Assembly: GCA_017412705.1 (NCBI GenBank)
Contig: JAFPWS010000034.1
Coordinates: 1-47,473 of the forward strand
Reading direction: 5' to 3'
Source of the DNA: Prevotella sp.
GTDB taxonomy: Bacteria > Bacteroidota > Bacteroidia > Bacteroidales > Bacteroidaceae
Length of the DNA stretch: 47,473 nt
A model generated the notes under the pieces. That model saw only the letters and a program-made list of their open reading frames with translations, did not search any database and was not told where the DNA came from. Of the stretch, positions 1 to 47,473 are shown one piece after another. Position 1 is the stretch's first letter. Every line of letters begins with the position of its first letter. Made by a program: the position numbers and the translations under genes.

Positions 1-236
1 AAGCCCCTGTAATGCTTGACGGGGTAAGGGGAAACTGGGCATGACCCATGCATAATCACGTCTGTACTGGCAAGACTGTCGTCTGATGGAGAAGCAAACT
101 GCAAAATTAGTCAGCATCACTATTAGTTGCGGATTTTAGGTAAAAAAAAGACCGAACGAAATCGCCAGAGACAACCGAAAAGCTGCAAATAAACCTGCGA
201 GGGACTACGGAGACTCCGATTTTCCGTTGATTAGAC

Positions 237-277
237 TTTCAAAATCTGCAAAATCTATTTCAAAATCTGCAAAATCT
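237..277. repeat. 20-bp direct repeat, two copies
   Basis: The 20-base unit at 237-256 (starting TTTCAAAATCTGC) recurs exactly at 258-277, one base apart. Each unit itself contains AAAATCT twice. It lies about 50 bases upstream of the -7 box of the following gene, so it could be an operator or simply slipped A/T-rich DNA. Confidence 0.7.
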
Positions 278-322
278 TGAACCGCAGGGTGCCCAGGGCT
301 GTTCCACTTGGTGGAAATTGCT

Positions 323-330
323 TATCTTTG
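323..330 (+). promoter_or_regulatory. Bacteroidetes -7 promoter box
   Basis: TATCTTTG matches the Bacteroidetes -7 consensus TAnnTTTG. A good -33 TTTG at the usual distance is not obvious, only a weak TTGG at 308-311 that is too close. It would give a leader of about 80 nt for the beta-barrel gene. Confidence 0.55.
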
Positions 331-414
331 CACATAGTTATTATGGCTTAAGACTATGAAGCTGAAACAATCATTCTAAGTAAATTATCAATTCACATTA
401 TAAACTTTTAGATT

Positions 415-1119
415 ATGAAGAAAATCATGATGGTTGTTGTAGCCTCCTTAATGGCTACATTAAGTGCTAACGCACAATTCGAGAAGGGTACCTGGTCTTT
501 GCAGCCGTACTATGGTGGTGTTGTGTCATCTGTCACAAACGCAGGTTCTTTTGACATTGACGATGGTGTGGAACTTAAGAAGAAGATGACTGTAGGTTTC
601 ATCATCGGTGGTGAGGCAGAATATCAGTTTGCTGATAAATTCAGCATTGCAGCTGGCTTGAACTACACTTCCCAGGGCTGTGGTTGGAAAGACTTTGACT
701 ACTGGGAAGGTCCCGTCAAAGTCGAGGTTAAGGACCAAAGCGACATTCTTGGTTACATAAAGATTCCCATTGTAGCCAACTATTACATATTCAAGGGGTT
801 TGCTGTCAAGACCGGTGTCCAGCTCGGTTTCCTGGTCACCTCCAAGTTCTATGCACACGGAAAAAGCAAAATGGACATCTTGGGGGATGGCGTTAACAGA
901 GAATTGGACCTCTACGCCACTATTGACATGAAGGATCAGTACAAGAAATTCGATTTCTCTATTCCCATTGGCGTTTCCTACCAGTTCAAGGTGCCCATCA
1001 CCATCGATGCCCGCTACCAGATTGGTCTGACAAAGCTGAACAAGGAGAGTGTTGCTGGCGTGAAGGACAGCAAGAACAGCGTGTTTACCCTGACAGTAGG
1101 TTACAAGTTCGCCCTCTAA
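415..1119 (+). CDS. Outer-membrane beta-barrel protein (porin family)
   Basis: This 234-residue protein starts with a clear signal peptide (MKKIMMVVVASLMATLSANA, then QF). The rest is alternating aromatic and polar strands typical of the eight-stranded outer-membrane beta-barrel superfamily of Bacteroidetes: GGEAEYQF, FSIAAGLNYTSQG, FAVKTGVQLGFL, ITIDARYQIGL, and a closing strand VFTLTVGYKFAL that ends in a hydrophobic residue as outer-membrane proteins do. Length fits the family. It probably sits in the outer membrane as a structural or small-pore protein; no substrate can be inferred. It has its own promoter and is followed after 33 nt by the carboxylesterase, so the two may be co-transcribed. 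Confidence 0.8.
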   Translation: MKKIMMVVVASLMATLSANAQFEKGTWSLQPYYGGVVSSVTNAGSFDIDDGVELKKKMTVGFIIGGEAEYQFADKFSIAAGLNYTSQGCGWKDFDYWEGPVKVEVKDQSDILGYIKIPIVANYYIFKGFAVKTGVQLGFLVTSKFYAHGKSKMDILGDGVNRELDLYATIDMKDQYKKFDFSIPIGVSYQFKVPITIDARYQIGLTKLNKESVAGVKDSKNSVFTLTVGYKFAL

Positions 1120-1152
1120 GCTTATCAAGGGCTCATAACAAAAGGAATAGCT

Positions 1153-2661
1153 ATGAATAAAACTGAGGAACAACTGTCGCTGGCCGTCAAGTGCATTAAC
1201 GGAACCTTTGTCGGCAAAAAGGAGGAGAACATCATTTCCTACAAGGGTATTCCGTTCGTAGGCCAGCAGCCCATCGGGAACCTGCGCTGGAAAGCCCCTG
1301 TGGAGTACGCTCCAGACGACGGTGTATATGAGGCCTTTGATTTTGAGAAGCTCGCCGTTCAGGACCTGTCAATTACCGACCATCAGGGCGAAGACTGCCT
1401 GTACCTGAACATCTGGAAGGCTGACGAGACGACTGCAGAAAAGAAACCAGTCATGGTATGGATTCACGGCGGTGCCTTTTTGGCAGGCGGAACGGGCATC
1501 GAGCTGTTTGATTGCACCAATCTCGCCAAAGAGAATCCGGATATGATTTTCGTTACCGTCGCATACAGGCTGGGCGCCCTCGGCTTTCTGCATCTGTCAC
1601 ACCTCCCCGACGGCAAGGATTTTCCTGATGCACAGAATGTGGCGTTGCTGGACCAGACAATGGCGCTGAAGTGGGTTCATGAGAATATCGCGGCCTTCGG
1701 TGGCGACCCCGACAACGTGACCATCTGGGGTGAATCGGCCGGTGCAGGAAGCGTGACCCTGCAGCCGCTGATCAAAGGCTCGCAGCAGTTTTTCCAGAAG
1801 GTCATTGCACAAAGCGGTGCCCCCTCTCAGTCAAGTTCCCTGGAAGAGGCCATCTCCGCCACGAATGATTTGATGAAGGCCCTCGGCTGCAAGACCGTTG
1901 CCGATTTGATGAAGGTCGATGCCCGGACACTGGTGGACACGGCAGCCGAGACTATTCTGTTACGCCTGTTCCCCGTTAGGGACGGACGCATTCTGCCTCT
2001 GGACCCCTGGGAAGCATACGCCAGTGGCGCGGCCAAGGATATCACTTTTCTCCAGGGCTGCAACAAGGATGAAATGAACTGCTTCGTGGCTGACTGGACT
2101 ATGGAAGGATTCAAGGCATGGGCCGCTGACCGCAAGACAAAGAAGTATGCGCAGCAGCTCACTGACGAAGAGAGGGCAAAGCTCGAAAGCTTTTGCAATG
2201 AAGGGGCGGTAGAGGACTACGATGCAGACAGCCGCCTGTTCGGCCACAGCTGGTTTATTGAAGGCGCCATCAAGATGTCGGAGTGCCAGACCATGGGCGG
2301 CGGCAAATCCTACACCTATTTCTATAGGGTTGAATCTTCTGACCCGATACGCAAAAGCGCGCATTTCGAAGAAGTCCCCATCGTATTCGCTCATCCGGAA
2401 CAGATTGAAGGCAGACAGTATGACGCTACCTTCTCGAAGACCATGCGCAAGATGTGGTTACAGTTCGCCAAAACCGGCAACCCGTCGCTCAGCGCCGACA
2501 TCTCTCCCGACGGCAAGGCGAAGGAATGGCCGCTCTACGACCTGAAGGACAAGCGCGTGATGGTACTTGACGAGTTCGACATCCACCCCGCCAAGGAATC
2601 CGAGGTGAAAATCGTGGATTGGGACCGCACCTATTTCCTGACCAAGTATTATATGCTGTGA
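1153..2661 (+). CDS. Type B carboxylesterase (COesterase family)
   Basis: This 502-residue alpha/beta hydrolase has the full set of type B carboxylesterase landmarks: EDCLYLNIW (80-88), oxyanion-hole HGGAF (105-109), nucleophile elbow GESAGAGS with Ser195, the acidic member near Glu307 (GCNKDE), and His404 in SAHFEEVPIVF. It should hydrolyse carboxylic esters, perhaps acyl or aryl groups released from plant material, but the substrate cannot be read from the sequence. There is no signal peptide, so it is predicted cytoplasmic, unlike the secreted CAZymes further on. It follows the beta-barrel gene by 33 nt and has no strong promoter of its own. Confidence 0.9.
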   Translation: MNKTEEQLSLAVKCINGTFVGKKEENIISYKGIPFVGQQPIGNLRWKAPVEYAPDDGVYEAFDFEKLAVQDLSITDHQGEDCLYLNIWKADETTAEKKPVMVWIHGGAFLAGGTGIELFDCTNLAKENPDMIFVTVAYRLGALGFLHLSHLPDGKDFPDAQNVALLDQTMALKWVHENIAAFGGDPDNVTIWGESAGAGSVTLQPLIKGSQQFFQKVIAQSGAPSQSSSLEEAISATNDLMKALGCKTVADLMKVDARTLVDTAAETILLRLFPVRDGRILPLDPWEAYASGAAKDITFLQGCNKDEMNCFVADWTMEGFKAWAADRKTKKYAQQLTDEERAKLESFCNEGAVEDYDADSRLFGHSWFIEGAIKMSECQTMGGGKSYTYFYRVESSDPIRKSAHFEEVPIVFAHPEQIEGRQYDATFSKTMRKMWLQFAKTGNPSLSADISPDGKAKEWPLYDLKDKRVMVLDEFDIHPAKESEVKIVDWDRTYFLTKYYML

Positions 2662-2686
2662 CATCTTGACTCATAGATGTTTCGGG

Positions 2687-2763
2687 AAATGGGCAAATGG
2701 GCATTAACCGTGTTTCGGCACCCGTGCCGAAGGAAGGTTTTCTCTTTGTCCATTTGCCCATTT
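2687..2763. repeat. Nested palindrome downstream of the esterase
   Basis: Two perfect 14-base arms, AAATGGGCAAATGG (2687-2700) and its complement (2750-2763), enclose a second perfect 8-base hairpin, TTCGGCAC/GTGCCGAA (2714-2721/2724-2731). The structure starts 26 nt after the esterase stop. It may act as a transcription terminator, although there is no strong T-tract, or it may be a small non-autonomous element (MITE). Confidence 0.65.
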
Positions 2764-2909
2764 AGCACGCCTGCTCCGATGGGGTGGCGTCACGACCCCA
2801 CAGGGGCGAGATGTCGGTGATTTTCATATGCTGGAAGCGGTAATTCCGCCCGTCCTGCAACAAAGCCGGAAATGTCTAGTACCTTTGCGGTGTCCCGAAG
2901 GGTTTGGCG

Positions 2910-2980
2910 GACGGGGCGCGATTTGTCAGAGGACGGGGCGCGATTTGGCAGAGGACGGGGCGCGATTTGTCAGAGGACGG
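2910..2980. repeat. 22-bp tandem repeat, three copies plus a partial
   Basis: A 22-base G-rich unit, GACGGGGCGCGATTT followed by GTCAGAG, repeats at 2910-2931, 2932-2953 (one T to G change) and 2954-2975, with a 5-base start of a fourth. It lies in the 485-bp gap between the esterase and the antiporter. A -7-like box TACCTTTG at 2880-2887 sits just before it. Short open frames crossing the repeat (DGARFVRG-like) look like by-products, not genes. Confidence 0.8.
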
Positions 2981-3073
2981 TCCGGAAACGCCTTCAGGGC
3001 AGCGACCACGAAGCAAGCCTCCGTCGATAGACAACAAAAAACAAGGCAAAAATATTTTTTTATCAGACTTTTC

Positions 3074-3104
3074 TTGGTCTATTAAAAGAAATTAGCTAAC
3101 TTTG
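3074..3104 (+). promoter_or_regulatory. Promoter of the antiporter gene (-33/-7)
   Basis: TTGG (3074-3077) and TAACTTTG (3097-3104) are separated by 19 bases, matching the Bacteroidetes arrangement of a TTTG-like -33 box and a TAnnTTTG -7 box. The 3147 ATG lies about 35 nt after the expected transcription start, in an A/T-rich leader. Confidence 0.7.
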
Positions 3105-3146
3105 TAGCAAAATATAAACAACAATTTAAATTCTTTTATTTTAAGT

Positions 3147-4496
3147 ATGGTGCAAGATTTATACATTTTGATGATTACAGCTGCTGTGGTCAGTCTTTTG
3201 TTTAAGTTTTTAAAACAGCCCGTGGTGCTGGGTTATATCGTTGCCGGCGTCCTGGTAGGCCCGCATTTGTTTGGCCAAACCCTTGTAAATGCGGATAATG
3301 TCAAGGCATGGGGCGACATCGGCGTTCTGTTTGTGTTGTTCTGCATCGGTCTGGAGTTCCGCCTGAAGAACCTCATCAGCAGCGGCAAGGTGGCGGCAGT
3401 AGGCGCACTGACCATCATCGTGGGCATGATGATCTTTGGCTACCTTGTAGGAAAGGATGCTGATTTTGACATGGTCAACTCCCTTTTCCTGGCAGGCATG
3501 CTCTGTATGTCAAGTACCACTATCGTGATGAAGGCCATCGACGAGGCAGGCATGAGCAAGGAGCGTTTTGTCAAGGGAGCGACCAGCATCCTGATTGTGG
3601 AGGACGTTGTGGCAGTGGTACTGATGGTATTGCTCTCCAGCATCGCTATCCGCCATCAGTTCGAAGGTGCCGAACTGGCCGGCAAGGTCGTCAACCTGGC
3701 CATCACGCTGGCAGCATGGTTCATCTGCGGCATCCTGATTATCCCGACGCTGATACGCAAAGTAAAGAAACATCTGAACGACGAGACGCTTATCATCCTC
3801 GCCTTGGGTCTCTGCTTAGGCATGGTGCTGACGGCCGAGGAAGCGGGGTTCAGCAGCGCACTCGGCGCTTTTGTCATGGGTTCTATCCTGGCTGAGACGG
3901 TGGAGTCGCATCGTATCGAAAAGCTGATGACACCGCTGAAGAATGTCTTTGCAGCCATCTTCTTCATCTCCGTGGGTATGCTGATTGATCCGTCTTCACT
4001 GGTGGAATATTGGTATAGCATCGTCTGGGTCAGCCTGGTGATTATCTTCGGAATGATTCTCTTCGGCACCCTGGGTTGCTGGTGGGGCGGTCAGACTATG
4101 CGCGACTCCATGCTGACCAGCTTCTCGTTTGTGCAGATAGGCGAGTTCTCGTTCATCATCGCAGGTCTGGGCACCAACCTGAACGTTCTCAATCCTATCG
4201 TCTATCCCATCATCGTGGCATCCAGTGTGGTGACAACCTTCCTCACTCCTTATATCATGAAGGCTGCGCTGCCGTGCTATAACTTCCTTTATAATCACGC
4301 TTCAGCGGGCTTGCGTGCCAAGATTGACCAGCGCGAGCAGCAAGTGGCAAAAGCAGAGGCAGAGGCGGCTAACCCATCCGGCGACAAGAAGTCAATAGCC
4401 GACAAGGCGCGCCATGCCGTCAGGAACACCTTCTTCTTGAAGCATATTGTCAATCTGTTTATCAAGAACATGAGTGCCCATGACGAAAACGCATAA
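3147..4496 (+). CDS. CPA2-family cation:proton antiporter
   Basis: The 449-residue protein is almost wholly hydrophobic, with about a dozen membrane segments from residue 3 to about 400 and a charged C-terminal tail. Sequences such as LYILMITAAVVSLLFKFLKQPVVLGYIVAGVLVGP, LFCIGLEF, FLAGMLCMSSTTIVMKAI, EDVVAVVLMVLL and AEEAGFSSALGAFVMGSILAET are typical of the Na+/H+ exchanger domain of the KefB/KefC-like monovalent cation:proton antiporter-2 group. It should exchange K+ or Na+ for protons across the inner membrane. It lacks the C-terminal TrkA-N nucleotide-binding domain of full KefB/C proteins, so gating by glutathione adducts is unlikely. Its end overlaps the next gene by 23 bp. Confidence 0.88.
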   Translation: MVQDLYILMITAAVVSLLFKFLKQPVVLGYIVAGVLVGPHLFGQTLVNADNVKAWGDIGVLFVLFCIGLEFRLKNLISSGKVAAVGALTIIVGMMIFGYLVGKDADFDMVNSLFLAGMLCMSSTTIVMKAIDEAGMSKERFVKGATSILIVEDVVAVVLMVLLSSIAIRHQFEGAELAGKVVNLAITLAAWFICGILIIPTLIRKVKKHLNDETLIILALGLCLGMVLTAEEAGFSSALGAFVMGSILAETVESHRIEKLMTPLKNVFAAIFFISVGMLIDPSSLVEYWYSIVWVSLVIIFGMILFGTLGCWWGGQTMRDSMLTSFSFVQIGEFSFIIAGLGTNLNVLNPIVYPIIVASSVVTTFLTPYIMKAALPCYNFLYNHASAGLRAKIDQREQQVAKAEAEAANPSGDKKSIADKARHAVRNTFFLKHIVNLFIKNMSAHDENA

Positions 4497-6099
4497 TTGG
4501 CTGCTCGCCGCCATTCTCTTTTGCGGCATAAGCGTATTCACGGCCTGTTCGGACAAGAATGACTCCGGCCAGCAGGAGATGGAGGCGAGCCTCATCGGAC
4601 TGTGGGCTGAGGAGTTCAAATATGAGGACGTGACCGAGGACGGCAAGCCCTTCAACCGCGCCCTAATCGTTGTGGAGGCCAAGGCCGACTACACAGGCTA
4701 CGTTGCACTGGCTGTGTTTGACGACGAATTCAACGAGCCGCTCAGGATTTACGGCGGCCCGAAGGACGCGCCGTTCAAATGGCAGGTGACAGCCGACGGA
4801 GAAGTCATTCTGACTGCCCAGAATACAGGTATGTCCAGCAGCCCGGCCTATACACGCAGTGGCGAGAATCCCAGCGACTTTGTCGATATTGGCCAGATCA
4901 ATATGAAATGTTCGCAGGGCAGTATCGCCTACAGCAGCGCATCCCATAACGGTTCGCTTACCAAGACTAACAGCAGTAATGACGGTTTGATTCAGGACTG
5001 GATGGCGAAGTCAACACTCCCCCGGGCCTGCATCACCGACAGCATCCCGGTGGAGATTGCCCCCGACCTGATGAACTACGTTTTCAACTACCCCTCAGTA
5101 GACCCCTTCGGCAATCCCTGCACACTGAGCGGCGTGATCACTGTCGACAAGTCGCTGATAAAAGACGGCAAGTCCTTCAACGGCATCCTGCTCTACAACC
5201 ACTTTACCATCTACGCCACCACACAGGCACCTTCGCGTGGAGCCATCGAGTTCCCATCAGGCGCTGCCCTCACCAACTTCATCGTCGTAGCGCCCGACTA
5301 CTACGGCTTCGGCATTACCGAGAAGGAGCCGCAGGCCTACTGTATCTCACGGGCCAACGGACGCGGCTCGCTCGATGCCTACCTCGCCGCCAAGCGGATG
5401 ATTGACGACCTACAGGTGAAGAAAGGTGACGACTTTGTCATCGCCGGCTACTCAGAGGGTGGACAAACCACAATGGGCGTGCTACGCGAAATCTCAGAAC
5501 GCCATCCGGAGGTGAAGGTGAAACGAGCCTTCGCCGGCGACGGTCCCTACGACATCAACTCGATGTATGACACCATCTCCAAAGGCGACACCGAGATGCC
5601 CAGCACCGTCTGCAACGTGCTTTGGGCCTACAACCACTTTTTCCGTCTGGGCTACGACATCCACGACTATCTGAAGGATCCCGTGGCCAAGAACTTCGAC
5701 GAGTGGTTCCTCAGCAAGCAGTACAAGCGCAAGGCCCTCGACGAGGAGCTGATCAAGACCAAGAAGACAAGCGACATCTGCACACCGGCCGTCCTCGATA
5801 CCAACAGTCCCCTGTCGCAAAGCTTCAAGAAGGCCTTCAGCACGGACGCGCTCACCAGCGGCTGGACACCCCGCAGCGACTTCGACATCATGCTCTTCCA
5901 CGATACAAAGGACGATGTCGTACCCGTGGACAACTACTATGCCATGAAGAAGTTCCTCGACGACCATCAGATCAAGACAGAAGGGTTTGTCGGTGACTAC
6001 AGTGGTGAAGCGAAAGAGGAACTTGGCACGACCAACCACGAGGCTTCGGCCATTACCTTTTTCCTTAGGATTATTGAGTGGGTGAGAGCAAACTATTAA
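4474..6099 (+). CDS. Lipoprotein alpha/beta hydrolase (lipase/peptidase-like)
   Basis: This 541-residue protein begins with a lipoprotein signal ending SVFTAC, so Cys25 is lipidated if the 4474 start is used (an ATG two codons later, 4480, is equally possible). Residues about 30-165 form a domain I do not recognise. The rest is an alpha/beta hydrolase: VVAPDYYGFG, nucleophile elbow GYSEGG with Ser327, an acidic candidate in DTKDDVVP and a late His in TNHEAS. The fold resembles secretory lipases and some prolyl-oligopeptidase relatives. It probably acts at the cell envelope on esters or peptides. The start lies inside the end of the antiporter gene, implying translational coupling. A 28-base piece of this gene (5588-5615) reappears at 13169-13196. 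Confidence 0.78.
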   Translation: MPMTKTHNWLLAAILFCGISVFTACSDKNDSGQQEMEASLIGLWAEEFKYEDVTEDGKPFNRALIVVEAKADYTGYVALAVFDDEFNEPLRIYGGPKDAPFKWQVTADGEVILTAQNTGMSSSPAYTRSGENPSDFVDIGQINMKCSQGSIAYSSASHNGSLTKTNSSNDGLIQDWMAKSTLPRACITDSIPVEIAPDLMNYVFNYPSVDPFGNPCTLSGVITVDKSLIKDGKSFNGILLYNHFTIYATTQAPSRGAIEFPSGAALTNFIVVAPDYYGFGITEKEPQAYCISRANGRGSLDAYLAAKRMIDDLQVKKGDDFVIAGYSEGGQTTMGVLREISERHPEVKVKRAFAGDGPYDINSMYDTISKGDTEMPSTVCNVLWAYNHFFRLGYDIHDYLKDPVAKNFDEWFLSKQYKRKALDEELIKTKKTSDICTPAVLDTNSPLSQSFKKAFSTDALTSGWTPRSDFDIMLFHDTKDDVVPVDNYYAMKKFLDDHQIKTEGFVGDYSGEAKEELGTTNHEASAITFFLRIIEWVRANY

Positions 6100-6128
6100 C
6101 ACGACTAATAACCATGCAAACTTAAAAG

Positions 6129-7004
6129 ATGGAAAAAAAGAAACCGTTAGATGGGGAGAGTAGAGAAGATATGCTACTATCACCATCGGAGATAGTCGAT
6201 CATCTGCGCGTGACATACATTCCCACCTATCTGCTAGCTGCTACCGCAGCATTACTGCTCGCTGCATTCATCGTATGGGGAGTGCTCGGCACCGTGAGTG
6301 ACAAAGCCTATTTCTCAGGAGTGGTATTTCCGGCAGAAGGTACCACCGACATCACGCTGCCCAACAAAGGCATCGTGCGCTCGATGATGGTACGTAATGG
6401 CGACAGCGTAAGAATTGGACAGACGGTGGCTTTGGTATCCATCGGTGACGATAGTCACAGTTTCCTGACGAGTACCATGAACGGTCTTGTCGTCAGTACG
6501 AAGACCGATAATGAGGCATTCGAGGCCTTCGAGCCTATCGTCAGCGTGGTTGGTAATAATGCCTCTAATAGTCAGTCGCAGCACACCTTACTCCTTGCCT
6601 ACGCCAACAATGAAGCACAGCGTGACTTGCGCGTAGGCATGGAGGCACAGGTGTGGCCTGCCGATGAGAAACGTGACGAGATAGGTTATGTACGCGGACG
6701 CATCACTCGGGTAGTACGCTATCCTACCGATGCTGCCAAGGTGCGCCAGATACTGAAATCAGACATTCTGGCCCAGCAGTTGCTGGAACAGGACAATGTT
6801 GTCTATGAAGTGCTCATCGACCTGCAGCGCAACCCTGATGACCCCACATGCTATGACTGGTCGTTTGGTCAGCCCGACGATGTGAGTATGGACATCGGCA
6901 CCTACTGCTCCGTGCTTACCGAGACCCGTAGTCGCAGCATGTTCCAGTATCTGTTCGAGGCATCGCGCTCGCGCTTCCGTAACCTACAACAAAAATTTGA
7001 GTGA
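6129..7004 (+). CDS. NHLP-type bacteriocin system secretion protein (HlyD-like)
   Basis: The 291-residue protein has a charged cytoplasmic N-terminus, one membrane anchor at about residues 37-58 (TYLLAATAALLLAAFIVWGVLG) and a periplasmic biotinyl-lipoyl-like part (ITLPNKGIVRSMMVRNGDSVRIGQTV, then MNGLVVSTKTDNEAFEAFEPIVSV). It is short and lacks the long coiled-coil hairpin of classic HlyD. Such short adaptors accompany paired ABC proteins in NHLP (nitrile-hydratase-leader-peptide) bacteriocin exporters. It probably links the inner-membrane ABC proteins to the periplasm. It is the first gene of a tight five-gene run; its stop overlaps the next start in a TGATG arrangement. Confidence 0.72.
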   Translation: MEKKKPLDGESREDMLLSPSEIVDHLRVTYIPTYLLAATAALLLAAFIVWGVLGTVSDKAYFSGVVFPAEGTTDITLPNKGIVRSMMVRNGDSVRIGQTVALVSIGDDSHSFLTSTMNGLVVSTKTDNEAFEAFEPIVSVVGNNASNSQSQHTLLLAYANNEAQRDLRVGMEAQVWPADEKRDEIGYVRGRITRVVRYPTDAAKVRQILKSDILAQQLLEQDNVVYEVLIDLQRNPDDPTCYDWSFGQPDDVSMDIGTYCSVLTETRSRSMFQYLFEASRSRFRNLQQKFE

Positions 7005-8755
7005 TGAAAGGGAAACGGCCAGCCAATAAATCCAAGCAGTCTGTCCTGTCGGCATTCAGGTATTTTCTGAAGGGCAACATCCTGTTTGCCGTCAATGGCA
7101 TTGTGCTTGCTATCATCGACTCCGTAGCCAACATCTTTCCGCCGCTATTCCAGAATGTATATACTGACAACATCATCACTCAGAAGAACCCCGAATGGTT
7201 TTCCCCGCTGCTGACAATCTATATCCTGCTGTTCTTGCTTGAGCTGGCTGTGTGGGTGTCGATGTCCATATTACGTCGTAAGAGTCAGGCAAAACTCACT
7301 ATCACAACCTCGTCGAATTATCTGTGGACGGTACTGCGGCTACCGATGACGCGGCTCAGTCAGTTCAGTCCCGGCGAACTGGTGGCCCGCTATTCTACCA
7401 TTGCAAAAACCATCAGAATGATGGATTACGCCCTGCCTTCCGTCAGTTTCCTCATTTTGCCTACTGCCTGTTGCTATATTGTGATGCTCTTCAACTGGAA
7501 ACTGGGTCTGTTGCAAATCTTCTCCATCCTGCTGCTCGTCTATGTGATGCGTTCTACTGCAAAGATGCAGAAGAAAATCGCCATGGACTTGGAGGTGACA
7601 GAGGCGCGGCTGCAGAATGTGACGATGACGGGTATGAGCAATCTGGAAACCATCAAGTCTCTCGGCGGTGAGCGCTACTTCTTTGCACAGTGGGAGAGAA
7701 GCTATGCACAGGCCATGAATGCTCGTGTGAAGACAACTACCAACACCGTCTATCTTAGCGCACTGCCTGTGGTGGTACTGCAACTCACCAATGCTGCCAT
7801 TCTATGCCTGGGAACGTGGTTTATCCTGCAAGGCGAGATGACGCCAGGTATGATCCTCGCCTCACAGGGACTAGTCAATGAAAGCATTTTCCACGTCAAC
7901 AGGATGATTGACAGCACGCAGACACTTTTGAGGCTTAGTTCATCTATCCAGCGCATCAAGGAGGTGACCGACTGTGGCCATGAAGCCCCCGATCTGCAAC
8001 TGCCTAAAAACGACGAACTGCCCGACATTGCCAAACTGGCAGGCGAGATAGAACTACGCGACGTTACCTTCGGCTACAATCGCAGCCTGCCACCCATCCT
8101 AAGTCACTTCTCGCTGAAGATCAAGGCTGGCGAGCGCATAGCACTGGTAGGTCCATCCGGCTGTGGCAAGAGTACTGTACTGAGCCTCGTGTCAGGACTC
8201 TATGAGCCTTGGGAGGGGCAGGTTCTCTTCGACGGTAAACCCCGCAAAGCCATCGACCGCATGACGTTTGTCAACTCTGTCTCAGTGGTCAATCAGGACG
8301 TAACGCTTTTTGAGGGCATTATAGAAGACAATGTCAAAATGTGGGACGAATCGATAGAGGACTTCGCCATGGTGCTGGCCTGCAACGAAGCGCAGATACA
8401 CCAGGAAATCATGGAGCGTCCTGGAGCTTATAAAGGTGAGGTAGCAGAACGCGGCAAGAACTTCAGCGGCGGACAGCGACAACGCATTGAGATTGCCACC
8501 GCACTGGCCAAGGAACCCACCATCCTGCTGATGGACGAGGGCACGTCGGCACTAGACCCTGAGACAGAATCCAAGGTGATGAGCCATATCTATGACATGG
8601 GCATCACATTCATCACCATAGCCCATCGGTTGGAGACCATCGCCCAATGTGACCAGATTTATGTGGTAGAAAACGGACAAATCACCCAGCACGGCACTCA
8701 CCACGAACTGAGCCAGACTGACGGTTTGTATCGCAACCTCTTAAAATACGCCTGA
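7004..8755 (+). CDS. ABC exporter permease/ATPase, NHLP-like, without C39 peptidase
   Basis: The 583-residue protein fuses a six-helix exporter membrane domain (about residues 25-310) to an ABC ATPase. Visible motifs are Walker A GPSGCGKST (about 383-391), signature NFSGGQRQR (about 486-494), Walker B ILLMDEGTSALD (about 507-518) and switch His in TIAHRL. I place the start at ATG 7004, sharing one base with the preceding stop; GTG 7001 would add one residue. NHLP peptidase/permease/ATPase subunits are normally about 700 residues with an N-terminal C39 peptidase of about 130 residues; this protein starts directly at the membrane domain, so that leader-cleaving domain is missing. It probably pairs with the next ABC protein as a heterodimer. 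Confidence 0.85.
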   Translation: MKGKRPANKSKQSVLSAFRYFLKGNILFAVNGIVLAIIDSVANIFPPLFQNVYTDNIITQKNPEWFSPLLTIYILLFLLELAVWVSMSILRRKSQAKLTITTSSNYLWTVLRLPMTRLSQFSPGELVARYSTIAKTIRMMDYALPSVSFLILPTACCYIVMLFNWKLGLLQIFSILLLVYVMRSTAKMQKKIAMDLEVTEARLQNVTMTGMSNLETIKSLGGERYFFAQWERSYAQAMNARVKTTTNTVYLSALPVVVLQLTNAAILCLGTWFILQGEMTPGMILASQGLVNESIFHVNRMIDSTQTLLRLSSSIQRIKEVTDCGHEAPDLQLPKNDELPDIAKLAGEIELRDVTFGYNRSLPPILSHFSLKIKAGERIALVGPSGCGKSTVLSLVSGLYEPWEGQVLFDGKPRKAIDRMTFVNSVSVVNQDVTLFEGIIEDNVKMWDESIEDFAMVLACNEAQIHQEIMERPGAYKGEVAERGKNFSGGQRQRIEIATALAKEPTILLMDEGTSALDPETESKVMSHIYDMGITFITIAHRLETIAQCDQIYVVENGQITQHGTHHELSQTDGLYRNLLKYA

Positions 8756-8759
8756 CGCG

Positions 8760-10853
8760 ATGAAAACGAGCATATTCCTCCAACAGTTAGCCGAGCGCAT
8801 GGATGGCGACCGTAAGGCGATAAGCCAGACGATGGACCTCCTGCGCTCTCTGTTAGACAGAAAGCTGTGGAAGCAGATGCAGTCGGCTCAGGAAACACCC
8901 TCAGACTTCGAGCAGATTGAGACGTTGCTGGAGCAGTATAACATCTTCTTCCGCGAAATAGAACTCTCCGACGGATGGTGGGCTCGCTGTACGGGCTATA
9001 TCCTTGGATTCCTGGCTGACGACAATACTCCTGTCATACTTGTGCCCAGCTTCACGGACTATACTTTTACCCACCCAAAGACAGGCAAGCAAATGTCGGC
9101 CAGTAAAAGTGCCGACCTGCTTAAGAAGGAAGCAATCATAGCCTGCCTGCCACTCACAGAAGATAAACTGACTGTCAAGGAACTCATGCGCTATGCGATG
9201 CACAGTCTTTGCAAGTATGATTTCATCTACGCTCTGATTGCCTGTGTTGGTGTCATCCTGCTGACGATGTTCACACCCTATGTGACAAAGTTGATTTTCT
9301 CGGAAGTCATTCCCTCTGGCGATTCCGCCCAGATTGTTCCCATAGCGACGCTGCTCATTAGTGCGGGTGTCGGTCTGACGATGGTACAGATAGCCCGCAA
9401 CCTGGTGGTGGTTCGTATCAAGGACAAAGTGGAATACACGCTGCAGACGGTGCTTATGTCGCGCCTGCTGCTATTGCCAGTCACTTTTTTCAAGAAGATT
9501 ACACCGGGCGACCTCTCCAACCGCCTGCTGTCGCTGTCGCGTGTCAGCTCGCGTCTGACTGCCAGTTTCCTGTCGACGCTGCTGACCTTCCTGTTCTCAA
9601 TCATCATGTTCGTACAGTTCTTCATCTATGGCGGCACGCTGCTCTATACTGGCGTCAGTGTCATCGCGCTGCAGATAGTGGCCATTATACTAGAGAACTA
9701 CTATACTCGCAGATTACAGATCAGCGTGAATGACAGCAGTTCACATCTCATCGGTACGCTTTTCGCCTTGTTCTCCGGCATTCAGAAAATCAAGACCAGC
9801 GGTGCTGAGTTCCGTGCTTTCCACCAGTGGGCAAAGGCATACGCTCCGTCTGAAATGTATAGCAGCCGACAGCCGTTAGCCAGCTTCTGTGTGACTGCCA
9901 TCAGCTATTGCCTCAAGTTCCTACCCATGATTGTTACGATGTGGGCAGCTTGGTATTATGGACTGACACTCTCCGACTATATCGCCTATTGCACCGTTCT
10001 GGGCTTGGTATGCAGTGCCATTCTGCAGCTGCAGACCATCACAAGGCTGGTGGCACGCCTGCTGCCCGAGTTGCGACTCTGTCGTCCACTCTTGACTGCC
10101 AAGTTAGAGACAAAGGCGGATACCCAAGTGGTCAAGAACATAACAGGCCGGATAGACATCCGAGGCCTGAAGTTCCGCTATGCCGATGACATGCCTCTGC
10201 TCTTCGACGGACTCAACCTGAGCATCAACAGCGGCGACTACGTGGCCCTTGTAGGAGCTTCGGGCTGCGGCAAGAGCACACTCATGCGCCTGATGCTAGG
10301 CTTGGAGCATGCACAGGGCGGATCTATCTTCTACGACCAGTATGATCTCGCAGACATCAATCTGCGCAGCCTGCGCCAGTACTGCATCGGCATCTGCATG
10401 CAGGACGGCCAGCTCGTCGAGGGCTCCATCCGCGACAACATCATTTTCAACGATCCGCTGCTGACTGACGATGATGTCTGGGAGGCAGTGCGCATGACTG
10501 CACTCGACGGCGACATCCGCCAGTTCCCCTTAGGCCTGGACACGCCCATCACGGTCGATGGCAAAGGGGTGTCGGGCGGACAGCGCCAGCGCATCCTCAT
10601 AGCCCGCGCCCTGGTGAGAAAGCCCAAGGTGCTTTTCCTCGACGAGGCCACATCGGCACTCGACAACATCAGCCAACACATTGTCGTTGAGAATCTGGCC
10701 AAGCTGAAGTGTACGCGCATCGTCATTGCCCATCGCTTAAGTACAATCCAACGGTGCAATCGCATCATTGTGCTGAAAGAGGGTCGCGTAGCAGCCGAGG
10801 GCAACTTTGAGGAACTCAAGGCACGCGGCTATTTCCCGGACACAAATAATTAG
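8760..10853 (+). CDS. ABC exporter permease/ATPase, NHLP-like partner subunit
   Basis: The 697-residue protein has about 150 soluble N-terminal residues, a six-helix membrane domain (about 155-440) and an ABC ATPase with Walker A GASGCGKST (from residue 499), signature GVSGGQRQR (about 602-610), Walker B VLFLDEATSALD (about 624-635) and IAHRLSTI. The N-terminal region has no C39 Cys/His motif. Length and layout match the second ATP-binding subunit of NHLP bacteriocin exporters. It starts 4 nt after the previous stop and is followed after 6 nt by the TolC-like gene. Together with the preceding ABC protein it should drive export across the inner membrane; the cargo is unknown. Confidence 0.85.
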   Translation: MKTSIFLQQLAERMDGDRKAISQTMDLLRSLLDRKLWKQMQSAQETPSDFEQIETLLEQYNIFFREIELSDGWWARCTGYILGFLADDNTPVILVPSFTDYTFTHPKTGKQMSASKSADLLKKEAIIACLPLTEDKLTVKELMRYAMHSLCKYDFIYALIACVGVILLTMFTPYVTKLIFSEVIPSGDSAQIVPIATLLISAGVGLTMVQIARNLVVVRIKDKVEYTLQTVLMSRLLLLPVTFFKKITPGDLSNRLLSLSRVSSRLTASFLSTLLTFLFSIIMFVQFFIYGGTLLYTGVSVIALQIVAIILENYYTRRLQISVNDSSSHLIGTLFALFSGIQKIKTSGAEFRAFHQWAKAYAPSEMYSSRQPLASFCVTAISYCLKFLPMIVTMWAAWYYGLTLSDYIAYCTVLGLVCSAILQLQTITRLVARLLPELRLCRPLLTAKLETKADTQVVKNITGRIDIRGLKFRYADDMPLLFDGLNLSINSGDYVALVGASGCGKSTLMRLMLGLEHAQGGSIFYDQYDLADINLRSLRQYCIGICMQDGQLVEGSIRDNIIFNDPLLTDDDVWEAVRMTALDGDIRQFPLGLDTPITVDGKGVSGGQRQRILIARALVRKPKVLFLDEATSALDNISQHIVVENLAKLKCTRIVIAHRLSTIQRCNRIIVLKEGRVAAEGNFEELKARGYFPDTNN

Positions 10854-10859
10854 AAGCAT

Positions 10860-12290
10860 ATGAAGCATATCATCAATATACGCCTCCTGACATTATTCAG
10901 CATGCTACCCCTGAGCAGTTGGGGGCAGAAAACGCTCAGTCTTGATCAGGCCATCCGCCATGCCCAAGACAGTTCGATTATTGCCTTCCAGAGTCATCAC
11001 GAGTACGACTCCTACACACTGCGTTACGATGAGTTTCTGGCGTTGCGCAAACCTCAACTCAACCTAAGGGTTGCTCCAAACTATTACAGACTTGTCAGCG
11101 ACCTGTCGCGCGACTATATCTATCTGCGCAACTACGACAACCTGTCGGCTGCTGCCAGTCTCACACTCACGCAGAAGATGCTCGGGCTGGGTGGCGAGGC
11201 CTATGTCGGCACGCAGGCTATCTGGAGCGAATATTTCAGTTCAAAGGTGGCAGACGTCAGACAGTTCATGGCAGCTCCTCTCCTGGTAGGCTACCGGCAG
11301 ACACTTCTGGGCTACAATCCCTACCGCTGGGAAAAAGCCGTAGAAGACCAACGCATAAAGGTCGCCCGTCAGCAGCACCAGTATGATCTGAATAGCATTG
11401 CTGAGGAGGTGACACGTCGCTTCTTCCGGTTGGTCTGCGCAAAAAGCCAGGCTGACATGTTTCGGCGTAACCTGCAAACCGCCGACACCCTCTATGCCAT
11501 TGCCCGTGAAAAAGCCTCCATCCTCATGGTGACGATGGCCGAACTGCGCTCGCTGGAGTTGCAACGCATCAATGCCGCCAATGCACTGGCCATGGCCCTA
11601 ACGGCAGAAGAGGATGCCCGTACACGACTGGCATCCTACCTGAGACTCGATGGCGACGGTCTGGGAGCCATGCACCTGCAGTTCCCACAAGAACCCAAGC
11701 CTATCTCGCTGACAGCCGCCGAGGCCATCGACCTCACCTTAGCAAACAATCCCGCCTATCAGCACCAGATAACCACGGTTACTGAGTCGCGCCATCAAGA
11801 ACAGAAAGCCCAGAAGGAGAAAGGTGTCAACGTGTCACTCGATGTCAATGTGGGTTTGCAGCAGGTGAATTCTGTCCTTGGCCGTGCCTATAGCGACCAG
11901 CGGCTCTACGCCCTCGGGGCCGTCACGCTAAGTGTGCCACTCATGGACCACGGTGCTGCCAAAAGTCGCCATGCTGCCGCCCAAGCTTGGGTAGAGCGCG
12001 AGGAGAATGCGCTCGATGAGGCAGGACGCAAGTTGAGTGAGGATGTCACTACAACCCTGCACAATATCAATATCTATCGTCAGTTATTAGAGCAGACTAC
12101 TCAGGCCGTCGCCATGGCCGACGAAGTGTTTGAGCTAAACGCAGAGAACTATGCCAATGGCCTCTGCGACATAAACACCTACACACTTGCACAGAACCGG
12201 CGCGACGAGGCCTACAACCAGTATCTATCGGCGCTCGAAAAGTATTGGACTACCTATTATCATTTGCATACTCTAACAGGAATAGATTAA
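10860..12290 (+). CDS. TolC-family outer-membrane efflux protein
   Basis: The 476-residue protein has a signal peptide ending near SSWGQ and the typical TolC layout: KTLSLDQAIRHAQDSS near the mature N-terminus, long amphipathic helices (AEEDARTRLASYLRLDGDG, then a second repeat starting ISLTAAEAIDLTLANNPAYQHQ) and a final DINTYTLAQNRRDEAYNQYLSALEKYWTTYYHL before the C-terminus. It should form a trimeric outer-membrane channel. Its position directly after the two ABC genes and before a lipoprotein adaptor completes an export path from cytoplasm to outside, like a type I secretion system. Confidence 0.87.
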   Translation: MKHIINIRLLTLFSMLPLSSWGQKTLSLDQAIRHAQDSSIIAFQSHHEYDSYTLRYDEFLALRKPQLNLRVAPNYYRLVSDLSRDYIYLRNYDNLSAAASLTLTQKMLGLGGEAYVGTQAIWSEYFSSKVADVRQFMAAPLLVGYRQTLLGYNPYRWEKAVEDQRIKVARQQHQYDLNSIAEEVTRRFFRLVCAKSQADMFRRNLQTADTLYAIAREKASILMVTMAELRSLELQRINAANALAMALTAEEDARTRLASYLRLDGDGLGAMHLQFPQEPKPISLTAAEAIDLTLANNPAYQHQITTVTESRHQEQKAQKEKGVNVSLDVNVGLQQVNSVLGRAYSDQRLYALGAVTLSVPLMDHGAAKSRHAAAQAWVEREENALDEAGRKLSEDVTTTLHNINIYRQLLEQTTQAVAMADEVFELNAENYANGLCDINTYTLAQNRRDEAYNQYLSALEKYWTTYYHLHTLTGID

Positions 12291-12306
12291 ACGTAAACGC
12301 GAGAAT

Positions 12307-13152
12307 ATGAACAATAAGACATTTCACTACTCACTGGCCCTGAGCCTCCTGCTGACGGCCTGTCATAGTGGACAGAAGAATGAACCTGTCGCTGGCAATG
12401 ATTCTGTCGTCGCAACCCAACTGCCTAGCGACACCGCAAAGCTTGTGAAGAAAGATGCTGCCCCTGCCGATTTTTTCAGCAAGGGCATTATCGAGTCTAT
12501 CTCAGAGGTAGCCGTCACCAGCCGTATCAACGAGCAGATTGTGATGCTGGGTGTGGAGATGGGACAACGCGTACAGAAAGGGCAAGTCATAGCCCGGCTT
12601 GACAGAACCGCCACAGAGGATAGAATCGTAAAAGGCCGTGCGGAATTGGAACACGCCGAATACCAGTATCAGAATATCCTGATGGGACAAGGCTATAAGC
12701 GAGGGGCCTTCGACAAGGCACCGGAGAATATCCGTGAGATGGCACGTGTCAACAGTGGCTATAACACCGCAAAAGCTGCCCTCCGTCAGTTGGAACATCA
12801 ATTGACTTACTGTACCATACAAGCTCCCATTTCTGGTGTAGTGACCCAGCTTAATGCTTCGCTCTATACGGCAGCCGTGCCAGGCGAGACGCTGTTCCGC
12901 ATTGTAGATACCGAGCATCTGAAGGTGTGTTTCGATATCCTTGAAAACGAACTGCAGCGATTCGAAAAAGGTACCGTCATCACTTTGGCCCCGATATCCT
13001 TCCCCAACGACCGCCATTATGCCCGCATCACCGCCGTCAGTCCCGTAGTGGAAAAGAACGGTGTTATACACTTGGAGGCCACACTCACGCCACATCCCCA
13101 CCTGAAACCCGGCATGTCGGCCATCATTGCATTGGGACATATAGAAAATTGA
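12307..13152 (+). CDS. Lipoprotein periplasmic adaptor (HlyD/RND-type)
   Basis: The 281-residue protein begins with a lipoprotein signal (LSLLLTACHS, Cys at residue 19). It then shows the membrane-fusion layout: a lipoyl half (GVEMGQRVQKGQVIARLDRTA), a short helical hairpin (about 95-165), the second lipoyl half (CTIQAPISGVVTQLNAS) and a beta-barrel part ending LKPGMSAIIALG. It should bridge the inner-membrane exporter to the TolC-like channel. Two adaptors in one operon, this lipoprotein and the NHLP-type protein at 6129, is unusual and suggests that they form one composite bridge. The stop is followed at once by a fossil of the upstream hydrolase gene. Confidence 0.82.
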   Translation: MNNKTFHYSLALSLLLTACHSGQKNEPVAGNDSVVATQLPSDTAKLVKKDAAPADFFSKGIIESISEVAVTSRINEQIVMLGVEMGQRVQKGQVIARLDRTATEDRIVKGRAELEHAEYQYQNILMGQGYKRGAFDKAPENIREMARVNSGYNTAKAALRQLEHQLTYCTIQAPISGVVTQLNASLYTAAVPGETLFRIVDTEHLKVCFDILENELQRFEKGTVITLAPISFPNDRHYARITAVSPVVEKNGVIHLEATLTPHPHLKPGMSAIIALGHIEN

Positions 13153-13197
13153 GTAAGTATCAAGAGCAACACCGAGATGCCCAGCACCGTCTGCAAT
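13153..13197 (+). pseudogene. Fossil fragment of a 4474-type hydrolase gene
   Basis: Bases 13169-13196 are identical over 28 nt to 5588-5615 inside the lipoprotein hydrolase gene. The similarity extends at the protein level: read in frame from 13153, the fragment gives SIKSNTEMPSTVCN against TISKGDTEMPSTVCN in the hydrolase. Outside it the match stops and a TAA follows at 13225-13227. It lies directly after the last exporter gene, so the exporter operon is flanked by an intact hydrolase gene and a scrap of a second copy. Confidence 0.75.
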
Positions 13198-13209
13198 GGC
13201 CAATTTGTT

Positions 13210-13360
13210 TCATTGCTGCTTATGTAACGTGATAACATATGGATTCGACTTGCCTGTCAGACCAAACTTGCGGTCTGTATCTTCGGCATTCAGACCGTAA
13301 CGCCGTCATTCCATCTTATCGTAACGACCATTGCCGTCAGTGTCGGTGAAAGTGATGCGA
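13210..13360 (-). pseudogene. Decayed coding sequence with an EF-hand-like motif
   Basis: Read on the minus strand, 13360-13210 gives RITFTDTDGNGRYDKME, a TGA stop at 13308-13306, then RRYGLNAEDTDRKFGLTGKS and a final TGA at 13212-13210. The DTDGNGRYD stretch resembles a calcium-binding or dockerin-like loop, and the amino-acid make-up looks like real protein broken by one stop. Upstream the frame is lost. I cannot name the parent gene. The rest of the 13153-13570 gap holds only the hydrolase fossil and the promoter of the next gene. Confidence 0.5.
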
Positions 13361-13530
13361 CATCCAACTCAGCAACAGCACGCTGAATATCGCAGAAGGC
13401 ACGAAGGTGGCTATCAACCTGTAAACACACTCCGTCAAGAAAAAACTTCAGGCAGTTTTGCTGATGTTGCAAATAGTTGAGTATTTGTTGCAATTCGTTT
13501 GGGGTATTAGGTCATTCGAGATTTATTTAT

Positions 13531-13538
13531 TACCTTTG
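13531..13538 (+). promoter_or_regulatory. Bacteroidetes -7 box upstream of GH51 gene
   Basis: TACCTTTG matches TAnnTTTG exactly and lies 33 nt before the GH51 start. A TTTG at 13498-13501 is 29 bases away, longer than the usual spacing, so the -33 element is uncertain. Confidence 0.6.
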
Positions 13539-13570
13539 CCAGCAGAAATATCTAAAACAACCAACTGTAA

Positions 13571-15550
13571 ATGATGAACAAACGAATGACATGTGCTGCA
13601 CTATTGTTGGCAGCGACGATGGGACTGAGCGCCCAGAAAGCGATGAACGCCCCTAAGGGAGGCAAGTTGATTAGTGACGAACTCATAGGCATCTTCTTCG
13701 AAGATATCAGCTCGAGTGCCGATGGCGGACTTTATGCCGAGCTGGTACAGAACGGCTCGTTCGAGTACAGTCCTGCCGAGCGTGACGGCTGGGGTGCCGG
13801 TACGGCATGGCGTCAGGTGCGTCCCGGTCACTCGTTAGGCACGCTGGAGGTTCGCAAGGACAACGGCATCCATCCCTACAATCCCACTTATATACGTTTG
13901 TACATAGAGCGTGTGAAGGAGTATTACGACTACGCCGGCTGGAAGGGCTTCGGTCTGGAGAACGAGGGCTTCAAGGGCATCTCCGTGAAGGCCGGCGCGA
14001 AGTACGACTTCTCGGCGTTCTTCCGCAACACAGGTGCTGCCAAGCAGGTGCGCATCGTGCTGGGCATTCCACAGGGATGGGGTAAGAACCCCAAGCTGCT
14101 GGCTGAGGCCACCGTCAAAGTAGACAGCAAGGACTGGAAGAAGTACGAGGCTGTGCTGACGCCTGCTGAGGACTGCACGAACGCCACGCTGCAGGTCCTG
14201 GTGCTGAACACCGGTGTGCTGGATGTCGACATGGTGTCGCTGATGCCTCAGGACACATATATGGGACACGGTATGCGCAAAGACCTGGCCCAGGCGCTGG
14301 CCGACCTGCACCCGAAGTTCATGCGCTTCCCCGGCGGTTGCGTGGTACACGGTGGTGGCGACGGCTTCTGGGACACCTACCGCTGGAAGACCACCGTTGG
14401 ACCTAAGGAACAGCGTCGTGGCCTGAAGAACACGTGGGGCTACCACCAGTCGATGGGACTGGGCTACTACGAGTACTTCCAGTTCTGCGAGGACCTGGGT
14501 ATGGCTCCCCTGCCCATCCTGCCCTGCGGCGTGTCGTGCCAGGGTACCAATGGCGGCTGGGGCATGAAGGACCAGGCACAGGATGTGGTGCCTATGTCGG
14601 AGATGGACGAGTGGGTGCAGGACGCCCTCGACCTCATTGAGTGGGCCAATGGCGACGTGAACACCAAGTGGGGCCGTGTACGTGCCGAGGCCGGACACCC
14701 CAAACCCTTCGGACTGAAGTACTTAGGAATAGGCAACGAGGAGCGCATCTCGCCAGAGTTCTGCGAGCGCTTCCGCTATATGTACAAAAAGGTCATGGAG
14801 AAGCATCCTGAGATGGTCATCGTAGGCACAGCAGGTCCTGGCTCGCATCCCGGCAACCCCGACCTGGAGAACGGCTGGAAGCTGGCTGAGGAGCTGGGCA
14901 TGCCCATCATAGACGAGCACTACTACGAGCCCCGCGACTACTTCCTGACCAGTCGACAGTACGACAAGTATCCCCGCAACCGCAAGACAAAGGTCTATCT
15001 GGGCGAGTATGCCGCCAAGGACAAGAAGCTCATCGACGCCCTGGCCGAGGGCCTGTATCTGCTCCATGTGGAGAAGAATGCCGATGTGGTGTGCATGACC
15101 TCCTACGCTCCCCTCTTCGCCAAGAAAGAGGCCACGAACTGGAATCCCGACTTGATTTATTTTGACAACGAACGCCCTTACCTGACTTGCAGCTACTACG
15201 TGCAGCAGCTGTTCGGCCTGTCGAGCGGCCAGTACTACTACGGCAACTGCGTGAACATACAGGACGCCACCAACCTGCAAGGCCAGAGCGTCATCTTGAA
15301 CGTCAAGACGCGCAAGCTGTTTGTCAAGCTGTGCAACGCCAGCGCTGACGCCAAGAAGGCCGACATCAACCTGAGCCGCTTCAGCCTGAAGAAGCAGGCC
15401 GCCAAGACGGTGCTCACAGGAAAGGCCGAGGACGAGAACAACTACGAGGCCCAACCCATAGCCCCCCAGAAAGAGGCCATCAAGGCACAAAAGAAGTTTA
15501 CACTCGACCTGGCTCCCTACTCGATGGTGATGCTGGAGTACCAGCTGTAA
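13571..15550 (+). CDS. Alpha-L-arabinofuranosidase, GH51
   Basis: The 659-residue protein has a signal peptide (cleavage near GLSAQ), a segment resembling a family 4/9 carbohydrate-binding module (about 95-225), a TIM-barrel catalytic domain (FMRFPGGCVVHGG near 252) and the C-terminal arabinofuranosidase beta-sandwich. The acid/base is Glu390 in GIGNEE and the nucleophile is Glu479 in YLGEYAA, the usual GH51 pair. It should release terminal alpha-L-arabinofuranose from arabinan, arabinoxylan or arabinogalactan in the periplasm or outside. It stands alone: its own -7 box lies upstream and a hairpin follows at 15579. The ORF could also start one codon later (second ATG). Confidence 0.92.
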   Translation: MMNKRMTCAALLLAATMGLSAQKAMNAPKGGKLISDELIGIFFEDISSSADGGLYAELVQNGSFEYSPAERDGWGAGTAWRQVRPGHSLGTLEVRKDNGIHPYNPTYIRLYIERVKEYYDYAGWKGFGLENEGFKGISVKAGAKYDFSAFFRNTGAAKQVRIVLGIPQGWGKNPKLLAEATVKVDSKDWKKYEAVLTPAEDCTNATLQVLVLNTGVLDVDMVSLMPQDTYMGHGMRKDLAQALADLHPKFMRFPGGCVVHGGGDGFWDTYRWKTTVGPKEQRRGLKNTWGYHQSMGLGYYEYFQFCEDLGMAPLPILPCGVSCQGTNGGWGMKDQAQDVVPMSEMDEWVQDALDLIEWANGDVNTKWGRVRAEAGHPKPFGLKYLGIGNEERISPEFCERFRYMYKKVMEKHPEMVIVGTAGPGSHPGNPDLENGWKLAEELGMPIIDEHYYEPRDYFLTSRQYDKYPRNRKTKVYLGEYAAKDKKLIDALAEGLYLLHVEKNADVVCMTSYAPLFAKKEATNWNPDLIYFDNERPYLTCSYYVQQLFGLSSGQYYYGNCVNIQDATNLQGQSVILNVKTRKLFVKLCNASADAKKADINLSRFSLKKQAAKTVLTGKAEDENNYEAQPIAPQKEAIKAQKKFTLDLAPYSMVMLEYQL

Positions 15551-15578
15551 GGACATCGCTTCCACACCCTAATATAAG

Positions 15579-15608
15579 GCTGATGACATTTTCGGGTGTC
15601 ATCAGTCT
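15579..15608 (+). terminator. Hairpin with T-rich tail after GH51
   Basis: CTGATGACA (15580-15588) pairs perfectly with TGTCATCAG (15597-15605) around TTTTCGGG, followed by TCTTATTATTAT. It fits an intrinsic terminator for the GH51 gene. The same bases also match the upstream element shared with other CAZyme genes, so they may serve the next gene instead. Confidence 0.6.
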
Positions 15609-15621
15609 TATTATTATATCA
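15581..15621 (+). promoter_or_regulatory. Shared TGATGACA...AGTCTT upstream element (copy D)
   Basis: TGATGACA, then about 15 bases, then CAGTCTTATTATTATAT, begins about 56 nt before the GH140 start. It resembles elements before 25148 (+), 24947 (-) and 46945 (-). The spacing to the start codon is conserved, which suggests a promoter or regulator site. Confidence 0.5.
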
Positions 15622-15635
15622 CTAACGTTAGACTT

Positions 15636-17093
15636 ATGAAAAAGTTTCTGATGCTACTGGGCCTTGCGCTGCTGACGGTGTCGGCACAGGCAGGGAAGCC
15701 GTGGGACAACGGCAAGTTACGCGTGTCTGATAACCAGCGTTATCTGCAGTTTGAGAACGGACAGCCTTTCTTCTGGCTGGGCGAGACAGGATGGCTTCTG
15801 CCCGAGCGACTGGACAGGGCCGAGGCAGAATGGTACTTGCAGTCGTGCGCCAAGGCAGGCTATAACGTGGTGCAGGTGCAGACCATCGATGGTGTGCCAG
15901 CCTATAACATCTATGGCCAGATGTCGAACATAGACGGCTGGAACTTCAAGGACATCAACCGCAAAGGCGTCTATGGCTACTGGGACCACATGGACTACAT
16001 TGTCGACATGGCCGCACAGCATGGCATCTATATCGGCATGGTGTGCATTTGGGGCGGACTGGTGAAGGCTGGTCTGCTGAGCGTGGAGGACGCCAAAAAG
16101 TACGGCACCTTCCTTGCCAACCGCTACAAGTCGAAGCCCAACATCATCTGGTTCATGGGTGGCGACATCCAGGGCGATATCAAGCCTGAGGTGTGGGAGA
16201 CATTGGCCACCACCATTAAAAGCATAGACAAGAACCACCTGATGACCTACCACCCGCGTGGTCGCTATACCTCTGCCAAGTGGTGGTCGAAAGCAAGCTG
16301 GATAGACTTCCACACCTTCCAGAGCGGACACCGCCGCTACGGTCAGCGCATGGGCAATGCCAACTACCCCATTCCCGACAATACGGAGGAGGACAACTGG
16401 ATGTACGTAGACTCCACGTGGAAGTACAACCCCATCAAGCCCGTGCTCGACGCTGAGCCCTCTTATGAGGACATCCCCGTCGGTCTGCACGACCCCAACG
16501 AGGCACGCTGGCAGGACTACGACGTGCGCCGCTATGCCTACTGGAGCGTGTTTGCCGGAAGCTGCGGCCACACCTACGGCCACAATGCCATCATGCAGAT
16601 GCTGAAGCCCGGCTATCCCACGAGCTATGGCGATGCCGGCGACGTGAAGACGTGGTATCAGGGACTGAAAGACCCCGGCTACAACCAGATGCAGTACCTG
16701 AAGCGACTGATTCTGAGCTTCCCCTATTTCGAGCGCGTGGCCGACCAGAGCGTCATCCTCGAGAACGGCGAGAAGTACAACCGTCTGATTGCCACCCGTG
16801 GCATCGACTACCTGCTGGTCTACAACTACAACAACAATAACATGAAGCTCGACCTGACAAAGATCAGCGGAGCCAAGAAGAACGTGTGGTGGATGACGAC
16901 TGCCACCGGCAAGCTGAAGTACCTGGGCGAGTTCGACTCGAAGGTGCTCACCTTCCGCTATCATCCGCAGTCGGCACGTGTCGAGGACGGTGTGCTCATC
17001 GCCATCGACGCTACGAAGGACTATCTCCAGAAAGACCAGACGGCACTGTCGCCCGACGGATACAAAGCCAAGGAAAGGGACCTCAATGAATAG
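15636..17093 (+). CDS. GH140-type apiosidase (DUF4038 glycoside hydrolase)
   Basis: The 485-residue protein has a signal peptide (cleavage after SAQA) and matches the DUF4038/GH140 layout: LRVSDNQRYLQFENGQPFFWLGETGW near the start, a TIM barrel with NIIWFMGGDIQGD (candidate catalytic Asp177) and PVLDAEPSYEDIP (candidate Glu274), and a C-terminal collagen-binding-like beta domain (YLLVYNYNNNNMKLDLTKISG). GH140 enzymes described in Bacteroides remove D-apiose side chains of rhamnogalacturonan II. The family assignment is confident; the apiose substrate is inferred from the family. It is the first gene of an operon with the GH78-BNR fusion (8-bp overlap), a racemase-family protein and an MFS permease. 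Confidence 0.88.
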   Translation: MKKFLMLLGLALLTVSAQAGKPWDNGKLRVSDNQRYLQFENGQPFFWLGETGWLLPERLDRAEAEWYLQSCAKAGYNVVQVQTIDGVPAYNIYGQMSNIDGWNFKDINRKGVYGYWDHMDYIVDMAAQHGIYIGMVCIWGGLVKAGLLSVEDAKKYGTFLANRYKSKPNIIWFMGGDIQGDIKPEVWETLATTIKSIDKNHLMTYHPRGRYTSAKWWSKASWIDFHTFQSGHRRYGQRMGNANYPIPDNTEEDNWMYVDSTWKYNPIKPVLDAEPSYEDIPVGLHDPNEARWQDYDVRRYAYWSVFAGSCGHTYGHNAIMQMLKPGYPTSYGDAGDVKTWYQGLKDPGYNQMQYLKRLILSFPYFERVADQSVILENGEKYNRLIATRGIDYLLVYNYNNNNMKLDLTKISGAKKNVWWMTTATGKLKYLGEFDSKVLTFRYHPQSARVEDGVLIAIDATKDYLQKDQTALSPDGYKAKERDLNE

Positions 17094-20000
17094 ACTGCTC
17101 ATCGTCTTATTGGCCATGCTGCCGATTGTGGGTGTGGCGAAGAAAAAGAAAGAGGTAAAGCCCGCTGTCAGCACCTCGTGGCTGCGTGTTGAGAATCTGG
17201 AGAACCCCATGGGCATCGACACTGCCGAGCCGCGTTTCTCATGGACCATCCTTTCCGACAAGCAGGATGTGCGACAGACGGCCTACCAGATTGTGGTATC
17301 GACCGACAAGGGCGAGGTGTGGAACACAGGACGCGTCGAGAGCGACCAACAGCTCTGGGTGCGCTATCAGGGACAACCTCTGAAGAGCGCCACGCCGTGC
17401 ACGTGGAAAGTAAAGGTATGGACCAACGTCGGTGAGACGCCCTGGAGCGACGAAGCCAGCTTTGGCGTCGGACTGCTGAAGGAGAGCCACTGGACTGGTC
17501 GCTGGATTGGTCTGGAGCGTCTGTTGCCCGGCGAGGAGCGTGGCCTGCATACCCGCCTGGCCGCCCGCTATGTGCGCAAGGAGTTCCAGCTGGACAAGCC
17601 CGTCAAGCGAGCCATCGCCTATGTGGCAGGCATCGGGCTCCATGAGTTGCACGTCAATGGTGTAGCCTACAATCGCGAGGTGCTGCTGCCTATGCCCACC
17701 GACTATCGCAAGACGGTGCTCTACAATACCTACGATATCACCAGCAGTCTCACCTCTAACCCCTCACCCCTAACCTCTAAGCATTGCATCGGACTCATCT
17801 TAGGCAATGGCCGCGTGTTCCCCATGCGTCAGAACAAGCCCTACAAGGCCCCTGTCTTCGGACTGCCCAAATGCCGCATCAATATCCTCATCGAGTTTAC
17901 CGACGGTACCACCAAGCGTATCTCAACTGACGAGAAATGGAAGATAACCGCCAATGGCCCTATCCGCTCGAACAACGAGTACGACGGCGAGGAGTATGAT
18001 GCCCGTAAGGACCTGACAGGATGGGACGAGGTGGGCTATGACGACAAGGCCTGGCAGCCTGCTGAGCGCACGGAGATACCCCTTGGCACCCTGCGTGCCC
18101 AGATGGCACCAGGCATGGAGATGGCACCGCTGACCCCAGAACCCACCGTTCTCACCTCTAACCTCTTACCTCTAACCTCTAAAATCTACGACTTCCACCA
18201 GAACACGGCTGGCTGGATAGCCTTTGTGCCTATGGGCAAAGAGGGCGATACCATCCGCGTGAAATATGCCGAGAAGCTAAATGCCGACGGCACACTCTAT
18301 CTGGAGAACTTCCGCGATGCCCGTTCCGAGGACATCTACGTCTGCGGCAAGACACCGCGGGCAGAAGAGTGGCACGCCATCTTCAGCTATCATGGTTTCC
18401 GCTATGCCCAGATAACAGGCCCTGTGAAGGATGTCCATGCCTATACCGTCAGCGACGACATCCAGCAGTTAGGCCACTTCGAGTGTTCTGACACCGTATT
18501 GAACAAGGTGATGCACAATGCCTGGTGGGGCATCTACAGCAACTATAAAGGCATGCCCGTCGACTGTCCGCAGCGCAACGAGCGACAGCCCTGGCTGGGC
18601 GACCGCACCGTAGGGTCGCTGGGCGAGAGCTTCCTCTTCAACAACGAGCGGCTCTACACCAAGTGGATGCGCGACATCTGCGAGTCACAGCGCGAGGATG
18701 GTGTCTTCTCAGACGTAGCTCCTGCCTTCTGGAACTACTACAACGACGACGTCACATGGCCTGCCGCCCTACCCTTCAGCTGCGACATGCTCTACCGCCA
18801 GTTCGCCAACCGTGAGGCCATCGACAAGTCATATCCTTATATCAAGCGCTGGCTGCAGCATCTGCTGGACGAATACCAGCAGGACGGCATCATCACCAAA
18901 GACCAGTATGGCGACTGGTGTGTGCCCCCCGAGAAGCTGGAACTCATCCATTCGCAAGACCCCGCCCGTAAGACCGACGGCGCACTCATCTCGACGGCCT
19001 ACGTCATCCGCGTCATGCAGCTGTTGGAGCAGTGGGGTTGCGAGGCAGCCCACTGGAAACCCATCCGCGAGCAGATGACGGACGCGTTCAACAAGCGTTT
19101 CCTGACCGTCAGGCGCGCCACCTCGTCCCGTCCCGGTCATGTGCTCTATCCAGACTCCGTCTATTACGGCAACAACACCGCAACGGCCAACCTGCTGCCG
19201 CTGGCCTTTGGCATTGTTCCCGACGACTGCAAAGACGATGTGGTGAAGCAGGTGGTGCAGAATATCTGCATCAAGAACAAGCACCACGTGTCGTGTGGCG
19301 TCATTGGCATCTCGTGGCTCATGCGAGGCCTCAGCGATAATGGTTTTGCCGATGTGGCCTATCGCCTGGCAACCACCAAGACCTACCCCTCGTGGGGATA
19401 TATGACGCAAAACGGCGCCACGACCATCTGGGAGCTGTGGAACGGCGACAAGGCCTCGCCCAAGATGAACAGCGGCAACCACGTCATGCTCCTGGGCGAC
19501 CTGATGACCTGGTGCTACCAGTACTTAGGCGGTATCCGGCAGGCAGCCACCGTTCCCGACGGTTCTAAGGCCACTGTTCCCGCAGGTTTTTCTGCGGGCT
19601 ACAAGCACATCGTGCTGAAGCCCGCCTTCGACATCCAGGACTGCGAGTGGGCTAACGTCAGCTACGACTCGCCCTACGGCACCATCAAGAGCCACTGGCG
19701 CAAGACGCTGCAGCATCTGGAGTGGGATGTGACGATTCCCTGTAACACAACAGCAGAGGTCTGCCTGCCCAATGGCGAGACGAAGACCGTCGGTTCCGGC
19801 TCGTACCACTTCAGTGTCGATATCCCCACCTCGCATCCTGCCATCGTGAAAGATGAGTTCCTCTACGAGCACACCTACTTCCCTGAGGCCCACGCCTCCA
19901 CCATTGTCGAACGGAGGAATGGCGACCTCGTGGCAGGCTACTTCGGGGGCACCCACGAGCGCGACCCCGACGTCTGCATCTGGGTGAACATCAAGAAGAA

Positions 20001-21033
20001 AGGCTCTGACGAGTGGAGCAAGCCCATACTCGCTGCCGACGGCGTACTGAGTCTCGACGACCCCGACGCCAAATACATGGGACTCTCCGGTTTGGAGGAC
20101 GATACGACCCCTGCTACTGCCGGTCCTATCCGTTCAGCAAGCCGAGGCAATGTCTCGGCAAACGGGAGCAAAGATGAAGAAAGCTACGACTACGTCACCA
20201 AGACTACGCGCCTCACAAAAGTCTCTGACCGCCTGAAGCGCAAGGCGTGCTGGAACCCCGTGCTTTTCGAGATGCCTGACGGCGAGCTGTGGCTCTTCTT
20301 CAAGATAGGCACCACCGTAGGCGACTGGACGGGCTGGCTCACGAAGTCGAAAGACGGAGGCCGCACGTGGAGCAAGAAGGAGCCGCTGCCCTACGACGCA
20401 GAAGGTCGTGCTTTCCTTGGACCCATCAAGAACAAGCCCGAGCTGATTAATGGCCGCCTGCTCTGTCCCTCGTCTACAGAGAATAACGGCTGGCGTTTTC
20501 ACATGGAGATTCTCGACCTGAAGACCAAGCAATGGAAGTATGTTCCCGTAGAGAGCACAGAGGCCGTCAAGTCCGACGACAACAAGCTGCACCCCATCGA
20601 CTGCATCCAGCCGTCCATCCTTAAGCTGAAGGACGGTCGTCTGCAGGTGCTGATGCGCACGCACAATGCTCATATCGCGACCTCATTCAGCAGCGATAAC
20701 GGCGACTCGTGGACACCCGTCACGCTGCTCGACATCGAGAACAACCAGAGCGGCACCGATGCCGTTTCTCTACAAGACGGTCGTCATGCCCTCATTTACA
20801 ACAATTTCGAGACGCTGCCCCTGACCCCTAAGGGTGTGCGCACGCCGGTGTCGATAGCTCTGAGCCCAGACGGCACCCGCTGGCAGCACGTGCTGACGCT
20901 CGAGGACTCGCCCATCGACCAGTACTCCTACCCCGCCATCATTCAGGGCCGCGACGGCACGCTGCATTGCGTCTACACCTGGCGCCGCCAGCGCGTCAGC
21001 TACAAGCAGATAGACCTCAAGAAACTGAAATAA
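17086..21033 (+). CDS. GH78 alpha-L-rhamnosidase fused to a BNR/sialidase-like propeller
   Basis: I start this 1315-residue protein at ATG 17086 (MNRLLIVLLAMLPIVGVAKKKK, a signal peptide); the open frame goes further up but only inside the GH140 gene, which it overlaps by 8 bp. Residues about 25-905 are GH78: the LRVENLENPMGIDTAEPRFSW start, beta-sandwiches, then the (alpha/alpha)6 barrel with DCPQRNERQPWLGDRT (about 489-504). Residues about 912-1315 form a BNR-type propeller with Asp-box-like SKDGGRTW, SSDNGDSW and SPDGTRW and an ending SYPAIIQGRDGTLHCVYTW. Rhamnose removal is expected; the second domain may be another exo-glycosidase. Four extra segments, at 17751, 18151, 19546 and 20130, look inserted in frame. 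Confidence 0.88.
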   Translation: MNRLLIVLLAMLPIVGVAKKKKEVKPAVSTSWLRVENLENPMGIDTAEPRFSWTILSDKQDVRQTAYQIVVSTDKGEVWNTGRVESDQQLWVRYQGQPLKSATPCTWKVKVWTNVGETPWSDEASFGVGLLKESHWTGRWIGLERLLPGEERGLHTRLAARYVRKEFQLDKPVKRAIAYVAGIGLHELHVNGVAYNREVLLPMPTDYRKTVLYNTYDITSSLTSNPSPLTSKHCIGLILGNGRVFPMRQNKPYKAPVFGLPKCRINILIEFTDGTTKRISTDEKWKITANGPIRSNNEYDGEEYDARKDLTGWDEVGYDDKAWQPAERTEIPLGTLRAQMAPGMEMAPLTPEPTVLTSNLLPLTSKIYDFHQNTAGWIAFVPMGKEGDTIRVKYAEKLNADGTLYLENFRDARSEDIYVCGKTPRAEEWHAIFSYHGFRYAQITGPVKDVHAYTVSDDIQQLGHFECSDTVLNKVMHNAWWGIYSNYKGMPVDCPQRNERQPWLGDRTVGSLGESFLFNNERLYTKWMRDICESQREDGVFSDVAPAFWNYYNDDVTWPAALPFSCDMLYRQFANREAIDKSYPYIKRWLQHLLDEYQQDGIITKDQYGDWCVPPEKLELIHSQDPARKTDGALISTAYVIRVMQLLEQWGCEAAHWKPIREQMTDAFNKRFLTVRRATSSRPGHVLYPDSVYYGNNTATANLLPLAFGIVPDDCKDDVVKQVVQNICIKNKHHVSCGVIGISWLMRGLSDNGFADVAYRLATTKTYPSWGYMTQNGATTIWELWNGDKASPKMNSGNHVMLLGDLMTWCYQYLGGIRQAATVPDGSKATVPAGFSAGYKHIVLKPAFDIQDCEWANVSYDSPYGTIKSHWRKTLQHLEWDVTIPCNTTAEVCLPNGETKTVGSGSYHFSVDIPTSHPAIVKDEFLYEHTYFPEAHASTIVERRNGDLVAGYFGGTHERDPDVCIWVNIKKKGSDEWSKPILAADGVLSLDDPDAKYMGLSGLEDDTTPATAGPIRSASRGNVSANGSKDEESYDYVTKTTRLTKVSDRLKRKACWNPVLFEMPDGELWLFFKIGTTVGDWTGWLTKSKDGGRTWSKKEPLPYDAEGRAFLGPIKNKPELINGRLLCPSSTENNGWRFHMEILDLKTKQWKYVPVESTEAVKSDDNKLHPIDCIQPSILKLKDGRLQVLMRTHNAHIATSFSSDNGDSWTPVTLLDIENNQSGTDAVSLQDGRHALIYNNFETLPLTPKGVRTPVSIALSPDGTRWQHVLTLEDSPIDQYSYPAIIQGRDGTLHCVYTWRRQRVSYKQIDLKKLK
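17751..17780 (+). repeat. In-frame CTAACC-type repeat inside GH78
   Basis: CACCTCTAACCCCTCACC followed by CCTAACCTCTAA encodes LTSNPSPLTSK in the GH78 part. The same type of run occurs again 400 bases on. It keeps the reading frame and falls between two secondary-structure elements. Confidence 0.65.
18151..18182 (+). repeat. Second in-frame CTAACC-type repeat inside GH78
   Basis: Four near-repeats of CCTCTAA/CCTCTTA encode LTSNLLPLTSK. It resembles the run at 17751 in both DNA and peptide (LTSN...PLTSK) although the flanking GH78 sequence is unrelated. Confidence 0.65.
19546..19599 (+). repeat. In-frame palindromic insert in GH78 (two units)
   Basis: GCCACCGTTCCCGACGGTT (19546-19564) is followed directly by a second unit with the hairpin CCCGCAG/CTGCGGG (19579-19585/19592-19598). 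Together they encode ATVPDGSKATVPAGFSAG, placed between LGGIRQ and YKHIVLKP where GH78 proteins usually have only a few residues. The first unit recurs at 28994 and 30959. Confidence 0.75.
20130..20165 (+). repeat. In-frame palindrome in the BNR part
   Basis: Stem GCCGAG/CTCGGC (20141-20146/20154-20159) sits inside an outer stem CCGTT/AACGG (20130-20134/20161-20165). It encodes part of PIRSASRGNVSANGSKDEES, a polar, low-complexity segment within the propeller. Confidence 0.6.
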
Positions 21034-21062
21034 ACAGAAATAACAAACATACCGAAACAACT

Positions 21063-21719
21063 ATGAAGCATGTCATTTGCGTACACACGGCCATGGCCCT
21101 GGTAGAGCCATTGACCAAGACTTTTGCAGAACTATTGCCGGAAGTGAAAGTCGACCACATTGCCGACTCGTCACTTATCAAGGAAGTGATTGCCAACAAT
21201 CAGGTGACGCCTGCCGTCCGCCGCCGCCTGCTGTCCTACTATAATGCAGCAGCCGATGCAGGAGCCGATGTGGTTTTCAATACTTGCTCCAGCGTGGGTG
21301 ATGTAGCCGACTATGGCAATCAGTATGCACGCATTCCTGTTTTCCGCATCGACCAGCCGATGGCTGCACTGGCTGTACAGAATTACAACCGTATCGGTGT
21401 CATCTCGACGCTGCCTACCACACTCGACCCTACCTGCCGTTTGTTACAGAACGAGGCCAAGAATGCCCGGCGCGATGTCGTGCTGGTGGAAGGGCTGGCC
21501 GATGGTGCCTTTGCTGCCGGACAGAGTGGTGATGGCGAGACACACGACCGACTGATTGCCGAGGCTGCCCAGCGTATCGCCTCTCAAGTCGATATGTTTG
21601 TGCTGGCTCAAGGCTCTATGGCCCGCATGGAACAGCGTCTTTCTGAGCTGACAGGCAAGCCTGTGCTGTCGAGTCCTGTACTGGGCGTAAAGGGTCTGCG
21701 CAAGTTCTTAGGTCTATGA
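21063..21719 (+). CDS. Asp/Glu/hydantoin racemase-family protein
   Basis: The 218-residue protein starts at ATG 21063, 29 nt after the GH78-BNR gene; the frame is open further upstream but only over that gene's end. It shows the racemase fold: VVFNTCSSVGD supplies the first expected catalytic Cys, and NYNRIGVISTLPTTLDPT the middle. Where true racemases have a second Cys (often GCT), it reads LAQGSMARM, so a two-base racemase mechanism is unlikely; an isomerase or lyase role is possible. No signal peptide, so cytoplasmic. Its stop overlaps the MFS start (ATGA), so the two are translationally coupled and may handle the same sugar-derived acid. Confidence 0.8.
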   Translation: MKHVICVHTAMALVEPLTKTFAELLPEVKVDHIADSSLIKEVIANNQVTPAVRRRLLSYYNAAADAGADVVFNTCSSVGDVADYGNQYARIPVFRIDQPMAALAVQNYNRIGVISTLPTTLDPTCRLLQNEAKNARRDVVLVEGLADGAFAAGQSGDGETHDRLIAEAAQRIASQVDMFVLAQGSMARMEQRLSELTGKPVLSSPVLGVKGLRKFLGL

Positions 21720-22924
21720 AGCGTAAAAATGTCATCCTGACCATGCTCGTCATTCTGGGCATGGTCACTTTCTTGGATAGAATCAACATCAGCGTGGCAG
21801 GGTCGAGCATCATGCACGACCTGCAGCTCTCGCCGTCGCAATGGGGATGGGTGCAAAGTGCCTTTATCCTCTCTTACGGTCTGATGCAGATTCCCATGGG
21901 AGCCTTAGGCGACCGTTTCGGACATCGCAGCATATTGTCGCTCATCGTACTCTGGTGGTCGTTGTTTACCGCCTTCACGGGACTGGCAGGAGGATTGGCC
22001 TCGCTATTGGTCATCCGCTTCATGTTCGGCATCGGCGAGGCAGGCTCTTCACCCTGTTCGACGGGCGTCATCAGCCGTTGGTTCCAGAAAGACGAGGTTG
22101 GCAAGGCACAGGGCTATGTGTGGGCGGCCAGTCGTATGGGAGGCGCCTTGACACCGTTCGTTGTCATTCCCGTCATGGTGACTGTCGGTTGGCGTGCCGC
22201 ATTCTATCTGCTGGGAGCGTTGGGAATCATTTGGGCCATCGTGTGGTGGCTATATTATAGAGACGCTACCCCGTCTGGTATGACGAGTTCTACGAGTAAA
22301 ACCGCCATTCCTTGGACAGCCTTGCTTCGTGCACCGCAGTTCTGGCTTATCTGCGGCATGTACTTCTTCTATGCCTTCGGTTCGTGGTTCTTCTTCTCGT
22401 GGTTCCCGACATTCATGGAACTGGGTCGCGGTTTCGATAAATCGGAGTTGACCTATGCGGTGGCTGTCCCCTTCGTTATGAGTATGATAGGTAATATTGC
22501 CGGAGGACATCTGACGGACAGACTGACCCAGCGATACGGTATCAAAATCGGACGTAAGGCATTGGGCTCTACGTCGTTGGCCGTCTCTGCCGTGTGTATG
22601 TTCTTGGCTGCATTTATTCCTGGCAAGATGGCGGTTTTCGTATTCCTCTCGCTGTGTTTCGGCATTTTCGACTTGATGCTGCCCTCTGCCTGGGCACTAT
22701 GCATCGATTTGGGCAAGCGTCATGCGGGTACCCTTAGTGGAGCCATGAATACCGCAGGCAACATCGGTGGTTTCTGTTGCGGCATTCTCTTTGGCGAACT
22801 GGTTCAGCAGTCGGGCAACTACAATCTGCCCCTCTACATGATTGCCGTGATGCTCATCGTGAGTGCTGTACTCTTTGCTTTCATCAATCCTGAGAAGCCG
22901 ATAATTTCAGATAAACCTCTTTGA
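21716..22924 (+). CDS. MFS permease, anion:cation symporter (ACS) type
   Basis: The 402-residue protein has 12 predicted membrane helices and the MFS loop signature GDRFGHRSIL after helix 2. Its start (FLDRINISVAGSSIMHDLQLSPSQWGWVQSAF) is typical of the ACS group that includes galactonate, glucarate and hexuronate transporters. It probably imports a sugar acid across the inner membrane by proton symport. It is the last gene of the GH140-GH78-racemase operon, with a 4-bp ATGA overlap to the racemase-family gene. Its last 41 bases overlap the 3' end of the kinase gene on the other strand. Confidence 0.87.
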   Translation: MKRKNVILTMLVILGMVTFLDRINISVAGSSIMHDLQLSPSQWGWVQSAFILSYGLMQIPMGALGDRFGHRSILSLIVLWWSLFTAFTGLAGGLASLLVIRFMFGIGEAGSSPCSTGVISRWFQKDEVGKAQGYVWAASRMGGALTPFVVIPVMVTVGWRAAFYLLGALGIIWAIVWWLYYRDATPSGMTSSTSKTAIPWTALLRAPQFWLICGMYFFYAFGSWFFFSWFPTFMELGRGFDKSELTYAVAVPFVMSMIGNIAGGHLTDRLTQRYGIKIGRKALGSTSLAVSAVCMFLAAFIPGKMAVFVFLSLCFGIFDLMLPSAWALCIDLGKRHAGTLSGAMNTAGNIGGFCCGILFGELVQQSGNYNLPLYMIAVMLIVSAVLFAFINPEKPIISDKPL

Positions 22925-24101
22925 GCGAGCCTTCGTTGCCTACGTTGCCTGGGAAGATGATATAAGGGAAGTCTTGTGTCATCACACAAGGCACACTCGA
23001 AATAATCTGTCCCATGACACGAGCCGTCTTGATGCCAAGTCCCTTGGTCAGGATGTCGTGCGAGGTAATGCCGCCCTTGCCCACTAAGTACGAAGGCGTG
23101 AAAGGCAGGCGGCAAACAATATCGACCAGGAAGTTGCTAACCTGCTGACCCAGGCGCTGCCGTTGGTTGGCATCGTCAAGACGAATCTCCTGACGAGAGG
23201 TATAGACGATGGGGGTCAGATGGTTGTCCACCACCTGCTGGACAGTATCGAGCGTCTCCAGTATCAGCGCGTCAGCATCGTCCAGTATACGTTGCACATC
23301 CACCTCAACGGCACAGGTGCCTGCGGCCTGCAGCAACTGTTCCAGTTGTCGGGTGGTCTTTTTGACATGTGAGCCGACCACGAAACAGCCCACGCCTTGT
23401 TTCCTCAGCATACTGCGGTCCAACAGGGGTATGTCGGGAATGCCGCTGATGGCCTTGGGCAGCGACGACGACGAACGGATAATCATGTGCTCAACGATTT
23501 TGCCGTCGAGAACAATATCTGCAAACGCATACAATTCGTCATACGACTGGGCATTGACGATGGTATAGTCGTCAGGACGAGCCCCCTTTTCCTTGATATA
23601 CTCCGTAAGTACGCTGGTATGGTAGGCAAACACATTGTCGCGTGCAAATTCCGTCTCGCTGACAGGAATGAGCCGTTCGCCATCCTTCATGTAGTGTATG
23701 CCGTCTATCGTCACACGACCAGCCTCGATGAAGGCCGGACAGAAGGGAGTCTTAGCCGCCACGTCATAGCCGTGACGTACAAGCACTTCACGCATGACAT
23801 CCGTCTCTAACGGGAAGTGGCCTCGCAGACAACTGTCGCTGCGACTGACGACAATCAGGCGGTAGTTGTAGTCACGATTCACTCTGACCACCATTTCCAT
23901 CGTTTCACGGGTTACGTCCGCAGCCTCTTCACGAGTCATGGCCCGCGTATTTGTCAGGATGTAGAAGAAAGGCTCCTTGTCCTCAAAGGCCAGACGTATG
24001 CTCTCCTCGTCCCATTGGGTAATCAGCAGACAACCGTGTACGGTCTGTATGCCTGTCGGGTCGTCGTCAAGCACGACCATCTTCCATCTTATTTCTTCCA
24101 T
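22884..24101 (-). CDS. Four-carbon acid sugar kinase family protein (DUF1537)
   Basis: The protein (about 405 residues) has the N-terminal substrate domain with VVLDDDPTGIQTVHG and RSDSCLRGHFPLE and the C-terminal nucleotide-binding domain with LVGKGGITSHDIL and FPGNVGNEGSLKEVY, the marks of DUF1537 kinases such as OtnK, DtnK and OiaK. These phosphorylate tetronates, 3-oxo-tetronates or 3-oxo-isoapionate. I use ATG 24101; GTG 24113 (4 codons longer) and ATG 24080 are alternatives. It follows the BKACE gene by a few bases, so the two form an operon, convergent with the racemase-MFS operon. The presence of an apiosidase nearby makes an apiose-derived substrate worth testing. Confidence 0.87.
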   Translation of the reverse strand: MEEIRWKMVVLDDDPTGIQTVHGCLLITQWDEESIRLAFEDKEPFFYILTNTRAMTREEAADVTRETMEMVVRVNRDYNYRLIVVSRSDSCLRGHFPLETDVMREVLVRHGYDVAAKTPFCPAFIEAGRVTIDGIHYMKDGERLIPVSETEFARDNVFAYHTSVLTEYIKEKGARPDDYTIVNAQSYDELYAFADIVLDGKIVEHMIIRSSSSLPKAISGIPDIPLLDRSMLRKQGVGCFVVGSHVKKTTRQLEQLLQAAGTCAVEVDVQRILDDADALILETLDTVQQVVDNHLTPIVYTSRQEIRLDDANQRQRLGQQVSNFLVDIVCRLPFTPSYLVGKGGITSHDILTKGLGIKTARVMGQIISSVPCVMTQDFPYIIFPGNVGNEGSLKEVYLKLSASQD

Positions 24102-24116
24102 CTTATCGCTCACTTC

Positions 24117-24947
24117 CTACTTCTTAATGTGTTGCATCTCACGGGCTTCAGCCGGTGTGGCAGGTTCACAGCCCATCATGCGAATCAGGGCCACCAGTCG
24201 TTCCACCAGTTCGGCATTGGTATGTGCCCGCTTGCCTGGGGCATAATAGAAACTGTCCTCGAAGCCGACACGTACTGCTGAGGCTCCCATGCCTATCGCA
24301 CAGGCCAGCATGGAAAAGTCTTTCATCGAATCGTGGGTGATACCCCAGCTGCAGCCAGGCTCCATCAGCGAGCAGAGCATGGCCAGGTTCCTGCCTGTAG
24401 CCGAGAGATTGCTGGAATTGCCCGGTCCTACGCAGAAGTTATAGTGCAGCGGACGGTGAATGACACCCTCGTCAGCCAGACGGGTAGCACACTCTACGTG
24501 GCTGAGGTCGAACAATTCCATCTCAGGCACGGTGTTGGTCTCGTCCAGTCGCTTGGCCCAGTAACGCAGGTCGGGCATCGTATTGATGTAAACCGTCTCA
24601 CCGAAATTCACAGAACCCATATTCAGCGAAGCCACCTCCACTTCCGGCACATCCAGCGACACACAGCGCTCGGCCAGCGTCAGCGTCGACAGACCTCCCG
24701 TCGAACCCTGCACAATCATATCTGTCTCCTTACGGATGAGTCCGATGGTCTGGCGGAACACGTCCAGTTCGAATGTCGGGTTGCCTTGCAGGTCGCGTGT
24801 ATGCAAATGCACCTCGCAGGCACCGGCCTTATAGCAATTGATGGTATCTTCCGCTATCTCCTCGGGGGTCAGCGGATTCTTACACTCAGCGGGAATCTCC
24901 TTGCCAACATGGCAAACGGGCGCTACTGTTACGATGATTTTTCTCAT
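24117..24947 (-). CDS. BKACE family beta-keto acid cleavage enzyme (DUF849)
   Basis: The 276-residue protein matches the BKACE/DUF849 family. These zinc TIM-barrel enzymes condense a beta-keto acid with acetyl-CoA, giving acetoacetate and a new acyl-CoA. The zinc ligands are visible: His47 and His49 in EVHLHTRD, and Glu230 in VRVGFEDSFYY, matching the positions known for the founding enzyme Kce. Length is typical. It is cytoplasmic and first in a two-gene operon with the DUF1537 kinase. Its promoter region is shared with the divergent gene at 25148. The true substrate may be an oxidised, branched or four-carbon sugar acid; that is inference from context only. Confidence 0.88.
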   Translation of the reverse strand: MRKIIVTVAPVCHVGKEIPAECKNPLTPEEIAEDTINCYKAGACEVHLHTRDLQGNPTFELDVFRQTIGLIRKETDMIVQGSTGGLSTLTLAERCVSLDVPEVEVASLNMGSVNFGETVYINTMPDLRYWAKRLDETNTVPEMELFDLSHVECATRLADEGVIHRPLHYNFCVGPGNSSNLSATGRNLAMLCSLMEPGCSWGITHDSMKDFSMLACAIGMGASAVRVGFEDSFYYAPGKRAHTNAELVERLVALIRMMGCEPATPAEAREMQHIKK

Positions 24948-24957
24948 GTCTTCCTTA

Positions 24958-24996
24958 GTTTTAAAATTAGACTCACAACCCTCCTTTTTGTCATCA
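24958..24996 (-). promoter_or_regulatory. Shared TGATGACA...AGTCT element (copy B)
   Basis: On the minus strand TGATGACAAAAAGGAGGG is followed by GTGAGTCTAATTTTAAAAC, 49 nt before the BKACE start. It mirrors the copy at 25089 that faces the divergent gene. Confidence 0.5.
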
Positions 24997-25106
24997 GCCC
25001 GTCAAAGAAAAAGGCCCCTATCCTTACGATGAGACAGAAGGAGGGACTGAAGGGGTTTTGCCCCGTCCTTGAGGATAGGAGCCTTTTATGATGACAAAAG
25101 GGCGGG
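24979..25106. repeat. 128-bp interrupted inverted repeat between divergent genes
   Basis: The outer arms 24979-24996 and 25089-25106 match as inverted repeats at 16 of 18 bases (TGATGACAAAA core). A second pair of arms, GGCCCCTATCCTTA (25013-25026) and TGAGGATAGGAGCC (25070-25083), matches closely. A small GGGG-TTTT-CCCC hairpin (25051-25064) lies in the centre. It places the same upstream element in front of both the BKACE gene and the 25148 gene. Confidence 0.8.
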
Positions 25107-25129
25107 AAGTCAGTCTTTAATATATAAAC
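25089..25129 (+). promoter_or_regulatory. Shared TGATGACA...AGTCTT element (copy A)
   Basis: TGATGACAAAAGGGCGGG then AGTCAGTCTTTAATATATAA lies 59 nt before the start at 25148. No TAnnTTTG box is visible here, so this conserved element may contain the promoter itself. Confidence 0.55.
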
Positions 25130-25147
25130 AGAAACCAGTCAATAGAC

Positions 25148-27790
25148 ATGAGAAGAAGCATCGTTTTAAGCATCGTATTGTGCCTGACGCTGACCATGAT
25201 GGCCCAGCGGGTGAGCATTGTGACAGGAAAAAAAGCCACCAACCGTGAGCAGTATGCTGCCGGGTATCTGAAGAAGAAACTCACGGCAATGGGCTATGAA
25301 GTGACGGCCAAGAAAGGGCCGCGCATCACGCTCACCAATGCTGCTACAGGTACAGCAGAGGGCTACACCATCACCAAAGACGAGAAAGGGATAGTGGTAT
25401 CGGGCAACGACGCCACGGGTGTCATCTACGGTTGTGTGGAACTGGCTGACCGCATCCGCCAGAAGGGTTCGCTGGATATTGAGCCTGTGGAGGAGACTCC
25501 AGGAATGGTGATGCGCGGCACGTGTATCGGACTGCAAAAGACGGTGTATCTGTCTGGACATGCTGTCTATGAGTATCCCTACACGCCGGAGAACTTCCCC
25601 TGGTTCTACGACAAAGCGGAGTGGATCAAGTACCTCGACATGATGGTGGAGAACAAGATGAACTCGCTGTACCTCTGGAATGGCCATCCCTTTGCCTCGC
25701 TGGTGAAGTTGAAGGACTATCCCTTCGCGTTGGAGGTGGACGAGGAGACCTTTAAGAAGAACGAGGAAATCTTCTCATTCCTGACCCATGAAGCTGACAA
25801 ACGCGGCATCTGGGTGATTCAGATGTTCTATAACATCATCCTGAGCAAGCCTTTTGCTGACCACTACGGTCTGAAGACGCAGGACCGCAACCGCCCCATC
25901 ACGCCATTGATTAGCGACTACACGCGCAAGTCGATTGCCGCCTTCATCGAGAAGTATCCCAACGTGGGCCTGCTGGTATGTCTTGGCGAGGCCATGGCGA
26001 CGATAGACGACGACGTGAAGTGGATGAAGGAGACGATTATTCCCGGCATCCTTGACGGACTAGGCCCCTCTCTCAAAGGGGCAAGGGGTTTACCTCCCAT
26101 CGTGCTTCGTTCGCACGATACGGACGGGCCGTTGGTGCTGAAGGAGTCGCTGCCTCTCTATCCCAACATCTACACCATGTCGAAATATACGGGCGAGTCG
26201 CTGACCACCTATCAGCCTGGCGGACCATGGGGTGAGACGCACCGCCAGCTGGCGGAGGCTGCTCCCGTTCACATCGACAATGTACATATCCTGGCCAATC
26301 TGGAGCCTTGGCGCTGGTCAAGCCCCGCCTTCATAGAGAAGACGGTACAGGCCATGCACCGCGTACACCACTCCAAGGGCCTGCACCTCTATCCGCAGGC
26401 TTCCTATTGGGACTGGCCCTATACGGCAGACAAACTGCCTGGTGGTGAACGCCAGAAGCAGTTGGACCGCGACTGGATGTGGTATCAGGCGTGGGGCCGC
26501 TATGCGTGGAACGACCAGCGTGGCGAGGATAAGACGTATTGGAAACGTGAGTTGGCTGAATACTACGGTATCGACACCATCGCTGCAGGTCATCTGCTGA
26601 ATGCCTACGACGAGGCTGGCGAGATAGCCCCCAAGCTCTTGCGTCGCTTCGGCATCACCGAGGGCAACCGTCAGACGCTGCTCTTAGGTATGACGATGGG
26701 ACAGTTGGTGAATCCTTACAAGTACACCATCTATCCGGGCTTCTACGAGAGCTGCGGACCCGAGGGTGAGAAACTCATCGAGTACATCGAGAAAGAATAC
26801 AACGGTCAGGCGCACAAGGGTGAGCTGCCTTTCGACATCGTCGACCAGTGTGTGAATCATGGTGACCGCGCCCTCGTCGAGATGGCAGCGATTACCGCCA
26901 AACCCACCCGTCATGCTGACGAGTACCAGCGTGTATGGAACGACTTCCGCTGCTATGCCCTGTTTGCCAAAGCTTTCCAGTTAAAGGTGCGTGCTGCCGC
27001 TGAGGTACTGCGCTACAAGTGGACGAAGGATATCACCCATCTGGAGTCGGCAGTCAGATGGCTGGAACAGAGCAACAGTACTTGGAACGACCTGTGTCAG
27101 CTGACCGACGAGACCTACCTCTATGCCAACTCCATGCAAACTGCCCAGCGTCGAGTGCCTGTAGGCGGCGATGGCGGTAAGATGAAGACATGGAGTGAAC
27201 TGGCTGTGGTCTATCAGGAAGAACTCGATGCCTTTAAGGAGAATATCGAAAAACTGAAACACCCTGTGGCTCAGACGGATGTCAAGATACTGCCTGCAAA
27301 CAATGCCAAGGTCAGCTATCAAGGAGCCACCGTTATACTGCAGAAGGGCGCTATTCTTTTTGAAAAGCGTCCAGACACACCTGTCGATTCCATTGCGCCT
27401 GAGTTGGCAGGTCTTCAGGCCCTCGTGCTGAATCGTGACACCACCCGCATCGTTGGAACGACGATTGCTTTCGAGAGTGACAAACCCGTCAAAGTGCTTG
27501 TGGGGCTTTTCAAGGATGATGACAAGAAATTCGCCAAGGCACCCAAACTCGAGATTGACGCTACAGGCAATGAGTACGGTCAGGCAGAGCCCATCCTGAC
27601 GAATGCCATCAGCATTGTGCAGATGCCCAAGGTTAATATCCACCAGTATTCGCTGCCAGCAGGTCGCCATACGTTGCGATTGCCAAAGGGCATCCTGATG
27701 GTGGCTGGTTTTACAGATAGTACAATCAACCCACGTGACTGTGGCCTGAATGGTCCATCTACTGAAGTGGACTGGTTGTTCCAAAAATAA
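25148..27790 (+). CDS. GH67-N-domain-like glycoside hydrolase, unclassified
   Basis: This 880-residue secreted protein (signal peptide ending TLTMMAQ) begins with a small alpha/beta domain seen before GH67-, GH115- and GH84-type barrels (about 20-125: QYAAGYLKKKLTAMGYEV, then VVSGNDATGVIYGCVELADRI). A TIM-barrel-like region follows (GMVMRGTCIGLQKTVYL; KYLDMMVENKMNSLYLWNGHPF; NVGLLVCLGEAM; PPIVLRSHDTDG), then a helical region and a C-terminal beta domain. It resembles alpha-glucuronidase relatives but is much longer than GH67, and I cannot fix a family or substrate. An in-frame hairpin at 26064 inserts GPSLKGARG before LPPIVLR. It is followed after 6 nt by the GH43-like/GH2 gene. Confidence 0.7.
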   Translation: MRRSIVLSIVLCLTLTMMAQRVSIVTGKKATNREQYAAGYLKKKLTAMGYEVTAKKGPRITLTNAATGTAEGYTITKDEKGIVVSGNDATGVIYGCVELADRIRQKGSLDIEPVEETPGMVMRGTCIGLQKTVYLSGHAVYEYPYTPENFPWFYDKAEWIKYLDMMVENKMNSLYLWNGHPFASLVKLKDYPFALEVDEETFKKNEEIFSFLTHEADKRGIWVIQMFYNIILSKPFADHYGLKTQDRNRPITPLISDYTRKSIAAFIEKYPNVGLLVCLGEAMATIDDDVKWMKETIIPGILDGLGPSLKGARGLPPIVLRSHDTDGPLVLKESLPLYPNIYTMSKYTGESLTTYQPGGPWGETHRQLAEAAPVHIDNVHILANLEPWRWSSPAFIEKTVQAMHRVHHSKGLHLYPQASYWDWPYTADKLPGGERQKQLDRDWMWYQAWGRYAWNDQRGEDKTYWKRELAEYYGIDTIAAGHLLNAYDEAGEIAPKLLRRFGITEGNRQTLLLGMTMGQLVNPYKYTIYPGFYESCGPEGEKLIEYIEKEYNGQAHKGELPFDIVDQCVNHGDRALVEMAAITAKPTRHADEYQRVWNDFRCYALFAKAFQLKVRAAAEVLRYKWTKDITHLESAVRWLEQSNSTWNDLCQLTDETYLYANSMQTAQRRVPVGGDGGKMKTWSELAVVYQEELDAFKENIEKLKHPVAQTDVKILPANNAKVSYQGATVILQKGAILFEKRPDTPVDSIAPELAGLQALVLNRDTTRIVGTTIAFESDKPVKVLVGLFKDDDKKFAKAPKLEIDATGNEYGQAEPILTNAISIVQMPKVNIHQYSLPAGRHTLRLPKGILMVAGFTDSTINPRDCGLNGPSTEVDWLFQK
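26064..26082 (+). repeat. In-frame hairpin in the 25148 gene
   Basis: GCCCCT/AGGGGC form a 6-base stem around CTCTCAA, followed by AAGGGG. It encodes part of GPSLKGARG just before the conserved-looking LPPIVLRSHDTDG strand. It belongs to the same CCCCTC/AAAGGGG type as 28412 and 31263. Confidence 0.6.
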
Positions 27791-27796
27791 AATGCA

Positions 27797-30700
27797 ATGA
27801 TGAAAAGGAAACTCCTCGCTTTACTTGTCTTCGTCAGCCTGACGGCCTCTGCCCAGCAGATTGCCGACGATGTCATGCAGCGCATCTACCAAGAGGTGCG
27901 CACCCCCTATAAATACGGCTTGGTGGTGGCCCCCACGGACAATTACCACAAGATAGACTGTCCTACCGTCTTTCAACAAGATGGCAAATGGCTGATGACC
28001 TACGTTGTCTATAACGGCAAGGAGGGACTTGACGGACGAGGCTACGAGACGTGGCTGGCCAAGAGCGATGACCTGCTGCACTGGCAGACTTTGGGACGCA
28101 TCCTGTCGTATAAGGACGACGGTTGGGACATGAACCAGCGAGGCGGTTTCCCTGCCCTCATCGACTGGACGTGGGGCGGTAGCTATGGTATTGCGAAATA
28201 TAAGAATAACTACTGGATGACCTATATCGGTGGTCACGGCACAGGCTATGAGGCTGTGCGCGAGCCGCTGAACATCGGTATGGCGTGGACAAAGGACGAC
28301 ATCACCCAGGCCCATGAGTGGCAGTCAGACGATAAGCCTCTTATGAGCATTAATGACAAAGACGCGCAATGGTGGGAAAAGTTAGTGCAATATAAGAGTA
28401 CTATCTATAGCCTCCCCAGCCCTTCTCCAAAGGGCGAGGGGAGTGGTTTGCCCAAAGAACTGGCAAAATACCGTTTTGTGATGTTCTATAATGCAGGAGG
28501 TATCAATCCAGATAACAAGCTGAAGGCAGAACGGATTGGAATTGCCCTGTCGAACGACCTCAAGAAATGGAAGCGCTATGACGGCAACCCCGTCTTTGCC
28601 AACGAGGTGGGTGGTATCATCACGGGTGATGCACAGATTGCCAAGATGGGCGACCACTATGTGATGTTTTATTTCAAGGCCTACGACCCGTCGCGCAAAT
28701 ATAATGCTTTCAATACCTTTGCGGTCTCTAAAGACCTCATCCACTGGCAACGTTGGGAGGGTGAAGACCTGATATGGCCTACTAAGCCGTACGACGAGAT
28801 GTTTGCCCATAAGAGCTATGTGGTGAAGCACGATGGCGTGGTATACCATTTCTATTGTGCCGTCAACAACGACCAGCAGCGAGGCATTGCCGTGGCCACC
28901 AGCGTGCCGATGGGCAGGAGTCATGCATCCTTCCCGGCGCCTGAACGAAAGGGGCGCCGCGCCATTACCCCTCTCAACGAAGGCTGGACGGCCGCCACCG
29001 TTCCCGACGGTTTTCCGTCGGGAGTCAACCTCCCCCATAACTTCGACGACTACTACGGCTACCGCCAGCTGCGTCATGGCAACCTGCACGGAAAGGCCGC
29101 CTATCACAAGACTTTCACTACTAAGAAGCAGGAAGGCAAACGCTATTTCCTCCAGTTCGAAGGTGCGGGCACCTATGCCACCGTTACCCTTAACGGCCAT
29201 CCATATCCTGAAGAGCTGGTAGGTCGTACCGTCTGGACGCTCGATGTGACAGACCACCTGCGGAATGGCAGCAACGACCTGGAAGTGGCAGTCAACCATC
29301 CTGCCATGCAGACCACTTCGCCCTGGGTCTGCGGTGGCTGTAGCAGCGAATGGGGCTTCAGCGAGGGCAGTCAGCCTTTTGGCATCTTCCGACCAGTCTC
29401 GCTCATCGAAACCGATGCCATCCGTATTGAGCCCTTCGGCGTTCACATCTGGAACAACGCGGCCTGCGACTCGGTCTTCATTGAGACTGAGGTCAGAAAC
29501 TACACCAGCCAACCCCAGACCATCGAGCTTGTCAACAAGTTTACGCTGGCCTCCGGCAAGCAAGTGTTCCGTCATGCCAGCCCCGTCGTGCTCAAGGCTG
29601 GTGAGAACAAGACCTTCCGCGACGCCGAACACATAGAGGAAGTTCATCGCTGGTCCCTGCAAGACCCTTACCTCTATACGCTCACCACGATGATCAAGCG
29701 CGACGCCAAGACCACTGACGAGGTGCGCACCCCGTTTGGCATCCGCTCCGTCTCATGGCCTGTGTTACGCAAGGATGGCGACAATCGTTTCCTGCTCAAC
29801 GGACAGCCCGTCTTCATCAATGGCACGTGCGAGTACGAACACCTGTTGGGCAACAGCCATGCCTTCACCCCTGAACAGATTCGCTCGCGCATCAAGCAGA
29901 TTACCAATGCCGGCTTTAATGCGTTGCGTGAGGCCCACCAACCCCACAACCTGCTCTACCAACAGCTGTGCGACGAACAGGGGCTGCTCTTCTGGAGTCA
30001 GTTCTCGGCCCATATCTGGTATGACACGCCTCAGTTCCGCGAGAACTTCAAGCGTCTGCTCGTCCGCTGGATCAAGGAGCGTCGCAACTCACCCTCTGTC
30101 ATCCTGTGGGGCCTGCAGAACGAGAGTGTGTTGCCGAAGGACTTTGCCGAGGAGTGCTGCGACATCATCCGCTCACTCGACCCCACCTGCCAAGGGCAAC
30201 GTGCCATCACCACCTGCAACGGCGGTGAAGGAACAGACTGGAACGTCATCCAGAACTGGAGCGGCACCTATGGCGGTTCGGCTGAGAACTACGACAATGA
30301 GCTGAAGCGTCCCGACCAGCTGCTCAATGGCGAATATGGCGCTTGGCGCACCATCGACCTGCACGGCGATGCGAAATACAGCGAAGAGAGTTTCACCAAA
30401 CTGTTGGATACCAAGGCCCGCTTGGCTGAGAAGGCCTTTGCGGCCGGCAGTTCCCCTACCGACACATCCCTCGGTGTCTGCGGCCACTTCCAATGGATTT
30501 TCAACTCGCACGACAATCCCGGTCGGGTACAACCTGACGGCGCCTACCGTCGCATTGACAAAATCGGCCCTATCAACTACAAGGGTCTTGTCACCTCATG
30601 GGAAGAGCCTACCCCAGCCTACTATATGTATCGCCAGCGCTATGCCACAAAAAGTCCTGTAGGCAGTGGCATTACCGCTGCTGATAGGAACATCGACCTC

Positions 30701-31672
30701 GTGAAAGGTGCAGAGGGTTACCACTATCTCTATCGCATCAACTGCGGTGGCGATGCCTTCGTTGACGAGTTTGGCCAGCAATGGCAGGCCGATGATACCA
30801 TCCACAGCCATTCATGGGGTCAGGACTTCGAGGGCATCCATGCCGTACAGGCCTCGCAGCGCCACATCACTGCCGACATCCGTGGCACGAAGAGCGACGA
30901 GCTGTTCCAGTTCTTCCGTTTCGGTCGCCACCGCCTGTGGTACGACTTACCAGTACCCGCCACCGTTCCCGACGGTTCTCCGTCGGGCCTCTACCGTATC
31001 GAGCTTTACTTTGCCGAGCCTTGGCACGGACGTGACGCCTCAGAGACTGCCGACTATGAAGGACTGCGCATCTTCGACGTAGCCGTCAATGGGCAAACCC
31101 TCATCGACGACCTTGACCCATGGGCTGAGGCCGGCTACTGCGGGGCGCTGAAATATGTCGTTACGGCAAAAGCCGACAATGGTCGCCTCCGCATCTCCTT
31201 CCCGGAAGTCAAGGCTGGCCAGGCCGTCATCTGCGGCATTGCAGTGGGAAGCACCCTCCCTTCCTCCCCCCAAAGGGGAGGTGACGGGTCAGTGGTCTGG
31301 CGCGCCTTCGACACCGACACCATCGCCAAGCTGCCCAAGGAAGAACTGCCCAAGGACACCGAGGCTCGTCCTGCAAGCGTCTGCCAGCCCACAGGCAAAT
31401 CCCTGACGTCCTTCATCATCAAACCGGGACTGGGACAGGAATATGCCCTCCGCTTCCGATACAAGAACACAACGGGCCAGCCTGTTACTGCCCGCATGAC
31501 GGTTACCGATTCCAAGAAAACGGTACTGGTGGACCGCGATGTCACCTTCCCGCCAACGCCCAACAAGTTCAAGATGCTCAGCACCACCACAGGCACGCAG
31601 ATCAATGCCGGCACCTATACGGTCAGAGTAGACACCAAAGATATCGAATTCAAAGAACTGGAAATACAATAA
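27797..31672 (+). CDS. Multidomain glycoside hydrolase: GH43-like propeller, GH2, malectin-like
   Basis: The 1291-residue secreted protein (signal peptide ending TASAQ) has three parts. Residues about 25-375 are a five-bladed propeller of the GH43/GH32/GH117 type (DNYHKIDCPTVFQQDGKWLMTYV, LAKSDDLLHWQ, ITGDAQIAKMGDHYVMFY). Residues about 395-990 are a GH2 enzyme with acid/base Glu776 (LWGLQNES) and nucleophile Glu846 (LLNGEYGA). The C-terminal part contains a malectin-like domain (YRIELYFAEPWHG, LRIFDVAVNGQ). Two exo-enzymes in one chain could remove neighbouring sugars from the same branch; the sugars cannot be named. Five short hairpin segments sit in frame at domain loops. It follows the 25148 gene by 6 nt. 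Confidence 0.85.
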   Translation: MMKRKLLALLVFVSLTASAQQIADDVMQRIYQEVRTPYKYGLVVAPTDNYHKIDCPTVFQQDGKWLMTYVVYNGKEGLDGRGYETWLAKSDDLLHWQTLGRILSYKDDGWDMNQRGGFPALIDWTWGGSYGIAKYKNNYWMTYIGGHGTGYEAVREPLNIGMAWTKDDITQAHEWQSDDKPLMSINDKDAQWWEKLVQYKSTIYSLPSPSPKGEGSGLPKELAKYRFVMFYNAGGINPDNKLKAERIGIALSNDLKKWKRYDGNPVFANEVGGIITGDAQIAKMGDHYVMFYFKAYDPSRKYNAFNTFAVSKDLIHWQRWEGEDLIWPTKPYDEMFAHKSYVVKHDGVVYHFYCAVNNDQQRGIAVATSVPMGRSHASFPAPERKGRRAITPLNEGWTAATVPDGFPSGVNLPHNFDDYYGYRQLRHGNLHGKAAYHKTFTTKKQEGKRYFLQFEGAGTYATVTLNGHPYPEELVGRTVWTLDVTDHLRNGSNDLEVAVNHPAMQTTSPWVCGGCSSEWGFSEGSQPFGIFRPVSLIETDAIRIEPFGVHIWNNAACDSVFIETEVRNYTSQPQTIELVNKFTLASGKQVFRHASPVVLKAGENKTFRDAEHIEEVHRWSLQDPYLYTLTTMIKRDAKTTDEVRTPFGIRSVSWPVLRKDGDNRFLLNGQPVFINGTCEYEHLLGNSHAFTPEQIRSRIKQITNAGFNALREAHQPHNLLYQQLCDEQGLLFWSQFSAHIWYDTPQFRENFKRLLVRWIKERRNSPSVILWGLQNESVLPKDFAEECCDIIRSLDPTCQGQRAITTCNGGEGTDWNVIQNWSGTYGGSAENYDNELKRPDQLLNGEYGAWRTIDLHGDAKYSEESFTKLLDTKARLAEKAFAAGSSPTDTSLGVCGHFQWIFNSHDNPGRVQPDGAYRRIDKIGPINYKGLVTSWEEPTPAYYMYRQRYATKSPVGSGITAADRNIDLVKGAEGYHYLYRINCGGDAFVDEFGQQWQADDTIHSHSWGQDFEGIHAVQASQRHITADIRGTKSDELFQFFRFGRHRLWYDLPVPATVPDGSPSGLYRIELYFAEPWHGRDASETADYEGLRIFDVAVNGQTLIDDLDPWAEAGYCGALKYVVTAKADNGRLRISFPEVKAGQAVICGIAVGSTLPSSPQRGGDGSVVWRAFDTDTIAKLPKEELPKDTEARPASVCQPTGKSLTSFIIKPGLGQEYALRFRYKNTTGQPVTARMTVTDSKKTVLVDRDVTFPPTPNKFKMLSTTTGTQINAGTYTVRVDTKDIEFKELEIQ
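28412..28443 (+). repeat. In-frame hairpin in the GH43-like part
   Basis: CTCCCC-A-GCCCTT pairs with AAGGGC-GA-GGGGAG around a 5-base loop, a 12-pair stem. It encodes LPSPSPKGEGSG between TIYS and LPKELAKYRFVMFY. Confidence 0.75.
28935..28959 (+). repeat. In-frame hairpin at the propeller/GH2 junction
   Basis: CGGCGCC (28935-28941) pairs with GGCGCCG (28953-28959) around an 11-base loop. It encodes part of FPAPERKGRRAI just before the GH2 start LNEGW. Confidence 0.6.
28994..29022 (+). repeat. In-frame GCCACCGTTCCCGACGG hairpin in GH2
   Basis: After GCCACCGTT, the 8-base arms CCCGACGG/CCGTCGGG (29003-29010/29015-29022) close on TTTT. It encodes ATVPDGFPSG between LNEGWTA and VNLPHNF. The same unit occurs at 30959 and, in part, at 19546. 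Confidence 0.8.
30959..30987 (+). repeat. In-frame GCCACCGTTCCCGACGG hairpin in the malectin-like part
   Basis: This copy differs from the one at 28994 by a single loop base (TTCT instead of TTTT) over 29 bases. Arms are 30968-30975 and 30980-30987. It encodes ATVPDGSPSG between WYDLPVP and LYRIELYFAEPW. Confidence 0.8.
31263..31281 (+). repeat. In-frame hairpin in the C-terminal part
   Basis: CCTCCCC (31263-31269) pairs with GGGGAGG (31275-31281) around CCAAA... It encodes LPSSPQRGGDGS between CGIAVGST and VVWRAF and matches the CCCCTC/AAAGGGG type. Confidence 0.7.
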
Positions 31673-31685
31673 ACGTTATATAGCT

Positions 31686-35098
<3,413 letters not shown>

Positions 35099-35099
35099 A

Positions 35100-38000
35100 G
35101 TGGAAAGACTAAGAAGACTTCTTTTACTGGTATCATGTTTGCTCTCGGGGCTTCTGGCAAAGGCTGAGACAGGACACCTCTATACGTCCGACAAACTGTC
35201 GAGCGGATTGATTACATGTATCTGCCAAGATCGCTATGGATTTGTTTGGGTGGGGACTGAGTACGGACTGAACAAGTTTGACGGCTACCGCTTTACTGCC
35301 TATTTCCATAGCCGTAAAGACTCTACGACGATTAACGACAACGAGATTTCGTCACTTTTTGTCGATCAGCAGGGACGTCTGTGGGTTGGATGCTCACGAG
35401 GTTTGGCAAGCTACGACTACGAGCACGACAAATTCCATCGCTACACTTTTCCAGAACAGCTGACACCCCGCATCAACTCGCTGACAAACGACTCTTCCGG
35501 GAAGCTGCTGATAGGTACTGCAGGCTATGGCCTTTATTCGTTTGGGAACTCTGGACATATAGACTACGAGAGCCTGTTCAACCGCCGGCAAAGCGACCAT
35601 TTCTATAGTCGTATCCATATAGACCGTCAAGGCAATCTATGGCGTAGCAGCCATCTGACGACATTTACCAAGTTCACCGTCAAGAATGGTCAGCCAACGA
35701 CATTGCGCGACTTTGTGTCTACTTGTGGACAACCTGTTCGCTATATAGAATACGACAATCAGCTGCTCATTGTCTGCATGTATGGCATTCTGGCCTATGA
35801 CTACCAGACTGGCGACATTCGCCAACTGGAATTAGCAGACGCTTCGGGCAAGGCAGGATGGACAGAACATAACGTGAGCTTCGAGGATGCCACTCTGGAC
35901 AAGGCGGGCAACATCTATATAGCCACTGCAGGCAACGGACTGATGAAGCTGGCACGCGGCACCCACCAGCTGACCCGTGTGGCCAATGGCAATGGACGCA
36001 TAGACCTGAGCACAGCCAACGTAGTGGACCTGATGGAGGACAAAAACCAGAACCTGTGGGTGGCATGCTACAACAAGGGACTTTTGATGCTTTCCCGACA
36101 GCAGTCGGCCTTCGAGACATGGAGCCTCTCCGAGCAACACTATGTGACAGGCGGCGGTGTGTCGTCCATCACGGCTGGTGAGGGTGACGACACCTGGTGT
36201 ACCGTACAGAATAGCGGTGTCTTCAAGCTGGATGCTGCCGGACGAGTGACAGCCCATCCGCAGTCGCCTATCGGCACCCGGCTCATCTTCCGCAGCAAGA
36301 CAGGCCAATACTGGCTGACGACGGAGAATGTGCTCTATCGATATGACCCCTATACAGGAAAGGGCACCCCTGAGGTGACGCTGAACGGACGCGGACTGAA
36401 CTGCATGGCTGAGGACGAACAAGGCAGGCTCTACATCTGCTCCTTCGGCATGGGACTTTATGTCTATAATCCCGCGACCAAACAAGGCGAACTGCTCAAC
36501 ATGCAGCAGACTCAGCGCAAGGGTGGATACCTGTGCAACGACTGGATCAAGGGACTGATGTTCGACTCGCATGGACAGCTTTGGATTAGCACCACGAGCG
36601 GCATCTCCATGATGCAACCCGAGGGTTTTGTATTCAACAGCCGCGGATGGAATGTACTGTTAGACGGCAAACAGTGCTATACCACCTGCGAGACAGCTGA
36701 CGGCAACATACTTATCAGCACTGAGAGCGGTCTCTACTGCTACAACCAAAAGACGAACAAGGTGGCCGAGGTACCCGAGACGGAACCTCTGCACGACAAG
36801 ATGATATGCGGAATGGTGTGCGACCAGCAAGGCGACATCTGGATATCGACGACTATGGGTATTTGGCAGTTCTGCGTGAGTAATGCGAAAGGAGCCAAGA
36901 GCAGGCTGGCAGGCCATATTGCTGGCAACGGACTGACAACCAATGAGTACGTATTAGGCACGATGTTGCATCGCAAGGACGACCGCATCAGCTTTGGTAC
37001 AGCTGACGGACTGGTGACCTTCCTGCCTCGTGATGTCAGTACGCTGACACAAACCCTGGGAAAGACCTTCCTGACACGTTTCAACGCTGCCGGAAGGGCT
37101 TTGAATCCCTTGGAAAACCATTTCGAGCTGGCCTACGCCGACAACTCGTTCACGATGGAGTTCTCGCTGCTGGACTTTAAGAATGCGGAGAACGTATCCT
37201 TCCAATACCGAATGAATGGTGGCGACAACTGGATGCAGACCAACGAGGGCAACAACCAACTGACTTTCCACCAGCTGCAGCCCGGAGTCTATACCATTGA
37301 GGTAAGGGCGTCAGCTGACGGCATTGTATCGGATGAGGTGACCACGCTGACGGTAACCATCCAGAAACCCTGGTATAAGACGACATGGGCCTATCTGCTG
37401 TATGGTCTGATAGTGGCAGGATTCATCGGTCTGCTGCTGTTCAACTGGGAGCGTCAGCGCCGTCGCGATCTGGAGGAGTCGAAGATGCAGTTCCTCATCA
37501 ATGCCACCCATGACATACGCTCACCGCTGACACTCATCATGGGGCCGCTGAAAAAGCTGAAGGAGCGTCTCCAGGATTCTGAGAGCAAGGCAGACCTGGA
37601 CACCATCGACAAGAATGCCCAAAGGCTGTTGCTGCTGGTCAACCAGATACTGGACGAGCGAAAGATTGACAAGCATCAGATGAAGCTCTCGTGCCAGGAG
37701 ACTGACCTGACGGCCTTCTGCTATGGCATCTACAAGCTTTACGAATACAACGCACTGCAACAGCATATCCACTATGCCTTCATACACCCGGAGAATAGTA
37801 TCAAGGTATGGATAGACCGCACGCAGTTTGACAAGGTGGTCAGCAACCTGTTGTCGAACGCCTTCAAGTATACCAAGGACGAGATTATCGTTCGCCTCTC
37901 GCTGACTGACACTGCCAACATCGAGGTCATTGACAACGGCAATGGCTTTGAGGACGACAAGACTGACCGGTTCTTTGAACGCTTCTACCAAGGCAAGAAT

Positions 38001-39002
38001 TCGAAGGACATTCACGTGGACGGCACTGGCATTGGCCTGAACCTCTGCAGGGCGCTGACTGAGATGCACGGAGGCAAGGTGACAGCGCAAAACCGCAAGG
38101 AGGACGGAAAGACAACGGGGGCTATCCTAAAAGTCAGCCTGCCCCTGGGCAAGGAACACCTGAAGCCGGAGATGATAGAAGACCAGCAGACAAGCCCGCA
38201 AGCCACAGACAGCGATGCGGCACCGTCCAAGCCACGGGCAAGCCGCAATTTGCGCGTACTGATAGTTGACGACGATATTGAGATAGCCAACTATATCAAG
38301 ACGGAGCTGGACAGCTGGTATAAGTTCAGCTACGCCCCAAACGGTCGCGAGGCCCTGAAGCTACTGCTGACCAAGCCCTTTGACTTGGTGGTGAGCGACG
38401 TCATGATGCCCGAGATGGATGGTATCACGCTGCTGCGCAGCATCAAGTCAAACTCGAATATCTCGGACATTCCCGTCATCCTGCTGACCTCCAAGAGTGA
38501 GGTACAATACCGTCTGGAGGGCTTGAAGCGTGGCGCCGATGCCTTCCTGGCCAAGCCTTTCGCCATGGAGGAGCTGCATGTCACGATAGACAATCTGGTT
38601 GACAATGTCCGTCGCCTGCGCGGGAAATTCAGCGGAGCCCAAGAGCAAGAAGACAAGGTGGAACACGTGAAGGTCAAGGGCAACAACGACACCCTGATGG
38701 AGAAAATCATGAAGTGTGTCAATGAGAATCTGTCGAATCCTGACTTCGACGTGGAGACGATGACGAAGGAGGTGGGCATCAGCCGTGCCCAGCTGCATCG
38801 CAAGATGAAGGAGATGACAGGCATATCGACCAGCGAGTTTGTCCGTAACCTGCGACTGGAGCAGGCTGCCCGTCTGATTCGCGAAAAGAAGATTAACATC
38901 ACACAGGTGGCCTACTCGGTTGGCTTCAACAACCAAGCCCACTTCTCGACGGTCTTCAAGAAGCACTTCGGGGTGACACCGACAGAATATGCAGAAAACT
39001 AA
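35100..39002 (+). CDS. Hybrid two-component system regulator (HTCS)
   Basis: The 1300-residue protein starts at GTG 35100, one base after the upstream stop, with a signal peptide (LLLLVSCLLSGLLAKA). The periplasmic half is a double beta-propeller of regulator repeats (CICQDRYGFVWVGTEYGLNKFDG and similar) and a Y_Y_Y domain. A membrane helix follows (about 764-784), then HisKA with phospho-acceptor His804 (NATHDIRSPLT), HATPase (DNGNGFED, GTGIGLNL), a receiver domain with Asp1100 (VVSDVMMPEMDG) and a C-terminal AraC-type HTH (SRAQLHRKMKEMTG). HTCS proteins sense an oligosaccharide in the periplasm and directly control nearby CAZyme genes. This one probably controls the surrounding cluster, maybe through the shared TGATGACA element. 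Confidence 0.95.
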   Translation: MERLRRLLLLVSCLLSGLLAKAETGHLYTSDKLSSGLITCICQDRYGFVWVGTEYGLNKFDGYRFTAYFHSRKDSTTINDNEISSLFVDQQGRLWVGCSRGLASYDYEHDKFHRYTFPEQLTPRINSLTNDSSGKLLIGTAGYGLYSFGNSGHIDYESLFNRRQSDHFYSRIHIDRQGNLWRSSHLTTFTKFTVKNGQPTTLRDFVSTCGQPVRYIEYDNQLLIVCMYGILAYDYQTGDIRQLELADASGKAGWTEHNVSFEDATLDKAGNIYIATAGNGLMKLARGTHQLTRVANGNGRIDLSTANVVDLMEDKNQNLWVACYNKGLLMLSRQQSAFETWSLSEQHYVTGGGVSSITAGEGDDTWCTVQNSGVFKLDAAGRVTAHPQSPIGTRLIFRSKTGQYWLTTENVLYRYDPYTGKGTPEVTLNGRGLNCMAEDEQGRLYICSFGMGLYVYNPATKQGELLNMQQTQRKGGYLCNDWIKGLMFDSHGQLWISTTSGISMMQPEGFVFNSRGWNVLLDGKQCYTTCETADGNILISTESGLYCYNQKTNKVAEVPETEPLHDKMICGMVCDQQGDIWISTTMGIWQFCVSNAKGAKSRLAGHIAGNGLTTNEYVLGTMLHRKDDRISFGTADGLVTFLPRDVSTLTQTLGKTFLTRFNAAGRALNPLENHFELAYADNSFTMEFSLLDFKNAENVSFQYRMNGGDNWMQTNEGNNQLTFHQLQPGVYTIEVRASADGIVSDEVTTLTVTIQKPWYKTTWAYLLYGLIVAGFIGLLLFNWERQRRRDLEESKMQFLINATHDIRSPLTLIMGPLKKLKERLQDSESKADLDTIDKNAQRLLLLVNQILDERKIDKHQMKLSCQETDLTAFCYGIYKLYEYNALQQHIHYAFIHPENSIKVWIDRTQFDKVVSNLLSNAFKYTKDEIIVRLSLTDTANIEVIDNGNGFEDDKTDRFFERFYQGKNSKDIHVDGTGIGLNLCRALTEMHGGKVTAQNRKEDGKTTGAILKVSLPLGKEHLKPEMIEDQQTSPQATDSDAAPSKPRASRNLRVLIVDDDIEIANYIKTELDSWYKFSYAPNGREALKLLLTKPFDLVVSDVMMPEMDGITLLRSIKSNSNISDIPVILLTSKSEVQYRLEGLKRGADAFLAKPFAMEELHVTIDNLVDNVRRLRGKFSGAQEQEDKVEHVKVKGNNDTLMEKIMKCVNENLSNPDFDVETMTKEVGISRAQLHRKMKEMTGISTSEFVRNLRLEQAARLIREKKINITQVAYSVGFNNQAHFSTVFKKHFGVTPTEYAEN

Positions 39003-39014
39003 AACAACAGGTAT

Positions 39015-40862
39015 ATGAAAAGACTTTTATTATCAGTATTCAGCGTCGTGCTGGCATTGGCAGCCAGTGCGGAGGACGGACACCAATTGTGGCTGAGGTA
39101 TCAGCCCGTGAACAAAACCCAGGTAACGACAACAGGAAAGATGTCGCCTACCATCGAGATTGCCAAACAGGAGTTGGAAACGTACTACAACGGAGCAAGC
39201 GTGACGCTGAAGCTCGACGCCACGATGTCTGACGACGACGGCTACCGCATAGACGGAACAACCATCACGGCGCGGCGCGACGCAGGCCTTCTATATGGTG
39301 CCTATGCCTTGCTGAGAGGCGAGCAAGGGGAGTCGCACCCGGCCTTCGACCTGCGTCTGCTGAACCACTGGGACAACCTGGATGGCTCGATAGAGCGCGG
39401 CTATGCCGGAGAGAGCATCTTCGAGTGGTTTCATCTGGACGGGCAACTCATTCGCGAGTATGCACGTGCCAATGCCTCGATAGGTATCAACGGCTCTGTG
39501 CTGAACAACGTCAACGCCTCGCCTAAGATTCTGACCAAGCCTTATCTGAAGGAGATACAGCACATTGCCGACATCCTGCGACCATACGGCATCAAGGTCT
39601 ATCTCTCCATCAACTTTGCCTCTCCGATGGCTTTGGGCGACACCAAGACTGCCGACCCGCTGGACCGTTCAGTAGCCCGCTGGTGGAAGCGCAAGGCCAA
39701 GGAGATATACAAGCTGATACCCGACTTCGGAGGCTTCCTCGTCAAGGCTAACAGCGAAGGACAGCCTGGCCCTGGCGACTACCACCGCACCCATGCCGAA
39801 GGGGCCAATATGCTGGCCTCGGCCCTGAAGCCCTTTGGAGGCATCGTCATGTGGCGCTGCTTCGTCTACGGCGCCAACCACAAGGGCGAAGACCGCGTCA
39901 AGCAGGCCGTGTCGGAATTCAAGCCGCTTGACGGACAGTTCCACGACAATGTCATCCTGCAGACCAAGAACGGTCCGCTGGACTTCCAGCCCCGTGAGCC
40001 CTATAGCCCCATCTTCGACCAGATTAAGCTGACGCCAAACATGGCAGAGCTGCAGATTACCCAGGAGTATCTGGGCCAGTCGCGCCACCTTGTCTACCTC
40101 GCCCCCATGTGGCAGGAGTTCTTCGCCTTTGTGCCTGCCCAACAGCTGAAAGGCATCGCCGGTGTCGCCAACATAGGCAAAGATCGCAATTGGTGCGGCC
40201 ACCACTTCTCGCAAGCCAACTGGTATGCCTTCGGCCGGATGGCGTGGAATCCGCAGCTGTTGTCATTAGATATCGCCAAAGAGTGGCTCAGTCAGACCTT
40301 CAGCACCGATAAGAAATTCGTCGACGACATGGCCGTCTGGATGGAAACCAGCCGCGAAGCCTGCGTCAACTACATGATGCCGCTCGGTCTGCACCACATC
40401 TTCAAGTTCGACCACCACTACGGTCCTGAGCCAGACGGCTTCAAAGCCGACTACCCCATAGAGTGGTGCCCCGTCTATTACCACAAAGCCGACAAGGACG
40501 GCGTGGGCTTCGACCGCACCACCGAGACCGGCACCGATGCCGTCAGTCAGTATCGGGGGCACATCGCACGCACCTATAATAATTTGGAGACCTGCCCCGA
40601 GGAACTGCTGCTGTGGTTCCACCATGTACCGTGGACGCACCGCATGAAGGACGGTTCCACTCTTTGGGAGTCGTTGCAGTACCACTATAACAACGGCGTC
40701 ATCTGGACAGAGTCACTACAGAACGCCTGGCGCTATAAGCTGCGCCACTACATCGACGAGCAGCGCTGGCGCGAGGTCGACGAGCGTATTGCCGACCAGC
40801 TCGGGAACGCCCGCGAGTGGCGCGACACCTGCCTCGGCTACTTTGCTGATAAAAAGAAGTAA
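39015..40862 (+). CDS. GH67 alpha-glucuronidase
   Basis: The 615-residue secreted protein (signal peptide ending ALAASA) has the GH67 N-domain (QELETYYNG, GYRIDGTTITARRDAGLLYGAYALLRG) and barrel (LRLLNHWDNLDGSIERGYAG). The catalytic residues are in place: Glu248 (NSEGQPGP) as acid, Asp323 (GPLDFQPREP) and Glu351 (ITQEYLG), with the 28-residue spacing of the known base pair. It should remove (4-O-methyl-)glucuronic acid from the non-reducing end of xylo-oligosaccharides. It is somewhat shorter than many GH67 enzymes. It follows the HTCS by 12 nt and is probably co-transcribed with it. Confidence 0.93.
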   Translation: MKRLLLSVFSVVLALAASAEDGHQLWLRYQPVNKTQVTTTGKMSPTIEIAKQELETYYNGASVTLKLDATMSDDDGYRIDGTTITARRDAGLLYGAYALLRGEQGESHPAFDLRLLNHWDNLDGSIERGYAGESIFEWFHLDGQLIREYARANASIGINGSVLNNVNASPKILTKPYLKEIQHIADILRPYGIKVYLSINFASPMALGDTKTADPLDRSVARWWKRKAKEIYKLIPDFGGFLVKANSEGQPGPGDYHRTHAEGANMLASALKPFGGIVMWRCFVYGANHKGEDRVKQAVSEFKPLDGQFHDNVILQTKNGPLDFQPREPYSPIFDQIKLTPNMAELQITQEYLGQSRHLVYLAPMWQEFFAFVPAQQLKGIAGVANIGKDRNWCGHHFSQANWYAFGRMAWNPQLLSLDIAKEWLSQTFSTDKKFVDDMAVWMETSREACVNYMMPLGLHHIFKFDHHYGPEPDGFKADYPIEWCPVYYHKADKDGVGFDRTTETGTDAVSQYRGHIARTYNNLETCPEELLLWFHHVPWTHRMKDGSTLWESLQYHYNNGVIWTESLQNAWRYKLRHYIDEQRWREVDERIADQLGNAREWRDTCLGYFADKKK

Positions 40863-40873
40863 ACATAATAACC

Positions 40874-42013
40874 ATGGAGTCAATAAGCATGAGAACAATA
40901 GCGTTATGGATGGCTGTGCTGCTGTCGGTGGGACTGATGGCACAGGAGGAGAAGAAGGACTTTACGGTAGTGAGGCAGAATGCGATAACGAGCATGAAGA
41001 ACCAGCATCGCAGCGGTACGTGCTGGGACTTTGCCACGCTGGGGTTCCTGGAGAGCGAGATACTGAGGAAGACCGGTAAGACGTATGACCTCTGCGAGAT
41101 GTTCGTGGTGAACAAGGACTATATGGACTGCGCCACCCACTATGTCCGCATGCACGGCTTCAGCCAGATATCGGAGGGTGGCTCGTGCGACGACGTGGTG
41201 GAGGTGATTCGCCGCTATGGCATCTGTCCCGAGGAGGCGATGCCTGCACCGGGTTCGCTGACAGGTGACTCGCTGGCCAACTTCAAGGTGTTCTTCCCCG
41301 AGCTGGAGCGCAAGGTGCGAAGCGTCATTATGGCCAACGCCGACCTGAACCGCTATACCGAGGGCGAGCAGACACAGGCAAAAGCCAAGGAGCCGATGGC
41401 ACACTGGCAGGACAGTGTGCAGGCCGTCATTGAGAAATATGTAGGTCACTGTCCGGAGACTTTCGTTTACGAGGGCAAGGAGTATACGCCCCAGACTTTT
41501 GCCCAGAGCCTGGGACTCAACCTCGACGAGTATGTCAGTCTGACGAGCTTCACACACCATCCCTTTGGCAAGTGGTTCGTCATAGAGGCTCCCTACAAGT
41601 GGCGCCTGAAGCCCAGCTACAACATGCCTGTCGACGAGCTGATGGCTGTGCTCGACAAGGCTCTGGACGAAGGCTATACGGTGGCATGGGGCGGCGATGT
41701 GTCGGGCGACTTCTCACGCAACGGTCTGGCAGACCTGCCCGAAGGTGTGGTGCCCACGCAGCAGATGCGTCAGGAGCAGTTCGACGACTGGCGCTTTACC
41801 TACGACCATGTGATGGTCATCTACGGCAAGGCCCTCGACAAGAACGGCAAGCCCTTCTACATGGTGAAGAACTCGTGGGGCGAACGCGGCTATTATAAAG
41901 GCACGTGGTACATGTCCCGCGACTATATGAAGCTGAACACCACCTACCTTTTCCTGAATCGCCAGGCACTGCCAAAGACGCTCCAGACGTCGATGGACAG
42001 GAGCGGATTTTAG
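40874..42013 (+). CDS. Secreted C1B-type cysteine peptidase (bleomycin hydrolase-like)
   Basis: The 379-residue protein is a papain-fold peptidase of the aminopeptidase C group: catalytic Cys50 in QHRSGTCWDFAT, His in TYDHVMVIYG and Asn in YMVKNSWGERGYYKGTW. The N-terminus is hydrophobic and ends LMAQ, giving a signal peptide, whether the start is ATG 40874 or the likely better ATG 40889. Classical PepC is cytoplasmic and about 440-450 residues; this one is shorter and secreted. It should cleave peptides in the periplasm or outside. It sits 11 nt after GH67 within the CAZyme cluster. Confidence 0.87.
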   Translation: MESISMRTIALWMAVLLSVGLMAQEEKKDFTVVRQNAITSMKNQHRSGTCWDFATLGFLESEILRKTGKTYDLCEMFVVNKDYMDCATHYVRMHGFSQISEGGSCDDVVEVIRRYGICPEEAMPAPGSLTGDSLANFKVFFPELERKVRSVIMANADLNRYTEGEQTQAKAKEPMAHWQDSVQAVIEKYVGHCPETFVYEGKEYTPQTFAQSLGLNLDEYVSLTSFTHHPFGKWFVIEAPYKWRLKPSYNMPVDELMAVLDKALDEGYTVAWGGDVSGDFSRNGLADLPEGVVPTQQMRQEQFDDWRFTYDHVMVIYGKALDKNGKPFYMVKNSWGERGYYKGTWYMSRDYMKLNTTYLFLNRQALPKTLQTSMDRSGF

Positions 42014-42055
42014 CTTTGGCAACATTTTAAAAGGTATTTGATACACAAACAAAGG

Positions 42056-42083
42056 TTGGTTAGGGATGTTTTCCGTACCTTTG
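42056..42083 (+). promoter_or_regulatory. Candidate promoter of GH115 gene
   Basis: TACCTTTG (42076-42083) fits the -7 box and TTGG (42056-42059) could be the -33 box, although the 16-base spacing is short. The region also holds the inverted pair GGTTGGTTAG and CTAACCTTTTT. A CCGT/ACGG hairpin overlaps the -7 box. Confidence 0.5.
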
Positions 42084-42111
42084 CACGGAAATCTTTAACT
42101 AACCTTTTTGT

Positions 42112-44586
42112 ATGAAGAGAACTTTGTTTATAGTGCTATGTGCATGTTGTCTTTCTGTGGCCAGGGCCGCAGAGCGTTTTGTCGTATTTCAACCTGAGCA
42201 GGACTGTCTGTCGCTGAATGGTGCCACCGTAGGCTACGACGGCAGGGAACACTCGTGTGTACAGCGAGCGGCGGCAAGTCTGCTGGCCGACGTGGAGCGT
42301 GTGACAGGCAAACGGCCGGCAAACAGCGCCGAGCCTGACATCCTGATAGGCACCGTTAGCTGCAACAGGCAGATAGACCAGTGGGTCAGGCAGGGCGTGC
42401 TCAGCGACCTGAAGGGCAGGACAGAGAAGTATATCATCAAGACCATAGGCCGGCAGCTGGTCATTGCAGGCAGCGACAAGCGCGGCACCGTCTTCGGCAT
42501 TTATGAGCTGTCGCAGCAGATAGGTGTTTCCCCTTGGTATTGGTGGGCCGACGTGCCTGTCACGAAGCATGAGGCCGTGTACGTCAAGAAAGGCGAATAT
42601 ACAGACGGCGAGCCGCGGGTGCGCTATCGCGGCCTGTTTCTGAACGACGAGGCCCCCTGTCTGACCTCGTGGGTTCAGAACACCTATGGCACCGGCTTTG
42701 GCGACCACCGTTTCTACGAAAAGGTGTTTGAGCTCATCCTGCGCCTGAAGGGTAACTTCCTGTGGCCCGCCATGTGGGGCTGGGCCTTCTACGCCGACGA
42801 CCCGCTGAACTCGAAGACGGCTGACGAGATGGGCATCATCATCGGCACGTCGCACCACGAGCCTATGGCCCGCAACCACCAGGAGTATGCCCGCCACCGC
42901 CAGGAGTGGGGTCCCTGGAACTACCAGAAGAACCAGCATAGGCTCGACCGGTTCTTCCGCGAGGGCATAGAGCGCATGAAGGGTACCGACGACATCGTCA
43001 CCATCGGCATGCGCGGCGACGGCGACGAGGCCATGAGCGAGGATGCCGACACCAAGCTGCTGCAACGCATTGTGGAGAACCAGCGCAAGATTATCCGTCA
43101 GGTGACAGGCCGTCCGGCCAAGGAAACGCCACAGGTGTGGGCACTCTATAAGGAGGTGCTCGACTATTATGATAAAGGTATGCGCGTACCCGATGATGTG
43201 CTCATCCTGCTGTGCGACGACAACTGGGGCAACATCCGCCGTGTGCCTACTGCCCGTGAGCGCCAGCACCCCGGCGGCTGGGGATTATATTACCATGTGG
43301 ACTACGTTGGTGCCCCGCGCAACTCGAAGTGGATTAACGTGACACCTTCGCAGAACATGTGGGAACAGCTGACGCTTGCTGCTGACTACGGACTGGACCG
43401 CATGTGGATTCTGAACGTGGGCGACCTGAAGCCAATGGAGTACCCCATCACGCTGTTTATGGATATGGCGTGGAATCCCGCCTCCGTCAGTCGCGACGTC
43501 GTCGCGACACATACGCTGCCCTTCTGCCAACAGACCTTCGGGGCAGAACAGGCTGAGGAGGCAGCCCGCATCCTGAATCTCTGCTGCAAGTATAACGGAC
43601 GCTCTACAGCCGAGATGCTCGACGCCACGACCTACAACGTGGAGACTGGCGAGTGGCGGCAGGTGGCCGACGACTATATGCGCCTGGAAGCCGAGGCCCT
43701 GCGCCAGTACCTGACGCTGCGCCCCGAACAGCGCGACGCCTACCGCCAGCTCATCCTCTTCCCCGTTCAGGCCATGTCGAACCTGCACCAGCTGTACTAC
43801 GCCGTGGCCATGAACCACTACCTGGCCCGGCGCGGCGACCCTGCCGCCAACCAGTGGGCCGGGCAGGCAAGGAAGGCCTTCCGGCGCGACTCGCTGCTCT
43901 GTGCCGCCTACAACCACGACATCAGCGGAGGCAAGTGGAACGGTATGATGACGCAGAAGCACATAGGCTATACCTCTTGGAACGACGACTTCCCCCGCGA
44001 CCGCATGCCCGAGGTCAAGACGGTAGCCGAGGGTGCGGGGGGCTATACCTTTGCCATGAAGGACGGCTATGTGGCCATGGAGGCTGAACACTACTATACG
44101 GCCACACCTGCCGCCGGTGCCCAGTGGACGGTGCTGCCCTACATGGGTCGCACGCTGAGCGGCATGACGCTGATGCCCTATACCGCACCCGTCGACGGCG
44201 CCTCGCTGAGCTATCAGTTCAGCTCAAACAGCCTGTCGGATAGCGTCACCGTACACATTGTCGTCAAGTCGACGCTCGACTACCTGAACGTGGGCGGCCT
44301 GACCTATACCGTCAGCCTGGACGGCAGCACGCCACGGCGTGTCAACTTCAACCACAACCTGAACGAGCAGAAGGAGAACATCTACAGCGTGTTCTACCCC
44401 ACGGTAGCCCGCCGCGTGGTGGAGTCTGTGGTCACCCTGCCTGCCGACAAGGCAAAGGCAGAGCACCTGTTGACGCTCTGCCCTGAAAATCCCGCTATCG
44501 TGTTCGAGAAGATTGTCGTCGATGCCGGTGGCTACCGGCCCTCGTTCCTCTTCAGCGACGAGTCAGCTCATAAACGCCACCCTTGA
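42112..44586 (+). CDS. GH115 alpha-glucuronidase
   Basis: The 824-residue secreted protein (signal peptide ending SVARA) has the GH115 layout: an N-terminal domain ([62 protein letters not shown]), a TIM barrel ([78 protein letters not shown]), a helical domain and a C-terminal beta domain. GH115 enzymes remove (methyl-)glucuronic acid from internal xylose units of long xylan, or from arabinogalactan, complementing GH67 in this cluster. It has its own promoter. Its last 35 bases overlap the end of the GH95 gene on the opposite strand. Confidence 0.94.
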
Positions 44587-46945
44587 CCGTCGTCAACTCG
44601 TAGACGCCACGCTCCTTGCTCCTCTTGAGGCCCTTGCCCTTCAGGGGAGTCAGCGAGCGCAGGCGACACTTGCCGCCACTACGGGCGCGGATGACAGCCT
44701 TCGTCAGCTGCCCGGCCTTCCAGTCGAGGTCTATCTCATAGCCGCCACGGGCCACAAGCCCCTTGACGCTTCCCTCCTGCCATACCCCGGGCAGGGCTGG
44801 CAGCAGGTAGACAAAGCCGTCGTAGCTCTGCATCAGCATCTCGGCAATGCCCGCCGTACATCCGAAGTTGCCGTCAATCTGGAAGGGGGGATGGGCGTCG
44901 AACATATTCGGATAGGTGCCTCCGCGCTGCTTCGCCGTACCGAAGATGAGGAAGGTGTCAGCGGTCAGCGTCAGCTGGTCCTTGATGAGCTTGTAGGCGT
45001 GCTCGCCGTCCAGCAGTCGCGCCCACGAGCAGACCTTCCAACCCATAGACCAGCCCGTCGACACGTCGCCACGGGCCTCTAACGAGGTGCGTGCCGCCTT
45101 CCACAGGTCAGGTGTGCGGAAGGGCGATATCTGGTTGCTGGGATACAGGCCGTAGAGGTGTGAGAAGTGACGGTGGTTGTCCGTGGGGTCGTCCAGGTCG
45201 TCGAGCCACTCCTGCAGCTGTCCCCAGCGTCCTATCTGCATCGGCGGCAGCTGCGCAAGCTGCGTGCGGATGGTGTCTAGTAGTTCCAGATGATCCAGAT
45301 GATCCAGATTACCAAGAATCTTCGCGCCTTCCAGCACGCTGGTATACAGCTCGGTCACAATCTGGTTGTCCATCGTCACACCGGCGTCCATGGGCGTGGG
45401 GCGTCCCTTGCCGCCGTGTTCGGGCGACTCGCCGGGACACACCACCAAGCAGCCTTTCGTGGGATGCTTCTGCAGCGTCTGCGTATAGAAGCGGGCCGCG
45501 TCGAGCATGATGGGATAGTGCTGGCGCAGGAAGTCCTTGTCGCCCGTGTAGAGGTAGTGCTCCCACAGATGGCGGCATATCCAGCCGGAACCCGTAGGCC
45601 ACAGCCCCGTCTGTGCATGGTCAACAGGACCCGTGATGCGCCACTGGTCGGTATTGTGGTGCAGCACCCAGCCCCCGGCGCCATACATGTCGCGGGCCGT
45701 CTCCCTGCCCGTCTGGCTTATCTCGCGTATCAGCCTGAACAGCGGCTCGTTCAGCTCGGTCAGGTTGGTCACCTCGGCGGGCCAGTAGTTCATCTCGAGG
45801 TTGATGTTGGTGGTGTATTTCGAGTCCCACGCGGGCATCAGCTTGTCGTTCCAGATGCCCTGCAGGTTGGCAGGGTTCGTGTTGTCGGGCTGCGACGACG
45901 AGATGAGCAGATAGCGCCCGAACTGGAAGTAGGTGGCCACGAGGTAGTTGTCCGTATGGCTGTTAAACTGCTCGATGCGCTTGTTCATAGGCACCTTCTC
46001 ATAGGCATCGTCGCCCAGGTCGAGCTTCACGCGGTCGTAGTACTTCCTGTATGTCTTCTCGTGCTGGCGCTTCAGGGCCTCGTAGCCCGTCTGCATCGCA
46101 CCGTGCAGGCGCCCCTTCGACTGCTGTACCTCGTCGCCGGTGATGTCCTTGTAGCTCTTCACGTTGGTGCCCACCGTCAGGTAGATGGTGGCCTCGTCGG
46201 CGTTGGTCACACTGACGATACCGTTGCTCTGGCTCACCCTGCCGCCTTTGGCCTGCGCTGCTAAGCGACCCTGGAAGCGCACCTTGCCCTTCAGGCCCTC
46301 GTGCTTGCTGGAGACGCCCAGTAGCGTCGCTTCCAAGCCCTCGCCGCCTATCAGTACATTGTCATGGGGCGACGTCATATTGGCGGTAAACGTTATCCTG
46401 CCTTTCTCGCTGGCAGTCAGGTGAATCGCAATGACATGGCACCCGCCCAAAGGCGCTATCACCTCGCGCTCGTACTGCACGCCGTCCACCTTGTAGCGCA
46501 CCACGGTCTTGGCATTGTCCAGGTCGAGCCAGCGCTCGTAGTCCGTATAACGCGTATGGCCGGGCAACGCTATGTACAGGTCGCCGAAAGGCTGGTAGGG
46601 CATGCCCATGTTCTGGCCTGCGGCCACCGGCATCACCTTCGCGTTGGCCAAGTCCTGAGCCTCCTTGTACTTGCCCTCGAAGATGAGCTGGCGAACACGG
46701 GGCAGGTACTCCTTGGCGTCAGGGTTCACCACCTGGTTGGGCTGTCCAGCCCAGATGGTCTCCTCGTTCACCTGGATGCGCTCCACGGCCGGCATTCCGA
46801 ACACCATGCCGCCCATCACACCGTTGCCAACGGGCAGCGCCTGCGTCCACGTCTTGGCAGGCTGGTCGTACCATAGTCTATACTCGCGGGCCGTTAATGT
46901 CAGCGTGGCCAGCGCACCTAAGAAAAAGCAGATTATTCTCTTCAT
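44552..46945 (-). CDS. GH95 alpha-L-fucosidase or -galactosidase
   Basis: The 797-residue secreted protein (signal peptide ending TLTLTA) has the GH95 start ([41 protein letters not shown]), barrel motifs [28 protein letters not shown] and [15 protein letters not shown], all typical of the family. GH95 removes alpha-1,2-fucose or alpha-L-galactose from xyloglucan, pectin or glucuronoarabinoxylan; which one cannot be told here. Two odd points: an [10 protein letters not shown] tandem repeat near the middle, and a duplicated C-terminal GVYELT...GVYELT tail that reaches into the GH115 gene. It has its own upstream TGATGACA element and is the only CAZyme on the minus strand. Confidence 0.93.
45283..45310 (-). 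repeat. 9-bp tandem repeat inside GH95
   Basis: The plus strand reads CCAGATGAT twice plus CCAGATT, encoding LDHLDHLEL on the minus strand. It is in frame and looks like local slippage in a surface loop. Confidence 0.6.
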
Positions 46946-46957
46946 AGTCCATAAATT

Positions 46958-47000
46958 TAGTTCTATCTATAAAGACTGACTGGTCAGCGTTTTGTCATCA
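46958..47000 (-). promoter_or_regulatory. Shared TGATGACA...AGTCTT element (copy C)
   Basis: On the minus strand TGATGACAAAACGCTGACC is followed by AGTCAGTCTTTATAGATAG. It begins 55 nt before the GH95 start, close to the 56 and 59 nt of copies D and A, and shares the AGTCAGTCTTTA block with copy A. Confidence 0.55.
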
Positions 47001-47002
47001 CA

Positions 47003-47033
47003 GAAAGACCCCTGTCCTCACGGACGGGAGCCT
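47003..47033 (-). terminator. Hairpin with T-rich tail after the M15 gene
   Basis: On the minus strand CCCGTCC (47028-47022) pairs with GGACAGG (47017-47011) around GTGA, followed by GGTCTTTCT. It fits an intrinsic terminator for the M15 peptidase gene, 68 bases after its stop. A related sequence precedes copy A at 25062-25085. Confidence 0.6.
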
Positions 47034-47100
47034 CAAACTGGAAAAAAATAACTACAAAACAAACTACTGAAAACCGTAAAATAAGTTAGGTTGCATATTA

Positions 47101-47473
47101 CTAGTAAACCAACACCTTGCAGTGCAGGCCGTTGCGCCACATTACCTTGTTGACGCTCAGATGAATCCACAGGGAGCGGGTCTTGGGCCGAACGCACAAG
47201 TACAGCTCGTGGTACCCGTACCGGCTGTCGCTTAGATAGCGGTCTTCGATGCACTTGATGATGTTTGCTGCCAAAGGCACACTGCCGTTGCAGCTGATGT
47301 CAACGGCCAGTCCCTGCAGGTGTATTGAGGCTGTTGCACCGCCGACGGCCTTGTTCACCTCGGGCGAACGGTAGCCGCTGTTGATGATGACGGGTTGGCC
47401 TGTCTTCTCGCGGATGTACTCAAGGTAGTTTTCTGCAAGCCATCGCAGGTTTTTGACGATTTCGGGCGCGGGG
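47101..47473 (-). CDS. M15-type peptidase, partial (5' end beyond window)
   Basis: The frame runs in from the right edge and ends at 47101, so only the last 123 residues or so are seen. The stretch VIINSGYRSPEVNKAVGG then ASIHLQGLAVDI is the peptidase M15A signature, with the zinc ligands His (SIH) and Asp (AVDI), and a late YGYHELYL...LWIHLSV supplies the final His. These enzymes cut D-Ala-D-Ala or peptidoglycan cross-bridges; many act as murein peptidases or phage-type lysins. The true start is outside the window. The following 46946-47100 gap holds the terminator and the GH95 upstream element. Confidence 0.85.
   Translation of the reverse strand, partial: PAPEIVKNLRWLAENYLEYIREKTGQPVIINSGYRSPEVNKAVGGATASIHLQGLAVDISCNGSVPLAANIIKCIEDRYLSDSRYGYHELYLCVRPKTRSLWIHLSVNKVMWRNGLHCKVLVY

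Follow-up and report, generated by a model that had tools for sequence, protein, structure and literature searches.

TnpAREP (RAYT) enzymes of subclass 2.4, or RAYT group 4, are abundant in Bacteroidetes and Cyanobacteria, and according to the available text of PMC6006769 their genes contain in-frame REPs. REPs translated in frame inside ORFs have been reported from several species; the GTAG/CGTC REPs among them are mostly intergenic, and many of the intragenic ones lie in genes of DNA synthesis and repair (PMC3733652, available part). Rickettsia palindromic elements (RPEs) are likewise in-frame palindromes found in unrelated genes that likely code for functional proteins (PMC3733652, available part). 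Arrays of the heptamer TAACTGA occur in some Bacteroidetes, and polymerase slippage has been proposed for such 7-bp tandem units (PMC4679880, available part).

The DNA studied here, referred to as the window, is the whole 47,473-nt stretch of Prevotella sp. GCA_017412705.1, contig JAFPWS010000034.1, positions 1 to 47,473. A first-pass annotation had marked ten segments within three CAZyme genes as in-frame hairpin elements of one kind resembling RPEs. This observation is largely real and wider than claimed, yet it covers a mixture. Short DNA hairpins and 7-base repeats lie in frame in many proteins of gut and rumen Prevotella relatives, in what look from alignments to be variable loops. The spread of one hairpin family is probably tied to a transposase-like gene, whose coding sequence itself contains copies of the hairpin.

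In-frame segments of several kinds in three genes

At all ten coordinates the sequence matches the earlier description, and every segment is in frame inside one of three intact ORFs (17086-21033, the GH78-BNR gene; 25148-27790; 27797-31672) (Table 1). Homologue alignment (19 GH78 homologues among those listed, and 29 homologues per gene for the remaining two) and folding ruled out a single element family, as at least four kinds were found: family B palindromes, heptamer arrays, C-rich hairpins and the 20130 palindrome. Hairpins are also less general than had been proposed. Folding as single-stranded DNA gave z of -3.2 to -3.8 at 19546, 28412, 28994 and 30959 and only -0.8 to -1.8 at 20130, 26064, 28935 and 31263, while 17751 and 18151 are 7-bp tandem arrays with a fold of 0 kcal/mol.

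Table 1. Segments in the three genes, with their state in homologues (L numbers).
Feature	Position	Strand	Reading and fold	Homologues
Heptamer array (ACCTCTA-type)	17749..17780	+	GH78-BNR gene, read SLTSNPSPLTSK; no hairpin; the unit due to read in-frame TAA is TCA	Missing from L187-L189
Second heptamer array	18151..18183	+	GH78-BNR gene, read VLTSNLLPLTSK; would-be TAA is TTA	Heptamer array in L187, B tandem in L188
Truncated family B unit	19546..19569	+	Read ATVPDGSK	
Family B palindrome	19570..19601	+	Stem CCCGCAGG/TCTGCGGG, read ATVPAGFSAG; model R1 E 2.3e-5 (own genome)	CCCACAGG/CCTGTGGG in L187 and L188; nothing in L189, L193, L194
Palindrome of the 20130 segment, D-like (weakest assignment)	20141..20159	+	GCCGAGGC-aat-GTCTCGGC	L073: similar copy of its own, for which the same register is possible (frame assigned by eye)
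C-rich hairpin (family C)	26064..26082	+	Replaces native loop KASGRTDI, net +2 aa	
C-rich hairpin (family C)	28412..28443	+	Read SLPSPSPKGEGSGL; z -3.2	Variable; common to L028, L029, L034 among the matches listed; other fillings elsewhere
Hairpin-like stretch, not an element	28935..28959	+	Conserved peptide; z -1.45	
Family B palindrome	28994..29025	+	9-bp stem, read ATVPDGFPSG; about 12 native residues replaced, no net gain	
Family B palindrome	30959..30990	+	Read ATVPDGSPSG	Empty in L028, L032, L036, L037, L041, L042
C-rich hairpin (family C-like)	31263..31281	+	z -0.84 only	Filled differently in other species; D palindromes in L087, L095, L096, L106, L113, L121

The segments at 17751, 18151, 19546 and 30959 are extra relative to most homologues. 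Those at 26064 and 28994 take the place of native loop residues, contrary to the view that all are additions, and 28935 was rejected as an insertion, FP..E..G.R being aligned in 17/17 homologues resolved. The same peptide at the same site was found only in a minority of relatives, partly with other stems, with B copies at 19546 in L187 and L188, at 30959 in L078 and L092, and at 28994 in L114 and L136. The two closest relatives lack the 20130 segment, while the more distant L192 and L195 contain an unlike one that is about as long. The core of the 20130 palindrome resembles the loop hairpins of the genome's own HUH paralogue C18, and the D model (R2) does not report it. Several elements replaced native residues, and simple insertion does not explain such replacement.

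The window had been thought to hold no such elements in its other genes, which is so for family B and the heptamer pattern; the D model gave a weak match at 43489 (E 1.4), which was not counted. An Rfam scan of 17000-32000 gave no match. Perfect hairpins of at least 8 bp number eight in the window, compared with a mean of 5.9 and a maximum of 11 in 15 dinucleotide shuffles. Since this is no excess, the count was dropped as evidence, and the case rests on recurrence and on homologues.

Family B is a dispersed palindrome read in one register

Family B is a dispersed 32-nt palindrome, read ATVPDGxPSG, and makes up three of the ten listed places (19546-19601, 28994 and 30959). Its pattern occurs twice in the window (0.00 expected), and the units recur elsewhere, with 11 B-model matches at E<=0.005 in the genome itself. 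Within the genus, 59 of 200 genomes carry B, in up to 23 copies, inside CAZymes and also inside unrelated genes whose identity Pfam confirmed (AlaRS, MetRS, ClpB, SufB, XseA, MurF-Alr, ComEC and MFS). Carriage by phage found no backing in a scan of viral_contigs, which returned 24 stretches with the pattern and no relative among them. The likeness to RPEs is borne out in that these are in-frame palindromes, dispersed in unrelated genes and missing from most homologues. It is a likeness by description, not sequence, to elements of another host, the homologues here coming from Prevotellaceae records (RPEs as given in the available part of PMC3733652).

Among 105 distinct copies tested, 60 are confidently coding and 41 intergenic or unclear. 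The coding copies comprise 52 in forward phase 0, six in reverse phase 0 and one each in forward phases 1 and 2, so that 58/60 share one register (p 1.7e-25 against 1/3). Selection rather than target choice may have set this register. The GTAG/CGTC REPs are similarly short and translated within ORFs (PMC3733652, available part), but differ from family B in this coding fraction and single register.

The B stem is paired in 99.0% of cells of alignment A2, with double changes at six of eight pairs (0/500 shuffles), and alignment A3 gave a covariation of 0.321 versus 0.092 shuffled. Such co-varying stems indicate that the hairpin is conserved as DNA. They also bear on the idea that selection acts on the peptide, ATVPDGxPSG being a favoured turn of repeated origin and the hairpin incidental. 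The nearly uniform register would suit this idea, as would the native VPDG that relatives have at the 30959 site. However, some copies lie in reverse orientation or outside genes, and compensating stem changes alter the peptide while keeping the pairing (VPAG/PAG, VPEG/PSG, VPVG/PTG, VPTG/PVG); because of these compensatory changes we reject peptide convergence, which we rate the least probable of the explanations considered. Prevailing variants differ by lineage (ATTPDG in L136, VPAG/FPAG in G083, VPGG/FPPG in G072, VPEA in G096), as expected from local amplification. The 5' end is conserved as GCCACYGTK, with a GTGGC terminus only on the complement, and no obvious GT[AG]G foot was seen by inspection.

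A diverged HUH gene carries the palindromes in frame

The transposase-like gene, from its motifs and profile matches, appears to encode a diverged, single-tyrosine HUH protein similar to REP-associated transposases. D-H-x-H and Y-x-x-DNPRR are invariant in 16/16 HUH proteins, all of which match NCBIfam REP_Tyr_transpos (NF047646) at E<=1 (best 1.9e-10), although the genome's own member, at 28 bits, falls below the curated cut-off of 80. Pfam Y1_Tnp matches 12 of the 16 at E<=1, the own member scoring 18.3 against a cut-off of 23. All 16 share a conserved domain of some 150 aa at the C terminus, weakly similar to DprA (E 0.22). The in-frame palindromes of the gene sit between its HUH and Tyr motifs, where hairpin density is 14.5 times that elsewhere in the same genes.

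The HUH gene is present in 50/59 genus genomes with B and 50/141 without (p 1.4e-10, phylogeny ignored and both subfamilies pooled), and outside the genus in 12/16 with B and 54/263 without (p 1.1e-5, phylogeny ignored). Nine of the 59 B-bearing genomes, among which MAGs are incomplete, have no detected HUH gene. Generic IS200-like transposases were rejected as the driver, PF01797 being found in 34/59 genomes with B and 63/141 without (p 0.12). In 13 Y1 loci of B-bearing genomes (L276, L278-L289) and 30 others (L246-L275), taken with flanks of 1.5-3 kb (shorter at contig ends), no B was found near a Y1 gene at E<=1; the sole B match, in L286, lies 11 kb from its Y1 gene.

Within subfamily i, B lies inside the HUH loop of 8/9 long-loop genes and, for short-loop genes, within 150 nt 3' of 5/10; it is not beside long-loop genes. 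The second subfamily holds D rather than B in frame: B is in 0/11 subfamily ii genes, D is in 0/9 subfamily i long loops, and 20 further HUH loci have D in 12 and B in one. D stems co-vary as well (0.396 versus 0.178 shuffled). The expectation that palindromes of the own HUH paralogues would recur elsewhere in the same genome was borne out only loosely.

The HUH gene could instead be a passenger with a merely tolerant loop, the palindromes spreading by replication template switching, gene conversion or another transposase. We consider this unlikely, though it agrees with the HUH gene occurring in so many genomes without B, with replacement in place of clean insertion, which suits template switching, and with other CAZyme loops gathering the same elements (the 26064 loop is filled in 27/76 distinct sequences). 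Against it stand the B copies just 3' of short-loop genes, the reappearance of the association outside the genus and the match of each subfamily to its palindrome, which argues against the HUH loop as just another tolerant loop.

Compared with subclass 2.4 as given in the available text of PMC6006769, the shared features are an HUH/Y1 enzyme, in-frame REPs in a highly variable HuH-to-Tyr domain, and the same phylum. Subclass 2.4 is set apart there from the classes whose core is extended, whereas a conserved C-terminal domain is present here; its motifs are NH[IFV]H and YIxNNP, here DH[IL]H and Y..DNP. The families described here also differ in showing no obvious GT[AG]G foot, in pairing two palindrome types with two subfamilies, and in their heavy spread into other genes.

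Variable loops and heptamer arrays

The element sites look to be variable loops. Insertion segments, 205 in all, came from 65 of the 91 distinct P0002 homologues; hairpins of at least 8 bp occur in 21 segments (10.2%), compared with 11 of 4100 core controls (0.27%), about 38-fold; period-7 repeats occur in 25/205 and 9/4100, respectively. The heptamer arrays resemble described heptanucleotide simple repeats in their 7-bp tandem units (PMC4679880, available part), but differ in lying inside genes, in the unit changes that avoid stops and in occupying loops that palindromes also use.

Ordinary fast-evolving, low-complexity loops, with hairpins and repeats as by-products of codon bias and slippage and no mobile family at all, would fit the hypervariability of these loops, the unremarkable hairpin count of the window and the heptamer arrays. 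We regard this as highly improbable overall. For B and D it is contradicted by the enrichment in insertions over core and by the recurrence of one 32-nt sequence with a co-varying stem across unrelated genes; it stands for part of the C-rich segments and of 20130.

Proposed route of spread and its implications

The explanation we favour, with some reservation, is that the diverged HUH enzyme most likely drives the spread of B and D. Both would be non-autonomous, REP-like palindromes now dispersed across Prevotellaceae genomes; a short palindrome, many copies and a co-varying stem are what marks REPs, and all are found here. The HUH enzyme would recognise its cognate palindrome, copies of which lie in frame in its own gene or just behind it, and would move it. 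Intragenic copies would be tolerated where they keep the frame, read in the harmless Pro/Gly/Ser register and fall in a variable loop; hot loops would be what remains once purifying selection has removed insertions in other registers and places. The heptamer arrays (17751, 18151) would have come to fill the same type of loop in a different way, replication slippage being the simplest.

A wider extension is possible, if doubtful. In a Prevotellaceae HUH family with a weakly DprA-like tail, the palindrome, often doubled as an inverted pair, would be translated as a loop of the very enzyme it belongs to. Enzyme and element would be a single reading unit, with a palindrome particular to each subfamily. 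The codon register of the element would fit translation in both orientations, so that spread would run largely through genes and generate new loop peptides proteome-wide, in essential enzymes included.

A search of the literature, with subscription papers mostly outside it, found no report of in-frame palindromes in Prevotella, just as the first-pass annotation knew of none in this group; in-frame REPs in Bacteroidetes tnpAREP genes, however, are in print (PMC6006769, available part). Within the limits of this search, the new points are the families in Prevotellaceae, the fixed register, the match of subfamily and palindrome, and the palindrome- or heptamer-filled loops.

As a matter of annotation, repeat DNA accounts for many of the indels in proteins of Prevotella. 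To our knowledge no enzyme has been assigned to in-frame palindromes such as RPEs, and for this reason their spread has stayed open. Unlike for RPEs, a candidate for the cognate enzyme can be named here: it occurs in the same genomes, and its gene contains matching palindromes. This makes the question directly testable; the hosts are gut and rumen bacteria, of which some relatives are cultured. For these bacteria, the elements offer a source of loop insertions for CAZymes and essential proteins.

Element types in the three CAZyme genes

The window is one contig of a draft Prevotella genome (G000; 3.42 Mb, 96 contigs, 86% complete). Pfam supported the GH78-BNR and GH2 names given to two of its CAZyme genes in the first-pass annotation and returned no GH43 match for any of the three. 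Upstream of the 25148 gene, at 25001-25100, inspection by eye shows a long, imperfect hairpin in intergenic DNA, perhaps a terminator or leader structure.

The phenomenon of in-frame elements within these genes is true and broad, and was partly misdescribed when ten extra segments, mostly perfect hairpins, were reported. The segments at 17751 and 18151 are arrays of 7-base repeats and neither folds. That at 28935 is conserved in homologues and hence is no insertion, and those at 26064 and 28994 replace native residues. A pure heptamer array of this type yields TAA in every frame, and the would-be TAA unit is changed in both 17751 (TCA) and 18151 (TTA). At 19546-19601, a truncated unit of the dispersed 32-nt palindrome, B, precedes the B copy.

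CAZyme genes and the segments within them
Position	Feature	Sequence or property	Basis
17086-21033	GH78 with BNR		Pfam
17751 and 18151	Heptamer arrays	ACCTCTA-type 7-base unit; do not fold
19546-19601, 28994, 30959	B copies	Consensus GCCACYGTK-CCCGACGG-TTYT-CCGTCGGG, translated ATVPDGxPSG
20130	D-like palindrome	GCCGAGGC-aat-GTCTCGGC
25148-27790	GH20 N-terminal-type domain		Pfam
26064, 28412, 31263	C-rich hairpins (C-type)	Folding |z| >3 only for 28412
27797-31672	GH2 with malectin		Pfam
28935	Conserved sequence, no element		Homologue alignment

Different fillings of the same loops

In homologue alignments, sister species fill the identical loop with differing material, which is stronger evidence than the first-pass claim, 26064, 28994 and 28935 aside. 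At the 18151 loop, the nearest homologue (L187) carries a different heptamer array, L188 a B tandem of three units with the first degenerate, and L190, by eye, a C-type hairpin. The B stem of the 19546 loop is CCCACAGG/CCTGTGGG in L187 and L188 versus CCCGCAGG/TCTGCGGG in the window. L078 and L092 also have a B-type copy in the loop at 30959; L136 has one in the loop at 28994, and L114 has one there in reverse orientation. Among 76 distinct sequences of the 26064 loop, 49 are native-like (≤8 residues) and 27 are filled: by simple rules, nine with hairpins, five with heptamer arrays, five with B and eight with other material, some of it recognizable by eye as the palindrome D described below. 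The loop of L054 equivalent to 31263 is filled by a 9-base array (ACCTATAAG, translated TYKTYK), and several loops of the 27797-31672 protein in L110, L114 and L138 carry an additional in-frame palindrome, approximately CAGCGG-nnnn-CCGCTG (VSGxxAD).

For the 27797 protein, 80 named homologues were retained; their records bear the names Prevotella, Prevotellaceae, Bacteroidales, Segatella or Palleniella, and many are of rumen or gut origin. The 110 GH43/GH2 loci, including our own, gave 91 distinct sequences, of which 65 contain 205 insertion segments of 6-40 aa; 4100 core segments of matched length served as control. Perfect hairpins of at least 8 bp were present in 21/205 insertion versus 11/4100 core segments (p = 5e-21) and period-7 repeats in 25/205 versus 9/4100 (p = 7e-27), the insertion segments being partly from kin sequences and so not independent (196 of 205 distinct). 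Period 9 gave 4/205 versus 13/4100, and this comparison gave nothing at periods 5, 6, 8, 10, 11 and 12. Across the entire window there was no hairpin excess (8 versus 5.9). The sampled part of our genome (386 kb including the window, one masked contig excluded) holds 12 period-7 arrays, seven of them within mechanically called ORFs.

Dispersal and reading register of B

A covariance model built from eight B copies was searched against DNA only, which leaves the reading register free. The hairpin unit recurs in its own genome, with 11 matches at E≤0.005, including a pair on contigs that look redundant. Matches were found in 59/200 genus genomes and 19/301 family genomes, the latter including the single-contig genomes G429 and G444. 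Contigs C61 and C95 of G000 (loci L069, L076; L007, L011) have one stretch in common, with an identical B copy and C-type elements, reflecting either redundant contigs of the draft or a duplication.

We examined 105 B copies distinct by their flanks, a non-random sample of per-genome best matches, extras from B-rich genomes and our own, with a codon-usage test trained on three CAZyme families. Sixty were confidently coding: 52 in forward phase 0, six in reverse phase 0 and one each in phases 1 and 2. Of the remainder, four were edge cases and the other 41 were either intergenic or unclear; some of these 41 lie in ORFs of the same register (L290, L291). The stem translates as P-D-G-x-P-S-G in forward and reverse copies alike. 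Genes bearing B include those for alanyl- and methionyl-tRNA synthetases, ClpB, SufB, exonuclease VII, MurF-alanine racemase, ComEC, an MFS permease and an epimerase. Stem co-variation exceeds 500 shuffles and lies far above slid controls, in two alignments built with the model and thus biased towards it; in one (A3), two lesser measures were equalled by 2/500 and 3/500 shuffles. Dominant variants differ by lineage, and tandem arrays also occur.

A candidate HUH enzyme and its palindromes

A single gene (C61:28894-30063) contains three of the B copies of our genome. It is a diverged REP-associated-transposase-like (HUH) gene with motifs DHIH and YLDDNPRR. Relatives, with subfamilies i and ii pooled, were found in 100/200 genus genomes: 50/59 with B versus 50/141 without (p = 1.4e-10, kinship ignored), and 21/22 having at least four B copies. 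In the family sample minus the genus, the gene is present in 12/16 genomes with B versus 54/263 without (p = 1.1e-5, phylogeny likewise ignored). PF01797 showed no significant association with B (p = 0.12). The C-terminal 150 aa of the HUH proteins (alignment A5) form a conserved domain, GVLVSAAIS..EK..MREAM.RGY, with no Pfam family and weak similarity to DprA (E = 0.22).

Thirty HUH loci comprised nine subfamily i long-loop genes, ten subfamily i short-loop genes, nine of subfamily ii and two left unassigned. B (E<0.05) lies in the loop that separates the HUH motif from the Tyr motif in 8/9 long-loop genes, as an inverted pair in five, and within 150 nt behind 5/10 short-loop genes (one at E = 0.04). 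It was found in 0/11 subfamily ii genes, including two own paralogues (p = 7e-5); these mostly hold a different palindrome, D (TGTTGNRNY-nnn-RNYNCAACA). The advance prediction of loop palindromes in two other own paralogues held: C18 has two copies of GCTGAGGC-agt-GCCTCAGC, and C78 has TGTTGCGTT-gcc-AACGCAACA. Their predicted recurrence elsewhere in the genome held only loosely, the own coding matches to the D model (R2, made from seven loop hairpins) having differing stems (C67, E = 0.006; C63, E = 0.06). The C18 hairpin may be related to that at 20130, judging solely by a shared core; the 20130 site is absent from the R2 matches.

R2 detected D in L360, L361, L365 and L366, all outside the model, and none in L356 or L359. 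Among 20 freshly fetched HUH loci, 12 had D (one, L392, with a loop nearly identical to a training sequence), within the loop in 8/8 with a resolved ORF. The 44 resolved HUH genes (10/54 loci were not resolved; L370 duplicates L363 and L373 duplicates L359) have 41 hairpins in 1981 loop residues versus 21 in 14682 other residues. In the HUH gene L369 (G045:C1:1836000-1840500), a palindrome CAAGCGAT-nnn-ATCGCTTG takes the place of the usual loop B or D, with sites at the upstream end of the ORF, in its interior and in the scanned stretch behind it.

R2 also matched D in CAZyme-surrounding loci of named genomes, at E as low as 1e-6. Of 52 distinct places, 34 were confidently coding, 11 weak and seven intergenic. 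The coding copies were in phase 2 in 24 cases (VATxSQQ; four are HUH genes and several are one site inherited by descent), phase 0 in eight (CDSVAT) and phase 1 in two (one match off by one base, the other the window site placed by hand). D stem co-variation exceeded shuffles in score and paired cells, fell below all shuffles in further pair types and was equalled by 52/500 in double-changed pairs.

Proposed mechanism

The substrates of HUH enzymes in this class are hairpins in single-stranded DNA (PMC6006769). REPs inside ORFs have been described in several species (PMC3733652) and heptanucleotide repeats discussed (PMC4679880), and therefore in-frame REP-like elements as a general kind are already known; nothing bearing on intragenic REPs was found in PMC8266576. 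In the literature searched we found no description of such elements in Prevotellaceae, of a fixed register, of palindromes matched to enzyme subfamilies or of loops common to palindromes and heptamers.

We propose that the enzyme would recognize its cognate palindrome, because subfamily and palindrome match, and that copies would be inserted at new sites, because of their dispersal and lineage-specific variants. Selection would then retain copies that are in frame, in a mild register and in loops, as register and placement suggest, and slippage of heptamers may bring unrelated fillings into those loops. These steps would not account for the loss of native residues at some insertions. The mechanism proposed for the spread of B and D can be put to the test.
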